64,000 nucleotides of DNA, taken from Corynebacterium freneyi (GTDB taxonomy: Bacteria; Actinomycetota; Actinomycetes; Mycobacteriales; Mycobacteriaceae). The notes beneath the pieces are model-generated. The model saw only the letters and a list, made by a program, of their open reading frames with translations, had not been told where the DNA came from and did no database searches. Location of the stretch: assembly GCF_030408835.1 (NCBI RefSeq), contig NZ_CP047357.1, positions 1,302,001 to 1,366,000 of the forward strand, in the 5' to 3' direction. The position numbers and the translations under genes were made by a program. This document shows, one piece after another, positions 1-64,000 of this stretch; position 1 is the stretch's first letter, and each line of letters begins with the position of its first letter.

Positions 1-1
1 G

Positions 2-1141
2 GGCGGTTCGGCGTCGGAGGAGTTCCTGGCGGTGTCGGAGTCCGGCGAGGACACGTTCGTGCGCTCCACCGCCTCCGATTACGCCGCCAACGTCGAAGCC
101 GTGACCACCCCGGCGCCGCCGGCCGAGCCCATCGAGGGCAAGCCGGAGGCCGTCGTCCACGTCACCCCGGACGCCACCACCATCGACGCCCTGGTCGAGT
201 GGGCGAACTCCGAGGAGGCGGGCCTGGGCCGCGAGGTCACCGCCGCCGACACCCTCAAGTGCGTCATGGTCGCCATCCGCCAGCCGGGCGGCGAGTGGGA
301 GCTGGCCGGCATCGGCGTGCCCGGCGACCGCGAGGTGGACATGAAGCGCGTCGAGGCCGGCCTGGAGCCCGCCGAGGTGCGGCTGCTGGAGGACAAGGAC
401 TTCGCGGCGAACCCTTTCCTGGTCAAGGGCTACATCGGCCCGCGTGGTCTGGCGGCCAACGAGGTCCCGCTGTACGTCGACCCCCGCGTCGTGGAGGGCA
501 CCGCCTGGATCACCGGCGCCGACGAAGCCAACCGCCACGTCGTCGATCTGGTCTGCGGCCGCGATTTCCACCCGACGGGCACCATCGAGGCCGCCGAGGT
601 CCGCGAGGGCGACGCCGCGCCGGATGGCGAGGGCACGCTGACGCTGCGGCGCGGCATCGAGATCGGCCATATTTTCCAGCTGGGCCGCAAGTACACCGAT
701 GCCTTCGAGGTCGACATCCTCGACGTCAACGGCAAGCGTTCCCGTCCGACGATGGGTTCCTACGGCATCGGCGTGTCGCGTCTGGTGGCGGTGCTGGCCG
801 AGCAGCTTCACGACGACCGCGGCCTGCGCTGGCCGGCGTCGGTGGCGCCGTTCCAGGCGCACGTCGTCATCGCGAACAAGGATGCCGCGGCGGCGGAGGC
901 GGCGGAGAAGCTGGCCGAGCAGCTCGACGCCGCCGGCGTGTCCGTGCTTTTCGACGACCGCCCCAAGGTCAGCCCGGGCGTGAAGTTCAAGGATTCCGAG
1001 CTGCTGGGCATGCCCGTCGTGGTCGTCGTCGGCCGCGGCTTCGCCGACCACAAGGTGGAGCTGCGCGACCGCATGGGCGGCGAGACCGCCGAGATCGACT
1101 ACGACGACGCCGTGGACTCGGTGCTGGCCCTGATCAAGTAG
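2..1141 (+). CDS. proS: prolyl-tRNA synthetase, 5'-truncated by window edge
   Basis: This is the C-terminal part of prolyl-tRNA synthetase, a class II enzyme that charges tRNA-Pro in the cytosol. The frame is open from base 2 with no start, so the N-terminal catalytic part lies outside the window. The first ~175 residues match the editing insertion (YbaK-like INS domain) of bacterial-type ProRS. The catalytic fold then resumes with CGRDFHPTG and motif 3 ([17 protein letters not shown], around base 750-805). The last ~105 residues form the anticodon-binding domain, starting near [13 protein letters not shown]. The stop overlaps the convergent lipoprotein gene by 8 bases. Identification is firm. 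Confidence 0.96.
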
Positions 1142-2081
1142 CCGACAGGCCCGGCAGTGCGGCGGCTCCGTCGCCGCGGAAGACCGCACCACCGGCGTGG
1201 CACAGACCCGCCGCCTGCAGCGCAAACGCGCGGGCGGCGGGTTCTTTCGCCTCCATGAGCGCGCGCCGCCAGGCCTCGGCGCAGGAATCCTCGAGTGCCG
1301 CGGCGAACCCGGCGGCGTCCCGCTCCGGGGCGGGGGCGCCGTCGACGACGGAGTACCCGGGTTCGGCGACCGGCACGGCCACGTCGGCGTCCTCGAGCAT
1401 CGAAATGACCCGATCGCGCAGCATGCGGTGGCGGTCGGCGCTGGTCGCCGTCGATTCGCGCAACTCCGGGGCGATGCGGGGAGCCGCCACGCCCATCCCG
1501 TAGACCAGCGCGTATTCGGCGATGAGGGCGTCGGCGAAGGCTGCGGCGTCGTCGCCGTCGATTCCCTCTTCGTCGGTGTGCTCGGGCACGAGGTCACGCC
1601 AGCCGACGTCCAGTCCCCGCAGCGACAGCACCACGCCGCCGTCGACGGCGGAGACCAACGCCGCCTCGTACGGATCGCGCAGCGCACGGCCGGACGACAG
1701 GGCGTCGTAAAGCAAAGACGAGCCGCGGGAATCGCGCAGAACCGACTCCGCATCGGCCGGGGCCGGAGCCGCCGGCAGGGGAGACGGGGCGGCGACGCAC
1801 TCCTCCGGGGAAGTGCCGTCGTCGAGGACTCCGCACGCGCGGGTGACCTCCGCGGCCAACGCATCGGCCTGGGTGCGGCGCACATCCGCGGCAGCCGGTG
1901 CCGCGTCGCCGAGGACGTCGACGTCGCGCAGGGCCAGCGCCCACGCCGCCTCCACCACGGGATCCGCGGAAGGGCCGGAAATGGGGGAGCAGCCCGCGGC
2001 GGCCAGCGTCAACGCACCGCCGAGGCCCGCGGCACCCGCGAGGAACGCGCGGCGGGGCAGGGGAGCAGTCGGGTCAATCAC
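1134..2081 (-). CDS. Tat-type lipoprotein, DUF4439/ferritin-like family
   Basis: This 315-residue protein is predicted to be exported. The chosen GTG start gives an N-terminus with [11 protein letters not shown], a twin-arginine-like signal, then a hydrophobic stretch ending in a lipobox-like AAGC. It is therefore probably a lipoprotein anchored outside the membrane. The rest is Ala/Asp-rich and helical, with patterns I associate with the DUF4439 (ferritin-like) proteins that actinobacteria carry between proS and rimP; function unknown. The frame extends upstream to 2417, but that stretch is antisense to rimP. It is divergent from rimP and convergent with proS. Confidence 0.8.
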
Positions 2082-2110
2082 GCGTCCATCGTGCCACGGT
2101 CGGCGGGGGC

Positions 2111-2116
2111 TAGACT
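2111..2116 (+). promoter_or_regulatory. -10 hexamer for leaderless rimP
   Basis: TAGACT followed by exactly 7 bases and then the rimP ATG. This spacing puts the transcription start at or next to the start codon. No Shine-Dalgarno sequence is present. Confidence 0.6.
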
Positions 2117-2123
2117 GCACGGC

Positions 2124-2699
2124 ATGGCCTTTCCCCCCGCAGAAGCAATCGCCGACGTCATCCGCCCCGCAGCCGCCGCCCGCGGCCTCGACATCGAGGA
2201 CCTGAAGGTCACCGGCGCCGGACGCATGTCGCGGGTCACCGTGCTCGTCGACGGCGACGACGCCCCCGACCTCGACGCCATCGAAGCCGTCACCCGCGAC
2301 ATCTCCGCGGCCCTCGACGAAGCCGAGGCGGCCGGGGAGATCGACTTCGGCGAGAAGGAATACACCCTCGAAGTGAGCACGCCCGGAGTGTCGGCGCCGC
2401 TGACCGCCCCGCGGCACTGGCGCCGCAACCGCAACCGCCTGGTCCGCATCCGGCTCGACGACGGCGGCCAGCTGGTCGGCCGCATCGGCGCGTTCGACGA
2501 AGACGGCGACCGGGTGATCATCGTCACCTCCACCGGACCCAAGGGCCGCCCCAAGGCGACCGGCGCGATTCTCGAGTTGGCCATGGTCGCGCAGGCGGTG
2601 GTAGAAATTGAGTTCTCTAAGGCACCGGCGGTCGAGCTCGACCTGGCCGGACTGGATTTCGACGACGCCGTGACCCGGCTGGAGGAACTGGACAAGTGA
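2124..2699 (+). CDS. rimP: ribosome maturation factor RimP
   Basis: RimP (DUF150/YhbC) assists maturation of the 30S subunit. The 191-residue product has the N-terminal alpha/beta domain ([47 protein letters not shown]) and the SH3-like C-terminal domain ([18 protein letters not shown]). The frame is open far upstream, but ATG 2124 is preferred because a TANNNT -10 element ends 7 bases before it. Its stop overlaps the nusA GTG (GTGA), so the two are translationally coupled. It is the first gene of the rimP-nusA-ylxR-infB cluster. Confidence 0.93.
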
Positions 2700-3682
2700 A
2701 GATCGAACTCGCCGCCCTGCGCACGCTGGAAAAGGAACGCAACATCCCGTTCGGCGAAATGATGGGCCTGCTCGGCCGCGCGCTGCGGGAGGCCTACCGG
2801 GGCACCGACTCGCCGGCTGAGTACGCGCGAGTCGACATCGATTACGACACCGGCGAGGTCACGGTCTTTGCCCAGGAACGCGACGAAGAGGGCAACCTCG
2901 TCGCCGAATGGGACGACACCCCCGAGGACTTCGGGCGCATCGCCGCCTACCCCGTGCGGCAGACCATCCTCCAGCGGCTGCGCGACGCCGAAAGCGACAA
3001 GGTCTTCGGCGAGTACGCCGACCTGGAAAACCAGATCGTCTCCGGCGTGGTCCAGCGCGACGTCCGCGCCAACGACAAGGGCATCGTCATCGTCCACATC
3101 GGCTCCGAGGCCAACGGCCGCGACGGCATCCTCCTGCCGGCCGAGCAGCTGCCGGGCGAAACCCTCGAACACGGCGACCGCACCAAGTGCTACGTCGTCG
3201 GCGTCAACAAGACCCCGCGCGGCGTGGCCATCAACCTGTCGCGCACCCACCCCGAGCTCGTGCGCAAGCTGTTCGAACTCGAGGTGCCCGAGGTCGCCGA
3301 CGAGGCCGTCGAGCTGGTCTCCATCGCCCGCGAAGCCGGCCACCGCTCCAAGGTCGCCGTCCGCGCCACCGTCAAGGGACTCAACGCCAAGGGCGCCTGC
3401 ATCGGCCCGCGCGGCCAGCGCGTCAGCGCCATCATGAACGAACTCGGCGGCGAGAAGATCGACATCATCGACTACGACGAGGACCCCGCGAAGTTCGTCG
3501 GCAACGCCCTGGCCCCGGCCAAGGTCGTCTCCGTCGAGATCCTCGACGAGGAGGAGCGGCAGGCCCGGGTCGTCGTCCCCGACTACCAGCTCTCCCTCGC
3601 CATCGGCCGCGAAGGCCAAAACGCCCGCCTCGCCGCGCGACTGACGGGCTGGCGCATCGACATCCACTCCGACGCCGAATAA
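2696..3682 (+). CDS. nusA: transcription termination/antitermination protein NusA
   Basis: NusA binds RNA polymerase and nascent RNA, and modulates pausing, termination and antitermination. The 328-residue protein has the N-terminal polymerase-binding domain, an S1 domain ([20 protein letters not shown]), and two KH domains marked by [18 protein letters not shown] and [14 protein letters not shown]. It lacks the C-terminal acidic repeats of E. coli NusA, which is normal for actinobacteria. The GTG start overlaps the rimP stop by four bases. A hairpin that carries the CGTCGTAAAGC word follows the stop. Confidence 0.96.
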
Positions 3683-3689
3683 GCGCCCC

Positions 3690-3719
3690 GGCGGGCCGTC
3701 GTAAAGCGACCGTCCCGCC
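3690..3719 (+). terminator. hairpin between nusA and ylxR
   Basis: GGCGGG (3690-3695) pairs with CCCGCC (3714-3719). The loop contains the recurrent word CGTCGTAAAGC (3697-3707) and a small inner stem, GTCG/CGAC. There is no U tract, and the hairpin sits inside a presumed operon. It may be a weak attenuator or processing site rather than a full terminator. Confidence 0.4.
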
Positions 3720-3819
3720 GCGCCGGAAAACCCCGGGGTTGGGATTCGGGGCCCGTTTCGGGTTAGGCTGTAAGACGGCCAACGAAGACGAGACGGTGAA
3801 AGGACAGGTGCGTTTGCGC

Positions 3820-4179
3820 ATGACGACGATCCGGGACGACCACGCCCCGCACCCCGTCGAACGCGAACGAACCTGCATCGCCACCCGCACCAAGCTGCCC
3901 GAAGGGCGACTGCTGCGGATGGTGGCCCGCCGTGACGGCGACGCCACCCGCGTCGTCCCCGATCCCCGACGACGAATGTCGGGACGAGGTGCCTGGATCA
4001 CCCCCACACTCGACGCATGGGCGGTGGCCGACAAGCGCCGCGCGTTCGGCCGCGCATTGAAGGTGTCCGCCAACGCGGACGCGAACCCGGTCCGCGAGTA
4101 CCTCGAAACCCTCGAGGCGCAAACCGATGCCGCACGCCTCGGATCCGGCGACCGGGAACCGACCAACGGAAAGACCTGA
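3820..4179 (+). CDS. ylxR: YlxR-family RNA-binding protein (DUF448)
   Basis: This small protein (119 residues from ATG 3820) belongs to the YlxR/DUF448 family encoded between nusA and infB. The family is described as nucleic-acid binding; its role is not settled. The signature RTCIATRTKLPEGRLLRMV (residues ~18-36) matches the usual R-x-C-(I/V) start of the domain, followed by PDPRRRMSGRGAWI. The start is ambiguous. GTG 3808 has AAAGGA three bases upstream, and ATG 3820 has AGGTG nine bases upstream. The operon position supports the call. Confidence 0.85.
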   Translation: MTTIRDDHAPHPVERERTCIATRTKLPEGRLLRMVARRDGDATRVVPDPRRRMSGRGAWITPTLDAWAVADKRRAFGRALKVSANADANPVREYLETLEAQTDAARLGSGDREPTNGKT

Positions 4180-4304
4180 ACACTGATGAGCGCACGATGA
4201 AGCATCAGCGATGAACGGCAACCGATAACGGGAGTCGGCAGTAGGCCAATGCGCGGGGAAACGAACCCGCCCGGCACTGTTCGACTCCGCAAGTGAGGAG
4301 AAAA

Positions 4305-7094
4305 GTGTCCGGAAAGCTCCGTGTCCATGAGCTCGCAAAGCAGCTCGGGGTCACCAGCAAGGAACTTCTCGCCCAGCTCAAGGAGCAGGGCGAATTCGTC
4401 AAGACCGCGTCGTCGACGGTGGAACCCCCCGTCGTCAGGCGCATGAAGCAGCTCTACGCGGCCAAGGAGGCCAAGCCGGCCGACGGCGACGCGAAGCCGG
4501 CTACCGGCAAGCCCGGCCCGAAGCCGGGTGCCGCCGCCAAGCCGGGCCCGAAGCCGGGTGCGGCCAAGCCGGGCCCCAAGCCCGCCCCGAAGGCCCCGGC
4601 CGCCAAGCCGGGCCAGCCCGCCCCGAAGGCCCCGGCCGCCAAGCCGGGCCAGCCGGGCTCGAAGCCGGGTGCGGCCAAGCCGGGTCAGCCCGCCCCGAAT
4701 CCCGCTGCGGCCAAGCCGGGTCAGCAGGGCCCGAAGCCGGGTGCCAAGCCCGGTCCGATGCCGCGCCCGCAGGCCCGCGGCGGCAAGCCCGGCCCGAAGC
4801 CGGGTGCCCGCGCCCCGCGCGTGGCCAACAACCCGTTCTCCACGGGTGAGCGCCCCGCGCCGCGTCCGTCGGCGATGCCCCGCCCGCAGGGGGGCGGTCG
4901 ACCCGGCCCGAAGCCGGGTGCCCGTCCGGGTGGCCCGGGTCAGGGTGGCCCGCGCCCGCAGGGTGGCGGCAAGGGCGGCCCCCGTCCCCAGGGCGGCGGC
5001 CGCGGCGGTCAGGGCGGCGGCAACCGTCCGACCCCGTCGATGATGCCGGCGCACCCGAACCCGGGTCAGATGCCCGCCAAGTCCTCCGCCGGTGGCCGTG
5101 GTGGCCGCGGTCGCCCGGGCGGCGGTTTCGGCGGCGGTGGCCCGCGCGGTGGTCGCGGCGGTCGTCGCGGCGGCACCGCCGGCGCCTTCGGACGTCCGGG
5201 CGGCGCCCCGCGCCGTGGACGCAAGTCGAAGCGGCAGAAGAGGCACGAATACGAGTCGATGCAGGCGCCTTCGGTCGTCGGCGGCGTCAAGCTGCCCAAC
5301 GGCAAGGGCCAGACCATCCGGCTCGCCCGCGGCGCGTCCCTGTCGGACTTCGCCGAGAAGATCGGCGCCGACGCGGCCGCCCTGGTGCAGGCCCTGTTCA
5401 ACCTCGGCGAGATGGTCACCGCGACCGCCTCGGTGAGTGACGAGACCCTGCAGCTGCTGGGCGAGGAGATGGACTACAAGGTCCAGGTCGTCTCGCCGGA
5501 GGATGAGGACCGTGAGCTCCTCGAGTCCTTCGACCTGCAGTTCGGCGAGGACGAGGGCGACGAGGAGGACCTCGTGGTCCGCCCGCCGGTGGTCACCGTC
5601 ATGGGTCACGTCGACCACGGCAAGACCCGCCTGCTGGACACCATCCGCAAGGCGAACGTGGGCGGCGACGAGGCCGGCGGCATCACGCAGCACATCGGCG
5701 CCTACCAGGTCAACGTCGACTTCGAGGACACCGAGCGCAAGGTGACCTTCCTGGATACCCCGGGTCACGAGGCGTTCACCGCCATGCGTGCCCGTGGTGC
5801 CCAGGCCACCGACGTCGCGATCCTCGTGGTCGCCGCCGACGACGGCGTCATGCCGCAGACGGTGGAGGCCATCAACCACGCGAAGGCGGCCGACGTGCCG
5901 ATCGTCGTGGCGGTCAACAAGATCGACAAGGAGACGGCGGACCCGCAGAAGATCCGCGGCCAGCTGACCGAGTACGGCCTGACCGACGAGGAGTGGGGCG
6001 GCGACACGATGTTCGTCGACATCTCCGCGAAGCAGGGCCTGAACATCGACAAGCTGCTGGAGGCGGTCCTGCTGACGGCCGACGCCGCGCTGGATCTGGT
6101 CGCCAACCCGAACATGGACGCGCAGGGCATCGCCATCGAGGCGCACCTGGACCGCGGTCGTGGCCCGGTGGCCACCGTCATCGTTCAGCGAGGCACGCTG
6201 CGCGTCGGCGACTCCATCGTCGTCGGCGACGCCTACGGTCGCGTCCGTCGCATGGTCGACGAGCACGGCAACGACGTCGAGGAGGCGGGCCCGTCCCGTC
6301 CGGTGCAGGTGCTCGGCCTGACCTCGGTGTGTGGCGCCGGCGACAACCTGCTGGTCGTCGACGAGGACCGCACGGCCCGCCAGATCGCGGATCGTCGCGA
6401 CGCCCGTCGTCGTAACGCGCTGCAGGCCCGCAACCGTCGTCGCGTCTCCCTGGAGAACCTCGACGAGTTCATGAAGGAGACCAACACCCTCAACCTGATC
6501 CTGAAGGGCGACAACGCCGGTACCGTCGAGGCACTGGAAGAGGCGCTGCTCAAGATCGAGGTCGACGAGGAGGTCCAGCTCAACATCATCGACCGCGGCG
6601 TCGGTGCGGTGACGCAGACCAACGTGACGCTGGCCGAGGCGTCGGATGCGGTGATCATCGGCTTCAACGTCCGTTCCGAGGGCAAGGCCACCGAGGCCGC
6701 CAACGCCGCCGGCGTGGACGTGCGCTACTACACGGTCATCTACAAGGCGATCGAGGAAGTCGAGCAGGCGCTCAAGGGCATGCTCAAGCCGATCTACGAG
6801 GAGCGCGAGCTGGGTCGCGCCGAGATCCGCGCGATCTTCAAGGCGTCCGCCGTCGGCCTCATCGCGGGTTGCATGGTGGAGTCCGGCAAGATGCGCCGCA
6901 ACGCCAAGGTGCGTCTCATCCGCGACGGCAACGTCGTGGCGGAGAAGGCGACCATCGATTCGCTGCGCCGCGAGAAGGACGACGTCACCGAGGTGTCCGC
7001 CGGCTACGAGTGCGGCATGGTGCTGTCGTATCCGGACATCCAGGTCGACGACATCATCGAGGCCTACGAGATGGTCGAGGTGCCGCGCGACTAG
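4305..7094 (+). CDS. infB: translation initiation factor IF-2
   Basis: IF2 is the GTPase that places initiator tRNA on the 30S subunit and promotes subunit joining. The 929-residue protein begins with the IF2N motif ([16 protein letters not shown]). A long Pro/Lys/Gly/Ala then Gly/Arg-rich linker follows (roughly residues 60-305), built from imperfect [12 protein letters not shown] repeats. The G domain comes next, with GHVDHGKT at residues 434-441, DTPGHEAF and NKID, then the beta-barrel and C-terminal fMet-tRNA-binding domains. GTG 4305 is chosen because GAGGAG lies four bases upstream; an in-frame GTG at 4293 overlaps that Shine-Dalgarno. The low-complexity linker has many out-of-frame ORFs that should be ignored. 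Confidence 0.97.
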
Positions 7095-7127
7095 TTCGCC
7101 TCGCATCGCCGGTTTCCGGCGGGCACC

Positions 7128-7186
7128 GCTTTACGACGGCCGGCCCCCACGCCCGAATGGCGTGGGGGCCGGCTTCGTCGTGAAGC
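7128..7186 (+). terminator. infB terminator flanked by inverted word
   Basis: A perfect 15-bp stem (GCCGGCCCCCACGCC at 7139-7153 with its complement at 7159-7173, 5-nt loop) follows infB. It is flanked by GCTTTACGACG (7128-7138) and CGTCGTGAAGC (7176-7186), which are almost complementary and can extend the stem. There is no clear U tract. Confidence 0.65.
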
Positions 7187-7345
7187 ATGGAAGGGCGGGG
7201 CGGACGCCCACGATCCGGGCGAGCGGCTATTCTGGGAGGCCGGAGTTCCGGGCGTGATCACCTCGCGGCCCGGCATGAAGGACGGATCCGCCTTTCGTTG
7301 GCGGGTCGTCGAGAAAACAGTCCCCGACCAGAGGAGATGATCGAG

Positions 7346-7789
7346 ATGGCCGATCCCGCACGCGCACGCCGCATGGCCAAGCGAATTCAGGAGGTCGTCG
7401 CCGCCGCGATCGAACGGGAGGTCAAGGACCGCCGCCTCGAGCTGGTGACCATCACCGACTGCCGCGTCACCGGCGACCTGCACGACGCGACGGTCTTCTA
7501 CACCGTCCGTGGCCGCACCATCGACGAGGATCCTGACTGGGACGCCGCCGCCGAGTCGCTCAACCGCGCCCGCGGGCAGCTGCGCTCGATCGTCGGTCGG
7601 GCGCTGGGCGTGCGCTACACGCCGACGCTGGCGTTCGAGGTCGACACCGTCCCCGAGGTCAGCGCCCACATGGAGGAGCTGCTGGCCAAGACCCGCCAGC
7701 GCGACGCCGAGTTGGCGAAGCTGCGCGAGGGCGCCGCCCCCGCCGGCGAGTCCGACCCGTACCGCCACGCCGACGAGGCGGAGGCCTGA
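7346..7789 (+). CDS. rbfA: 30S ribosome-binding factor A
   Basis: RbfA is a KH-like protein needed for late 30S maturation and 16S rRNA 5' processing. The 147-residue product has the expected [19 protein letters not shown] start, the strand [21 protein letters not shown] region (residues ~30-50), and [12 protein letters not shown] near the end of the fold. A charged tail follows. ATG 7346 is chosen over ATG 7337 because GAGGAG (7331-7336) abuts 7337 but is nine bases from 7346. A likely -10 (TATTCT, 7228-7233) lies ~110 bases upstream. The stop is followed after one base by the next gene's GTG. Confidence 0.93.
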
Positions 7790-7790
7790 C

Positions 7791-8849
7791 GTGGGGCCGG
7801 GGGAGCAGGCGGCGCATCAGCTGTCGCAGTCGATCAGCAGGCGCATGTCCGGTCCGATCCAGGACTCGATGGACATGCTCGCCGACGCGGAGTTCGTGGC
7901 CGTGGTGTGCCACATCCACCCCGACGCCGACGCCATCGGCGCGGCTGCGGCGATGGTCATGGCGCTGCGGCAGCGCGGCATCCGCGCGGTGGCGTCCTAC
8001 GGCAACGACGAGGCGCCGGCGAAATCGCTGTTGACCATTCCGGGCTGGGAGTTCTTCGTCGCCCCCGGCGACATCCCGGAGACGGTGGACACGTGGGTGT
8101 CGGTCGACTGCGCCAGCCCCGAACGCCTGGGTGTGCTGCGTGACCGGATGATGGAGTCGGAGCGGCTCATCGTCGTCGACCACCACGACACCAACTCGCT
8201 GTACGGCACGGTGAACATGGTCGACGACGAAGCCGAATCGTCGACGATGGTGCTGCTGGACTTCTTCGAGGTCTGGGGCATCAAACTCACCCGCGACATG
8301 GCGCATGCGTTGTACGCCGGTCTGCTCACCGACACCGTGTCCTTCCAGTTCGGCCGCTCCCGCATGCACACCGCGGCGGCGCGGCTGCTGAACAAGGGCC
8401 TGGACCCGCGAACCATCGGCGCGCAGCTGCTGGAGGGCCACCCCTTCGAGTACCTGCCGTTCCTCGGCCGAGTCATGGCCACCGCCGTCCGCGTGCCCGA
8501 ATGGGCCGACGGCGCCGGCCTGGTGCACGTCACCATTTCCCACGAGGACATGGCCGACGTCGGCCACGATGAGGTCGAGGCCGTCGTCGACGTGGTCCGC
8601 ACCACCAACGGCGGCGACGTCGCGGCCGTGTTCAAGGAGTACTCGCCGCGTTTTTGGTCGATGTCGCTGCGTTCGCGCGAACTCGTCGACGTCGCCGCAG
8701 TGGCCGCCTTCCTCGGCGGCGGCGGGCACCTTCGGGCGGCCGGGTACAACTTCAACGGCGACCGCGATGCCGTGCTCGGAGCGCTGCTCGGCGCGACCGA
8801 CGTCGCGGCCGCCACGATCGAGCAGGCGACCGACGCCGACGGCAGCTGA
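7791..8849 (+). CDS. DHH/DHHA1 phosphoesterase (NrnA-like oligoribonuclease / pAp phosphatase)
   Basis: This 352-residue protein belongs to the DHH superfamily. Relatives degrade nanoRNA or cyclic-dinucleotide products, or dephosphorylate 3'-phosphoadenosine 5'-phosphate. Metal-binding motifs are visible: HIHPDADAIG near residues 42-51, a DCA motif, and VDHHDTN near residue 128. The DHHA1 substrate motif GGGGHLRAAGY is near residue 310. GTG 7791 starts one base after the rbfA stop, with GGAGG six bases upstream. The gene is thus coupled to rbfA, an arrangement conserved in actinobacteria. The exact substrate is inferred from family only. Confidence 0.88.
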   Translation: MGPGEQAAHQLSQSISRRMSGPIQDSMDMLADAEFVAVVCHIHPDADAIGAAAAMVMALRQRGIRAVASYGNDEAPAKSLLTIPGWEFFVAPGDIPETVDTWVSVDCASPERLGVLRDRMMESERLIVVDHHDTNSLYGTVNMVDDEAESSTMVLLDFFEVWGIKLTRDMAHALYAGLLTDTVSFQFGRSRMHTAAARLLNKGLDPRTIGAQLLEGHPFEYLPFLGRVMATAVRVPEWADGAGLVHVTISHEDMADVGHDEVEAVVDVVRTTNGGDVAAVFKEYSPRFWSMSLRSRELVDVAAVAAFLGGGGHLRAAGYNFNGDRDAVLGALLGATDVAAATIEQATDADGS

Positions 8850-8850
8850 C

Positions 8851-10170
8851 GTGACCACGGAACTCGACCGGCCCGTCACCGCGGGCCGGATCCTCGGCCT
8901 GGCGCTGCCCGCCCTCGGAGTGTTGGCGGCGCCGCCGCTGTACCTGCTTCTGGACACCGCCGTCGTCGGTCGTCTCGGCGCCATCGAATTGGCGGCGCTG
9001 GCCGCCGGCGCGACGGTGTTTTCCATGCTCACCGCGCAGCTGACGTTCCTGGCCTACGGCACCACGGCCCGGGCCTCCCGAGCGTTCGGCCGCGGCGACG
9101 TGCGCGGCGCGGTCGCCGAGGGAGTGCAGGCGACGTGGGTGGCGGTGTTCGTCGGCGCGATTCTCCTTGCGCTGGTGGAGGTCTTCGCCGGCGGCATCAC
9201 ACGGCTGCTCACCCCGGACGCGGACGTTGCGACGGCCGCGGCCGGGTGGCTGCGCATCGCGGCATTCGGCATTCCCCTCACGCTCATCGCCCAGGCCGGC
9301 AACGGGTGGATGCGCGGAGTGCAGGACACGCGACGGCCGTTCCTCTACGTCGTCGGCGGCTTGGGTCCCGCAGCACTGTGCATCGTGCCGCTCGTCGGCT
9401 GGCTCGGACTCGACGGCTCGGCATGGGCGATGATCATGGGCGAGACGATCACCGCCTCGCTGTTCCTGCGAAAACTCGCCGTTTCCGCGTCGGCGCAGGA
9501 TGTCGACAAGCGGCCCAGATGGACCCTGATCAAGCGCCAGCTGGTGCTCGGCCGGGACCTGATCCTGCGGTCCCTGGCTTTCCAGGTGGCGTTCCTGTCG
9601 GCCGCCGGCGTGGCCGGGCGGTTGGGCGCGTTCTCACTCGGCGGCCACCAGATCCTGCTGCAGTTGTGGAACCTGCTGTCGCTGGTGCTCGACTCGCTGG
9701 CCATTGCCGCGCAGACCCTCGTCGGGGCGGCGCTGGGCGTGGGGTCGGTGGCGGCGGCGCGGTTCACCGCCCGGCGGGTCATCGCGTGGTCGACCGTGTT
9801 CGCCGGCGTGCTGGCCGTGGCGTTCGCGGTGCTGCACGGGGTGCTGCCGGGGCTGTTCACCAGCTCCGACGGGGTCATCGCGGCGATCGCCGAAGGGCCC
9901 TGGTGGATTCTCGTGGCCATGATCCCGGTCGGCGGCGTCGTCTTCGCCATCGACGGGGTGCTCCTCGGAGCCGGCGACGCGGCGTTTTTGCGCAACGCCA
10001 CCATCACCGCGGTGGTGTTGGGCTTCCTGCCGCCGGTGTGGCTGACCCTGTCCATGGGCTGGGGGCTCACCGGCGTGTGGTGGGGCCTGCTCACCTTCAT
10101 GCTGCTGCGTCTCGTGTTCGTCGCCGTGCGCTACCGCGGCACGGGGTGGACGGTCGCAGCGGGGGAGTAG
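8851..10170 (+). CDS. MATE-family efflux transporter (DinF-like)
   Basis: This 439-residue polytopic membrane protein has about 12 hydrophobic segments and MATE features such as a first helix reading ILGLALPALGVLAAPPLYLL and the conserved duplicated six-helix halves. MATE proteins expel cationic or toxic compounds in exchange for Na+ or H+. Corynebacterial annotation often uses DinF for the gene in this position, but substrate and damage-inducibility cannot be inferred here, and no SOS box is seen. The GTG start follows the upstream stop by one base, so the gene is probably co-translated with rbfA and the DHH gene. Confidence 0.87.
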   Translation: MTTELDRPVTAGRILGLALPALGVLAAPPLYLLLDTAVVGRLGAIELAALAAGATVFSMLTAQLTFLAYGTTARASRAFGRGDVRGAVAEGVQATWVAVFVGAILLALVEVFAGGITRLLTPDADVATAAAGWLRIAAFGIPLTLIAQAGNGWMRGVQDTRRPFLYVVGGLGPAALCIVPLVGWLGLDGSAWAMIMGETITASLFLRKLAVSASAQDVDKRPRWTLIKRQLVLGRDLILRSLAFQVAFLSAAGVAGRLGAFSLGGHQILLQLWNLLSLVLDSLAIAAQTLVGAALGVGSVAAARFTARRVIAWSTVFAGVLAVAFAVLHGVLPGLFTSSDGVIAAIAEGPWWILVAMIPVGGVVFAIDGVLLGAGDAAFLRNATITAVVLGFLPPVWLTLSMGWGLTGVWWGLLTFMLLRLVFVAVRYRGTGWTVAAGE

Positions 10171-10205
10171 CCGCGAGTTCGCCTCCGGGGGAGACGTCGG
10201 TGATT

Positions 10206-10218
10206 TGTTGCACCAACA
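10206..10218. promoter_or_regulatory. candidate operator in AT-richer gap
   Basis: TGTTG-CAC-CAACA is a perfect short palindrome followed by further GTTG repeats. It lies in a 218-base gap (10171-10388) that is visibly less GC-rich than its surroundings. The gap also holds one copy of CGTCGTCAAGC (10284-10294) and a TAGGGT hexamer (10354-10359) that could be the -10 of the next gene. Regulatory function is a guess. Confidence 0.25.
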
Positions 10219-10388
10219 TTGTTGACGTTGTGGAGGTTGTGACTAAAGTTGCCTACGGGTCATTCGTGAACCAGGCGGGTCGCCGTCGTCAAGCAAATGG
10301 CCTTGATTACCGCCATGGCGTTACGAATTCGTGACACACGGCGATACGGGAAGTAGGGTTCACGGCACACGAAGCGGAGGAGGCGCCC

Positions 10389-11204
10389 ATGGCGGAGGAC
10401 GATCATCCGTCGACCACCCTGTGGGCGGTCTCCGACCTGCACGTGGCCGTCAAGGCGAACAAGGCCGTCGTCGAGACGCTGCGCCCGCGCAACCCCGCGG
10501 ATTGGCTCATCGTCGCCGGCGACGTCGCCGAACGGCCCGAACTGGTGCTCAAGACCCTCGGCGAATTGTCCCGCCGCTGGGCGCAGGTGATCTGGGTCCC
10601 CGGCAACCACGAACTGTTCTGCCGCGGCGCCGACGCCCACGTGGGCGAAGACCGCTACGCGCAGCTCGTCGACGGTTGCCGCCGCCTCGGCGTGCTCACG
10701 CCCGAGGACCCGTACCCCGAGTTCGGCGGCGTCACCATCTGCCCGCTGTTCACGCTGTACGACTACTCCTGGCGCCCGGCCGGCACGACCATCGCCGAAG
10801 CGCTAGAGATGGCGGGCGCCAGCCAGGTCATCATGACCGACGAGTTCGCCATCAAACCGTTCGTCGACCCGGTGCTGTGGTGCCGGCGCCGCCTGGCCTA
10901 CACCGTGCGCAGGCTCGCCCGCGTCGACGGGCCGACGATCCTGGTCAACCACTGGCCGCTCGCCCGGGAACCGCTGTCCGCGGTGTTCTACCCGGAATTG
11001 TCCATGTGGGCCGGCACCCGGCACACGCAGGACTGGGGCACGCGGTACCAGGCCCGCCACGTCATCTACGGGCACCTGCACATCCCCGGCACCACCGTCG
11101 TCGACGGCGTGCCGCACACGGAAGTCTCCCTCGGTTACCCGAGGGAATGGCAGCCGCGGGAAGGCGACCGGACGTGGCCCTACCCGGTAATGGAGGTTCG
11201 ATGA
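10389..11204 (+). CDS. calcineurin-like metallophosphoesterase
   Basis: This 271-residue cytosolic protein has the five metallophosphoesterase blocks in order: SDLHV (residues ~15-19), GDVAE, GNHEL, NHWPL and GHLHIPGT. Together these bind two metal ions. Good AGGAGG spacing (GCGGAGGAGGCGCCC before ATG) supports the start. Its stop overlaps the ATG of the phosphopantetheinyl transferase gene (ATGA). The same pair occurs in mycobacteria (Rv2795c-pptT, from memory), where the phosphoesterase opposes the transferase by removing phosphopantetheine from carrier proteins; such a role here is inferred from context. Confidence 0.88.
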   Translation: MAEDDHPSTTLWAVSDLHVAVKANKAVVETLRPRNPADWLIVAGDVAERPELVLKTLGELSRRWAQVIWVPGNHELFCRGADAHVGEDRYAQLVDGCRRLGVLTPEDPYPEFGGVTICPLFTLYDYSWRPAGTTIAEALEMAGASQVIMTDEFAIKPFVDPVLWCRRRLAYTVRRLARVDGPTILVNHWPLAREPLSAVFYPELSMWAGTRHTQDWGTRYQARHVIYGHLHIPGTTVVDGVPHTEVSLGYPREWQPREGDRTWPYPVMEVR

Positions 11205-11851
11205 CTGTGCTCACGAAGGCCATGCTCCCGGCGCACGCCTCGTTCCATCAGATGTGGACGACCGGCGACAGCCTGGAGAACTACCATGCGCTCGACCCGG
11301 CGGAACGCAATCTCGTCGCAGGCGCCGTCGACGCGCGCAAGGCCGAGTTCGGCGACGCCCGCTGGTGCGCCCACCGGGCCATCGAGGAGCTGACCGGCAA
11401 GCCGTCGGCCAAGCCGATCCTGCGCGGCGAACGGGGCATGCCGCTGTGGCCGAACCAGATCACCGGCTCCATGACGCACACCCGCGGGTTCCGCGCCGCC
11501 GTCGTCGCCCCGCGCCTGCTGGTGCGTTCCATCGGCGTCGACGCCGAGGCCGCCGAGCCGCTGCCCGACGGGGTGCTGGCCTCCATCGCCAGCGCCCGCG
11601 AGCTGGCCACCATCGGTTCCTCCGGCCTGGCCTGCGCGGATCGTCTGCTCTTTTGCGCCAAGGAGGCCACGTACAAGGCGTGGTACCCGTTGACGGGCCG
11701 CTGGCTCGGCTTCGAGGACGCCGACATCGACCTGCGCCCCGACGGCACCTTCGTCTCCTACATCTTGGTCCGGCCCACGCCCGTCCACTTCATCGAGGGT
11801 CACTGGACCGTGGACAACGGCTACGTCATCGCCACGGCCATCGTCCGGTAG
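11201..11851 (+). CDS. pptA: 4'-phosphopantetheinyl transferase (Sfp type)
   Basis: The enzyme transfers phosphopantetheine from CoA to carrier domains. In corynebacteria the clients are the type I fatty acid synthase and the mycolate condensing polyketide synthase. The 216-residue size fits the EntD/Sfp class. Key motifs are GSMTHTRGFRAAV (the region that contacts CoA), SIGVDAE (Mg2+-binding Asp and Glu) and FCAKEATYKAW (the KE..K motif). It overlaps the upstream phosphoesterase gene by four bases and is convergent with truB. The gene symbol follows corynebacterial usage. Confidence 0.9.
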   Translation: MTVLTKAMLPAHASFHQMWTTGDSLENYHALDPAERNLVAGAVDARKAEFGDARWCAHRAIEELTGKPSAKPILRGERGMPLWPNQITGSMTHTRGFRAAVVAPRLLVRSIGVDAEAAEPLPDGVLASIASARELATIGSSGLACADRLLFCAKEATYKAWYPLTGRWLGFEDADIDLRPDGTFVSYILVRPTPVHFIEGHWTVDNGYVIATAIVR

Positions 11852-11885
11852 GGCGGTCGGCTACTGACGGGCTGCCGACCAGCTA

Positions 11886-12818
11886 CTACAGCGTCGAGGG
11901 CCGCACCACGAACACGGTCTTCGCGCGCTTTCCGGACTCGGTGATGAGGGCGACGACGCGCCCGTCGGGGGTGCGCGCCGCCTGCACGCCGTCCATCCCG
12001 ATCGGTTCGAGCCACTTGCCCTGCGACAGCGCCACGCCTTCGTCGGCGGTGACGTCGCGGGCGGGGAAGCACGCCAGGCACGCCTCGTCGAGGCTCATCG
12101 TCGGCGTCGGATCCGCCTCCAGCTGCTCCAGGGTTTTCGCGCCCTCGATCCGGAACGGCCCCGCCGCCGTGCGCCGCAACGCCGTGAGATGCCCGCCGAC
12201 GCCCAGGCCGGCCCCCAAATCCCGCGCCAGGGACCGGATGAAGGTTCCGGCCGAGCAGTCCACGCTGACGTCGAGATCGATCCATTCCGCGTGACGACGA
12301 ATCCCGTGGACGTCGAAAAGCGACACGGTGACCGGACGCTCTGGCAGCACGACGTCCTCGCCGCGACGCATGCGCTCGTGGGCGCGGACCCCGTCGATTT
12401 TCACCGCCGACACCGACGCCGGACGCTGCATGATGTCGCCGGTGAGCTCCGCGACGCCGGCCATGATCGCCTCATCGGTCACCGCCGCGAGCTGCTCGGG
12501 CGTCGCTGTGGCCAGCACCTCGCCCTCGGCGTCGTCGGTGACGGTCGAAGCACCCAGGCGGATCGTCGCGTCATAGGACTTCGCGTCGGCGTGGACGTGC
12601 GGCAGAAACCGGGTGCCGCGATTGACGCCCAGCACCAGCACACCCGTCGCCATCGGATCCAACGTCCCCGAATGCCCCACCCGGCGCGTGCCGAACATGC
12701 GCCGCAGCTTTGCGACGACGTCGTGGCTGGTCATTCCGGCCGGCTTGTCCACCACGACGAGCCCCGAATCGGCGAGCGGATCGACCTTCGGATCACGCGT
12801 GTTCCCGGATGCGTTCAT
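11886..12818 (-). CDS. truB: tRNA pseudouridine(55) synthase
   Basis: TruB makes pseudouridine 55 in the T-loop of tRNAs. The 310-residue product has LVVVDKPAGMTSHDVV (residues ~20-35), the catalytic motif VGHSGTLDPMATGVL with the nucleophile Asp54, and a C-terminal domain. The frame is open upstream through ribF, but ATG 12818 sits 7 bases after a TAGGAT element on the minus strand, the same leaderless spacing as its neighbours. An in-frame ATG at 12827 overlaps that element and is less likely. It is divergent from ribF, with 51 bases between the start codons. Confidence 0.94.
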   Translation of the reverse strand: MNASGNTRDPKVDPLADSGLVVVDKPAGMTSHDVVAKLRRMFGTRRVGHSGTLDPMATGVLVLGVNRGTRFLPHVHADAKSYDATIRLGASTVTDDAEGEVLATATPEQLAAVTDEAIMAGVAELTGDIMQRPASVSAVKIDGVRAHERMRRGEDVVLPERPVTVSLFDVHGIRRHAEWIDLDVSVDCSAGTFIRSLARDLGAGLGVGGHLTALRRTAAGPFRIEGAKTLEQLEADPTPTMSLDEACLACFPARDVTADEGVALSQGKWLEPIGMDGVQAARTPDGRVVALITESGKRAKTVFVVRPSTL

Positions 12819-12825
12819 GAGGGGC

Positions 12826-12831
12826 ATCCTA
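12826..12831 (-). promoter_or_regulatory. -10 hexamer for leaderless truB
   Basis: On the minus strand TAGGAT is followed by 7 bases and the truB ATG at 12818. No Shine-Dalgarno is present. Confidence 0.55.
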
Positions 12832-12857
12832 TTCGGCGGAAGCCCCCGCCGGTGTCG

Positions 12858-12863
12858 TAGGGT
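12858..12863 (+). promoter_or_regulatory. -10 hexamer for leaderless ribF
   Basis: TAGGGT is followed by 6 bases and the ribF GTG. The truB and ribF promoters are back to back within ~40 bases. Confidence 0.55.
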
Positions 12864-12869
12864 TGGCGC

Positions 12870-13856
12870 GTGGACATCTGGCACGGGATTGACAACGTAC
12901 CCGCCGACCTGGGCGACACCGTCGTGACCATCGGCGCCTTCGATGGCATCCATCGCGGCCACCGGCGGCTGATCGGCCGTGCGGTGGACAGGGCCCGCGA
13001 ACTCGGCGTGCCCGCCGTGCTCGTCACCTTCGACCCGCACCCCATCGCCGTCTTCGCCCCCGACAAGGCGCCGGCGACGCTGGCGACCTGGCCGCGGCGC
13101 GCCGAACTCGCAGCGGAGATCGGCGTCGACGCGATGCTCGTGATGCGCTTCGACCGCGCCCTCGCCGCCGTCGAACCCGAGGACTTCGTCGCCGACATCC
13201 TCGCCGGAAAGCTGCACGCCAAGGCCGTCGTCGTCGGCGAGAACTTCACCTACGGCCACAAGGCCGCCGGCACCACCGACACGTTGCCCGGCCACGGCGC
13301 CGCGCACGGCATCGACGTCGAGATCGTCGAGTTGCTCGCCGACGGGGGCGACCGGGTGTCGTCGACCCGCGTGCGCGGACATCTCGCCGACGGCGACGTC
13401 GCCGCCGCGGCCGACTGCCTCGGCCACCCGCATCGCGTCACCGGCGAAGTCATCCACGGGCAGGGCAGGGGAGGAGCCCAGCTGGGCTTCCCGACCGCCA
13501 ACATCGACGTCGCCCCGGGACTGGCCGTGCCCGCCGACGGCGTCTACGCCGCCTGGTTCACCGCATCCGAGGGCCCGGAACGCACCGACGTCGACTCCGA
13601 CGGCGACATCGAACTCGGCCGCGCCTACCCGGCGGCGGTGTCCGTGGGCACGAACGTCACCTTCGGCGACACCGCCCGCACCGTCGAGGCGTTCATCCTC
13701 GACCGTTCCGCCGACCTGTACGGGCTCACCGGTTCCATCGACTTCGTCGGCCGCATCCGCGGGATGGAGAAGTTCGACGGCGTCGATCCGCTCATCGAAC
13801 GGATGAACCTCGACGTCGTCGAAACGCGACGGATCCTCGGCGCGGACGGCGATTAG
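12870..13856 (+). CDS. ribF: bifunctional riboflavin kinase / FAD synthetase
   Basis: The enzyme phosphorylates riboflavin to FMN and adenylylates FMN to FAD. The 328-residue protein has the N-terminal nucleotidyltransferase domain ([16 protein letters not shown] at residues ~15-30, with the HxGH-like signature; [14 protein letters not shown]) and the C-terminal flavokinase domain ([15 protein letters not shown] near residue 200; SVGTNVTFG). The GTG start lies six bases after a TANNNT element, so it is probably leaderless. It is divergent from truB; rpsO follows. Confidence 0.95.
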
Positions 13857-13877
13857 GTTTCCGAGCCGGACTGCTGG

Positions 13878-13883
13878 TACTCT
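13878..13883 (+). promoter_or_regulatory. candidate -10 for rpsO
   Basis: TACTCT lies ~105 bases before the rpsO start, which implies a ~98-base leader. S15 controls its own synthesis through leader RNA in several bacteria. The leader here can form hairpins, but I cannot confirm an S15 site. Confidence 0.4.
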
Positions 13884-13987
13884 CGCCCGTTGGCCGTGAC
13901 TGTGGTCCACGAACAGTCGCCATGACGCCGGTGTCGCCGGGGCCGCGAAGTGGACTGAAACAACCATCGACGAGAAGGAGACGCCCC

Positions 13988-14257
13988 ATGGCGCTTTCGA
14001 CCCAGGAGAAGGCCGACGTCCTCAAGGAGTTCGGCCTGCACGAGACCGACACCGGTTCGCCGGAGGCCCAGGTCGCGCTGCTGACCGCCCGCATCCGCCA
14101 GCTCACCGAGCACCTGAAGTTCCACAAGCACGACCACCACTCGCGCCGCGGCCTGCTGCTGCTCGTGGGTCGTCGCAAGGGCCTGCTCAAGTACCTGGCC
14201 GACAACGACGTCCAGCGCTACCGTAACCTCATCGAGCGCCTCGGCCTCCGCCGCTAA
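13988..14257 (+). CDS. rpsO: 30S ribosomal protein S15
   Basis: This 89-residue four-helix protein binds 16S rRNA at the central three-way junction. The conserved core [19 protein letters not shown] and the loop [21 protein letters not shown] are intact, and the length is standard. AAGGAG lies about seven bases before ATG 13988. It is followed by a strong terminator and then the PNPase gene, the classical rpsO-pnp arrangement. Confidence 0.98.
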
Positions 14258-14291
14258 GAGCTTTTCGTCGCCGGAATCCGGCGGCCGGACG

Positions 14292-14334
14292 AGCCCGCCG
14301 CGACCAGGATCACCCTGGTTGCGGCGGGCTTTCT
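14292..14334 (+). terminator. rpsO terminator
   Basis: AGCCCGCCGC-GACCAGG pairs with CCTGGTTGCGGCGGGCT around a five-base loop and is followed by TTCT. It is a strong intrinsic-type hairpin between rpsO and the PNPase gene. Confidence 0.75.
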
Positions 14335-14348
14335 CGCGTTCACCGTGG

Positions 14349-14354
14349 TAGAGT
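14349..14354 (+). promoter_or_regulatory. -10 hexamer upstream of the gpsI leader ORF
   Basis: TAGAGT is followed by exactly 7 bases and an ATG (14362) that opens a 27-codon ORF. The geometry is the same as at the other leaderless genes in this window. Confidence 0.5.
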
Positions 14355-14361
14355 CGCCCCG

Positions 14362-14445
14362 ATGCCCCGAGATGAACAGGATAGGGCGGCACCGACGATC
14401 GCCCCGGGGGCTCACCAAACGAAAGACGTGGTTTTCCCCGTATGA
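14362..14445 (+). CDS. 27-residue leaderless ORF overlapping the PNPase start
   Basis: An ATG seven bases after TAGAGT opens a short ORF (N-terminus [15 protein letters not shown], ending DVVFPV). Its TGA stop (14443-14445) overlaps the PNPase ATG (14442-14444) as ATGA. PNPase itself has no convincing Shine-Dalgarno, so ribosomes finishing this peptide could re-initiate on gpsI. This would be a coupling leader peptide. It is too short to test by codon use; expression is inferred from position only. Confidence 0.45.
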
Positions 14446-16709
14446 CCGACAATCAGTACGACTACGACGACAACGGCTACGACGACATCGTGGAGACCGT
14501 CGCGGTCATCGACAACGGTGACTTCGGCACCCGCGAGATTCGCTTCGAGACCGGCCAGCTGGCCCGCCAGGCCGACGGCGCCGTCACCGCGTACCTCGAC
14601 GACGACACGATGATGCTCGCCACGACGTGCGCGTCGAACAACCCCCGCGAGGGCTTCGACTTCTTCCCGCTGACGGTGGACGTCGAGGAGCGCATGTACG
14701 CCGCGGGCCGCATCCCCGGTTCCTTCTTCCGCCGCGAGGGACGCCCGGGCCAGGACGCGATCCTCGCGTGCCGCCTGATCGACCGCCCGCTGCGCCCGAC
14801 CTTCGTCAAGGGCCTGCGCAACGAGGTCCAGATCATCATCACCGTGCTGTCCCTCGACCCGAAGGACATGTACGACGTGGTGGCCATCAACGCCGCCTCC
14901 GCCGCCACCCAGCTGTCCGGCCTGCCGGTGTCCGGCCCGGTCGGCGCCGTTCGCATGGCGCTCGTCGCCGACGACGCGCACCCGAAGGGCACCTGGGTCG
15001 CGTTCCCGACCATCGAACAGCACGAGCAGGCCCTGTTCGAGATCGTCGTCGCCGGTCGCCTGGCCGACGACAACGCCGCCAAGGGCCGCGGCAAGTCCCG
15101 CAAGGCCAAGGCCTCCGCCGACAACGTGGCCATCATGATGGTCGAGGCCGGCGCCACCGAGCACGTCGCCGACCTCATCGCCCAGGGCCGTCCGGCGCCG
15201 ACGGAGTCCGTCGTCGCCCAGGGCCTGGAGGCCGCCAAGCCGTTCATCGCCGAGCTGTGCCGCGCGCAGCAGGCGCTGGCCGACGAGGCCGCCCAGGACG
15301 TCCGCGAATTCCCGCTGTTCCCGGCCTACAACGACGACGTCTACGCCGCCGTCGAGGCCGAGGCCGCCGCCAAGCTGCCGAAGCTGTTGAAGAACCCGTC
15401 GAAGCAGGACCGCGACGAGGCCACCAACGTCTTCATGGACGAGGTCATCGAGACCCTCGAGCCGCAGTTCCCGGAGCGCGGCAAGGAAATCGCCGCCGCG
15501 TACAACGGTCTGATGAAGTCGATCGTGCGCGACATGATCCTCACCGACGGTTTCCGCATCGACGGCCGCGCCACCGACGCGATCCGCGACCTGGGCGTCG
15601 AGGTCGAGCTGATTCCGCGCGCCCACGGCTCCGCCCTGTTCGAGCGCGGCGAGACCCAGATCCTGGGCGTGACCACGCTGGACATGCTGAAGATGGAGCA
15701 GCAGATCGATTCGCTGGGCCCGGTGTCCGCGAAGCGCTACTTCCACCACTATAACTTCCCGCCGTACTCCACCGGCGAGACCGGCCGCGTCGGTTCCCCG
15801 AAGCGCCGCGAAATCGGCCACGGTGCGCTCGCCGAGCGGGCCATCGTGCCGGTGCTGCCGTCGCGCGAGGAGTTCCCGTACACCATCCGCCAGGTCTCCG
15901 AGGCGCTGGGCTCCAACGGCTCGACGTCGATGGGCTCGGTGTGCGCCTCGACGCTGTCGCTGTACAACGCGGGCGTGCCGCTGCGCGCCCCGGTGGCCGG
16001 CATCGCCATGGGCCTGGTCTCCGGCGAGGTCGACGGCGAGACCCGCTACGTCGCGCTGACCGACATCCTCGGCGCCGAGGACGCCTTCGGCGACATGGAC
16101 TTCAAGGTCGCCGGCACCTCCGGCTTCATCACCGCGCTGCAGCTGGACACCAAGCTCGACGGCATCCCGTCGAAGGTGCTGGCCGACGCGCTGGAGCAGG
16201 CCCGCGACGCGCGCCTGACCATCCTGGAGGTCATGGCCGAGGCCATCGACGAGCCGGACGAGATGAGCCCGTACGCCCCGAAGATCACCACGATCACCGT
16301 GCCGCAGTCGAAGATCGGCGAGGTCATCGGCCCCAAGGGCAAGGTCATCAACGGCATCACGGAGGAGACCGGCGCGAACATCTCCATCGAGGACGACGGC
16401 ACGATCTTCGTGTCCGCCACCTCCGGCGAGGCCGCCGACGCGGCGATCGAGAAGATCAACGCCATCGCCAACCCGCAGCTGCCGAAGGTCGGCGAGCGCT
16501 ACCTGGGCACCGTGGTCAAGACCACCGCCTTCGGCGCGTTCGTCTCCCTGGTCCCGGGCCGCGACGGCCTGGTGCACATTTCCAAGCTCGGCGACGGCAA
16601 GCGCATCGACAAGGTCGAGGACGTCGTCAACGTCGGCGACAAGCTGCAGGTCGAGATCGCGGACATCGACAACCGCGGCAAGATCTCCCTGGTTCCGGTC
16701 CAGGAGTAA
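14442..16709 (+). CDS. pnp: polyribonucleotide nucleotidyltransferase (PNPase)
   Basis: PNPase degrades RNA phosphorolytically from the 3' end and works with RNase J/E in mRNA decay. In actinobacteria it is also called GpsI. The 755-residue protein has two RNase PH domains ([20 protein letters not shown] near the start; second core with [15 protein letters not shown] and SGETQ-like [11 protein letters not shown]), then a KH domain ([18 protein letters not shown]) and a C-terminal S1 domain ([18 protein letters not shown]). An acidic N-terminal extension of ~20 residues precedes the fold. Its ATG overlaps the stop of an upstream short ORF. Confidence 0.97.
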
Positions 16710-16732
16710 TCTCCTCCGGCAACCGGCCGACG

Positions 16733-16765
16733 GGCCCCGCATCGTGTTCCTCACGGTGCGGGGCC
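16733..16765 (+). terminator. pnp terminator
   Basis: GGCCCCGC-AT-CGTG (16733-16746) pairs with CACG-GT-GCGGGGCC (16752-16765) around a five-base loop. No U run follows. Confidence 0.6.
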
Positions 16766-16835
16766 TCCGTGCGTTCACGGGCAGGCTCGGTATCCGGATG
16801 CGTGGGGGAAGTGGGATTACACGTCGCCTGAACCG

Positions 16836-16906
16836 AGCAAGCGCTCCCGGATGTGTCCGAATAGACATTCCGGTTATGACCAGTTCTGACGTTACAGTGC
16901 TATGGT
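16836..16906 (+). promoter_or_regulatory. galactose operon promoter/operator region (candidate)
   Basis: Upstream of galM there is GAGC-N4-GCTC (16836-16847), TGTC-N6-GACA (16854-16867), an AT-richer stretch, and a -10-like TATGGT (16901-16906). The two dyads are the kind of site bound by sugar-responsive repressors, but no regulator gene lies nearby. A 13-codon ORF (ATG 16915) begins 8 bases after the hexamer and overlaps the galM start. Confidence 0.35.
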
Positions 16907-16952
16907 CGATGTCAATGGGGTCACACCCGAAGCATTTCGCCGCAGGAGCGTC

Positions 16953-17918
16953 ATGATGGCCACCACCGCAAGCGCAGGGACGCCGAAGCGCCCGCGTCAC
17001 GGGCATCCGTTCATCGAGATTTCGGCGGGACGGTACCGCGCCGACATCTCCGCCTTCGGCGGCGGCCCCCGCTTGCTCGAATACGACGGCCGCCCTCTGC
17101 TGGTCGACTACCCGCGCGGCGAATTCCCGCCCCTGAACGCCGGGACGATGCTGGCGCCGTGGCCCAACCGGGTCGCCGACGGCGTTTTCATCCACGACGG
17201 CGTCGTCCACCGTCTGGAAATCACGGAGCCCGGCCGCTCCAACGCCATCCACGGTTTCGTCGACGACCGCGTCTGGAACTTCGTCGAAGCAGGCGACGAC
17301 CACGTCACCCTGGCCATTGACGTCGACCCGCAGCCCGGCTGGCAATGGCCGATGCGCTTCACGGTGCGCTGGAGCGTCGACGCCGACGACGGCCTGCGCG
17401 CCGCCGTCACCGCCGAAAACCGCGGCGAGACCGCCTGCCCCTTCGGCTTCGGCTTCCACCCCTACCTCAGCGCCGCCGGTGCGGACGTCGCCGACTGCAT
17501 CCTGTCCGTCGACGTCGAGGCCAACCTCCCGCTCGAGCCCGCCCGCAACCTGCCCGCCGGTCCCATGATCCCCGCCGACGCCGTCGTCCCCGGCCTGTCC
17601 GACGGCATCGCCACCTCCGGCCTGTGGCTCGACCACTGCTTCAACTCACCGGCCGCCGACGCCCGCGCACGCCTCATCGGCCCCGACGGGCACGGCGTCG
17701 AACTGTGGGCCGACGACCACTTCCGGTGGTTCCAGATCTTCACCGCCGACCCCGCCCGCCGCGAAGGATTCCCCCGCGTCGGCCGCGCGGTGGCGGTCGA
17801 ACCCATGACCTGTCCACCCGACGCGCTGAGATCCGGTCGCGACCTCATCCGCATCGACGCCGGCGAAAAGATCGAACTGGCCATGGGCTTGCGTGCCGTG
17901 ACCACATCGACGTCGTAA
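16953..17918 (+). CDS. galM: aldose 1-epimerase (galactose mutarotase)
   Basis: The enzyme interconverts beta- and alpha-D-galactose so that GalK can act. The 321-residue length fits the bacterial class. Sugar-binding features include LAPWPNRVADGVF (residues ~67-79), the catalytic-region histidine in NAIHGFV, the second motif GFHPYL, and EPMTCPPDAL near the C-terminus, a typical family ending. CAGGAG lies 4-7 bases upstream of the paired ATGs at 16953/16956. It is the first gene of a Leloir operon with a symporter, a small membrane protein and galTK. The stop codon lies inside a copy of CGTCGTAAAGC. Confidence 0.9.
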   Translation: MMATTASAGTPKRPRHGHPFIEISAGRYRADISAFGGGPRLLEYDGRPLLVDYPRGEFPPLNAGTMLAPWPNRVADGVFIHDGVVHRLEITEPGRSNAIHGFVDDRVWNFVEAGDDHVTLAIDVDPQPGWQWPMRFTVRWSVDADDGLRAAVTAENRGETACPFGFGFHPYLSAAGADVADCILSVDVEANLPLEPARNLPAGPMIPADAVVPGLSDGIATSGLWLDHCFNSPAADARARLIGPDGHGVELWADDHFRWFQIFTADPARREGFPRVGRAVAVEPMTCPPDALRSGRDLIRIDAGEKIELAMGLRAVTTSTS

Positions 17919-17996
17919 AGCAACGACCGACGCACGACACGCCGCCAACAAACGTTTCCCCCGACCACACGACCACCACACAGTCAGGAGAATGCC

Positions 17997-19658
17997 GTGA
18001 TTCAGGCTGAAGCCGCACTCCGGCTGGACGCGAGCTGGGTCGATTACCTGCTCGTCGCCCTCTACTTCGCATTCGTTCTGGGCATCGGCTGGGCCGCCCG
18101 GTCCAAGGTGTCCTCGTCCATCGACTTCTTCCTCTCCGGCCGCTCGCTGCCGGCGTGGGTGACGGGCCTGGCGTTCATCTCCGCCAACCTCGGCGCCGTC
18201 GAAATCGTCGGCATGTCCGCCAACGGCGTCCAATACGGATTCCAGACCATGCACTACTTCTGGATCGGCGCGATCCCCGCCATGGTCTTCCTCGGCATCG
18301 TCATGATGCCCTTCTACTACGGCTCGAAGGTCCGCTCCGTCCCCGAATTCATGCTGCGGCGCTTCGGCCCCGGCGCACACCTGGTCAACGCAATCTCCTT
18401 CGCCGTCGCCCAGCTGCTCATCGCCGGCATCAACCTGCTGCTGCTGGCGAAAGTCGTCAACTCCCTGCTCGGCTGGCCCCTGTGGGTGACCCTCATCGTC
18501 GCCGCCGTCATCGTCCTGTCCTACATCACCCTCGGCGGCCTGTCCGCGGCGATCTACAACGAAGTCCTGCAGTTCTTCGTCATCATCGCCGCCCTGCTGC
18601 CGCTGACCCTCATCGGCCTGCACAACGTCGGCGGCTGGAGCGGACTCAAAGCCTCCATCGCCGCCGAATCGCACTTCCACACCTGGCCCGGCACCGACAT
18701 CTCCGGCTTCGACAACCCCGTCGTCTCCGTCATCGGCCTGACCTTCGGCCTCGGCTTCGTGCTGTCCTTCGGCTACTGGACCACCAACTTCGTCGAAGTC
18801 CAGCGCTCCATGGCCGCCGACTCGCTGTCCGCGGCCCGCAAGACCCCCATCATCGGCGCCTTCCCGAAGATGTTCGTCCCCTTCATCGTCGTCGCCCCCG
18901 GCATGATCGCCGCCGCGACGGTCACGCCGATCATGAACCAGACCGCCGCGCCGAACGACGCCATCCTGTACCTGATGCGCGACCTGCTGCCCAACGGCCT
19001 GCTCGGCGTCGCCATCGCCGGCCTGCTCGCCGCCTTCATGGCCGGCATGGCCGCCAACATCTCCGCGTTCAACACGGTGATCAGCTACGACATTTGCCAG
19101 GCGTACCTCATCAAGGACCGCGACGACGACTTCTACCTGAAGTTCGGTCGCTGGGCCACCGTCGCCGCCGCCGTCATCGCGGTGTTCACCGCCCTGATCG
19201 CCAACAACTTCGGCAACGTCATGGACTACCTCCAGACGCTGTTCGGCTTCTTCAACGCGCCGCTGTTCGCCACCTTCATCCTCGGCATGTTCTGGAAGCG
19301 CATGACGCCCACCGCCGGTTGGGTGGGCCTGGTCATGGGTACCCTGTCGGCGATCGTCTACTGGTACATCTCCACCTTCACCGGCGTGGAGGCCGCCGTG
19401 TTCAACCTGCCGGGCCAGGGCACCGCGTTCGTCGCCGCGTCCGTCGCCTTCGTGGTCGACATCGTGCTGTCCATCGTCGTCTCCCTGGTCACCACCCCGA
19501 AGCCGGACCATGAGCTGGTCGGATTCGTGAAGTCGGTGACCCCGAAGGAGAACCTCACCGACGCCAACGAAGCCGCGCTGCCGTGGTACCAGCGCACCGT
19601 GCCGCTGGGCATCCTGTGCCTGGCCATGGTCATCGTCCTCAACATCGTGTTCGCCTAG
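17997..19658 (+). CDS. sodium/solute symporter (SSS family), probable galactose importer
   Basis: This 553-residue integral membrane protein has about 14 hydrophobic helices and SSS hallmarks: a first helix with WVDYLLVALYFAFVLGIGW, then SSSIDFFLSGRSLPAW (residues ~40-55), and the conserved GLLAAFMAGMAANISAFNT helix. Such symporters couple sugar uptake to Na+. Galactose as substrate is inferred from its place between galM and galTK; SglT relatives transport galactose. GTG 17997 has CAGGAG six bases upstream. The next gene starts 11 bases after the stop. Confidence 0.88.
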   Translation: MIQAEAALRLDASWVDYLLVALYFAFVLGIGWAARSKVSSSIDFFLSGRSLPAWVTGLAFISANLGAVEIVGMSANGVQYGFQTMHYFWIGAIPAMVFLGIVMMPFYYGSKVRSVPEFMLRRFGPGAHLVNAISFAVAQLLIAGINLLLLAKVVNSLLGWPLWVTLIVAAVIVLSYITLGGLSAAIYNEVLQFFVIIAALLPLTLIGLHNVGGWSGLKASIAAESHFHTWPGTDISGFDNPVVSVIGLTFGLGFVLSFGYWTTNFVEVQRSMAADSLSAARKTPIIGAFPKMFVPFIVVAPGMIAAATVTPIMNQTAAPNDAILYLMRDLLPNGLLGVAIAGLLAAFMAGMAANISAFNTVISYDICQAYLIKDRDDDFYLKFGRWATVAAAVIAVFTALIANNFGNVMDYLQTLFGFFNAPLFATFILGMFWKRMTPTAGWVGLVMGTLSAIVYWYISTFTGVEAAVFNLPGQGTAFVAASVAFVVDIVLSIVVSLVTTPKPDHELVGFVKSVTPKENLTDANEAALPWYQRTVPLGILCLAMVIVLNIVFA

Positions 19659-19669
19659 GAGTGACCGAC

Positions 19670-19969
19670 ATGAACGCAACACCCGAGAAGAACGCATCGT
19701 CCGAGAAGAAGGCCGCCGGTGCCTTCGACGTCCGAAACATCATCGGCATGCTGCTGGGCATTTACGGCATCGTGCTGCTGCTGTCGGCGTTGCTGCTGGA
19801 TCCGGGCATCAACCCGGACACGGGCCTGCCGAAGGACGCCTCCTACAACACCTGGACCGGGTTGGCCCTCGTCTTGGCCGCCGCGGTGTTCCTCACCTGG
19901 GCGAAGCTGCGGCCGATCATCGTGCCGGCCGACCCCGAGACCCCCGCCGATGTCGCGAAGGAGGCGTAG
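19670..19969 (+). CDS. small two-helix membrane protein, symporter partner candidate
   Basis: I do not recognise this 99-residue protein as a named family. It has a charged, Lys/Ser-rich N-terminus, a hydrophobic helix at ~24-44 (IIGMLLGIYGIVLLLSALLL), a short loop with DPGINPDTGLPKDASYNTW, a second helix at ~65-83, and an acidic tail. It lies 11 bases after the symporter gene and 6 before galTK, with AGGAG eight bases before ATG, so it is certainly co-transcribed. The arrangement resembles small accessory subunits encoded next to large transporters. A role in assembling or regulating the symporter is a hypothesis. Confidence 0.75.
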   Translation: MNATPEKNASSEKKAAGAFDVRNIIGMLLGIYGIVLLLSALLLDPGINPDTGLPKDASYNTWTGLALVLAAAVFLTWAKLRPIIVPADPETPADVAKEA

Positions 19970-19975
19970 CGCGCC

Positions 19976-22366
19976 ATGACCGCCCATGCTTTTTCCACCA
20001 CGCGGATGACGCTTGCCGACGGCCGCGAGCTCATTTACTTCGACGACGAACCCGATTACGTCGAGGGCCGTCGCACGCGCAAGACCGTCGACGAGCGTCG
20101 GTTGCCGGAGGCGGTGACGGAGTCCGAGCTGCGCCGCGATCCGCTCACCGGCGAGTGGAACGTCTACGCCGCGCACCGCATGAACCGGACGTTCATGCCG
20201 CCGGCGAACGAAAATCCGCTTGCGCCGACGAAGCCGGGGGAGTTGCCGACGGAGATCCCGGCCGACGACTACGACGTCGTGGTGTTCGAGAATCGGTTCC
20301 CGTCGTTGTCGATGCACATGGAGGTGCCGGAGGATTTCGCGGTCGAGGTCGACGGCGAGGGCCTGTTCCCGCGTCGTCCGGCGCTGGCCCGGTGCGAGGT
20401 CGTGTGCTTCACCCCGGACGTGACCTCGTCGTTCCGCGATCTTCCGTATCACCGTGCGCGCACCGTGGTGGAGGCGTGGGCGCACCGCACGCGTGAACTG
20501 TCGGAGATCGATGGCGTGCGTCTGGTGTTCCCGTTCGAGAATCGCGGCAAGGAGATCGGCGTCACCCTGCAACACCCGCACGGGCAGATCTACTCCTACC
20601 CGTACCTGCCGGCGCGGGCCGCGGCGATCGCGGACCAGAGCAAGAAGCATCGCGAGCAGACGGGTCGTTCGCTTTTCGACGACGTCCTGGCGGCCGAGAA
20701 GCGGTCGGGCAGGAGGATCGTGGCGGAAGGCGAGCATTTCACCGCCTTCGTGCCGGCCGCGGCGAAGTGGCCGGTGGAGGTCATGCTCATGGCCAATCGG
20801 GACGTGCCGGATTTCGCGGCGCTCACCGACGTCGAGAAGGACGAGCTGACCCGCATGTATCTTGACCTGCTCGGTCGCATGGACCGGTTCTTCGAGGGCG
20901 TCGAACGCACGCCGTACATCGCGTCGTGGAATCAGGCGCCGGTGGGGGAGGACCGGGAGCACGGTCGTCTGCATCTGCAGCTGTACTCGATGATGCGATC
21001 TCCGGGGCGCATGAAGTTCCTGGCCGGATCGGAGTCGGGCCAGGGCGCCTGGATTTCCGACACGACGCCGGAGCGCATCGCGGACCGGTTCCGCGAGATC
21101 GGCGGGGCGCGGTGGTCGCCGACGCGTGACGATGCCACCGGCGCCGCCGATGCGACCGCCCTGTTTACCAGGGCTTTCGGCACTGCTCCCGCGGGAGTGT
21201 GGGCCGCGCCCGGCCGGGTGAACCTCATCGGCGAGCACGTCGATTACGCCGGCGGCATCTGCCTGCCCTTCGCGCTGTCGCAGCGCACGTGGGTGGCCGT
21301 GGCGCCGCGCGACGATGGCCGGTACCGCCTCGTGTCCTCGATGGGCGGGGACGACCCGCAGATCGTGGAGGTCGGCGTCGACGAGGTCGGCCCCGGAAAG
21401 CCGAAGAACTGGACCGGGTACGTGGTCGGCGCGATCTGGGCGCAGCAGCAGGCCGGACTGTTGCCGAAGGATCTCGGCGGCTTCGACATCGCCGTGACCT
21501 CGGATGTGCCGATCGGCGGCGGGCTGTCCAGCTCGGCCGCGCTGGAATGCTCGGCGGCGTTGGCGGCGTACGAGCTGACCGTCGGACCCATCGGCGCCCC
21601 GGGCGAAGAGAAGGGCTCCGAGGTGCGCGCCGCGTTGGTGGCCGCGTGCATCAGCGCCGAAAACGACGTCGTCGGCGCGTCCACCGGTGGCCTGGATCAG
21701 CGGATTTCGCTGTTCGGGCAGGCCGGCAACGCCCTGGCCATCGACTACGCCGACGATTCCGCGGTGCAGGTGCCCTGCGATTTGCCCGCGCATGACCTGG
21801 CCATTCTCGTCATCGACACCAAGGCGCCGCACTTCCTGGCCGACGGCCAGTATGCCTCGCGTCGCGGCGTCATCGACGCGGTGACCGAGGGGCTGGGAGC
21901 GGCATCGCTTCGCGACGTCGACGACGCGGAGACCGCAGCCGCCGAGTGGGCGCGGAAGAACGTGCCCAATGGTGCGGATGCACGGGAATGGGAACGCGTC
22001 GTCGTCAAGCGCGTGCGACACGTCGTATCCGAAATCGAGCGCACCGCGACCGCGATCGAGCAGCTCAAGGCGGGTGACATGGCCTCGTTCGGCGAGTCGA
22101 TGTGCGCCAGCCACGCCTCGCTGCGCGACGACTACGAGGTAACCTGCCCCGAGCTGGACCTGGCCGTGGACACCGCGATGGAGCACGGGGCGGTCGGAGC
22201 GCGCATGACCGGCGGCGGATTCGGCGGCAGCGCCATCGCCCTGGTCGACGCCGCGCAGGTGCGGCCGGTGGCCGACGCCATCGCCGGGGCATTCTCCGAT
22301 GCGGGTTTCCGGCCCCCGGAGTTCCTCGTGGCGGTGCCGTCCGACGGCGCGGAAAAGATCGCATGA
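19976..22366 (+). CDS. galTK: fused galactose-1-phosphate uridylyltransferase / galactokinase
   Basis: One uninterrupted 796-residue frame contains both Leloir enzymes. Residues 1-380 are GalT: ENRFPSL, RCEVVCF and the active-site HPHGQ (His200-Pro-His202) are present. The zinc-site CxxC expected near residue 80 reads N-P-L-A, so both cysteines are missing. Residues ~393-796 are Gal[15 protein letters not shown] (motif 1), [12 protein letters not shown] (512-523, ATP loop), GGLDQR (catalytic Asp574) and [12 protein letters not shown] (motif 3). The fusion would phosphorylate galactose and pass Gal-1-P to the uridylyltransferase. No galE lies in the operon. Confidence 0.93.
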
Positions 22367-22414
22367 TCGCGTGAAACGCTGACCGGCGGGGCCGCCGAGT
22401 GCGGGTGAAAAATG

Positions 22415-22449
22415 GCCCGGCCACCTCGATTCGGGGCGGCCGGGCTTTT
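22415..22449 (+). terminator. galactose operon terminator
   Basis: GCCCGGCC (22415-22422) pairs with GGCCGGGC (22438-22445) and is followed directly by TTTT. This is a good intrinsic terminator. Confidence 0.75.
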
Positions 22450-22573
22450 CGCCGTGCGAAGACGTGTTCGATGCCGTAGCATCGCGGATGAATCGAAAAC
22501 GAGTGCGATGCCCGGTGGTCGGGGCGCACGTGATGGGGCGGGCCGAGGTCCGCGCCGAAGGGGGAAGGTTCAG

Positions 22574-23329
22574 ATGGGGTCGATGCGGGGAGACATCCGC
22601 GACAAGGTCCGCAAGCTGCTCAATCAGGCGGCGGACCGGGAGGGCACGCCGGAAGGCGACGTGTTCCGCGACAAGGCGTTCGAACTGATCGTGCGGTACG
22701 GGTTGGATCCGGAGAAGCTGGGTGACCCGGCGGATGCTGGAGCGGAGATGAAGGTCGTGGAGCTGGACATGTCCGGGGCGTATCAGCGCCAGCAGGTCGG
22801 ACTGCTCCATGCCCTGGCCAAGGCGCTGCACTGCGAGGTCGTGCTGTGGGCCGGCGGCCGCGGGATCGGTCGCAGCGCCGATCGGGGGACGCTCATCGGC
22901 GCGGTCAGGCACGTCGAGCGCGTCCAACTGCTGTTCTCGGTGCTGTGCCCGCACATGTTGGCCGGTGCCGCGCGGTTGCGGGCGGGTAGTGCGGCGGCGA
23001 CGGCGCAGTGGCGGCGGTCGTACATGATCGGATTCACCACGGTTGTCGGAGATCGACTCGCGGTCATGGAACACCGCGCGGCGACCCGGGCGAGTGAGGC
23101 TCCCGGGGACGGCGAGGCAGATGGGGGCGGTGGGACGAACGCCATGCTGGTGCTCAGGGATGATGCGCAGCGGGCCAACGACGAAATGCGCCGCAGGTAT
23201 CCGCACCTGCGGCGCACGACCTCGAGGGCCCGGATCGACGGCGACGCGTTCAGGCACGGGTGCGCCGCCGGACACGACGCCGACCTCGGGCAGACCAGGG
23301 TGGCCGGCGTGCGGGCCCTGGGCGCGTGA
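22574..23329 (+). CDS. DUF2786 domain-containing protein
   Basis: This 251-residue protein opens with a DUF2786-like helical motif (DIRDKVRKLLNQAAD, then a KAFELIVRYGLDPEKL stretch), seen in uncharacterised proteins of phages and actinobacteria. The middle (residues ~60-150) resembles the partner domain that usually follows; the C-terminus is Arg/His-rich. No catalytic motif is recognised. GGGGAAGG sits five bases before ATG 22574. It lies alone between the galactose terminator and the convergent MFS gene, within a segment that looks accessory. Function unknown. Confidence 0.7.
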   Translation: MGSMRGDIRDKVRKLLNQAADREGTPEGDVFRDKAFELIVRYGLDPEKLGDPADAGAEMKVVELDMSGAYQRQQVGLLHALAKALHCEVVLWAGGRGIGRSADRGTLIGAVRHVERVQLLFSVLCPHMLAGAARLRAGSAAATAQWRRSYMIGFTTVVGDRLAVMEHRAATRASEAPGDGEADGGGGTNAMLVLRDDAQRANDEMRRRYPHLRRTTSRARIDGDAFRHGCAAGHDADLGQTRVAGVRALGA

Positions 23330-23345
23330 ACCGGTGGGCGCGCGC

Positions 23346-24812
23346 CTATTCCAGTTCGATGCGCTTGCGGGTGCGCCTGACCTGGGTCGACAGGGCGATG
23401 GTGATCACGCCGATGCCGACGCCCACCCACAGGGCGATGCGGTAGCCGCCGATGGTCTCGGCGATGGTCGGAGTGGTCGACGACGTCATCGTCGCGGTGG
23501 CCGCGGCGGCGATGGCCACGAACGCGGCGGTGCCGACCGCGCCGAAAACCTGCTGCAGGGTGTTGACCACCGCGGAACCATCCGGATAGAGATTCTGCGG
23601 AAGATCGCTCAGGCCCCAGGTGAACAGCGGGGTGAACAGCAGGCCCAGGCCGATTTCCAACACGATGTGGGCGGCGATGATCCACCACAGCGGCGTGTGC
23701 AAACCGATGAGCGCCAGGCCCAGGATGCCCAGCGTCACCATCACGGCTCCCGGGGGCACCAGCGGACGCGGTCCGTACTTGTCGTACAGGCGGCCGACGA
23801 ACGGGCCCATCAGGCCCATCACCAGCGGTCCCGGCATGAGCATCAGGCCGATGGTCAGCACCTCGACGCCGCGCAGGGCCAGGTACAGCGGGAGGATGAT
23901 GATCACGCCGAACATGGCCACCATGCCGAGCGACAGGATGGCCGTGGAAATGGAGAAGCTCTTCGTGCGGAACACCCGCAGATCCAGCAGCGCCGAGTCC
24001 GTCCGGGCCAGACGGAACTGGCGCAGGCCGAACAGGACCAGCGACGTCAGGCCCACGGCCAGGGAGATCCACAGCGCCGCGCCGGCGTCGGTGCCCACCA
24101 GGGACAGGCCGTAGACGGTCACGCCGAAACCGACCGCCGACAACAGCACCGAGATCACGTCGATGCGCTTGTCGGAGCGTTCGCCGAAGGAGGGGAGCAG
24201 AACCGTGCCGACGATCAGCGCCGCGGCGCCGATGGGCAGCATCGTCCAGAACAGCATGTGCCAGTTGTTGCCGGCCAACTTCAGGATGAAACCGGACACC
24301 GTCGGGCCGATGGCCGGGGCGACGGCGATGACGATCGACAGATTGCCCATCATCGTGCCGCGGTTCTGCTCGGGAACCAGGCGCAGCACCGTGGTCATCA
24401 GCAACGGCAGCAGCACCGCGGTGCCCGCGGCCTGGATGACGCGGCCGACGATGACGACGGTGAAGTTCGGGGCCAACGCACCGATCACCGTGCCCGCCAC
24501 GAACAGCCCCTCGGACACGACGAACAGCTGCCGCAACGTCAACTTCGAGATGAGGAAACCGGTGACGGGGATGACCACGGCCATCGTCAGCAGAAACGCC
24601 GTGGTGACCCACTGGGCCAGGGTCGCGGTGATGTCGAGGTCGGCCTTGATGACGGGGATGGCGACGCTCATGACGGTCTCGTTGAGGATCGCGATGAACG
24701 CGGCGGCCAGGAGGACGTAGATGGCCAGGTACGGGCTCCGGCCCGACGGGGTCTCCATCCGTTCGTCGTTCGGCTTCGAACCGCCGTCGTGGGCGGACTC
24801 GGCGCTGGACAT
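23346..24812 (-). CDS. MFS drug efflux transporter, DHA2 (14-helix) family
   Basis: This 488-residue integral membrane protein has about 14 hydrophobic helices. Motif C of drug:H+ antiporters is visible as IAVAPAIGPTVSGFI, and the first helix has AIYVLLAAAFIAILNETVM, typical of EmrB/QacA/LmrB-like pumps. It probably expels hydrophobic drugs with proton exchange. ATG 24812 is chosen because AAAGGAG lies about seven bases upstream on the minus strand, and the upstream in-frame extension looks non-coding. It is divergent from dapB across a 404-base gap; no local regulator gene is present. Confidence 0.9.
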   Translation of the reverse strand: MSSAESAHDGGSKPNDERMETPSGRSPYLAIYVLLAAAFIAILNETVMSVAIPVIKADLDITATLAQWVTTAFLLTMAVVIPVTGFLISKLTLRQLFVVSEGLFVAGTVIGALAPNFTVVIVGRVIQAAGTAVLLPLLMTTVLRLVPEQNRGTMMGNLSIVIAVAPAIGPTVSGFILKLAGNNWHMLFWTMLPIGAAALIVGTVLLPSFGERSDKRIDVISVLLSAVGFGVTVYGLSLVGTDAGAALWISLAVGLTSLVLFGLRQFRLARTDSALLDLRVFRTKSFSISTAILSLGMVAMFGVIIILPLYLALRGVEVLTIGLMLMPGPLVMGLMGPFVGRLYDKYGPRPLVPPGAVMVTLGILGLALIGLHTPLWWIIAAHIVLEIGLGLLFTPLFTWGLSDLPQNLYPDGSAVVNTLQQVFGAVGTAAFVAIAAAATATMTSSTTPTIAETIGGYRIALWVGVGIGVITIALSTQVRRTRKRIELE

Positions 24813-25975
<1,163 letters not shown>

Positions 25976-25997
25976 TCGGCCGGCAAGAGGAAAAACC

Positions 25998-27705
<1,708 letters not shown>

Positions 27706-29817
27706 GTGAGCGAGAATCGCAGCCGCCCCCGCAAGGTCGTCCGCAAGGCCGGACCCCCGCAGGAGAAGGAAATCGCCCGCGCCGAGGCCCAGACGCCGAA
27801 GAACGACGGCGCCGAGCAAAAGAACGAGTCCGCGCAGAAGAACGAGTCCCCGCAGGACCGTGATTCCGGCCAGAACCAGAATCAGGGCCAGAACCAGGGT
27901 CGCTCCGGCGGCTCCAACCGTGGCAACCGCGGTGGTCGCGGCGGCCGTGGTGGCCGTGGCGGCCGCGGTGGTCGCGGCGGTCAGAACCAGGGCCAGAACA
28001 ACAACGGCGGCAAGGGCGGTGGCCGTGGCCAGCGCAACCGCCGCAACGTCGTGCAGTCCATGCAGGGCGCGGACCTGACCCAGCGCCTGCCGGAGCCGCC
28101 GAAGGCCCCGAAGGACGGCCTTCGCATCGTCGCCCTCGGCGGCATCTCGGAGATCGGCCGCAACATGACGGTCTTCGAATACAAGGGCCGTCTGCTCATC
28201 GTCGACTGCGGCGTTCTCTTCCCGAGCTCCGACGAGCCGGGCGTCGACCTGATCCTCCCGGACTTCTCCTACATGGAGGGCAAGTGGGATCGCGTCGAGG
28301 CGCTCGTCGTCACGCACGGCCACGAAGACCACATCGGCGCAATCCCGTGGATGCTCAAGCAGCGCGGCGACATCCCGATCATCGCCTCGCGCTTCACCCT
28401 GGCGCTGATCCAGGCGAAGCTGCAGGAGCACCGCATCCGCCCGAAGACCATCGAGGTCAACGAGCACGACCGTCAGCAGCGCGGCCCGTTCGACCTGCGG
28501 TTCTTCGCCGTCAACCACTCCATCCCGGAGTGCCTCGGCGTGGCCATCAAGACCGGCGCCGGCCTGGTGGTCCACACCGGCGACATCAAGCTCGACCAGA
28601 CCCCGCCGGACAAGCGTCCGACCGACCTGCCGGCCCTGAGCCGCCTGGGCGACGAGGGCGTCGACCTGTTCCTGTGCGACTCCACCAACGCGACCACGCC
28701 GGGGGTGTCCGGCTCCGAGTCGGACATCATCCCGACGCTGCGTCGCCTGGTGATGGAGGCCAAGCAGCGCGTCATCTTCGCCACCTTCGCGTCGAACGTG
28801 TACCGCGTGCAGGCCGTCATCGACGCCGCCGTCGCCGCCAACCGCAAGGTGGCGTTCAACGGCCGGTCGATGATCCGCAACATGCGCATCGCCGAGGAGC
28901 TCGGCCTGCTCACCGCCCCGCGCGGCACGATCGTCGACATGAACGAGGCGTCCCGCATGGCGCCGCACAAGGTCGTGCTGGTCACCACGGGTACGCAGGG
29001 TGAACCGATGGCGGCGCTGAGCCGCATGGCCCGCCGCGAGCATCGTCAGATCACCGTCCGCGACGGCGACCTGATCATCATGTCGTCGTCGCTGGTGCCG
29101 GGCAACGAGGAGGCCGTCTTCGGCGTCCTGAACATGCTGGCCCAGATCGGCGCGAAGGTCGTCACCGGCCGCGACGCGAACATCCACACCTCCGGCCACG
29201 GTTACGCCGGCGAGTTGCTGTTCCTGTACAACGCGGTGCGTCCGTCCAACGCGATGCCGGTGCACGGCGAGTGGCGTCACCTGCGCGCCAACAAGGAGCT
29301 GGCCATTTCGACGGGCGTGCCCGCCGAGAACGTGGTCCTGGCGCAGAACGGCGTCGTCGTGGATCTGGTCGACGGCCGTGCGCGCGTGGTGGGTCAGGTG
29401 CCGGTCGGTCAGCTCTACGTCGACGGCACGTCCATGGGCGACGTCGACGCCGACGTGCTGGCCGATCGCGCCGAGATGCGCGAGGGCGGCCTGATCACGG
29501 TGACGTCGGTCATCGACAACCGCACGGGTCGTCCGCTGGAGAAGCCGCGCGCGCAGGCCCGCGGTTTCTCCGACGACGTCAAGGAGGTCCTGGCGGAGGT
29601 CGAGTCGCTGGTCGACGAGACCATGTACGACCTGGCCGGTTCGGGCGAGAACAACCCGTACCGCATGGCGCAGGAGGTGCGCCGCCGGGCGGAGAAGATG
29701 ATCAACCAGAAGTACCGCCGCAGCCCGATGATCGTCCCGACCATCGTGCCGATGTCCTCCGAGTCCGTCGACGCGGTCTCCGACGAGGACGTCGACGGCA
29801 GCCGCGAGAGTCTGTAG
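27706..29817 (+). CDS. rnj: ribonuclease J
   Basis: RNase J is a metallo-beta-lactamase/beta-CASP nuclease with endo- and 5'-3' exonuclease activity in mRNA decay and rRNA maturation. The 703-residue protein is longer than the ~560-residue norm because of a disordered N-terminus. It is Lys/Gln/Asn-rich and then an RGG tract at about residues 65-110. The catalytic part starts with LRIVALGGISEIGRNM. The zinc motif HGHEDHIG is near residue 203, and the later motif TSGHGYAGEL is present. GTG 27706 directly follows dapA. A strong hairpin ends the transcript. Confidence 0.95.
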   Translation: MSENRSRPRKVVRKAGPPQEKEIARAEAQTPKNDGAEQKNESAQKNESPQDRDSGQNQNQGQNQGRSGGSNRGNRGGRGGRGGRGGRGGRGGQNQGQNNNGGKGGGRGQRNRRNVVQSMQGADLTQRLPEPPKAPKDGLRIVALGGISEIGRNMTVFEYKGRLLIVDCGVLFPSSDEPGVDLILPDFSYMEGKWDRVEALVVTHGHEDHIGAIPWMLKQRGDIPIIASRFTLALIQAKLQEHRIRPKTIEVNEHDRQQRGPFDLRFFAVNHSIPECLGVAIKTGAGLVVHTGDIKLDQTPPDKRPTDLPALSRLGDEGVDLFLCDSTNATTPGVSGSESDIIPTLRRLVMEAKQRVIFATFASNVYRVQAVIDAAVAANRKVAFNGRSMIRNMRIAEELGLLTAPRGTIVDMNEASRMAPHKVVLVTTGTQGEPMAALSRMARREHRQITVRDGDLIIMSSSLVPGNEEAVFGVLNMLAQIGAKVVTGRDANIHTSGHGYAGELLFLYNAVRPSNAMPVHGEWRHLRANKELAISTGVPAENVVLAQNGVVVDLVDGRARVVGQVPVGQLYVDGTSMGDVDADVLADRAEMREGGLITVTSVIDNRTGRPLEKPRAQARGFSDDVKEVLAEVESLVDETMYDLAGSGENNPYRMAQEVRRRAEKMINQKYRRSPMIVPTIVPMSSESVDAVSDEDVDGSRESL

Positions 29818-29850
29818 CTTTCCGGCAGCCGCGCGTCCCGGTCGGTTCGT

Positions 29851-29898
29851 GCTTGACGACGCCCCTTTCGGCCTTGTGGCCGAAAGGGGCGTAGTCGT
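29851..29898 (+). terminator. rnj terminator containing the recurrent word
   Basis: A perfect 13-bp stem (29861-29873 with 29878-29890, loop TTGT) is extended by ACGAC/GTCGT. Its 5' base is the word GCTTGACGACG (29851-29861). It is near-symmetric and may stop transcription from both sides. Confidence 0.7.
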
Positions 29899-29925
29899 GT
29901 CCGGCGGGTGATCCGGTCGGGCCCG

Positions 29926-29931
29926 TACACT
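29926..29931 (+). promoter_or_regulatory. -10 hexamer for leaderless gene at 29939
   Basis: TACACT is followed by exactly 7 bases and ATG 29939. Confidence 0.6.
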
Positions 29932-29938
29932 GGCGGCC

Positions 29939-30556
29939 ATGACTTTCGCGCAGGACGAACGACGGCAGTTGGCGGATTTGCTCCGGGAGGTGGGCCCGGA
30001 TGCTCCGACGTTGTGCGAGGGGTGGACTACGCGGGATCTGGCGGTGCACCTGGTGGTCCGCGAGAATCGGCCCGATGCGGCGGGCGGGATGTTCGTGCCG
30101 GCGTTGCGGGAGCGGCTGGAGAAGGTGACGGCCGAATACGAGGCCAAGCCGTTCGATGAGTTGGTGGACACGTGGGCGGAGGGGGCGCCGGTGTGGAACC
30201 CGATGCGGTGGGCGGATCAGCTGGTCAATGCGGCGGAGAATTTCGTGCATCACGAGGACGTGCGGCGTGTGCGCGAGCGGTGGCGGCCGCGGGAGTTGTC
30301 GCCGTCGGGGCGCAGGGATCTGTGGCGCATCGCGTCGACGATGTCGCGGCGGATGCTGCGGGATTCGACGTCGACGGTGGTGCTCGTGCGGGATGACGGG
30401 GCGGCGACGACGCCGGTGGATCGTGCGGCCACCGGTGCTCCGACGGTGACGGTGAAGGGGGACCCGGGTGAGTTGGTGCTGTGGCTGTTCGGCCGCGATG
30501 AGGCCCGGGTGAGCGTCGACGGCGATGAGTCGGGTGTCGTGCGTCTGTCGATCTGA
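29939..30556 (+). CDS. TIGR03085-like metal-binding protein (mycothiol/DinB-related)
   Basis: This 205-residue protein starts with TFAQDERRQLADLLREVGPDAPTLCEGWTT-type text (MTFAQDERRQLADLL, then LCEGWTTRDLAVHLVVRE). That is the N-terminal helical bundle of mycothiol-dependent maleylpyruvate isomerase/DinB relatives, known as the TIGR03085 group. Metal-ligand histidines would be in AVHLVVRE and FVHHEDVRR. It may handle mycothiol conjugates, but the substrate is unknown. Leaderless start; it stands between the rnj terminator and ftsK, a conserved actinobacterial position. Confidence 0.8.
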   Translation: MTFAQDERRQLADLLREVGPDAPTLCEGWTTRDLAVHLVVRENRPDAAGGMFVPALRERLEKVTAEYEAKPFDELVDTWAEGAPVWNPMRWADQLVNAAENFVHHEDVRRVRERWRPRELSPSGRRDLWRIASTMSRRMLRDSTSTVVLVRDDGAATTPVDRAATGAPTVTVKGDPGELVLWLFGRDEARVSVDGDESGVVRLSI

Positions 30557-30651
30557 CGCGAGCGGCCGCGTGACGTGGGGCAGGGGAGTGGTCGGCGGGC
30601 GTCCCGACTGACACGCGTGTGACTAATGTGAAAATAGGGACGAAAAGCGAC

Positions 30652-30657
30652 TAAGGT
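30652..30657 (+). promoter_or_regulatory. -10 hexamer for leaderless ftsK
   Basis: TAAGGT is followed by 7 bases and ATG 30665. The alternative in-frame GTG at 30656 overlaps the hexamer and is therefore unlikely. Confidence 0.6.
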
Positions 30658-30664
30658 GGTGCCC

Positions 30665-33600
30665 ATGTCAACCACCAGTCGCACCCGCAGCCCCCGGACG
30701 CGCCCCACCTCGCGCGGTCCGGCTCGCAGGCCCGCGGATTCCCGGACCGCCCGTGACGCCACCCGCCGCATGGGCGACGGGTACGACGATGGATTCGAAC
30801 GCACCGGCAGCGCCTACCGCGCCGTCGGCAGCGGTTTGTCCGGCGCGTGGGAGCAGACCGCCCGCGGCGTGGCTGGGCTGGCCCGCAAGATCGGCGGCCG
30901 CAGCGGGAGCTCGAAGCGAGATGCGGTGGAGGTCCGCACGTCGGATGATGCACCAGTGAAGGGTCGTCGGCGGGGCGCCTCCGGCGGAGACGTCGATGGG
31001 GGCGGTCAAGTCGAAAAAGTTGATTCCCGTCCGAAGCGTCGAAAGAAGGCCGACGGCTACGACGACGTGACCACCCCGGCCGACTCTCGGGACCATGACC
31101 GGGACCAGGCCTACGCGCACGATTACGCGGATCTGCCGCCGGAGGATTCGGCCGCGCGGGGATCGCGCGATGGCGCCGCCCTCCTCGTCCTCGCCCTGGC
31201 CATCGTTCTCGCCGGGGCAACGTGGTTCTCGCTGGCCGGCCCGGTCGGCGACGTCATCGAGACCCTGTTCCGCACGATCATCGGCGTCGGCGCGTACGTG
31301 CTTCCGGTGGTGCTGGGCATCGTCGCGATCATGATGATGCTCGGCACCATCCCGCCACGCGAGCGTTCTTCGGCGGCAAGCGTCGGCGTCGCGCTCATCG
31401 CCGGCGGCATGTTGTCGATCGTGCACATCGGCTCGGGCCGCCCGGAAGATTGGGACGGCCGCCGTGCCGCCGGTGGCGCGATCGGCGGGTACATCGGCAC
31501 GCCGTTGGCCGCGGGCTTCACTCCGTGGGTGGCCGTGATCCTGTTGTTCGGCGTCATCTTCTACGGTGCGCTGCTGCTCAGCGGCACGACGGTTCGTCAG
31601 CTCGTCGACGTCGTCGGCGAGTACCTGAATCTGGGCGCCTGGTCCGGCCGGACGGGCCGTCGTCATGTCGGCGAGGCTGATCACCTGGACCCCGATGACC
31701 TCTACGCCGGCGTCGACGGCATGCTCGACGAGCGCGCCGAGGCCTACGACGGCCCCGATGCGGGTTCGCGTGACGACGCCCACCCGGAACCGGCCGATCT
31801 GGATGCGTCGTCGAGCCGCTCCCGCCGTCGTGCGCAGACGCCGAAGCGGACCCGCGCGACCCGGCGCAATCAGGCCCCGGTGGAGGACAACCTCTACGAC
31901 CTGCTCGACGACGACGCCCCGACTCGGCCGTCGCGGCCCACGCGTCGTCCGTCGCCCGCCGACGCCTACCCGGTTGACGAGTACGCCGACGATTCCCGCA
32001 CCCGTCAGCTGAGCCTCGACGATGTGGTGGAGGCGCCCACCGCGCCGCAGCCGGTCGTCGACGATGCTCCGCGCCGTGCAGCCGAGGACACCTCGGACAC
32101 CACCGTCGATTCGGACCTCACCGCAGACTCGGACGACGCCGACGCCAACCACACCACCGTCATGCCCGCGGCGGACACCGAGGACGTCGCCGTCGTAAAG
32201 CGGGAAAAGCCGGCGACCCCCGACCGCACGCCGGGGAAGGACGCCGTCTCCGAGGCGACCCGCCGCCAGATGGACGCCATCGCGGCGCGATCGGGCATCG
32301 ACGCCTCCGCGATCCCCGCGACGACCCCGAAGTCCGAAACCGAACCGAAGACCGACGTCGCCCCCGCGCGGCCCGCCGTCGCCGACGGATACCGCCTGCC
32401 GTCCACCGACCTGCTCATCGCCGGCGAGCCGCCCAAGACGCGCACGGCCACCAACGACCGGATGATCGAGGCCATCACCGAGGTCTTCTCCGAATTCAAC
32501 GTCGACGCGCAGGTCACCGGGTTCTCCCGAGGCCCGACGGTCACGCGCTACGAAATCGAGCTCGGCCCCGGCGTGAAGGTCTCCAAGATCACCAACCTGC
32601 AGTCCAACATCGCCTACGCCGTCGCCACCGACAACGTGCGACTGCTCACGCCGATCCCGGGCAAGTCCGCCGTCGGCATCGAGGTGCCCAACAACGACCG
32701 CGAAATGGTCCGCCTGGCCGACGTCCTCGAAGCACCGAAGACGCTGGCCAACGACGACGCCATGCTCATCGGCCTGGGCAAGGACATCGAAGGCGAGTTC
32801 ATCAGCCACTCGATCCAGAAGATGCCGCACCTGCTCGTCGCCGGCTCCACCGGCTCCGGCAAGTCGGCGTTCGTCAACTCGATGCTGGTGTCGCTGCTCA
32901 CCCGCGCGACGCCGGAGGAGGTGCGCCTGATCCTCGTCGATCCGAAGATGGTCGAACTCACCCCCTACGAGGGCATCCCGCACCTGATCACGCCGATCAT
33001 CACCCAGCCGAAGAAGGCCGCCGCCGCACTGCAGTGGCTCGTCGAGGAGATGGAGCAGCGGTACATGGACATGAAGTCCGCCCGCGTGCGCCACATCAAG
33101 GACTTCAACCGCAAGGTCAAGTCCGGCGAGATCACCGCGCCGCTGGGCTCCGAGCGCGAGTACCGCCCGTACCCGTACATCGTCTGCGTCGTCGACGAGC
33201 TCGCCGACCTGATGATGACCGCGCCGCGCGACATCGAAGACGCCATCGTCCGCATCACCCAGAAGGCCCGCGCCGCCGGCATCCACCTGGTGCTGGCCAC
33301 CCAGCGCCCGTCGGTCGACGTGGTCACCGGGTTGATCAAGACCAACGTTCCGTCGCGACTGGCGTTCGCCACCTCGTCGCTGACCGACTCCCGCGTCATC
33401 CTCGACCAGGGCGGCGCCGAAAAGCTCATCGGCATGGGCGACGCGCTGTTCATTCCGCAGGGCGCCGGCAAGCCGCGCCGACTGCAGGGCGCGTTCGTCA
33501 CCGACGAGGAGATCCAGGCCGTCGTCGACGCGTGCAAGGTGCAGGCCGAGCCCGACTACACCGAAGGCGTCACCGAGGACAAGGCCGCCGAGGCCGTCAA

Positions 33601-33919
33601 GAACATCGACCCGGACATCGGCGACGATCTCGAGGATCTCGTGCAGGCCGTCGAGCTGGTGGTCACCTCCCAGTTCGGTTCGACGTCGATGCTGCAGCGC
33701 AAACTGCGCATCGGTTTCGCCAAGGCCGGCCGCCTCATGGACCTCATGGAGACCCGAGGCGTCGTCGGCCCCTCGGAGGGCTCGAAGGCCCGCGAGGTGC
33801 TGGTCAAGCCGGAGGAGCTGGAGACCATCATCTGGATGATCCGCGGCGCCGACCCCGCCGAAGCCCCGACCGATGACGCGAACGTCGTCGACGCAGAGCC
33901 GACGGAGGGCATGGCCTAG
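30665..33919 (+). CDS. ftsK: DNA translocase FtsK/SpoIIIE
   Basis: FtsK pumps DNA at the septum and helps resolve chromosome dimers. The 1084-residue protein has a basic N-terminus, four hydrophobic helices (roughly residues 165-320), a long acidic/Pro-rich linker (~330-590), and the motor. Walker A is GSTGSGKS at 727-734; the Walker B region has LVDPKMVE and [10 protein letters not shown]. The C-terminal winged-helix gamma domain ([20 protein letters not shown]) reads oriented DNA motifs. A copy of CGTCGTAAAGC inside it uses the rare valine codon GTA. Confidence 0.96.
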
Positions 33920-33957
33920 GGGGGGGCGTGAAGCGCCGTGCTTTCCGACGATCCACC

Positions 33958-33997
33958 CGACGAACCCCGTGCGAGGCAACTCGTACGGGGTTCGTCG
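33958..33997 (+). terminator. ftsK terminator
   Basis: An 18-bp stem (33958-33975 with 33980-33997, loop GCAA) contains one G-U pair. No U run follows. The terC promoter (-10 TACAGT, 34003-34008) begins six bases further on, so the hairpin insulates terC from ftsK. Confidence 0.7.
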
Positions 33998-34002
33998 ACG
34001 TG

Positions 34003-34008
34003 TACAGT
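34003..34008 (+). promoter_or_regulatory. -10 hexamer for the terC riboswitch transcript
   Basis: TACAGT would place the transcription start near 34015, a few bases before the first paired strand of the riboswitch. Confidence 0.5.
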
Positions 34009-34015
34009 GGTGGGC

Positions 34016-34177
34016 CGTGGAGGGGAGTATCCCCGGTTTTCACCGTGATGGCCGTCGTCAACACGGGAGTCGGGCGCCGGCCGTCGAGGCGGGTGCCGCG
34101 AGTTCCCCGGCGCCATCGGCCGACGTGAGTCGTGCGGTGGGAGAGACCTCCGGTTATTCGTCGACCGACCGGAGGAG
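34016..34177 (+). promoter_or_regulatory. yybP-ykoY-type manganese riboswitch with SD-sequestering platform
   Basis: The leader of terC has the two conserved pieces of the yybP-ykoY aptamer: GGGGAGTA (34022-34029) near the 5' end and GGGAGAGACC just before the closing strand. GGAGG (34019-34023) pairs with CCTCC (34147-34151) as P1. The same CCTCC lies in CCTCCGGT (34147-34154), which can instead pair perfectly with ACCGGAGG (34168-34175), the Shine-Dalgarno region of terC. Mn2+ binding would favour P1 and free the ribosome site. The element is known upstream of TerC/Alx genes; the switching model is inferred from complementarity. Confidence 0.75.
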
Positions 34178-34185
34178 CACCACCC

Positions 34186-35313
34186 GTGCACGTACCTTTT
34201 TCCGTTTGGGCGATCACCGTCGTGATCGTCATCGGCTTCATCGCCTTCGATTTCTACGCCCACGTCAAGACTCCCCATGAGCCGACGCTGAAGGAAGCCG
34301 GCGGCTGGACCGCGTTCTACGTCGTTCTGGCGCTGTTGTTCGGCGGGTTCATCTGGTTGTTCTGGGACCACGAACGCGGCGTCGAGTTCCTGTCGGGTTA
34401 CGTCACCGAAAAGGCGTTGAGCGTGGACAACCTGTTCGTGTTCGCGCTGATCATCGGGGCGTTCAAGATCCCGCGCAAGTACCAGCAGAAGGTGCTGCTG
34501 TTCGGTATCGCGATGGCGCTGGTCTTCCGCACGGTGTTCATCCTGTTGGGTGCCGCGGTGATCAACAAGTGGTCGGACGTGTTCTACCTGTTCGCGCTGT
34601 TCCTGCTGTACACCGCCATCAAGACGGTGTGGGACGAGGCGGCGGACAAGCCGGAGACCGATCCGAACGACATGAAGATCATCATCTGGCTGCGCAAGAT
34701 CGTCCCGATTTCCAGCGGCTACAACAAGGACAAGTTGACCGCACGGGTCGACGGCAAGCGGTACTTCACCCCGCTGGCGGTGGCGCTGGTGGCCATCGGC
34801 TTCGTGGACATCATGTTCGCGTTCGACTCGATTCCGGCGATCTTCGGCCTGACCGACGAGCCGTACATCGTCTTCACGGCCAACGCCCTGGCGTTGATGG
34901 GTCTGCGTCAGATGTACTTCCTGCTCGACGGTCTGCTCGACCGGCTGGTGTACCTGGCCTATGGCCTCGGCGCGATCCTGGGCTTCATCGCCATCAAGCT
35001 GTTCCTGCATGCGCTGCACGAGAACAACCTGCCGTTCATCAACGGCGGGGAGGACGTGGCGGTGCCGGAGATCGGCACGTGGGTGTCGCTGGCGTTCATC
35101 GTCGTCGTGTTGGTGGTCACCGTGTTGGCCTCGTGGCTGAAGAACGTCCGCGACCGGAACATGGGCGGCATCGCCTCGGCCCGGTGGACGGGCCACGACG
35201 TGGAGCACGAGGAGCTCGTGGTCGACGGTTCCGTCAAAGCGAAGAAGTTCCGCGGGGCTTCGCGTGACGACGGCCCGTCGTCCGAATCCAGCGGCCGAGG
35301 GACCTCCGATTAG
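34186..35313 (+). CDS. TerC-family membrane protein (Alx-like, probable Mn2+ exporter)
   Basis: This 375-residue protein has about nine hydrophobic helices and TerC landmarks: EKALSVDNLFVFALI (with the conserved Asp in the membrane) and FVDIMFAFDSIPAIFG (the second acidic membrane motif). TerC/Alx proteins protect against manganese or tellurite and are often controlled by Mn2+ riboswitches, as seems to be the case here. A ~45-residue soluble C-terminal tail follows the last helix. GTG 34186 has GGAGGAG eight bases upstream, and that site can be masked by the riboswitch platform. Confidence 0.92.
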   Translation: MHVPFSVWAITVVIVIGFIAFDFYAHVKTPHEPTLKEAGGWTAFYVVLALLFGGFIWLFWDHERGVEFLSGYVTEKALSVDNLFVFALIIGAFKIPRKYQQKVLLFGIAMALVFRTVFILLGAAVINKWSDVFYLFALFLLYTAIKTVWDEAADKPETDPNDMKIIIWLRKIVPISSGYNKDKLTARVDGKRYFTPLAVALVAIGFVDIMFAFDSIPAIFGLTDEPYIVFTANALALMGLRQMYFLLDGLLDRLVYLAYGLGAILGFIAIKLFLHALHENNLPFINGGEDVAVPEIGTWVSLAFIVVVLVVTVLASWLKNVRDRNMGGIASARWTGHDVEHEELVVDGSVKAKKFRGASRDDGPSSESSGRGTSD

Positions 35314-35332
35314 AACGTCTCGGATTCGGCGG

Positions 35333-35338
35333 TAGGGT
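35333..35338 (+). promoter_or_regulatory. -10 hexamer for leaderless gene at 35346
   Basis: TAGGGT is followed by 7 bases and GTG 35346; no Shine-Dalgarno is present. Confidence 0.55.
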
Positions 35339-35345
35339 TGACGGC

Positions 35346-35921
35346 GTGACCGATCAATCCCGCCCCGTCGCGGATGCCGCGCCCTCCAACTGGAACCTGC
35401 CGAACGCGCTGACCGTTTTGCGCATTCTCGGCGTCCCCGTCTTCCTGTGGCTGCTGCTGCGGGAAGGCGGCGACGACGCCGGGTGGCGATGGTGGTCCTT
35501 CGGAGTGTTCGCGCTGCTGATGATCACCGACAAGATCGACGGTGATCTCGCGCGCGCCCGCAACCTGGTGACCGACTTCGGCAAGATCGCCGACCCCATC
35601 GCCGACAAGGCGCTGATGATCGGCGCCCTGGTCGGCCTCAACATCATCGGCCTGCTGCCGTGGTGGATCACGGCGATCATCGTGGTGCGCGAACTCGGCA
35701 TCACGTTCTGGCGCATGTTCCAGCTGCGCGCCGGCCACGTCGTGCCCGCCTCGAAGGGCGGCAAGCTGAAGACGGTGACCCAGTCGCTGGCGGTGGCGTT
35801 GTTCCTCATGCCCGTGGCCTGGCTGCACTGGCCGGCGTGGGTGGTCATGATCCTCGCGGTGGTCATCACCGTCGTCACCGGCGTCCAGTACATCGTCGAC
35901 TCCCGCAAGGCCGCCGCCTAG
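35346..35921 (+). CDS. pgsA: CDP-alcohol phosphatidyltransferase (phosphatidylglycerophosphate synthase type)
   Basis: This 191-residue membrane enzyme has the full CDP-alcohol signature DG-x2-AR-x8-G-x3-D-x3-D. It runs from DGDLARA through FGKIADPIADK, and its aspartates bind Mg2+ and CDP-diacylglycerol. Six hydrophobic helices are visible. PNALTVLRILGVPVFL near the N-terminus is typical of PgsA, so the product is probably phosphatidylglycerophosphate. The next gene (cinA) starts immediately after the stop, so they are an operon. A second pgsA-like gene for inositol lipids would be elsewhere. Confidence 0.9.
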   Translation: MTDQSRPVADAAPSNWNLPNALTVLRILGVPVFLWLLLREGGDDAGWRWWSFGVFALLMITDKIDGDLARARNLVTDFGKIADPIADKALMIGALVGLNIIGLLPWWITAIIVVRELGITFWRMFQLRAGHVVPASKGGKLKTVTQSLAVALFLMPVAWLHWPAWVVMILAVVITVVTGVQYIVDSRKAAA

Positions 35922-36425
35922 ATGGGTGCCGTCGATCCGCTTGCCGACGGCACCGCCGCAGTCGACGTCATCGGCGTGCTCACCGCCCGGGGGCAGACGC
36001 TCGCGGCGGCGGAATCGCTGACGGCCGGCCTGTTTTGCGCGACGGTCGCCGGAGTTCCCGGAGCGTCGGCCGTCTTGCGCGGCGGCCTGATCACCTATGC
36101 CACCGACCTCAAGGCGACGCTGGCCGACGTCCCCGCCGACACGCTCGACGCCGTCGGCCCCGTCGCACCGGACACCGCCCGGGCAATGGCCATCGGCACG
36201 AAGAAGCGCTGCGGCGCCGATTGGGCAGTGGCGCTCACCGGCGTCGCCGGCCCCGCACCCCAAAACGGCCACCCGGTCGGCGAAGTCTGGTGCGCCATCG
36301 CCCGACCCGACCACGGCGTCGTCGTCAAGCAACTCGACATCGACGCCGACGCGGGACGCTGGGGCATCCGCACCGCAGCCGTCGCGCGGGCGTTGGACCT
36401 GCTCACGACCGAGCTCGATCGCTGA
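35922..36425 (+). CDS. cinA: CinA-family nicotinamide-nucleotide amidohydrolase
   Basis: This 167-residue protein consists only of the C-terminal amidase domain of CinA, which deamidates nicotinamide mononucleotide in pyridine nucleotide recycling. AAAESLTAGLFCATVAGVPGAS (family pattern seen from residue ~25, with the catalytic Ser) and WAVALTGVAGPAPQNG are the key segments. There is no intervening base after the pgsA stop. In corynebacteria it sits just before clgR. A CGTCGTCAAGC copy here falls in a natural Val-Val-Lys reading. Confidence 0.88.
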   Translation: MGAVDPLADGTAAVDVIGVLTARGQTLAAAESLTAGLFCATVAGVPGASAVLRGGLITYATDLKATLADVPADTLDAVGPVAPDTARAMAIGTKKRCGADWAVALTGVAGPAPQNGHPVGEVWCAIARPDHGVVVKQLDIDADAGRWGIRTAAVARALDLLTTELDR

Positions 36426-36509
36426 CGCCGTACCCGCGCCCGGCCGGAAAACCGCCCCTGAATCGTCGAACCGGGAACAAACGCGCCCATTCGTGCGTTA
36501 ATTGGGGTG

Positions 36510-36839
36510 ATGATCAACGACACCATGACCATTCCCGCCCCCGCGCAATCGCCGCTGCCGGTCGCGGCGCCCGCGCGTGAACCGCTGCTGCGCGAAGCGC
36601 TCGGCGAGGCGCTGCGCGACATCCGCACCCGCAACGGCATGACCCTCCGGGAACTGTCCGACCTCGCCGCCATCAGCCCCGGCTACCTGTCGGAACTCGA
36701 ACGCGGCCGCAAAGAAGTGTCGTCGGAACTGCTGGCCTCCGTGTGCCACGGACTGTCCGTTTCCGTCTCCGACGTCATCATCGACGCCGCCGGCGCCATG
36801 GCACTGCACGCCGCGCAGCCCGAAATGGCCGCGATGTAA
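36510..36839 (+). CDS. clgR: ClgR-like transcriptional regulator (XRE family)
   Basis: This 109-residue DNA-binding protein has a helix-turn-helix at about residues 30-85 (LGEALRDIRTRNGMTLRELSD, then AISPGYLSELERGRKEVSS). It ends with a short tail, ALHAAQPEMAAM; similar short C-termini make ClgR a Clp protease substrate. ClgR activates clp and stress genes in corynebacteria and mycobacteria. The start is uncertain: GTG 36507, ATG 36510 and ATG 36525 are all in frame, and no Shine-Dalgarno is seen. It is followed by a PspA homologue, the same pairing as in mycobacteria. Confidence 0.87.
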   Translation: MINDTMTIPAPAQSPLPVAAPAREPLLREALGEALRDIRTRNGMTLRELSDLAAISPGYLSELERGRKEVSSELLASVCHGLSVSVSDVIIDAAGAMALHAAQPEMAAM

Positions 36840-36885
36840 CCCGACCGCGTTCCGCGGCGTTGCTGCGGCACGAACCACCGCCGGG

Positions 36886-36891
36886 TATTCT
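36886..36891 (+). promoter_or_regulatory. candidate -10 for pspA
   Basis: TATTCT lies 19 bases after TTGCTG (36861-36866), a passable -35. The inferred start near 36898 leaves a ~60-base leader with GAGGAAGG before ATG. Confidence 0.4.
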
Positions 36892-36957
36892 GGGACGCCG
36901 GACGCCCGGGGCTCCCGCCCACTCCCGCCGACTCTCTGAGGAAGGTACCGAGCAACA

Positions 36958-37794
36958 ATGGCAAACCCCTTCGCCAAGCTGTGGAACTACATGATGGCCC
37001 TGTTCGACTCCAAGATCGAGGAGAACGCGGACCCAAAGGTCCAGATCCAGCAGGCCATCGAAGACGCCCAGCGTCAGCACCAGGAACTTTCCCAGCAGGC
37101 GGCGGCCGTCATCGGCAACCAGCGCCAGCTCGAGATGCGCCTCAACCGGCAGCTCGCCGAGATCGAGAAGCTCCAGGGCAACACCCGCCAGGCCCTGCAG
37201 CTGGCCGACAAGGCCCGCGGCGAAGGCGACGAAGCCAAGGCCGTCGAATACGAAAACGCCGCCGAGGCGTTCGCTGCCCAGCTCGTCACCGCCGAACAGT
37301 CCGTCGAGGATCTGAAGGGCCTGCACGACCAGTCCTTGCAGCAGGCCGCCCAGGCGAAGAAAGCCGTCGAGCGCAACTCCATGGCCCTGCAGCAGAAGGT
37401 CGCCGAGCGCACCAAGCTGCTGTCGCAGCTGGAGCAGGCGAAGATGCAGGAGAAGGTCTCCGAGTCCCTGCAGTCCATGAACGAGCTGTCCTCCGGCTCG
37501 ACCCCGAACCTGGATCAGGTGCGCGACAAGATCGAGCGTCGTTACGCCAACGCCCTCGGCCAGGCCGAGCTGGCCCAGAATTCCGTCCAGGGCCGCATGG
37601 CGGAGGTCGAGCAGGCGGGCATCCAGCTGGCCGGCCACTCGCGCCTGGAGCAGATCCGGTCCGAGATGCGCGGCGGCAACCAGCTGCCGTCCGGCGGTGC
37701 GCAGGGTGCCATCGAGCAGGGGCAGGGCGGCCAGTCCGGCTCCGTCGACCCGGCGGTCGAGGCGAAGCTGCGCGAACTGCGCGGCGGTCAGTAG
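36958..37794 (+). CDS. pspA: PspA/IM30 family membrane stress protein
   Basis: This 278-residue, almost wholly coiled-coil protein starts with an amphipathic segment ([23 protein letters not shown], shown here in part as [17 protein letters not shown]) and continues through [19 protein letters not shown]. That is the PspA/Vipp1 pattern. Such proteins oligomerise on the inner membrane under envelope stress. The last ~60 residues are a Gly/Gln-rich flexible tail. It is the neighbour of clgR, which is its likely activator by analogy with mycobacteria. A terminator follows. Confidence 0.9.
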
Positions 37795-37828
37795 AGGGCG
37801 GCAGGAGGCGGCGGCCCCGCGCGCGATG

Positions 37829-37866
37829 ACCGGCGGTTCACCATGATGGTGGGCCGCCGGTTTTTT
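37829..37866 (+). terminator. pspA terminator
   Basis: ACCGGCGG...CCGCCGGT stem with a CACCA/TGGTG inner part, followed by six T residues (37861-37866). This is the clearest intrinsic terminator in the window. Confidence 0.85.
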
Positions 37867-37890
37867 GCGTGGAGTCGCGGGGCGGGGTGC

Positions 37891-37966
37891 GTCAGAAAGT
37901 CATGCCACCGCTTTGCAAAAGCCAAGGTGGGGTGTTGGTGGCCGCGAAAAATGTCGAGTTTCTGAC
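37891..37966. repeat. 76-bp repeat, copy 1, with 8-bp inverted ends
   Basis: The unit begins GTCAGAAA and ends TTTCTGAC, an exact 8-bp inverted repeat. It contains an internal CCACC/GGTGG dyad around GCTTTGCAAAAGCC. It is followed by a 19-base-offset second TTTCTGACCGGCCG (37978-37991). It lies in the 339-base gap (37795-38133) between pspA and bioN. No coding sense was found. Confidence 0.8.
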
Positions 37967-38015
37967 CGGCCGACGTGTTTCTGACCGGCCGGTGTGGGGG
38001 CAGGAGCCGGGGAGC

Positions 38016-38091
38016 GTCAGAAAGTCATGCCACCGCTTTGCAAAAGCCAAGGTGGGGTGTTGGTGGCCGCGAAAAATGTCGAGTTTCTGAC
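38016..38091. repeat. 76-bp repeat, copy 2
   Basis: Identical to the unit at 37891-37966 over all 76 bases, repeated at a 125-base period. Its 3' flank is a diverged version of the first flank (TTTGTGACCGGCCGG). Perfect identity suggests recent duplication, gene conversion or selection. Confidence 0.8.
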
Positions 38092-38133
38092 GGGGCGGTG
38101 TGTTTGTGACCGGCCGGCCAGTCCCGGGCCGCC

Positions 38134-38760
38134 CTAGTCCCCGACGCCGCGGGCTAGTAGGGCGTCGGACATGGCGCGGGAACGGCGAATGGTGCGGATG
38201 ATCACCGGCACCCCGAACGCGGTCGCCGGCGCGGAGGCTCCACGGGCGCGGCGGGCGTCCAGAACCTCGCGCACGGCCTGCACCTGGAGGGGAATCAGGC
38301 GCAGCGTGAGGGACATCGCCAACGAGATGGTGGCCACCGGCAGCCCGAACTTCCCCAGCGGCGCCAACAATCGGTCGAAGGCGTTCATCAGGTCGGAGAC
38401 GCGGGTGGTCAGCGTCAGCAGCGTCGCGGCGATGACGCAGGCGAGGATCTGCAGAAACAGCATCGCGCCGAGTTCCCAGTCGCCGGTGAGCCCCTGGATG
38501 ACGGCGATGAACGCCAGCAGCGGCACCGCGCCCAGCAACTGCGCCACCGCGACTTTGAGGGGGATGCGGGCGACGGCGTAGCCGCACAGCGCAACGGCCA
38601 GCGCGACCGCGGCGGTGGGGATGGTGCGGGCGAAGATCGTGGCGACGACGATGAACGCGACGACGAGTCCGAGCTTCGGCCCCGCGGGCATCCGGTGGAC
38701 GGGGGAGTCGCGTTTGACGTACACCGACAGGGGCACGACCAGCGCGCCGCGGCCGGCCAT
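38134..38760 (-). CDS. bioN: ECF transporter transmembrane protein (biotin, BioN)
   Basis: This 208-residue integral membrane protein with about five helices belongs to the CbiQ/BioN (EcfT) family. The coupling helix region has REVLDARRARGA (an Ala-Arg-Gly type motif) followed by LLARGVGD near the end, matching the two EcfT motifs that contact the ATPase. It powers biotin uptake with BioM and the BioY substrate subunit. ATG 38760 overlaps the bioM stop (ATGA on the minus strand). It is last in the bioYMN operon. Confidence 0.9.
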   Translation of the reverse strand: MAGRGALVVPLSVYVKRDSPVHRMPAGPKLGLVVAFIVVATIFARTIPTAAVALAVALCGYAVARIPLKVAVAQLLGAVPLLAFIAVIQGLTGDWELGAMLFLQILACVIAATLLTLTTRVSDLMNAFDRLLAPLGKFGLPVATISLAMSLTLRLIPLQVQAVREVLDARRARGASAPATAFGVPVIIRTIRRSRAMSDALLARGVGD

Positions 38761-39443
38761 CAGGCGCCCATCCGGGAGACGTAGCTGTCGATGACGGTTC
38801 GGGGGTCGCCGTCGTCGACGATGAGTCCGTCTTCGATGCACAGGACGCGGTCGAAGTCGGCGACGAAGTCGAGGTCGTGCGTGACGACGATCAGCTGTTG
38901 GTCAAGTCTCGCGAACGTCGCGGCGAGCGAACGGCGATTGCGCAGATCCAGCAACGTGGTCGGTTCGTCGGCGATGATCAGTTCGGGCTCGAGGACGAGC
39001 ACCGACGTCAGGGCCAGGAGTTGTTTTTGCCCGCCGGACAGGAGGTGGGGGGAGTGGTCGGCGTGGTCGTGGAGGTCGAATCGTCGTAAAGCGGAAAGGG
39101 CCAGACCGTCGCGGTCCTTCGGTGCGATGCCGCGCTGGCGCAGGGAGAAGGCGACGTCTTCGGCGACGGTGGGCATGACGATCTGGTTGTCGGCGTCGGA
39201 GAAGACGAAGCCGACGTTGCGCCGGACCTCGCGGCCCTTGCGGGCGGGGTCGAGGCCGCCGACGTCGACGCGGCCGGACGACGCGTCGGTGAGGCCGTTG
39301 ATCAGGCGCACGAACGTGGATTTGCCGCCGCCGTTGGGGCCGATGATGCCGATGCGCCGCTCGGACAGTTCCACCGTCACGGGCCCCAGGGCGCGGCGGC
39401 CGTCGAAGTCGCAGGTGACGGAGTCGAAGCGGATGACGGTCAT
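38760..39443 (-). CDS. bioM: ECF transporter ATPase (biotin, BioM)
   Basis: This 227-residue ABC ATPase has Walker A GPNGGGKS (35-42), a Q-loop, the signature LLSGGQKQLLAL, Walker B ELIIADEPTTLLD and the switch His in VVTHD. It energises the BioYMN biotin importer. It overlaps bioY upstream and bioN downstream by four bases each. A copy of CGTCGTAAAGC in this gene is read on the coding strand as GCT-TTA-CGA-CGA, with the very rare codons TTA and CGA, an oddity for this genome. Confidence 0.93.
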   Translation of the reverse strand: MTVIRFDSVTCDFDGRRALGPVTVELSERRIGIIGPNGGGKSTFVRLINGLTDASSGRVDVGGLDPARKGREVRRNVGFVFSDADNQIVMPTVAEDVAFSLRQRGIAPKDRDGLALSALRRFDLHDHADHSPHLLSGGQKQLLALTSVLVLEPELIIADEPTTLLDLRNRRSLAATFARLDQQLIVVTHDLDFVADFDRVLCIEDGLIVDDGDPRTVIDSYVSRMGA

Positions 39444-40024
39444 CGTGCTGCGGTGGCGGCGGTGGCGGCGGTGTTGGCGCGCAGGTCGGGGAAGGCGCGC
39501 AGGACGGGGGCGGCGATGAGCGCGGCGACGACGACCTTGACGATGTCGCCGGGGATGAAGGGGACGTTGACCAGCAGGGCCTCGACGAAGCCCATTTCGG
39601 CGCGGACCATGAGGCCGAAGGTGCCGAAGAGGTACTGCACGAGCACGCCGACGAGGCCGGCGGCGGTGAACAGGCCGATCATGGCGCCGTTGCCGCGGGG
39701 GCGGCGTTCGGTGAGCAGACCGATGACGAGGGCGGCGACGATGTAGCCGACGAGGTAGCCGACGGTGGTGCCGGGCAGGGCGGACAGGGTGGTGCGGAAT
39801 CCGGCGAGGTTGGGCACGCCGATGAGTCCGACGGCGAGGAACAGCACGACGGACAGGGTGCCGCGGCGCCAGCCGAGGAGCATGCCGGCCAGTGCGATGC
39901 CCATGTTCTGCAGGACGATGGGCACGCCGACGGCGCCGACGGGGATGGAGACCGCGCCGAGCACGATGATGAGGGCCGCGAAGGCCGCGATGTAGACGAG
40001 GGATTGGATCGCTGTTTTCTGCAC
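39440..40024 (-). CDS. bioY: biotin transporter substrate-binding subunit BioY
   Basis: BioY is the S-component that binds biotin in the membrane. The 194-residue protein has six helices. GVPIVLQNMGIALAGMLLG and FTAAGLVGVLVQYLFG mark the family, and ALPGTTVGYLVGYI is part of the ligand pocket region. The GTG start lies 8 bases after TAGAAT on the minus strand, which suggests a leaderless transcript and start codon initiation. It is the first gene of bioYMN. Many bacteria place this operon under a biotin repressor; none is seen here. Confidence 0.92.
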   Translation of the reverse strand: MQKTAIQSLVYIAAFAALIIVLGAVSIPVGAVGVPIVLQNMGIALAGMLLGWRRGTLSVVLFLAVGLIGVPNLAGFRTTLSALPGTTVGYLVGYIVAALVIGLLTERRPRGNGAMIGLFTAAGLVGVLVQYLFGTFGLMVRAEMGFVEALLVNVPFIPGDIVKVVVAALIAAPVLRAFPDLRANTAATAATAAR

Positions 40025-40032
40025 GGGAAGTG

Positions 40033-40038
40033 ATTCTA
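40033..40038 (-). promoter_or_regulatory. -10 hexamer for bioYMN
   Basis: TAGAAT on the minus strand, 8 bases before the bioY GTG. Confidence 0.5.
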
Positions 40039-40092
40039 GGCGACGGTTTGAGCGGTGTTCAGGGAGGGGTTTGGGGTCGGGGGCGGCGGTGT

Positions 40093-40098
40093 TACCGT
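40093..40098 (+). promoter_or_regulatory. -10 hexamer for leaderless gene at 40105
   Basis: TACCGT is followed by 6 bases and ATG 40105. Confidence 0.45.
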
Positions 40099-40104
40099 GG
40101 TCGC

Positions 40105-40311
40105 ATGCGTTTGGCCGATTTTCATCGCTTCGTCGAGGCCGAGTTCGGCGATGCCCAGGGGCCGTGGTTGTTGGAGTCGCATGTGTTGGCGGAGTACGGC
40201 GCCACGCCGGCGGAGTTGATCGAACGTGGCGTCGAGCCGCGGGACGTGTGGTGGGCGTTGTGCCGCGACCATGATGTTCCGGAGGAGCGGTGGTTGGGGC
40301 CGGACGACTGA
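40105..40311 (+). CDS. DUF3046 family protein
   Basis: This 68-residue acidic protein (starts MRLADFHRFVEAEFGD, contains DVWWALCRDHDVPEERWLGPD) belongs to the DUF3046 family. In actinobacteria that family is nearly always encoded just upstream of recA. Its function is unknown; the tight association with recA hints at a link with DNA repair. The leaderless-type start supports ATG 40105. It is divergent from bioY. Confidence 0.88.
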   Translation: MRLADFHRFVEAEFGDAQGPWLLESHVLAEYGATPAELIERGVEPRDVWWALCRDHDVPEERWLGPDD

Positions 40312-40394
40312 TCGTCGCCGGTGGCTCGGGGTTTTGCTTGACGACGCCCGCCTGGTCGGCGAAACGGCGTCGTCGGCGTGTTGCGGCGCGCATT

Positions 40395-40408
40395 CGAACG
40401 GGCTTTCG
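40395..40408 (+). promoter_or_regulatory. LexA (SOS) box of recA
   Basis: CGAAC-GGGC-TTTCG matches the actinobacterial SOS core CGAAC-N4-GTTCG except for one base. It sits two bases before the -10 hexamer TATAGT (40411-40416), the position expected for repression. Confidence 0.7.
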
Positions 40409-40410
40409 TC

Positions 40411-40416
40411 TATAGT
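40411..40416 (+). promoter_or_regulatory. -10 hexamer of recA
   Basis: TATAGT just downstream of the SOS box. The inferred transcription start is near 40423, giving a ~200-base recA leader. Confidence 0.55.
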
Positions 40417-40622
40417 CGAACGCGTGCGGTCCGCGGATCCGCTCGGCCCGGTACAACCACGGGTGTGGGCGGCGAGGGTGCCGCGGAAAAGCAAAATGGA
40501 ACCGATTCGCTCCGGGGCGCGTCCAACAGGGCGTGACGGATACATCGGCGCCGGGTGCGCATCAGGTGAGGGACGAAACGGATCTGGACGTGGCGGAAGC
40601 GCCGCGTGGACGGGAGAAGGAC

Positions 40623-41720
40623 ATGGCCAGGAAGAAGGCGACCGCGTCGTCGGGTGGCGGCGATCGGCTCAAGGCGCTCGACGTCGCGTTGGCGAACATC
40701 GAGAAGGATTTCGGCAAGGGCGCGGTGATGCGTCTGGGCGATGATGATCGTCCGCCGATTCGCGCGATTTCCTCCGGCAACATCGCCATCGACGTGGCGT
40801 TGGGCATCGGCGGTTTCCCGCGTGGTCGCATCGTCGAGATCTACGGCCCGGAGTCGTCGGGTAAGACGACGGTGGCGCTGCATGCGATCGCGGAGGCGCA
40901 GCGGGCCGGCGGCATCGCGGCGTTCATCGACGCGGAGCATGCGCTCGATCCGGATTACGCGCGGAAGTTGGGCGTGGACACCGACAATCTGCTGGTGTCG
41001 CAGCCGGACACCGGTGAGCAGGCGCTGGAGATCGCCGACATGCTGGTGCGTTCCGGTGCCATCGACATCATCGTGGTCGACTCGGTGGCGGCGTTGACGC
41101 CGAAGGCGGAGATCGACGGCGAGATGGGTGACTCCCACGTGGGTCTGCAGGCGCGGTTGATGAGCCAGGCGCTGCGCAAGATGACCGGAGCGGTGTCGAA
41201 TTCGGGTACCACGGCGGTGTTCATCAACCAGCTGCGCGAGAAGATCGGCGTGATGTTCGGTTCGCCGGAGACCACCACCGGCGGCAAGGCGCTGAAGTTC
41301 TATGCGTCGGTGCGGTGCGACGTGCGGCGCATCCAGACCCTGAAGGATGGCCAGGACGCGGTGGGCAACCGGACCAAGCTGAAGGTCGTCAAGAACAAGG
41401 TGTCGCCGCCGTTCAAGATCGCCGAGTTCGACATCATCTACGGCCAGGGCATTTCCCGCGAGGGGTCGATCCTGGACATGGGCGTGGACAACGGCATCAT
41501 CAAGAAGTCGGGTTCGTGGTTCACCTACGAGGGCGATCAGCTGGGGCAGGGCAAGGAGAAGGCCCGCGAGCACCTGCGCTCGAACCCGGAGTTGGCCGCG
41601 GAACTCGAGGACAAGATCAAGCGGAAGCTCGGCGTCGGCGAGTACACGAACGCCGCGGAAGAGCCGGATGCCGATGCGCCGGTCGACGTGGTGCCGGACA
41701 TCGATTTCGACGACGAGTAG
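40623..41720 (+). CDS. recA: recombinase RecA
   Basis: RecA forms filaments on single-stranded DNA, carries out strand exchange and triggers LexA self-cleavage. The 365-residue protein has Walker A GPESSGKT (75-82), [19 protein letters not shown], loop L2 ([19 protein letters not shown]) and an acidic C-terminus. The ATG is chosen for the GAGAAGGA just upstream, though the frame is open back to 40533. It is controlled by the SOS box at 40395. recX follows 34 bases downstream. Confidence 0.97.
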
Positions 41721-41754
41721 CAGCGCAGACGAGTAGGAGAGGGGAGCGCGGCGC

Positions 41755-42378
41755 GTGGCGGACCGATCTGTGACGGCCGAGCAGGCGGAGCAGGCCGAGA
41801 AGCTCGAGAAGCTCCGGGCCGCGATGGAGAAGGTCGCCGCCGAGGGTGGTGAGCCGATCATCGATGCCGATGCCGAAGCGGTGAAGGCGCCGATCCGCTC
41901 CCGGGCCCTGCGGCTTCTGGACCAGCGGGCCCGCTCCCGCGAGGAATTGCGCGGCCGGCTGGCGGAAAACGAGGAGTGGCCGCCGGCCGCCATCGGCGAA
42001 GTGCTCGACGACCTGACGGCGTCCGGGCTGCTCGACGACGCCCACTTCGCCCATGAATGGGTGCGGCAACGCCACGCGGCCCGGGGGAAGTCGCGGATGG
42101 TGCTCGACCGCGAGTTGGCGGACAAGGGCATTGCCCCGCACCTGCGCGCGGAAGCGCTCGAGCAGATCACCGACGCCGACGAGTCGCACATTGCACGGGC
42201 GTTGGCCGCGAAGAAGGCCGGCACCATCTCGTCGCCGCCGACCGACCGTGCCGCCCGGGATAGAGACCTGCGGCGCGTCGTCGGGGTGCTCGCCCGCCGC
42301 GGATTCGCCCAGGGCATGTCCATGGTCATCGCCCGGGAAGCCCTCGATGCCCGCTACGACGAATTGGGCGCGCGGTGA
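41755..42378 (+). CDS. recX: regulatory protein RecX
   Basis: RecX binds RecA filaments and restrains them. The 207-residue protein has ~45 residues of Glu/Ala-rich N-terminus, then the three-helix repeats. [20 protein letters not shown] (the classic first repeat), [25 protein letters not shown] and the Arg-rich third repeat are visible. The GTG start has GAGAGGGGA upstream. Co-transcribed with recA; a copy of CGTCGTCAAGC follows 19 bases after the stop. Confidence 0.9.
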
Positions 42379-42460
42379 AAGGTGCCGGGAGGGCGGCGTC
42401 GTCAAGCAAAACGCGCACGGCGGTTCCCACGGCGATTGGGGAAGGCACGCCCGCTCGCGA

Positions 42461-42466
42461 TACCCT
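42461..42466 (+). promoter_or_regulatory. -10 hexamer for leaderless miaB
   Basis: TACCCT is followed by exactly 7 bases and GTG 42474. Confidence 0.55.
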
Positions 42467-42473
42467 TTCCCGC

Positions 42474-44087
42474 GTGACGCACGCCAGCCCCACCACCGAA
42501 AACACCGCCCCCGCAGCCGCCGGCCCCCGCACCTACGAAGTGCGGACCTTCGGCTGCCAGATGAACGTCCACGACTCCGAGCGCCTGTCCGGCCTGCTGG
42601 AGGACAACGGCTACATCGCCGTCGCCGAGGGCGAACGACCCGACCTGGTCGTGTTCAACACCTGCGCCGTGCGCGAAAACGCCGACAACCGCCTCTACGG
42701 CACGCTCGGCAGGCTCAAGCCGGTCAAGGACGAGCACCCCGACATGCAGATCGCCGTCGGCGGGTGCCTGGCGCAGAAGGACAAGGCCGCCGTCGTGAAG
42801 AAGGCGCCGTGGGTCGACGTGGTCTTCGGCACCCACAACCTCGGCTCGCTGCCGACGCTGCTGGAACGCGCCGCCCACAACCACGAGGCGCAGGTCGAAA
42901 TCAAGGACGCGCTCGAGGACTTCCCGTCGGTGCTGCCCGCCAAGCGCGAATCGCCGTACGCCGGGTGGGTATCGGTGTCGGTGGGCTGCAACAACACCTG
43001 CACCTTCTGCATCGTGCCGTCGCTGCGCGGCAAGGAACGCGACCGCCGCCCGGGCGACATCCTCGCCGAGGTGCAGGCGCTGGTCGACCAGGGCGTCACC
43101 GAGGTCACGCTGTTGGGGCAGAACGTCAACGCCTACGGCGTGCATTTCGACGACCCGGAACTCGAACGCGACCGCAGCGCGTTTTCCAAGCTGCTGCGCG
43201 CCTGCGGCGAGATCGAAGGCCTGGAGCGCGTGCGGTTCACGTCGCCGCACCCGGCGGAGTTCACCGACGACGTCATCGACGCGATGGCCGACACCCCCAA
43301 CGTCGCCCCGCAGCTGCACATGCCGCTGCAGTCGGGTTCGGACAAGGTGCTCAAGGAGATGCGCCGGTCCTACCGTTCGAAGAAGTTCCTCGGCATCCTG
43401 GACAAGGTTCGCGAGCGGATGCCGCATGCGGCGATCACCACCGACATCATCGTCGGCTTTCCCGGCGAGACCGAGGAGGACTTCCAGGCGACCCTCGACG
43501 TCGTCGAGCGCGCTCGCTTCACCTCGGCGTTCACGTTCCAGTACTCGCCGCGCCCGGGCACCCCGGCGGCCGACATGCCCGACCAGGTGCCGCCGCACGT
43601 GGTCAAGGAGCGCTACGGCCGCCTCATCGAGCTGCAGGAGCGCATCAGCGAGGAGGAGAACGCAAAGCAGGTCGGCCGCACCCTCGAGCTGCTGGTCACC
43701 GCCGACGATGGCAAGAAGAACGCCGAAACCCGCCGCATGTCGGGGCGCGCGGTCGATGGGCGGCTCGTTCACTTCGCGCCGGTCGCAGTGGACGAGGCCG
43801 AGGGCGCCGATTCGCTTGACGACGCCGGCCGACCCCACATCGACGGCGAGATCCGTCCCGGCGATTTCGTCACCGTCACGGTGACGGAGTCGGCTCCGCA
43901 CTTCCTCATCGCCGATTCCGGTGTCACGGCGCACCGCCGTACCCGGGCCGGCGACATGTGGGAGGCGGGCAACACCCCGACCACCGCCCCGATTGGCGTG
44001 GGGCTAGGCTTGCCCGGTGTGGGACGGCCGTCGACGCCGGCCGTGAACCAGACGATGAACCAGGACAGGGGTTGCGGTTGTGACTGA
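42474..44087 (+). CDS. miaB: tRNA-2-methylthio-N6-isopentenyladenosine(37) synthase
   Basis: MiaB is a radical-SAM enzyme that adds the methylthio group to i6A37 after MiaA has acted. The 537-residue protein has the UPF0004 domain ([34 protein letters not shown]: three cysteines for the auxiliary cluster), the radical-SAM CxxxCxxC in [16 protein letters not shown], and a TRAM domain near the end. The GTG is chosen from the leaderless geometry. The C-terminus ends in CGCD. The next gene overlaps its last eight bases. miaA lies a few genes downstream. Confidence 0.95.
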
Positions 44088-44817
44088 CCAAAACGTGACG
44101 CCGGAGGGCAGTGCGGAACGCGACAAGCTCGCCGAGTTCCGCGGTGACCTGCGGGAGGCCGAGCGCAAGGCCGGCGGTGAAATCCAACTGGGCATGGCGG
44201 TGGTGCCGGTGGGCGTGCTGCTCGTCGGGTTGATCTTCACCTTCTTCGCCCCGCACTCCGGCGTCGTCCTCGGTTTCGACGTGCTGTTGGACACCGACGT
44301 CGCCCGCCAGTACTTCACCATGCTGCCGGAGCGGATCTACTCGATCATCCTGCTCGTCGGCATTTTGCTGGTCATCGCGACGATCCTGTCGCGGTCGGCG
44401 GTCGTCGCGTTCGTGGCGTGGGCGGCGGTGTGCATCCAGGCGGTGTACTCGATCTTCGCGGGGTGGATGCGCCAGTCGCGTCCGCCGTCGGAGGCGTCCG
44501 AGGGCATCGGCTGGGGCTTGGCCATGGGCATCGCGCTGTCGATCCTGATGGCCATCACCTTGAGTTTCGTGGTGTTCCGCAAGTCCACGTTCCAGGCCGC
44601 GCTGGCCGCCGCCCGCCGCGAGGAGGTCGACGAGGATCCCGTGCTGCGCGCCCAGCAGCAGTATCTGCGCGCCGGCCTCATCGACAACACCGGCACCGAC
44701 GTCGACGCCATGGTCGACGATCGACGCGACCGGTCCAAGCGCCGCCGCGCCAAGCGTGCGGAGCAGGCAGAGCAGGCTGAAAAGACGGAACAGACGCCGG
44801 ACGCCGACGAGCAGTAG
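44080..44817 (+). CDS. conserved four-helix membrane protein (Rv2732c-like)
   Basis: This 245-residue protein has four hydrophobic segments (about residues 30-50, 85-103, 107-129 and 146-165). The charged C-terminal tail contains [19 protein letters not shown] recognise the position (after miaB) and topology from mycobacterial/corynebacterial relatives of unknown function, not a named domain. GTG 44080 overlaps the miaB stop, so it is translationally coupled. It could be linked to the envelope, but there is no direct evidence. Confidence 0.8.
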
Positions 44818-44853
44818 GCCACGACCGCAGGCGTCGGCGCCCGCGTCTCCGAG

Positions 44854-46194
44854 CTACATCTCCTCGAGGGCGCGCTCGGCGGCGTCGGCCCATTCGCGCC
44901 ACTGGGCGGCCTGGGCACGGGCTTCCTCGGCCTTCTTCGCCTTGCCGGCGGCCTCGAACTCGGCGGCCTTGGCCTCGAACTCGGCGGCGCGGTCGGCGAA
45001 CTGCTGCACGCGGGCCTGGGCCTCCGGGTCTGTGCGGCGCCACTGGGAATCCGCGGCGTCGGCGACGCGGCGCTCGAGCGCGCCGATCTTGTCCTCGAAC
45101 TCGCGGACGCGGCCGCGGGGCACGAATCCGATTTCGTCCCACCGCTCCTGCAGCTTGCGCAGCTCCGAACGCGCGTGGTCGAGGTCCTTGTCGGGGCGGA
45201 TCCGCTCGTCGAACTCGGCCAGCAGGGCGTCCTTGGCCTCGGCGTTGGCCTCGAACTCCTTGTCGCGCTCGGCGTGGGCGGCGTTGCGGGCGCCGAAGAA
45301 GGTGTCCTGGGCTTCCTTGAAGCGCTTCCACAGCTTGTCGTCGATGTCGCGGGGTGCGCGGCCGGCTTCCTTCCAACGGGCCATCAGGTCGCGGTAGGCG
45401 GCGGCGGTGGGACCCCAGTCGGTGGAGTGCTGCAGGGCCTCGGCTTCCTCGATGAGGGCTTCCTTGGCCTTGCGGGCCGACGCGCGGTTGCGGTCGAGTT
45501 CGGCGAAGTGGCTGCCGCGGCGGCGGTTGAAGGCGTCGCGGGCGCGGGAGTAGCGCTTCCACAGCTGGTCGTCGGTCTTGCGGTCGATGCCGCGGATCTG
45601 CTTCCACTCGTCGAGGATCGCGCGGATGCGGTCGCCGGCGGCCTTCCAATCCTGGGAGTTTTCGGCGATGTCCTCGGCCTCGGCGGCCAGCTTTTCCTTG
45701 CGGGCGATGGCGGCGGCGCGACGCTCGGCTTTCTCGGCCTTGGCCTTTTCGCCGGCTTCGTCGGCGTGGACGAGCACGATGTCAAGGCGGCGATCCAGGG
45801 CGTCGAGGTCGCCGACGACGGCGGCGTCGGGCAGCTGGCCCTTGAGCTCCTCGGCGGAGGCGCGGACGGTGGCGGCTTCCTCCGGGTGGGACTGGATGCG
45901 GGCCTCGAGCAGTTCGATTTCGGTGGCCAGGTCGTCGTACCGGGCGCCGTAGTGGGCCAGGCCCTCCTCGGGGGCGCCGGCCTGCCACGATCCGACCTGC
46001 CGCTCGCCGTCGCCGGTGCGAACCCACACCGTGCCGTCGTCGTCGACGCGTCCCCACTTGGCGGGGTCGGTTTTGCGGGGGACGACGGGGGTCACCGCGG
46101 GCGTGCCGGCCGGTGCCGCGGGGCGGCGGGGCCGTCCTCCCGGTCGGGGGCCGGGGCGGGGGCCGGGCTTCGGGGTGGGGGTGTTGTCGGTCAT
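44854..46194 (-). CDS. DUF349 domain protein
   Basis: This 446-residue soluble protein has a Pro/Arg/Gly-rich N-terminus (residues 1-40) followed by repeated ~70-residue helical DUF349 modules. Each carries a W-K-x2-G...W-K-x-F/Y-S/K pattern (DWKAAGDRIRAILDEWKQI; ARWKEAGRAPRDIDDKLWKR; ERWDEIGFVPRGR). A long coiled coil with many Ala/Glu/Lys follows. The biochemical role is unknown to me. It stands alone on the minus strand between the membrane protein and the gene at 46332, the usual place in corynebacteria. Confidence 0.85.
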   Translation of the reverse strand: MTDNTPTPKPGPRPGPRPGGRPRRPAAPAGTPAVTPVVPRKTDPAKWGRVDDDGTVWVRTGDGERQVGSWQAGAPEEGLAHYGARYDDLATEIELLEARIQSHPEEAATVRASAEELKGQLPDAAVVGDLDALDRRLDIVLVHADEAGEKAKAEKAERRAAAIARKEKLAAEAEDIAENSQDWKAAGDRIRAILDEWKQIRGIDRKTDDQLWKRYSRARDAFNRRRGSHFAELDRNRASARKAKEALIEEAEALQHSTDWGPTAAAYRDLMARWKEAGRAPRDIDDKLWKRFKEAQDTFFGARNAAHAERDKEFEANAEAKDALLAEFDERIRPDKDLDHARSELRKLQERWDEIGFVPRGRVREFEDKIGALERRVADAADSQWRRTDPEAQARVQQFADRAAEFEAKAAEFEAAGKAKKAEEARAQAAQWREWADAAERALEEM

Positions 46195-46318
46195 GGGTTC
46201 TATCCAATCGGTGCTTTAGCCGCGCGGCACGGCTGCCGGATCACATTCCTCCCATCGAGTATCGCAAAGGTCGGGCCCGCGTGCCGCAACCGTTGGCGGT
46301 CGGGGTGCGGGCGCCGGG

Positions 46319-46324
46319 TAGATT
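46319..46324 (+). promoter_or_regulatory. -10 hexamer for leaderless gene at 46332
   Basis: TAGATT is followed by exactly 7 bases and GTG 46332. Confidence 0.55.
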
Positions 46325-46331
46325 CGAGGCC

Positions 46332-47003
46332 GTGACACGTCGACTCCTGCTCATTCCCGGGGCACCCCTGGTGGTGCCGGAACTGTCCGGCGCCGATTCG
46401 GGGGCGGCCGAGGTGCGGGCTGCTGTGCTTTCCGCCGCCCGCCGCGTTCTGGACGGCAACGGCCGGTCGCGTCCGCTCATCGTGCGTCGTCCGGATGATC
46501 GCTTTGCGACGTCCCACCTCGGTTCTTTCCGGGCGTGGGGGGCGGATGTGCGGGTGGGTGGAGGAGCCCATCTGCCGGAGTTGGTGGCCCGGTGGGTGGT
46601 GCGCGAATCCGGCCTGGATCCGGCGGAGGTCGACGTCGCGGCGCAGTTGCCCGACCCGTTCGCGGCCGGTGAAGGTCCGATCATCGTCGTGGCCGAGGGA
46701 CCGTCGGCCTTGACCGCCCGGGCGCCGTTGACGTTGCTTCCCGACGCCGCCCCGATCGACGACACCTGCGCCACCATCGCCGCCGGCGCATTCAACTGGG
46801 AACCGGGCGACGACCCCTTCGGGGCGTTCGGCCCCCGCCTGTGCGAGTCGGTGGGCCTGCACACCATGGGCGTGTGGCAGGACGTGGCGTCCTTCGGCGC
46901 CGAATTGCGCCTGGACGCCGGATCATTCGTCGCGAAGCAGACGTACCGCGGCGCACCGCATGGCGTGGGCTACCACGTGGCCGAATGGGAATGGGAGGCG
47001 TAA
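46332..47003 (+). CDS. conserved hypothetical, extradiol-dioxygenase-like fold (Rv2728c-like)
   Basis: The 223-residue product has strands and motifs seen in the LigB-like conserved hypotheticals encoded before miaA in mycobacteria and corynebacteria. These are [15 protein letters not shown] at the start, [22 protein letters not shown], and [20 protein letters not shown] with SALTARAP near residue 125. Metal-ligand residues typical of active dioxygenases are not obvious. The stop overlaps the miaA ATG by one base (TAATG), so the two are coupled. Function unknown. Confidence 0.75.
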
Positions 47004-47944
47004 TGGGAAAGACGGAAACCACGTCGGACCGGGATCTCACGCCCATCGCGGTCATCGGACCGACCGCCTCCGGCAAGTCCGACCTGGGGCTGGCGCTGGC
47101 CGAGGAGTTCGGCGGCGAGATCGTCAACGTCGACTCCATGCAGCTCTACCGGGGCATGGACATCGGCACCGCCAAACTCACCGTCGACGAGCGCCGCGGC
47201 ATCCCGCATCATCAGCTCGACGTCCTCGACGTGGTGGAACCGGCATCTGTGGCGACGTACCAGGAGGAGGCCGTCGCCGACGTGGAGGCGATCATGGCCC
47301 GCGGCCGGGTCCCCATTCTCGTGGGCGGTTCGATGCTCTACGTGCAGGCGCTCATCGACGATTGGCGATTCCCGCCGACCGACCCCGCCGTCCGCGCGAA
47401 GTGGGAGGCCGTGCAGGAGGAGGTCGGCGTCGAAAAGCTCCACGACCACCTTGCCGACGTCGACCCGGCAGCGGCGGCGATCATCGAGCGCCGCGACCCC
47501 CGGCGCATCGTCCGCGCCCTCGAGGTCATCGAACTGACGGGGCAGCCGTTCGGGGCGTCGAAACCTCCGATCGACGCGCCGCCGCGTTGGGGCACCCGCA
47601 TTCTGGGGCTGGGCACCGAGGCCGAATGGCTCAATGAGCGCATCGAGCGCCGCACCCGACTCATGTTCGAGCGAGGGCTTCTCGACGAAGTGGAGGCGCT
47701 GATCGGGCGGGGGCTGCGAGACGGCGTCACCGCATCGCGGGCGATCGGATACGCGCAGGTGCTGGCCCACATGGACGGAGAGTACGACCTCGACGAAGCC
47801 GTGGACCGCACCATCACCGGCACCCGCCGCTACGTGCGTCGCCAGAAGTCGTGGTTCACCCGGGATCCGCGGGTGCGGTGGCTGGACGCTGCAGCGACCG
47901 GCGGCAACGGCGTGCGCGAGCAGGCGCTGGCCGCGTTGGGGTAA
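47003..47944 (+). CDS. miaA: tRNA dimethylallyltransferase
   Basis: MiaA adds the dimethylallyl group to A37 of tRNAs that read UNN codons, and so makes the substrate of MiaB. The 313-residue protein has the P-loop [11 protein letters not shown] (residues ~18-28), [17 protein letters not shown], the insertion with the [15 protein letters not shown] region, [10 protein letters not shown], and [21 protein letters not shown] lies before ATG. It overlaps the upstream stop by one base. dapF, which I remember next to miaA in C. glutamicum, is absent here. Confidence 0.95.
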
Positions 47945-47977
47945 CGGTGCCGCCGGACGGCCCCGTGGTCGGGTGTC

Positions 47978-48760
47978 CTAGTGGCCCCCGCAGCCGCCGG
48001 AACCGCAGCCGCAACCGCCGTCGCCGCAGGAATCGCCGCAGCCCTGCGGGGCGATGACCTCGCCGGCCAGCAGGAAGGTGCCCGACACGACCGTGCCGGG
48101 CTGCGGCGCAGCGTCAACGTCGGCGGGGATGACCACGTCGAGGGGGACCGGCACGTCGAGGTGCACGAGCCAGAAGTCCTGGCCGGTCAGGCGGTTGGTG
48201 CGCTTGGTGGCGGAGTTGACCACGCCGGACAGCGTCGCCGAGGCATCGGGGGACGTCGAGCCGGCGGCGGCTCCGGTGACGGCCTCCGCGCCGGTGAAGC
48301 GGACGTCGCCCGGCTGCCCGCCCGTGCGGGCCTCGAAGGCGGCGGCATCCTCATCGACCGCCACGTCCACGGCGAGGGCGGCGAGGTTGACGTGCTCGAA
48401 GGTCTGCGTGCCCTCGTCGACTAGCAGCGGCGACTGGGCCAGGTGGCACGTCGCCGTCGCCACGACCTCGTCGAAATCCGGGCGCGACGGGTCGTCGCCG
48501 ACGATCTCGATGAGCGCCAGGACGTCGTCAAGCGCGGAGACGTGCGCGGTGACCTGGGTCAATCCCGCGAAGCCGGCGAAGGTGGAAAACGGCTCGACGC
48601 CGAGGATGTGCAACCGCGCGCCCGAAGGGTCCTCGAAACGGACGAGCTGGCCGCCGCGGACCTCGCCGATGACGGACAGGTGGTCGGTGGCGATGGCCGC
48701 CTCGATGGCGTCCTGCCAGCGCGGGTAGTCGAGGCCGATGCTCTTCAGGTCGGAAGTCAT
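47978..48760 (-). CDS. hypothetical protein with Cys/Gly-rich C-terminal tail
   Basis: I do not recognise this 260-residue protein beyond a conserved corynebacterial look. The first ~100 residues alternate strands and helices (IGLDYPRWQDAIEAAI; ITDHLSVIGEVRGGQ-like). The C-terminal ~20 residues hold six cysteines spaced by Gly/Asp/Ser, with a final His (GCGDSCGDGGCGCG then SGGCGGH), suggesting metal binding. A TAGGAT lies 8 bases before ATG on the minus strand. It borders the iron-uptake genes, which start 226 bases away on the other strand. Confidence 0.7.
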   Translation of the reverse strand: MTSDLKSIGLDYPRWQDAIEAAIATDHLSVIGEVRGGQLVRFEDPSGARLHILGVEPFSTFAGFAGLTQVTAHVSALDDVLALIEIVGDDPSRPDFDEVVATATCHLAQSPLLVDEGTQTFEHVNLAALAVDVAVDEDAAAFEARTGGQPGDVRFTGAEAVTGAAAGSTSPDASATLSGVVNSATKRTNRLTGQDFWLVHLDVPVPLDVVIPADVDAAPQPGTVVSGTFLLAGEVIAPQGCGDSCGDGGCGCGSGGCGGH

Positions 48761-48889
48761 GGTGATCCATCCTAGCCCCGCGCGGTGCGGGAGCGGGCTC
48801 GGGGTTTTCGGGGGCTTTTTCGGCTTTGCGACGATGTGACGTATTGCTCATCGGCAGCGGCATGAATGGGTTGGTGTTTCGCCGATCAA

Positions 48890-48920
48890 TGGGAGTAGGC
48901 TGACCTTAGTTAATTAAGTC
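48890..48920. promoter_or_regulatory. candidate DtxR (iron) operator upstream of feoA
   Basis: AGGCTGACCTTA (within 48890-48908) matches half of the DtxR consensus; I count about 13 of 19 positions. The overlapping GACCTTAGTTAATTAAGTC (48902-48920) is a near-perfect 19-base palindrome in an AT-rich patch unlike its surroundings. It is placed ~70-95 bases before feoA. Iron repression is inferred. Confidence 0.55.
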
Positions 48921-48985
48921 AGTGCGTGCTTCGGATTGGGAGAGGCTGTCGGACTGACTGACGTTGATTCGGGAGGATCACCGAC

Positions 48986-49291
48986 ATGGCCATTCGAATG
49001 ATGGGTGGAAGGGCACGCGGACACCGCGCCGCCGACGCTCCGGAAGCGGTCGTCACCGCCGCACCCGAGCGCACCCGCCTCAGCGACGTCGCGGTGGGGG
49101 ACACCGTCGTGCTCTCCGCGCCGCGCACCGAACCGCAGCTGTGCCGCCGGCTCGCCCAGCTCGGCCTGCGGGCCGGCATGAGCGTCACCGTCGGGTCCAA
49201 GACCGCCGGCGGTGGCCGCGTGGTCAAGTCCGGCACCTCGCGCTACGCCATCGACCGCGAGACCCTCGAGCTGATGGACGTTCTGCGATGA
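48986..49291 (+). CDS. feoA: ferrous iron transport protein A
   Basis: FeoA is a small SH3-like cytosolic partner of FeoB. The 101-residue protein has ~30 residues of extension, then the FeoA core (TRLSDVAVGDTVVL, CRRLAQLGLRAGMSVTV, YAIDRETLELMDVLR). GGGAGGA precedes ATG. The stop overlaps the feoB ATG (ATGA), so it is coupled. A DtxR-like box lies upstream. Confidence 0.9.
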   Translation: MAIRMMGGRARGHRAADAPEAVVTAAPERTRLSDVAVGDTVVLSAPRTEPQLCRRLAQLGLRAGMSVTVGSKTAGGGRVVKSGTSRYAIDRETLELMDVLR

Positions 49292-51264
49292 GCGCCGCAC
49301 CGCGTTCCGGCGCCTCGCCGCTGGCCGTCGCCCCGAGCTGCCACGACTGCGCCGGTGCGTCGCCCGCCCCGGCAGGCTCGCCCGTCATCGCGCTGGTCGG
49401 CGCACCCAACTCCGGCAAGTCGACCCTGTTCAACGCGTTGACCGGCGCCAAGGCCCAGATGGGCAACTGGCCGGGCACCACCGTCGAAGTCAGCCGCGGC
49501 GCGTGGAAGGCCGGCGACGTCACCTACGACGTCATCGACTTCCCCGGCGCCTACTCGCTCGACGCGATGAGCCCCGACGAGGAGCTCACCCGCGAGATGC
49601 TCATCAACCGCGAGTCGGAGGAGCGCCCGGACCTGGTCATCGTCGCCGTCGACGCGACAGCCCCGGCCCGCGGCCTGTACCTGTTCGCCGAGATCGCCGA
49701 GCACCCGTACCGCATGGTCGTGGCGCTGACGAAGACCGACGTCGCCGCCGCCCAGGGCGTCGACGTCGACGCCGGCGCGATGCAGGAGGCTCTCGGCGTC
49801 CCCGTCGTCGACGTCGACCCGCGCCGCCGCGCCGGCGTCGAGGACGTCCGCGTCGCCGTCGCCGGCGCGATGACCGGCTGTGCGCGCGTCATCCGGGCGG
49901 GGGCCGGCGAGGACGTCGACGCCGCCGACGAGGCCCGGTTCGCGTTCATCGACCGCGTCGTCGCCGCGTCGACCACCGACCGCGGCCAGAAGCCGACCTG
50001 GTCCGACCGCATCGACCGCGTCGCCCTCAATCCGTTCGCCGGTCCGCTGCTGTTCCTCGGCGTCATGTGGCTGGTGTTCCAGATCACCACCACCGTCGCC
50101 GCGCCGCTGCAGGACGGGTTGGAGGGCCTGATCACCGGCCCGATTTCCGATTGGGCGCGGTCGGCCATGGAGACCATCGGCCTCGGCGGTCCGATCCCGA
50201 CCGGCCTGGTCGTCGACGGTCTCATCGGCGGCGTGGGCATGGTGCTCACCTTCGCGCCGTTGATGGCGCTGATGTTCCTGTGCCTGGCCGTCCTGGAGGA
50301 CTCCGGCTACATGGCTCGCGCCGCCGTCGTCACCGACCGCGTCATGCGCGCGATCGGTCTGCCCGGCAAGGCGTTCATTCCACTCATCGTGGGCTTCGGC
50401 TGCAACGTGCCGGCGATTTCGGCGACGCGCGTGCTGGGCAACCCCCGCCACCGTATTCTCACGTCGCTGCTCATCCCGTTCACGTCCTGCTCGGCGCGGC
50501 TGACGGTGTACGTCATGCTCGCGGCGGTGTTCTTCCCGGGGTCGGCGGGCACGGTGGTGTTCGCCATGTACGTCATCTCCATCGGCCTGATCGTGCTGAC
50601 CGGCCTGGTGCTGCGGCACACGCTGTGGCGCACGATGCCGTCGGAGCCGCTGGTCATCGACCTGCCCGGCTACCAGCTGCCGATGCCCCGCCTGGCGCTG
50701 TCGGTGATGTGGGCGCGGCTGAAGGGCTTCCTGAAGACCGCCGGCGGCATCATCGTCATCACCGTCGTCGCCGTGTGGGCGCTGATGTCGGTGCCGGTGG
50801 TGCCGGGCCACGCCTTCGGCTCCGAGGAGCTGCCGCCGCGCGATTCCGCCTACGGCGCGGTGTCGGAGGCCGTCTCCCCGGTGTTCGCCCCGGCCGGCTT
50901 CGGGTCGTGGTCGCTGACCGGCACGCTGCTGACCGGTTTCGTGGCCAAGGAAGCCGTGATCTCCACGTGGGCGCAGACCTACGCGGTGGAGGACGTCACC
51001 GACGCCGACACCGAGGAGCAGCGCACGAGCCCGTTGGCAGACAACATCCGCGCCGACTTCGACCGCACCTCCGGCGGGCATGGCTTGGCGGCCGTGTGGG
51101 CGTTCATGATCTTCCTGCTGGCCTACACGCCGTGCGTGGCCACGGTGGCCGCCCAGAAGCGCGAGATCGGGTTGAAGTGGACGCTGTTCGGTTTGGCCAC
51201 GCAGTTGTTCGGGGCGTGGCTGTTGGCGGTGGCCGTTTTCCAGGTGCTGAAGGTGTTCCTGTGA
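49288..51264 (+). CDS. feoB: ferrous iron transporter FeoB
   Basis: FeoB imports Fe2+. The 658-residue protein has a short N-terminal segment with SCHDCAG, then the G domain (P-loop GAPNSGKS at 38-45, the NWPGTTVEV switch, DFPGAYSL, TKTD), a helical GDI-like part, and the membrane domain with Gate motifs (GCNVPAISATR, SCSARLTVYV). It is shorter than the ~770-residue E. coli protein, as is common in actinobacteria. ATG overlaps the feoA stop; its own stop overlaps the GTG of the next gene. Confidence 0.95.
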   Translation: MSAAPRSGASPLAVAPSCHDCAGASPAPAGSPVIALVGAPNSGKSTLFNALTGAKAQMGNWPGTTVEVSRGAWKAGDVTYDVIDFPGAYSLDAMSPDEELTREMLINRESEERPDLVIVAVDATAPARGLYLFAEIAEHPYRMVVALTKTDVAAAQGVDVDAGAMQEALGVPVVDVDPRRRAGVEDVRVAVAGAMTGCARVIRAGAGEDVDAADEARFAFIDRVVAASTTDRGQKPTWSDRIDRVALNPFAGPLLFLGVMWLVFQITTTVAAPLQDGLEGLITGPISDWARSAMETIGLGGPIPTGLVVDGLIGGVGMVLTFAPLMALMFLCLAVLEDSGYMARAAVVTDRVMRAIGLPGKAFIPLIVGFGCNVPAISATRVLGNPRHRILTSLLIPFTSCSARLTVYVMLAAVFFPGSAGTVVFAMYVISIGLIVLTGLVLRHTLWRTMPSEPLVIDLPGYQLPMPRLALSVMWARLKGFLKTAGGIIVITVVAVWALMSVPVVPGHAFGSEELPPRDSAYGAVSEAVSPVFAPAGFGSWSLTGTLLTGFVAKEAVISTWAQTYAVEDVTDADTEEQRTSPLADNIRADFDRTSGGHGLAAVWAFMIFLLAYTPCVATVAAQKREIGLKWTLFGLATQLFGAWLLAVAVFQVLKVFL

Positions 51265-51644
51265 GTTCCTTCCTGACGTCGGTGTTCGCCGGTCGCCGCC
51301 GGTTGCGTGACGACGACCGCGGCTCGGCGATCACCGGGCGGGAGCAAGAGCAGGTGCCGTCCCGATCCCCGCTGGCGGCGGTGCGTGAGGCGATCGCCGA
51401 CGGGGAGGTCTCCCGCGCCGACATCGCCGCCCGCACCGGGCTTACCCGCGCCACCGTCGACGCGGCCATCGAGCACCTCGAGCGCACGGGTGCGTTGCGC
51501 CGCGAACGCATGGCGTCGTCGTGCCCGGCGAGCGGGTGCGGCGGTTGCGCCCACGCCACGGCGGACGGTTCCGCGTGCTCGTCGTCACGCAACGGCGCGG
51601 GCACCCGCGGCCCCGTCGCCCTCGTGCTGACCCGTCGCCCCTGA
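51261..51644 (+). CDS. FeoC-like winged-helix protein with Cys cluster
   Basis: This 127-residue protein overlaps the feoB stop (GTGA). Residues ~30-72 form a winged helix (LAAVREAIADGEVSRADIAA, then RTGLTRATVDAAIEHLERTG). After it comes SSCPASGCGGCAH, three closely spaced cysteines like the iron-sulfur or metal site of FeoC/FeoC-like proteins. A fourth Cys follows at SACSSS. Probably it modulates FeoB or senses iron. The name is by position and architecture, not a firm family match. Confidence 0.75.
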   Translation: MSSFLTSVFAGRRRLRDDDRGSAITGREQEQVPSRSPLAAVREAIADGEVSRADIAARTGLTRATVDAAIEHLERTGALRRERMASSCPASGCGGCAHATADGSACSSSRNGAGTRGPVALVLTRRP

Positions 51645-51689
51645 CCACCGGGGCCACCCCGGCCCCGGTCATGCGACAATGGTCGGAAC

Positions 51690-53189
51690 ATGACTGACAC
51701 CCCCGACAACGACACGTACCCCGACGAGCGCCCCGACGACCGATACGACGGCGCGCCCGGCGGGATTCCGGCCGAGGACCGTGGCGGCCAACCCACCATC
51801 GGCGACCTCGACCTGGAGGCGCGTTCCTCGCTGCGCCGCCTGACCCGCGCGGCGACGCACACCACCGACGCCGAGGACATCACCGAGGTCGAGTACCGCC
51901 AGCTGCGACTCGAACGCGTCATCCTCCTCGGCGTGTGGACCCAGGGCACCCTCGCCGAAGCCGCGGCCGCCATGGACGAACTGGCCGCGCTGGCCGAAAC
52001 CGCCGGCTCCGAGGTCCTCGAAGCGGTGCTGCAGCGCCGCGACAAGCCCGACCCGGGAACCTACATCGGCTCCGGCAAGGTCGCGGAGCTGCGGGACATC
52101 GTCAAGGCCACCGGCGCCGACACCGTCATCGCCGACGGCGAACTGTCGCCCGGCCAGCTCGTCGCGCTGGAGGACAAGCTCGACGCCAAGGTCATCGACC
52201 GCACCATGCTCATCCTGGACATTTTCGCCCAGCACGCGAAGTCCAAGGAAGGCAAGGCGCAGGTGTCGCTGGCCCAGATGCAGTACCTGATCACCCGACT
52301 GCGCGGCTGGGGCCACTCCCTGTCGCGCCAGGCCGGCGGCCGCGCCGGCTCCAACGGCGGCGTGGGCCTGCGCGGCCCCGGTGAGACGAAGATCGAAACC
52401 GACCGTCGGCGGCTGCGCCAGGACATGGCGCGCATCCGCCGGGAACTCGCCGGGATGAAGACCTCCCGGGAGATCAAGCGCGCCCGCCGCAAGGCCGGGC
52501 ACCTGCCGCGCATCGCCATCGCCGGATACACCAACGCCGGCAAGTCGTCGCTGCTCAACGCCCTGACCGGCGCCGGCGTGCTCGTCGAAGACGCCCTGTT
52601 CGCAACGCTGGACCCGACGACGCGCCGCGCCGAGCTGCGCGACGGTCGCACGGTGATCATGACCGACACCGTCGGGTTCGTCCGCCACCTGCCCACCCAG
52701 CTGGTCGAGGCGTTCCGGTCGACGCTGGAGGAGATCCTCGAAGCCGACCTCATCCTCCACGTCGTCGACGGCTCGGACCCGTTCCCGCTGGAGCAGATCC
52801 GCACCGTCAACTCCGTCATCGAGGACATCGCCGCCGAGCAGGACGCCGAGGTGCCGCCGGAGCTGCTGGTGGTCAACAAGGTCGACCTCGCCGATCCGGC
52901 CACGATCGCGGAGCTGCGCCACGTCCTCGACGACGTCGTGTTCACCTCGGCCGCCACCGGGGAGGGCATCTCCGAGCTGGAGACCCGCATCGAACTGGCG
53001 CTCAACGCCATGGACGCCCACGTGTCCGTGCTCGTGCCCTTCGACCGCGGCGACGTGGTCTCGCGGCTGCACGAGGAGGCCACCGTCCTCGACGAGACCT
53101 ACGGCGCCGACGGCACGACCCTCGACGTGCGCCTGCCGCGGTCGATGGCCCGCGAGTTGCAGGAGTTCATCGTCGACCCGACCGCGTAA
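51690..53189 (+). CDS. hflX: GTPase HflX
   Basis: HflX is a ribosome-associated GTPase that splits stalled or hibernating ribosomes. The 499-residue protein has an acidic N-terminal extension (~60 residues), the N-terminal HflX domain (PDPGTYIGSGKVAELRDI, DGELSPGQLVALE), the coiled-coil RGPGETKIETDRRRLR, and the G domain with GYTNAGKSS from residue 279, DTVGFVRHLP and NKVD. The start is ATG 51690; a weak GACAAT lies nine bases upstream. The next gene's promoter overlaps its stop codon. Confidence 0.95.
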   Translation: MTDTPDNDTYPDERPDDRYDGAPGGIPAEDRGGQPTIGDLDLEARSSLRRLTRAATHTTDAEDITEVEYRQLRLERVILLGVWTQGTLAEAAAAMDELAALAETAGSEVLEAVLQRRDKPDPGTYIGSGKVAELRDIVKATGADTVIADGELSPGQLVALEDKLDAKVIDRTMLILDIFAQHAKSKEGKAQVSLAQMQYLITRLRGWGHSLSRQAGGRAGSNGGVGLRGPGETKIETDRRRLRQDMARIRRELAGMKTSREIKRARRKAGHLPRIAIAGYTNAGKSSLLNALTGAGVLVEDALFATLDPTTRRAELRDGRTVIMTDTVGFVRHLPTQLVEAFRSTLEEILEADLILHVVDGSDPFPLEQIRTVNSVIEDIAAEQDAEVPPELLVVNKVDLADPATIAELRHVLDDVVFTSAATGEGISELETRIELALNAMDAHVSVLVPFDRGDVVSRLHEEATVLDETYGADGTTLDVRLPRSMARELQEFIVDPTA

Positions 53190-53192
53190 CAT
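53187..53192 (+). promoter_or_regulatory. -10 hexamer for leaderless permease, overlapping hflX stop
   Basis: TAACAT, whose first three bases are the hflX TAA stop, is followed by exactly 7 bases and GTG 53200. Confidence 0.5.
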
Positions 53193-53199
53193 CACGCGG

Positions 53200-54588
53200 G
53201 TGACCAACGAGCATCATCCCACGGACCCCGCCCCGACCCACCCCTCCGGCACCGCCGCGGACGTGGACCACCCCGACCATCCCGATCACCCGGCCGCCCG
53301 CGGTCGACTGTTCGGCTGGGACGTCCACGGCGACGGCCGCACCATCGCTCCGGGCGCCGTCGTCGCCCCGGAGGAGCGGCTGGATTGGCCGCGCACCATC
53401 GGCATCGGCATGCAGCACGTCATCGCCATGTTCGGCGCGACGCTGCTGGTGCCGCTGCTGACCGGCTTCCCCGTCAACACCACGCTGCTGTTCTCGGGCC
53501 TGGGCACCATCCTGTTCCTGCTCATCACCCGCAACCGGCTGCCCAGTTACCTCGGTTCGTCGTTCGCGTTCATCGCCCCGCTGATGGCCACCCAGGCGCA
53601 GGGCATCGGCGCGCAGGCCGGCGTCGTCGTCACGGCGGGCGCGGCGCTGGTGCTGGTGGGCCTCATCGTGAAGAAGGCCGGGCGCCGGGTGCTCGACGCC
53701 GTCATGCCGCCTGCGGTCACGGGTGCGATCGTGGCGCTCATCGGCTTCAACCTGGCGCCGGTGGCGGCGACGAATTTCGCCACGCAGCCGCTGGTGGCGG
53801 CGGTGACAATGCTGACCATCCTCGTGGCCACCGTCGCCGGCCGCGGCATGGTCGCGCGCCTCGGCGTGCTCATCGGCGTCGTCGTCGGGTGGGCGTTCGC
53901 CGCGGCCACCGGCAATCTGTCGCCGGAGTCGACGGCGTCGGTGCGGGAGGCCGCGTGGTTCGGCCTGCCGACGTTCCACGCCCCGGAGTTCCACCTCAAC
54001 GCCATGCTCATCGGTCTGCCGGTGATCGTGGTGCTCATCGCGGAAAACGTCGGCCACGTCAAGGCGGTGTCGGCGATGACGGGCCGCAACCTCGACGATC
54101 TGGCCGGCGACGCGCTCATCGCCGATGGTCTGGCCACGACGTTGGCGGGCTCGGCCGGCGGTTCGGGCACGACCACCTACGCGGAGAACATCGGCGTCAT
54201 GGCCGCCACCCGCGTGTACTCGACGGCGGCGTACTGGGTGGCGGCGTTTACGGCGATCGCCCTGGCGTTCATCCCGAAGTTCGGTGCGCTGATCCTCACC
54301 ATTCCCGAGGGCGTGCTCGGCGGTGCGACGCTGGTGCTCTACGGGCTCATCGGCATGCTGGGCGTGCGCATTTGGATGGACAACGGCGTCGACTTCAACA
54401 ATCCGGTCAACCTCGTCGCCGCGGCGACGGCGATGATCGCCGGCATCGGCAACCTGACCCTGTCCATCGGTTCGCTGGAGCTGGAGGGCATCGCGTGGGG
54501 GTCGGTGGGCATCATCGTCGGCTACCCGATTCTGCGGTGGCTCTACCGTCGCGTCGGCGAGGGGCAGTTCACGACGGTCAAGGAGTAG
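53200..54588 (+). CDS. nucleobase:cation symporter-2 (uracil permease type)
   Basis: This 462-residue membrane protein has about 14 hydrophobic segments and NCS2 signatures: GIGMQHVIAMFGATLLVPLL (first helix), LPSYLGSSFAFIAP, and AENVGHVKAVSAMTGRNLDD, with the conserved Glu of UraA/PyrP. The closest functional pattern is UraA, so uracil is the likely substrate; xanthine transport cannot be excluded. The N-terminus is His/Asp-rich (HPDHPDHPAA). Leaderless-type GTG. Convergent with ptsH across a perfect hairpin. Confidence 0.88.
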   Translation: MTNEHHPTDPAPTHPSGTAADVDHPDHPDHPAARGRLFGWDVHGDGRTIAPGAVVAPEERLDWPRTIGIGMQHVIAMFGATLLVPLLTGFPVNTTLLFSGLGTILFLLITRNRLPSYLGSSFAFIAPLMATQAQGIGAQAGVVVTAGAALVLVGLIVKKAGRRVLDAVMPPAVTGAIVALIGFNLAPVAATNFATQPLVAAVTMLTILVATVAGRGMVARLGVLIGVVVGWAFAAATGNLSPESTASVREAAWFGLPTFHAPEFHLNAMLIGLPVIVVLIAENVGHVKAVSAMTGRNLDDLAGDALIADGLATTLAGSAGGSGTTTYAENIGVMAATRVYSTAAYWVAAFTAIALAFIPKFGALILTIPEGVLGGATLVLYGLIGMLGVRIWMDNGVDFNNPVNLVAAATAMIAGIGNLTLSIGSLELEGIAWGSVGIIVGYPILRWLYRRVGEGQFTTVKE

Positions 54589-54609
54589 CGGGGCACCGGG
54601 TTTTCGCGT

Positions 54610-54662
54610 GACGACGACGGGCCCCGACCGGATCGCTGTTCCGGTCGGGGCCCGTCGTCGTC
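54610..54662. terminator. 23-bp perfect bidirectional terminator
   Basis: The left arm (54610-54632) and right arm (54640-54662) are perfectly complementary over 23 bases with a 7-base loop. It lies between the convergent uracil permease and ptsH genes and should serve both. The left base is preceded by GCGTGACGACG, close to the recurrent word. Confidence 0.8.
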
Positions 54663-54675
54663 GACTATCGACGGA

Positions 54676-54948
54676 TCACTCGTCGTCGAGGTTGCGCTCG
54701 ATGAGGGCGGCGATCTTCTCCACGGCGTCGGCGTCGTCGGAGGTGACGGTGACCTGGTCGCCGTGCTCGGCGCCGAGGGCCATGATCATCAGGGAGCTGG
54801 CGGCGTCGGCGGGCTCGTCATCGTCGTCGCCGTCGACGAGCTCGATGAGGATCTCCTCGTCGTACTCCGCCGCTGCATCGGCGATGAGGGTGGCGGGGCG
54901 GGCGTGCAGGCCGACGGTGGAGCCGACGGTGACGGTCTTGGAGGCCAT
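54676..54948 (-). CDS. ptsH: phosphocarrier protein HPr
   Basis: HPr passes phosphate from EI to the sugar-specific EIIA domains. The 90-residue protein has the phospho-His motif GLHARPA (His15) and the later helix SSLMIMALGAEHGD. It carries the acidic insert DGDDDDEPAD before the regulatory-serine region, which I also remember in corynebacterial HPr. It is last in the minus-strand fructose block, 54 bases after ptsF. Confidence 0.96.
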   Translation of the reverse strand: MASKTVTVGSTVGLHARPATLIADAAAEYDEEILIELVDGDDDDEPADAASSLMIMALGAEHGDQVTVTSDDADAVEKIAALIERNLDDE

Positions 54949-55002
54949 TGGGAATGGTCCTTTCTGTCGAGCGGATTACGTGGAAGCCGTTGGTGAACGA
55001 TT

Positions 55003-57099
55003 TTACGCGGATGCGGCGGCCGCGGCGGGGGCGTCCGCAGGATCGGCGCTCGCCGAGTCGACGGCGGTCTTGCGGGGCCACAGCTGCTTGGCCGCGGTGA
55101 CCGCAATCGCGCCGACGATGGCGCCGATGATGATTGCGACGAACCAGCCGAGGACGTTGTCGATGGCGAAGAAGACGAACACGCCGCCGTGCGGTGCGCG
55201 GGACGCGGCGCCGAAGGCCATGGACAGTGCGCCGGTGACCGCGCCGCCGGCCATCATCGAGGGGATGACGCGCAGCGGGTCGGCTGCGGCGAAGGGGATG
55301 GCGCCTTCGGAGATGAACGATGCGCCGAGCAGCCAGCCGGCCTTGCCGTTTTCGCGTTCGGCCTGCGTGTACAGCGACGGGCGCAGCGCGGAGGACAGCG
55401 CCATGGCCAGCGGCGGCACCATGCCGGCGCCCATGACGGCGGCCATGACCTGCAGGGAGGCTTCGTCGCCGGTGGACAGGCCGGCGGTGGCGAACAGGTA
55501 GGCGGCCTTGTTGATCGGCCCGCCCATGTCGGAGCACATCATCAGGCCGACGATGATGCCCAGCAGGATCGCGGAGTTGCCGGACATGCCGCCGAGCCAG
55601 TCGGTCAGGGCGTTCATCAGGGAGGTCAGCGGTCGGCCGAGGAAGAGGAACATGATCAGGCCGACGCCCATGGAGGCGACGAGTGGCACGACGACCACGG
55701 GCATGAGCGACGCGAGCCAGCGGGGCACGCTCAGGGAGGTCAGCCACAGTGCGATGAGGCCGGCGAGGATGCCAGTGACCAGGCCGCCGAGGAATCCGGC
55801 GCCGATGGCCACGGAGATGGCGCCGCCGATGAAGCCCGGCGCGATGCCGGGGCGTCCGGCCAGGCCGAAGGCGATGAAGGCCGACAGGATGGCGACGATG
55901 GCGCTCATGCCGAAGTTGCCCGTGGCGAAGAGGATGGCGCCGAGGTAGAGCATGAGGTCGGAGCGGTCGACGACGGTGACGGTGCCGTCGTCCATGGTGA
56001 TTTCGTTGCCCGGCAGGTTCCAGGGGGTGTAGGCCTGCGAGACGCGGTCGGCGACGTCGGCGACTTCGTAGCCGCCGAACAGGAAGCCGAGGGCGAGCAG
56101 CAGGCCGCCGGCGGCGACGAAGGGGATCATGTAGCTGACGCCGGTCATGACGGCTTGCTGGATGCGCTTGCCCCAGCTCAGGGAGGAACCACCCGGGCTT
56201 GACGACGAGTCGGCGTCGTCGGCGCCGGCCGTGCCGGACACCCGCTTGGCGTCGGGGTTGCCGGCGGCGGCGATGGCCTCGTCGATCATCGCGGTCGGTT
56301 CGTTGATGGCCCGTTTGACGCCGGATTCGATGACGGGCTTGCCGGCGAATCGGGCGCGGTCCTTGACGCCGACGTCGGTGGCGAAGATGACGGCGTCGGC
56401 GGCGGCGATGGTCTCGGCCGGAAGCGGCTTCACCGCCGAGGAGCCCTGGGTTTCGACGGTGACCTCGACGTCGTCGCGGTCGTCGGCGGCCTGCGTCAGC
56501 GAGTCGGCGGCCATGTAGGTGTGGGCGATGCCGGTGGGGCACGCGGTGATGGCGACGATGCGGGTCACCGACTTCGTCGGCTCGGTCGGAGCCGGTTCCG
56601 GCTTCTTCGCCGCGGCGGTCGGCTCGGATGCGGTCTTCTGGGCGGTGCCGGCGATGCGGGCGTCGACGACGTCGACGATCTCCTCCGGCGTGGCCGCACC
56701 GCGCAGGGCGGCGCGGAAATCCTTCTTGACCAGCCCGCGGGCCAGCTTGGACAGGATTTTCAGGTGGGCCTTGCCGCCGCCTGCGGGAGCGGCGATGAGG
56801 AAGACCAGATCGGCGGGGCCGTCGGGGCCCTGGAAATCGACCGGCTTCGACAGGCGGGCGAAGGCCAGCGTCGGCTCGGCGACGGACTCGGAACGGCAGT
56901 GGGGGATGGCCACGCCGCCGGGGACGCCGGTGCCGGACTTGGCTTCGCGCTCCAGGGCGTCGGCGGCCAGTTCATCGGCGTCGGCGGCGCGGCCGGCGGT
57001 GGTGACCAGCGCCGCCAGATGCCGGATGACGGCTTCCGGGGCATCGCCCGGGGCGACGTCGAGGTCGACGAGCTCCGGAAGGATGACCTGGGGTGACAT
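55003..57099 (-). CDS. ptsF: fructose PTS EIIABC component
   Basis: This single 698-residue protein imports fructose and phosphorylates it to fructose 1-phosphate. Order: EIIA (residues 1-150, phospho-His in AIPHCRSE, His67), a Pro/Ala linker, EIIB (~178-280, phospho-Cys in AITACPTGIAHT, Cys187), and EIIC (~310-675) with about eight to ten helices (GVSYMIPFVAAGGLLLALGF; GPINKAAYLF). An Ala-rich tail ends it. It lies downstream of fruK and upstream of ptsH on the same strand. A CGTCGTCAAGC copy lies in a Ser-rich linker and uses TCA. Confidence 0.95.
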   Translation of the reverse strand: MSPQVILPELVDLDVAPGDAPEAVIRHLAALVTTAGRAADADELAADALEREAKSGTGVPGGVAIPHCRSESVAEPTLAFARLSKPVDFQGPDGPADLVFLIAAPAGGGKAHLKILSKLARGLVKKDFRAALRGAATPEEIVDVVDARIAGTAQKTASEPTAAAKKPEPAPTEPTKSVTRIVAITACPTGIAHTYMAADSLTQAADDRDDVEVTVETQGSSAVKPLPAETIAAADAVIFATDVGVKDRARFAGKPVIESGVKRAINEPTAMIDEAIAAAGNPDAKRVSGTAGADDADSSSSPGGSSLSWGKRIQQAVMTGVSYMIPFVAAGGLLLALGFLFGGYEVADVADRVSQAYTPWNLPGNEITMDDGTVTVVDRSDLMLYLGAILFATGNFGMSAIVAILSAFIAFGLAGRPGIAPGFIGGAISVAIGAGFLGGLVTGILAGLIALWLTSLSVPRWLASLMPVVVVPLVASMGVGLIMFLFLGRPLTSLMNALTDWLGGMSGNSAILLGIIVGLMMCSDMGGPINKAAYLFATAGLSTGDEASLQVMAAVMGAGMVPPLAMALSSALRPSLYTQAERENGKAGWLLGASFISEGAIPFAAADPLRVIPSMMAGGAVTGALSMAFGAASRAPHGGVFVFFAIDNVLGWFVAIIIGAIVGAIAVTAAKQLWPRKTAVDSASADPADAPAAAAASA

Positions 57100-57141
57100 T
57101 GGGAACTCCTTTTCGAAGCGTGGGAAGGGGGCGGCGGGTGC

Positions 57142-58107
57142 CTAGACTTCCCGGACGACGACGGCGCCGGGGTTCGTTTGATCGGGGCGGGGGATGGTGG
57201 TGCCGGGCAAGGCGGTGGCGGCCGAACCGTAGGCGACCGCCTGGCCCAGGGCACCGGCCGCGTCGAGCCCGTCTTCGCGGGCGAGCAGGTAACCGGCCAG
57301 GGAGCTGTCCCCGGCGCCGACCGTCGACAGCGGAACGATCGGGGGAGGGGTCGCGGCGAGGGCCGGGCCGTCGTCAAGCACGAGAACCGCGCCGGCCGCA
57401 CCCAAGGTGACCAGCACCTCGCCGACTCCGGCGGCGTTGAGCTTCCGTGCGGCGGCGACGACCGGGGCCAGATCGCCCGCGGCGGCGCGGCGCTCCAACT
57501 CGGCGCCGTCGATCCCGGCGAGCTGACCCAGCTCCAGGCCGTTGGGCTTCATGACTTCGGGCGCGGCGGTCGGGAAGGCCTCGCCCAGGGCGATCAGCGG
57601 TGCATCGGAGGTGTCGACGGCGATGCCGGCGTCCGGATTGGCCTCGCGGACGCGGCGCACGCACGTGGCCAAGAAATCAACCGGGGCACCCGGCGGCAGC
57701 GAACCGGCGAGCACCACCCAGGACGCCTGCGGCGCATGGTGAGCCAGACGCTCGAGCATCCGCAGCGCATCGGCGTCGGCCAGGTGCGCGCCCGGGGTGT
57801 TGAGCTTCGTGGTGGTGCCGTCGTCTTCGACGATGGTGAGGTTCACGCGGGCTTCGTCGGGAAGATCGATGACCTCGTGGGGGATGTCGGTCTGCGCCAT
57901 CAGCCGGGAAAAGAGCCCGGACTTCGCAGCCGGGTACAGCGCCAGCGTGTCGTGTCCGGCGTTGCGCACGGCGGCCGAGACGTTGATGCCCTTGCCGCCG
58001 GGCACGTCCGACTGCATGGACAGGCGGTAGACCCCGCCGCGTTCGAGCCGGCCCTTGACGGTGGTGGTGCGGTCGATGGAGGGATTGGCGGTGAGGGTGA
58101 GGATCAT
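57142..58107 (-). CDS. fruK: 1-phosphofructokinase
   Basis: FruK phosphorylates fructose 1-phosphate to fructose 1,6-bisphosphate. The 321-residue PfkB-family protein has MILTLTANPSIDRT at the start, DVPGGKGINVS (residues ~34-44) and the C-terminal signature VGAGDSSLAGYL with the catalytic Asp. ATG 58107 overlaps the stop of the DeoR regulator gene by four bases. The recurrent word here is read as CTT-GAC-GAC, with a rare Leu codon. Confidence 0.95.
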   Translation of the reverse strand: MILTLTANPSIDRTTTVKGRLERGGVYRLSMQSDVPGGKGINVSAAVRNAGHDTLALYPAAKSGLFSRLMAQTDIPHEVIDLPDEARVNLTIVEDDGTTTKLNTPGAHLADADALRMLERLAHHAPQASWVVLAGSLPPGAPVDFLATCVRRVREANPDAGIAVDTSDAPLIALGEAFPTAAPEVMKPNGLELGQLAGIDGAELERRAAAGDLAPVVAAARKLNAAGVGEVLVTLGAAGAVLVLDDGPALAATPPPIVPLSTVGAGDSSLAGYLLAREDGLDAAGALGQAVAYGSAATALPGTTIPRPDQTNPGAVVVREV

Positions 58108-58883
58108 TGTGCGATCATCACCGTGACATCGTGATCGCGCAGGTCGTCGATGAAGCCCTGCGGGGCCGACGGGTCGGTGATGACGACGTCGATGTCGTCG
58201 AGAGCGGCGAAGCTGACCAGGAAGTCCCGGCCGAGCTTCGTCGAGTCGCACATCACCACCACCTTGCGGGCGTTGGTGATCATGGCGCGCTTGACCGCGG
58301 CTTCCTGCGGGTCGGCCGTGGATAGCCCGTGGTCGATGGTCAGGGCGTTGGAGCCGATGAACGCGACGTCGGCGCGCATGAGCGCCAGCGTCCGCAGCGC
58401 GGTGTCGCCGACGACGGCCTGGGTGATCGCGCGGACCTGGCCGCCGAGCAACTGCAGCTCGATGTACGGCGCACCCGCCAGGGTCAGGGCGCTGGGCAGG
58501 GAATTGGTGACCACCGACCAGTGGCGCTCCTCGGGGAAGGCCGCCATGAGTTCGGCGAGCGCCTCGGTGGTGGTGCCGGCGTCGAGGAAGATGCCGCCGC
58601 CGGAGGAGGGCAGGAAGTCGATGGCCGCGCGGGCGATGGAGCGCTTGGCGTCCTTCTGGGCCTTCTTGCGGGCGTCCACGCTGACCTCGATGGTCTGGAA
58701 CGACTTCGCGGCGACGGCGCCGCCGTGGACGCGGTGCACGGCGCCCTCGGCGTCGAGCTGCGAGAGGTCGCGGCGGATGGTTTCCGCGGTGACGTCGAAG
58801 TGGTGCGCGAGGTCGGAGACCGTCACCCTGCCTTCCACGGCCGTCAATGAAGCGATTTTGCGCCTGCGTTCTTCTGCGTACAC
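58104..58883 (-). CDS. fruR: DeoR-family fructose regulator
   Basis: This 259-residue repressor has an N-terminal helix-turn-helix (residues ~18-52: RVTVSDLAHHFDVTAETIRRD) and the DeoR sugar-phosphate-binding domain (IFLDAGTTTEALAELM; VVTNSLPSALTLAG). It most likely senses fructose 1-phosphate and controls fruR-fruK-ptsF and perhaps ptsI and ptsH, as in C. glutamicum. It is first in the minus-strand block and divergent from ptsI across a 332-base gap. Confidence 0.92.
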   Translation of the reverse strand: MYAEERRRKIASLTAVEGRVTVSDLAHHFDVTAETIRRDLSQLDAEGAVHRVHGGAVAAKSFQTIEVSVDARKKAQKDAKRSIARAAIDFLPSSGGGIFLDAGTTTEALAELMAAFPEERHWSVVTNSLPSALTLAGAPYIELQLLGGQVRAITQAVVGDTALRTLALMRADVAFIGSNALTIDHGLSTADPQEAAVKRAMITNARKVVVMCDSTKLGRDFLVSFAALDDIDVVITDPSAPQGFIDDLRDHDVTVMIAQ

Positions 58884-59215
58884 GTCGTCTCCTGTGTCGA
58901 GCCGGCGTCGCCGCCGGGTGATGCCCGACCGTGGAGGGCGTATGCCCGATTTCGGAACGGGGCTTGGGTGAGCTTCATCTGCGTTGGCCTGGCGTTTGCC
59001 GTGGTGGGCGCCTTCCAGGTGAACAGTTTTTGCTACTTACGATTGTGCCCGAATGTGTGGGAAAGTCAAGTCTTATTTGGGTTTCAATGTGGGATGTTTC
59101 GCGTAGTATTCGGGGTGAGAGATTCCCGTTCGGTCCCCGCGCCGATTCGGGCCCCGCGTGGGCCGCGGACGGGGCCGGTCGGGTGAAACGAACCACGCCG
59201 TCCCGAGGAGAGATC
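58884..59215. other. 332-base divergent regulatory region fruR/ptsI
   Basis: No gene is seen. The middle (about 59022-59110) is AT-rich for this genome. TTTCAA (59082-59087), then 16 bases, then TAGTAT (59104-59109) is a plausible ptsI promoter with a ~100-base leader ending in GAGGAGAG. FruR, SugR or GlxR sites are expected here from C. glutamicum, but I cannot assign one with certainty. Confidence 0.45.
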
Positions 59216-60952
59216 ATGTCCCCGTCCATGTCTTCGCCCGACTCCGACAACTCGTCCACCTCGTCCGCGCCCGGGTCGGTGTCGCTGCAGGCCACCGCCG
59301 TCGTGCCGGGGGTGGGTTACGCGCCGGCGGTGTGGGTGCGACCCCGGCCCGAGCTGCCGCAGGAGGGCGCGGCGATCGTCGGCGGGGACGTCGACGCCGA
59401 GATTGAACGGTTCCGGGCGGCGGCGACGGCGGTGTCCGAACGTCTTGCCGCGCGGGCGACGCAGGTGGAGGGCAACGCCTCCGAGGTGTTGTTGGCCACG
59501 TCGAAGCTGACGTTGGACCGCGGGTGGCACCGGGCGGCGGTGAAGGAGATCAAGGCGGGCGTCGCGGCGGAGTCGGCGACGATGTCGGCCATCGAGAAGT
59601 TCGTCGAGATGTTCAAGGCCGCAGGCGGCGTCATGGCCGAGCGCACGACGGACCTCGAGGACATCCGCGACCGCGTCATCGCCGAGTTGCGCGGTGACGA
59701 GGAGCCGGGCCTGCCCGCGGTGTCGGAGGCGTCCGTGTTGCTTGCCGACGACCTGTCTCCCGCCGATACGGCGACGTTGGATCCGGAGCTGTTCGTCGCC
59801 ATGGTCACCAGTCTCGGCGGGCCGACCTCGCACACGGCGATCATCGCCCGTCAGCTCGGGGTGCCGTGCGCCGTGGCCGCCGGGGCGGGGCTGAATGCGA
59901 TTGAATCGGGGACGTTGACGCTGGTGGACGGCGCGAAGGGCGTCATCACCGCCAACCCGGACCCGGAGGATGCGCGGGCCGCCGTCGCCGAGGCCGAGCG
60001 GATGGCGGAGAAGATCGCCGCGTGGTCGGGCCTCGGCCGCACCGCGGATGGGGAGCATATCCAGTTGCTGGCCAACGTCGGCGACGGCAACGCGGCGCGC
60101 ATCGCGGCGGAGGGCGCGGCCGAGGGCATCGGCTTGTTCCGCACCGAGCTGTGCTTCCTGTCGGCCGCCACCGAGCCGACCGTGGAGCATCAGGCGGACA
60201 TCTACGCCTCGGTGCTCAAGGCGTTCCCGGAGTCGAAGATCGTGTTGCGCACCCTGGACGCGGGGTCCGACAAGCCGCTGGCGTTCGCCAACCTCGATCA
60301 CGAGGACAATCCGGCGCTGGGCGTGCGGGGCCTGCGCATCTCCCGGTCGAACTCGGGGCTGATGGAGCGTCAGCTCGACGCCATCGCGTTGGCCGCGGAG
60401 AAGGCCGGTCGCGGCGGGGATGCGCCCACGTGGGTGATGGCTCCGATGGTGGCGACGCTGGAGGAGGCCGAGTGGTTCGCGGACCTGTGCCGACGACGCG
60501 GGCTCACCCCCGGTGCGATGATCGAGATTCCCGCCGCGGCCCTGATGAGCCATGACCTGATGAAGGTGCTCGACTTCGTGTCCATCGGCACCAATGACCT
60601 CACCCAGTACGCCATGGCCGCCGACCGGCTGTCGCCGCACCTGGCGTACCTCACGGATCCGTGGCAGCCGGCGGTGCTGCGTCTGATCGACATGGCGTGC
60701 CGCTCCGGCAAGGACTCCGATACGCCGGTGGGCGTGTGCGGCGAAGCGGCGGCGGATCCGTTGCTGGCGTGCGTGCTCGTGGGGCTCGGCGTGACCTCGT
60801 TGTCGGCTGCGGCGACGGCCCTGCCGGGCGTGGGTGCCCAGTTGGCGGAGGTCACCGCCGCCCAGTGCGCGGACGCCGCCCGCGCCGCCCTGGATGCGTC
60901 GGATGCCGACGGTGCCCGTGCGGCGGTGCGCGCGGTGCTCCGACTGGAGTAG
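59216..60952 (+). CDS. ptsI: phosphoenolpyruvate-protein phosphotransferase (PTS enzyme I)
   Basis: Enzyme I takes phosphate from PEP and passes it to HPr. The 578-residue protein has a ~20-residue Ser-rich extension, the N-terminal HPr-binding and phospho-His domain (SLGGPTSHTAIIARQLG, His at ~206), and the PEP-binding TIM barrel (GIGLFRTELCFL, RTLDAGSDKPL, VSIGTNDLTQYAMAADR, VGVCGEAAADP). GAGGAGAG precedes ATG 59216. Divergent from fruR; convergent with lexA. Confidence 0.97.
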   Translation: MSPSMSSPDSDNSSTSSAPGSVSLQATAVVPGVGYAPAVWVRPRPELPQEGAAIVGGDVDAEIERFRAAATAVSERLAARATQVEGNASEVLLATSKLTLDRGWHRAAVKEIKAGVAAESATMSAIEKFVEMFKAAGGVMAERTTDLEDIRDRVIAELRGDEEPGLPAVSEASVLLADDLSPADTATLDPELFVAMVTSLGGPTSHTAIIARQLGVPCAVAAGAGLNAIESGTLTLVDGAKGVITANPDPEDARAAVAEAERMAEKIAAWSGLGRTADGEHIQLLANVGDGNAARIAAEGAAEGIGLFRTELCFLSAATEPTVEHQADIYASVLKAFPESKIVLRTLDAGSDKPLAFANLDHEDNPALGVRGLRISRSNSGLMERQLDAIALAAEKAGRGGDAPTWVMAPMVATLEEAEWFADLCRRRGLTPGAMIEIPAAALMSHDLMKVLDFVSIGTNDLTQYAMAADRLSPHLAYLTDPWQPAVLRLIDMACRSGKDSDTPVGVCGEAAADPLLACVLVGLGVTSLSAAATALPGVGAQLAEVTAAQCADAARAALDASDADGARAAVRAVLRLE

Positions 60953-60983
60953 CGCGAACGGGGGACGTGCACGCGAAAAAGAA

Positions 60984-61013
60984 CCGGGGCCCGAGCTCAT
61001 GCTCGGGCCCCGG
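60984..61013. terminator. bidirectional terminator between ptsI and lexA
   Basis: A perfect 13-bp stem (60984-60996 with 61001-61013, loop TCAT). On the minus strand it is followed by TTCTTTTTCG, so it is a good intrinsic terminator for lexA. On the plus strand it has no U run. Confidence 0.75.
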
Positions 61014-61030
61014 AGGAACTAGAGGAAGAA

Positions 61031-61741
61031 CTAGAGGCGGCGCAGGACGCTGACGACGCGACCGAGAATGGTGACGCCTGCGTCGACGGGGATCGGCTCG
61101 AAGGCGTCGTTGTGGGGGAGCAGCCACGTGCCGGAGCGATCTTCGTGCCACTCCTTCACCGTGGCCTCGCTGTCGGCGTCGCCGTCGATCATCGCGGCGA
61201 TGAAGTCGCCGTTGTTCGCCGTCTGCTGGGACTTCACGACCACCCAGTCGCCGTCGAGGATGCCCGCGTCGACCATGGACTCGCCGACGACGCGGAGCAT
61301 GTACAGATCACCGGACTCGACGAGCTCGGCGGGCAGCGCCATGTGCTCGTCGATGTTCTGCTCGGCCAGGATCGGGTTGCCGGCGGCGATCTGGCCGACG
61401 ATGGGCACGTAGGTGGGGGCGGTCGCACCCTCCGGGACATCGGGGACGTCGGCCGACTTCGGCTTCGGGCCCGGCTTTCCGGCGTGCGTGCCCAGCTGCT
61501 GCTTCAGATCGCGGACGTCGACGGCACGGGGCTTGTGGGGATCGCGGCGCAGCGCCCCCTTCTTCTCCAGCTCCTTGAGCTGGTAGGCCACCGACGACGT
61601 CGAGTTCAAGCCGACCGCGTCGCCGATTTCGCGGATGCTCGGCGGGTAGCCGCGAAGCGACACCGCATCCTGGATGACTTCGAGGATGCGCCTCTGGCGA
61701 TCCGTCAACTGGGTCTTGTTCGACTGCTTCTTCTCGGCCAT
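61031..61741 (-). CDS. lexA: SOS repressor LexA
   Basis: LexA represses SOS genes until RecA filaments provoke its self-cleavage. The 236-residue protein has a winged helix (residues ~12-65: PPSIREIGDAVGLNSTSSVA), a Pro/Lys linker, the Ala120-Gly121 cleavage site (VGQIAAGNPI), catalytic Ser155 in GESMVDAG and Lys196 in EATVKEW. It is divergent from the DivS-like gene, with SOS boxes in the shared gap. Convergent with ptsI. Confidence 0.96.
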   Translation of the reverse strand: MAEKKQSNKTQLTDRQRRILEVIQDAVSLRGYPPSIREIGDAVGLNSTSSVAYQLKELEKKGALRRDPHKPRAVDVRDLKQQLGTHAGKPGPKPKSADVPDVPEGATAPTYVPIVGQIAAGNPILAEQNIDEHMALPAELVESGDLYMLRVVGESMVDAGILDGDWVVVKSQQTANNGDFIAAMIDGDADSEATVKEWHEDRSGTWLLPHNDAFEPIPVDAGVTILGRVVSVLRRL

Positions 61742-62066
61742 GTGTCCACTCCCACTGGTTCAGGTCGTGCTCGATCGCGTCGTGCTCGGTGTCGTCGTGC
61801 TGGGTGTCGTCGTGTCGGGGGCGTCGTGTTCGGCGTCCGTCGCGCCGGTCATTCCCGCCCGCCGTTCGAACACGACCCTACACCAAAACCACCCGTTGTG
61901 GCACAACTGTTCGAAGTTTTCGCCCCCATCTCTGGACGCGCTCCCGTGGCGGTGCTATAAATCGAACGCGGGAACGGAGTCGAACATCCGTGCGGCACGT
62001 TCGAAAGGGATTATCCGCGTCGTTTTTTACGATGCCCGCAGATTGCCGGATGGAAGGAGCCAACCG
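61742..62066. promoter_or_regulatory. divergent SOS control region lexA/divS
   Basis: Two LexA-like sites are visible. 61899-61914 (TGGCACAACTGTTCGA) matches the corynebacterial consensus TCGAA(C/A)ANNTGTTCGA with two mismatches and sits near the -35 of lexA, whose -10 is probably TAGGGT on the minus strand (61876-61881). 61980-61995 (TCGAACATCCGTGCGG) has three mismatches and follows a TATAAA (-10, 61956-61961) that reads toward divS. A third half-site (TCGAACG, 61962-61968) lies between them. Confidence 0.6.
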
Positions 62067-62594
62067 ATGACCGCCTTTATCGAAGATTACCGCATCAACA
62101 CCCTGACCAGGGGAGAAGAGCAGCTTTGCGACGGGGTGCCCGCGTGGGTCCGGCAACGCCCGATCGGCGCTTCGGCTCGTGTCGGCGCGTCCGTTCGTCG
62201 GTCCGCAGCTTCCGGCGATGTTCGACGTCGTGGTGGCTCGGATCGAACGGGGGTCCGCACGTCCCGTGGCCCGTCGAACGGCCGTCCGGGTGGCGTTCCG
62301 GGGGCTTCTCGGCGTCCGAACACAGGGCGAACGTCACCGGTGCCCGCACCCGGACACGGTGTTTCGAACATCGGCCACGTTCGGGGTAGCCGTTCGGTCG
62401 TCCGGGGTCCGGTGCAGGGAGTGCGCCGCAACGCCACGTCCATGGCCATCGTCGCGGGCATCGGCGCCGTGTTCGGTCTCATGCTCCACTTTTCCGGCCT
62501 GGGGGCGCCCATGCCGGACACTCCGCCCACGCCGACGTACGTCGGGGCGTCGAGCACGGCTGGGGAACCCGTGGCAGGCGGGGTCGCGAAGTAG
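62067..62594 (+). CDS. divS: DivS-like SOS cell-division suppressor
   Basis: This 175-residue protein lies between lexA and nrdR, where C. glutamicum carries divS, an SOS-induced inhibitor of septation. The N-terminus (MTAFIEDYRINTLTRGEEQL) is followed by ~85 Arg/Gly/Ser/Pro-rich residues that look disordered. Then comes one membrane helix (~135-152, MAIVAGIGAVFGLMLHFSG) and a short outside tail. AAGGAG lies eight bases before ATG. The assignment rests on position, topology and SOS sites; sequence conservation in the middle is low. Confidence 0.72.
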   Translation: MTAFIEDYRINTLTRGEEQLCDGVPAWVRQRPIGASARVGASVRRSAASGDVRRRGGSDRTGVRTSRGPSNGRPGGVPGASRRPNTGRTSPVPAPGHGVSNIGHVRGSRSVVRGPVQGVRRNATSMAIVAGIGAVFGLMLHFSGLGAPMPDTPPTPTYVGASSTAGEPVAGGVAK

Positions 62595-62683
62595 GGGCTC
62601 GCCACAGAGGGGGTACCACGGAGGGGTCACCACGGAGTGGGGGACGAGTAAATGGGGTTGGCCGTACAGGAGGGTGCACGCCG

Positions 62684-62689
62684 TATGCT
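62684..62689 (+). promoter_or_regulatory. -10 hexamer for leaderless nrdR
   Basis: TATGCT is followed by exactly 7 bases and GTG 62697. Confidence 0.55.
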
Positions 62690-62696
62690 CGGAAGC

Positions 62697-63146
62697 GTGC
62701 ATTGCCAGTTTTGCCACCATGATCAAACGAAGGTCATCGACTCGCGTCTCATCGACGACGGCATGACCATCCGCCGCCGGCGGGAGTGTTTGTCGTGCGG
62801 TAAACGATTCACCACGCTGGAACGCTCCCAGCTCGTCGTCGTCAAGCGTGACGGGGTCGTGGAGGACTTCAGCCGTGACAAGGTCATCCGCGGCGTGCGG
62901 CGGGCATGCCAGGGCCGTGACGTGCCGGAAGCATCGTTGAAGTTGCTCGCCCAACAAGTCGAGGAAACGCTGCGTTCGAAGGGCACGCCGCGCGTCAATT
63001 CCAACGACATCGGCCTGGCCATCCTGGAGCCGCTGCGCGACCTCGACGAAGTCGGCTACCTGCGGTTCGCGTCGGTGTACAAGTCCTTCAGCTCCGCCCA
63101 GGATTTCGAAAACGAAATCCGGTCTCTGCGCGAACGCGACGCGTAG
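62697..63146 (+). CDS. nrdR: transcriptional repressor NrdR
   Basis: NrdR represses ribonucleotide reductase genes in response to ATP/dATP. The 149-residue protein has the zinc ribbon (Cys3, Cys6, Cys31, Cys34 in [10 protein letters not shown] and ECLSCGKRF) and the ATP-cone ([20 protein letters not shown]). The GTG start matches both the leaderless promoter and the family's usual first residues; upstream in-frame codons are rejected. It is convergent with hrpA, with three bases between stop codons. Confidence 0.95.
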
Positions 63147-63149
63147 CAC

Positions 63150-64000
63150 CTACCGCAACTTGTCGATGGCCTTCTTCACTCGCTGCGGCGACACCGTGCG
63201 GGCCGTGCCCAGACGCTGGGCGAACAAACTGACGCGCAGCTCCTGAATCATCCACCCGATGTCGCGGACGGCAGCCGACTTCCGGCGGCCCTCCGGCAAC
63301 GCTGCCAGACGCTTCTCCAGGTACTCCTTGACCTCGGTGACCTCGTCCTCCAATTCCGCATCACGGTCGGGATCGAGGACCATGTCGGCCAGACGAATCT
63401 CCATCGCCTCCAGGTACCGGGACAGATGACGCAGATTCGCCCACCCGTGACGGGCGACCGCACCCTTGGGCAGCATGAACGCAAGCTGCGACCGCATGTC
63501 GTCGATCGCCGGGCCATCCCACTCGTCCAACTGCGACACCACCCGGTGATACGCCGGAAGCATCTTCGCCATGCCCACGACGAGCTGACGAACCTGCCCC
63601 GCCACCTGCGGCTTCACCGTGTCGCGCAGCGTCGCGTACTCGGCGGGATCGCGGACCGGACCGCCGGCGTCGATCATCCGGTCGCGCACGACGGTCACCC
63701 GGCAGTCCTCGACGAGGCCCTCCGTCCCGGCATGCGGCCACGCGTCGACGGCGACCCGCTGCTGCAAGGGCAGTCCCTTGACCATCGCGGTGGTCTGCAC
63801 GGTGCATTCGCGCAGCAGCATCGTCAGCGTCGCCGTCATCAGCGACGCCTTCGCCTGCGCCTCCGTCGGCACGACCTTCACCGCGACGCCGTCCTTGGTG
63901 GCCACCAGCGTCGGGTAGGCGGTGACCTTCTGGCCGTCGACGGTGTTCTCCACGGTCTCCGGCACGGCGCCGAGGTTGTCGGCGGTCCACTCCTTCACCG
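63150..64000 (-). CDS. hrpA: ATP-dependent RNA helicase HrpA, C-terminal part (cut by window edge)
   Basis: This is the last ~283 residues of a large DEAH-box helicase of the HrpA type; the helicase core lies beyond the right edge. The visible part corresponds to the DUF3418 C-terminal domain: KEWTADNLGAVPETVENTVDG at the window edge is seen as KEWTADNLGAVPETVE, followed by LRHLSRYLEAMEIRL, EVKEYLEKRLAAL and WMIQELRVSLFAQRLGT near the end. HrpA homologues after nrdR are usual in corynebacteria. Precise RNA targets are unknown. Confidence 0.88.
   Translation of the reverse strand, partial: VKEWTADNLGAVPETVENTVDGQKVTAYPTLVATKDGVAVKVVPTEAQAKASLMTATLTMLLRECTVQTTAMVKGLPLQQRVAVDAWPHAGTEGLVEDCRVTVVRDRMIDAGGPVRDPAEYATLRDTVKPQVAGQVRQLVVGMAKMLPAYHRVVSQLDEWDGPAIDDMRSQLAFMLPKGAVARHGWANLRHLSRYLEAMEIRLADMVLDPDRDAELEDEVTEVKEYLEKRLAALPEGRRKSAAVRDIGWMIQELRVSLFAQRLGTARTVSPQRVKKAIDKLR

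Follow-up and report, generated by a model that had tools for sequence, protein, structure and literature searches.

The window, a 64-kb stretch of the Corynebacterium freneyi chromosome, contains 17 copies of the 11-base word CGTCGT(A/C)AAGC, each at exactly the coordinate and on the strand reported in the first-pass annotation. Its estimate that well below one copy is expected by chance agrees with 100 shuffles of the window, which gave a mean of 0.11 and a maximum of 1. Our own gene calls confirmed that seven of the 17 lie between genes or overlap a stop codon, and that six of these seven overlap a stop or lie at most 35 bases after one. The six are at 3697-3707 (plus strand, intergenic, stop 14 bases before), 7128-7138 (minus), 17911-17921 (plus, overlapping the stop codon), 29851-29861 (minus, adjoining a hairpin, stop 33 bases before), 40336-40346 (minus, intergenic, stop 24 bases before) and 42397-42407 (plus, intergenic, stop 18 bases before); the seventh, at 10284-10294 (plus), is intergenic. 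The hairpin that follows the 4305-7094 gene (infB, as judged by eye) is indeed flanked by sites in inverted orientation: the copy at 7128-7138 is the left arm of the pair and a CGTCGTGAAGC site at 7176-7186 (plus) the right arm, and the GC-rich hairpin between them (7139-7175) is terminator-like by eye. The other copies are at 1703-1713 (plus, CGTCGTAAAGC), within genes at 32191-32201 and 39082-39092 (both plus), on the sense strand of a gene at 56197-56207 (minus), and antisense within genes at 43814-43824 (minus), 48523-48533 and 57369-57379 (both plus). Those at 22000-22010, 36320-36330 and 62837-62847 (all plus), also on the sense strand of genes, may be chance.

Although real and over-represented, the word as first given was incomplete. 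A motif scan of the window found 35 sites, not 17, of the bipartite motif CGTCGNNAAGC, CGTCG-NN-AAGC. The variants are CGTCGTGAAGC, also at 805-815 (minus); CGTCGAAAAGC at 946-956 and 20671-20681 (minus) and at 12311-12321 and 47428-47438 (plus); CGTCGCAAAGC at 12707-12717, 46501-46511, 48823-48833 and 62123-62133 (all minus, the last two intergenic); CGTCGGCAAGC at 20011-20021, 35939-35949 and 59740-59750 (all minus); CGTCGCGAAGC at 21907-21917 (minus) and 46928-46938 (plus); and, all on the minus strand, CGTCGGAAAGC at 33940-33950 (intergenic), CGTCGGGAAGC at 46736-46746 and CGTCGAGAAGC at 47677-47687.

The bipartite form is the true unit, of which the 11-base word is merely the commonest form. 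Chromosome-wide, the 11-base word has 353 + 345 copies, against 8 + 10 for the reversed control; CGTCG-NN-AAGC has 1720 copies in the 2.88-Mb chromosome against 119, the over-representation of one short word that is expected of the DNA-uptake sequences of Neisseriaceae (DUS) and Pasteurellaceae (USS). In a 464-kb sample, the half-sites were separated by a gap of 2 bases 268 times, with 19.7 expected. Gaps of 0, 1, 3, 4 and 5 were found 27, 4, 28, 6 and 29 times (expected 30.9, 10.0, 25.2, 15.7 and 19.0), so that a strong excess exists at gap 2 only. An order-4 Markov model on the same 464 kb ranked the word, and the highest-scoring k-mers (k = 8-10) were mostly parts of the bipartite motif. 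In a k versus k-2 Markov test on the 64-kb window alone the word was unranked, because its sub-words share the same excess. Changes of the first A of AAGC to G and of the second A to C left 19 and 31 copies of the C form and just 0 and 3 of the A form; we take copies with a changed A to be mostly background.

Codon use does not explain the word, since 190 coding sites were observed in the 464-kb sample and 27.3 +/- 4.3 remained after synonymous shuffling. CTT codons inside sites numbered 120 of 393 in this sample. The variants CGTCG-NN-GAGC and CGTCG-NN-CAGC were mildly above the Markov expectation in the same genome sample (115 versus 66.2 and 81 versus 54.9), indicating that codon periodicity contributes a little.

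Intergenic enrichment as such is strong: the approximately 14% of the 464-kb sample that is intergenic contains 73 of the 267 sites and 46 of the 110 exact words. Presence in coding and intergenic DNA with enrichment in the latter is also expected of DUS and USS. The association with gene ends and hairpins, which holds within the window, is weak in the larger sample. There, 26 of 74 intergenic sites lay within 60 bases after a stop, compared with 25% of 1245 random intergenic positions, and no excess of sites was found in convergent gaps. Folds around sites were only mildly stronger, with a mean of -36.2 kcal/mol (73 sites) versus -32.3 kcal/mol (630 random intergenic places; p = 0.0008, uncorrected for the base composition of the sites). 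Frequent inverted pairs at terminators are expected of DUS and USS; here, five of six neighbour pairs within 60 bases were inverted, and the 5 inverted pairs in 464 kb comprise about 10 of 268 sites. Spacing along the sampled chromosome was near random (CV 0.92 versus 1.00 +/- 0.06).

The two orientations are equally frequent. Strand counts were 76/73 and 58/60 in two chromosome halves, with the terminus assumed at 1.44 Mb, and over 106 genomes 56312 forward and 56511 reverse sites were counted. Equal orientations without replication skew are expected of DUS and USS; with the halves split at this assumed terminus, neither the leading-strand bias expected of Chi nor the strong ori-ter skew expected of a KOPS-type orienting motif was seen. 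Depletion in foreign DNA, likewise expected of uptake sequences, was found in the one prophage analysed (48 kb), which contains 3 sites where 28.0 were expected (Poisson P = 3e-9).

Many Corynebacterium chromosomes carry the word, with copy numbers from about a hundred to about 1,900, and in this it resembles the tags by which Neisseria and Haemophilus recognise their own DNA during uptake. In the environmental strain Corynebacterium lubricantis DSM 45231, kept in a culture collection, 1286 sites were counted against 82 for the control. CGTCG-NN-AAGC occurred at least 3 times as often as its control in 106 of 151 Corynebacterium genomes, and eight of the 151 use CATCG-NN-AAGC; one of these eight (G143) carries both dialects. 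Neither of these two dialects was found in 38 of the 151. Among 199 genomes from other genera of the order the highest ratio of sites to control was 1.7, so none of the other genera sampled shows a strong excess. The very high copy number and the sharing among related corynebacteria are what the first-pass annotation had named as support for its reading. Some genomes lacking the word are nested in the tree among those that carry it (e.g. G014 and G039). Further dialects were sought in six word-less genomes (100 kb each of G010, G033, G014, G039 and G133, and 40 kb of G148) and none was established. CGTCG-NN-GAGC was mildly raised in G039 (27 versus 9.6) and G133 (28 versus 15.0); it was not called a dialect, because C. 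freneyi itself shows the excess of this variant given above. A scan of genome contigs returned 80 loci, 2 of them from Corynebacterium.

In some species one letter of the word is replaced throughout. The CATCG genomes lie within one clade (support 1.00), which also holds G014, a genome without the word, and the CGTCG group of G004; the trees were built from 9 proteins with gaps and midpoint-rooted, and some nodes are weak. Orthologous site positions were conserved at three loci. Between the sister genomes G004 and G006, all 15 orthologous sites in the com and tad loci whose core was otherwise intact have G in one genome and A in the other, with no unchanged site in either direction. For the two sister groups at these loci, 165 sites were swapped and 0 unchanged (1 to C) when counted from the CGTCG side, and 165 swapped and 13 unchanged from the CATCG side, the pairs not being independent. 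At the third locus, all cross-dialect pairs gave 73 swapped versus 5 unchanged and 73 versus 13. This coordinated one-base swap indicates a dialect switch and implies a trans-acting reader; lineage dialects are a further property expected of DUS and USS. Together with the codon-aware excess, the swap bears out the earlier view that selection acts on DNA and not on protein.

Judged from the sequence, CGTCG-NN-AAGC, with its second dialect CATCG-NN-AAGC, probably serves the genus Corynebacterium as a sequence of the DNA-uptake type (probability roughly 60%). Among the three options offered at first, the dialects and the depletion in the prophage favour a DNA-uptake word; its uptake role through a receptor as the reader, the machinery served and the drive described below are what we infer.

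It is possible, if unlikely, that the site is instead the intracellular target of a chromosome-organising, segregation or nucleoid protein; weak selection would then maintain a site roughly every 1.7 kb, and a change in this protein would have rewritten the sites. Such a protein would fit the near-random spacing, the strand balance and the joint conservation and swapping of orthologous sites, and would need no competence, the genes for which do not track the word; yet the lack of both dialects in 38 genomes, some of them nested (G014, G039), would be odd for a housekeeping architecture site. Replacing hundreds of sites completely also seems harder under weak selection than under biased import, and the site is non-palindromic, unlike parS and matS, which are palindromic.

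A Chi-like word controlling the break-repair helicase-nuclease AdnAB appears improbable. Chi sites (RecBCD/AddAB) are frequent non-palindromic words, as the present word is, and a word depleted in a prophage and able to coevolve with an enzyme would suit this role. Known Chi sites usually show replication-strand bias, however; the word has none, is longer and is gapped. The RecC family, expected if a RecBCD-type enzyme were the reader, matched 0 of the 151 genomes while the E. coli control matched, and among the matches listed for AdnAB the literature contained nothing on such a word. That the word arose as an artefact of mutation, codon use or composition, or as a short mobile repeat, is very improbable: high G+C, the mildly raised GAGC and CAGC variants at gap 2 and the three of 17 window copies that the annotation read as ordinary Val-Val-Lys codons (on the sense strand in our gene calls) would agree with it, but it is already contradicted by the codon-aware shuffles, the reversed control, the confinement of the strong excess to gap 2 and the orthologous sites that keep position and swap one base, and would require a word-specific mutation process differing between sister groups.

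For a DNA-uptake sequence, a putative DNA-binding receptor would prefer site-carrying DNA, probably in concert with the Tad/Flp pilus and ComEA/ComEC. Recombination of imported kin DNA would let sites build up and be retained through biased import (molecular drive). If the preference of the receptor shifted by one base, the old sites, each one mutation off, could be rewritten in place, giving a dialect switch.

According to the parts consulted of PMC12616744, such systems have so far been known from Neisseriaceae and Pasteurellaceae, the predicted receptor for USS being the type IV minor pilin ComN. DUS resemble the Corynebacterium word in being very frequent and short, in occurring in coding and intergenic DNA and in having lineage-specific dialects, which follow phylogeny in Neisseriaceae; USS resemble it in genome-wide over-representation and in having two subtypes, Hin and Apl (PMC3630211, in part). 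The Corynebacterium word is unrelated to the USS word. It also differs from DUS, being another word, bipartite with two free bases and found in Actinobacteria; inverted terminator pairs are few, whereas DUS occur at up to 37% of terminators in some Neisseriaceae (PMC13020248, in part), and no ComP-like minor pilin was identified. We give even odds to the broader proposal that a third uptake-sequence system, the first known outside Proteobacteria, evolved independently in Corynebacterium and is read through the Tad pilus across the mycolate envelope; in this proposal the preference of the receptor changed by one base and reverted in one lineage, with hundreds of sites rewritten in place each time. 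If true, this third system, in a distant phylum with a mycolate envelope and with closely related species groups that differ in a single base of the word, would allow direct tests of how self-DNA preference evolves and how receptor and word coevolve, and might lead to genetic tools for a large genus.

DNA-uptake machinery, expected of organisms with DUS or USS, is encoded nearly throughout the genus (com, tad, dprA). ComEC and DprA were matched in 151 of 151 genomes (DprA in 128 over the cut-off), the Tad ATPase (TadA) in 148 (142 over the cut-off), TadE in 146 at E 0.01 (just 21 of them over the cut-off) and Tad T2SSF in 143, and ComEA was present in all 20 com loci examined. Three of the eight genomes without a T2SSF match carry the word (G071, G075, G119), and the Tad ATPase was unmatched or weakly matched in the word-bearing drafts G075, G092, G113 and G119. 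T2SSF, ComEC, Tad ATPase, DprA and TadE were rejected as an on/off gene, all being present with and without the word; as competence genes are about as frequent in the one group as in the other, they leave the distribution of the word unexplained. A receptor of DUS or USS would be expected to follow the word by presence or sequence; none of the com and tad proteins compared at the examined loci does so. There, no residue separating the dialects was found in ComEA, Flp, TadA, TadB, TadC or TadE-/TadF-like proteins; isolated dialect-disjoint columns, counted without a chance baseline, occur in TopA, HolA, TadZ, ComEC and five others, and likewise in four proteins near dprA, where dprA itself, in a gap of the gene calls, was left out. 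A literature search returned no report of natural competence in Corynebacterium among the matches listed. In another actinobacterium, Micrococcus luteus, transformation requires Tad/Flp pili (PMC6370729, in part). The gene finder, trained on little DNA, called few genes in lower-G+C genomes, and presence there was judged by tblastn. By eye, many genomes without the word seem to have weaker T2SSF matches, but others, such as G014 and G039, have strong ones.

All 17 copies of CGTCGT(A/C)AAGC described in the first-pass annotation were found at exactly the positions reported, and their number was far above chance. Counted over the entire genome of 2.88 Mb, as that annotation had proposed, the word occurred 353 + 345 times and the reversed word, used as control, 8 + 10 times. 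A sample of 464 kb (the window and 20 other stretches of the same genome) showed that the 11-base word is real, but only one spelling of the bipartite site CGTCG-NN-AAGC. In this sample, one-base changes within CGTCG or the final GC left 0–3 copies and the two middle bases were variable; changes at either A of AAGC left up to 31 copies in the C form, partly background. With a gap of two, CGTCG and AAGC formed 268 sites versus 19.7 expected; other gaps gave 0.4 to 1.5 times the expectation. The exact word was preferentially preceded by a G two bases upstream (77/110) and followed immediately by an A. The genome contains 859 + 861 bipartite sites (control, 52 + 67), 35 of them in the window.

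Selection on the DNA, earlier argued from rare codons, was borne out. In 398 kb of called genes, where 120 of 393 CTT codons lay inside sites, 190 sites were present versus 27.3 ± 4.3 (maximum 36) after 100 synonymous shuffles, so codon bias is not the explanation of the excess. Since the shuffles still yield 27.3 of the 190, chance explains a minority of the coding sites; three copies in Val-Val-Lys codons, previously suspected to be fortuitous, may belong to this minority (sense strand).

In the 464-kb sample the spacing of sites was near random. They were strand-balanced in both chromosome halves (split at an assumed terminus at 1.44 Mb), and the proposed comparison with ori-ter orientation thus revealed no skew. 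Sites were enriched between genes (73/267), with no special enrichment in convergent gaps. The association with gene ends persisted in mild form, 26 of 74 intergenic sites lying close after stops versus 25% of random positions, and that with hairpins was reduced to folding slightly stronger than at random places. Six neighbouring pairs were at most 60 bases apart; five were inverted, all in the order GCTT..CGACG, CGTCG..AAGC, and the one at 7128–7186 of the window encloses a terminator-like hairpin.

A prophage at G000:C1:643745-692241 (~643.7–692.2 kb; loci L114–L116; bounds read from the gene list) contained 3 sites versus 28.0 expected, a depletion seen in this one prophage. It encodes a tyrosine integrase, RecE-like exonuclease, dUTPase, terminase, portal, capsid, tape measure and endolysin; the terminase shares 57% identity with its counterpart in a prophage of Mycobacterium abscessus. 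Another stretch, low in G + C and poor in sites (L024:8785-16245, ~2.259–2.266 Mb), carries genes that by eye are transposase-like, two of them near-identical across the 70 residues compared.

The suggested comparison with related corynebacteria showed CGTCG-NN-AAGC at at least 3 times control in 106 of 151 Corynebacterium genomes (115 to 1891 sites, median 17-fold over control). Gapped-word discovery in five genomes apparently without or poor in the word (G006, G053, G094, G143, G144) uncovered a second dialect, CATCG-NN-AAGC, present in 8 of the 151 (625–1337 sites versus 7–27); G143 has both dialects and is counted in both groups. Neither was found in 38 genomes, which include two with a moderate CATCG excess (G073, G084) and five with CGTCG at 1.5–3 times control (G041, G062, G084, G120, G132). 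Outside the genus, 199 other genomes of the order, from 60 genera, showed no strong excess (maximum ratio 1.7; the top one, read by eye, was G310, 418 versus 246). A contig scan covered 80 loci, among them L125, from C. lubricantis DSM 45231, and L126, from Corynebacterium sp. NML98-0116. The genomes of these two loci have exactly the site counts of G086 and G050, which identifies the surveyed genus as Corynebacterium; the remaining 78 loci had a mean of 0.31 sites per 10 kb (maximum 2.0). No prior report of the word was found among the literature matches listed, which were chance-like and from other subjects; those on uptake sequences in Corynebacterium or Actinobacteria, competence in Corynebacterium and over-represented motifs gave no account of it either, with limited coverage of subscription and preprint sources.

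A 31-genome tree placed the CATCG genomes within a clade of support 1.00, together with word-less G014 and six CGTCG genomes (the G004 group, sister to the CATCG genomes G006 and G105). G004 and G006 share ~80% nucleotide identity and sites with largely similar neighbours. Of their orthologous com and tad sites in which the remaining core was intact, 15/15 had G in one genome and A in the other at base 2; the dprA locus added one swap and, counted from G006, one swapped site and one unchanged. For the two sister groups at two loci, 165 site-pairs were swapped and 0 unchanged from the CGTCG side, and 165 and 13 from the CATCG side. When every cross-dialect pair that retained the remaining eight bases was counted, the partner base was found in 468 versus 8 unchanged and in 466 versus 50; a third locus gave 73 versus 5 and 73 versus 13. 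Single mismatches lay at base 2 in 470/501 cross-dialect cases versus 40/188 within the CGTCG dialect. All these pair counts are non-independent through common ancestry of the pairs. Because 118–152 CATCG sites persist in the six G004-group genomes, these data suggest that their ancestor used CATCG and later switched to CGTCG, a reversal; the alternative is several parallel G-to-A switches. G014 (L046, L065, L085–L087, L224), which branches within the CATCG clade, lacks the sites and has scattered mutants at the orthologous positions.

A change of one base in concert at many unlinked sites needs a reader acting in trans. Uptake sequences are known systems that show such coordinated change. The uptake machinery (Tad, ComEA/ComEC, DprA) is encoded almost throughout the genus; Tad/Flp pili are described as serving transformation in Micrococcus luteus (PMC6370729), and Tad pili and DNA uptake in Liberibacter are the subject of PMC8513845. 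Across the genus, the distribution of competence and Tad genes did not track the word, and no dialect-separating residue was found in ComEA, Flp, TadE-like or TadF-like proteins of the com and tad loci, so the putative receptor may be encoded elsewhere or change less simply. Word-less species would perhaps have lost the receptor or its preference and kept the pilus. In two word-bearing genomes the Tad ATPase matched as two adjacent pieces with an apparent frameshift (G101:C2:174454-175475, G112:C1:297808-298844).

Two word-less genomes carry other words. G133 (L053, L071, L088–L090) has a different palindromic repeat, ATGCACGTGCAT, at 16–18 counts per 100 kb over both strands, hence ~8–9 places. 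In G039 (L048, L066, L082–L084; 76–77% G + C), words of the CTCGNCGAG/GTCGNCGAC type are strongly over-represented, which may be codon use, and CGTCG-NN-GAGC is in mild excess (27 versus 9.6).
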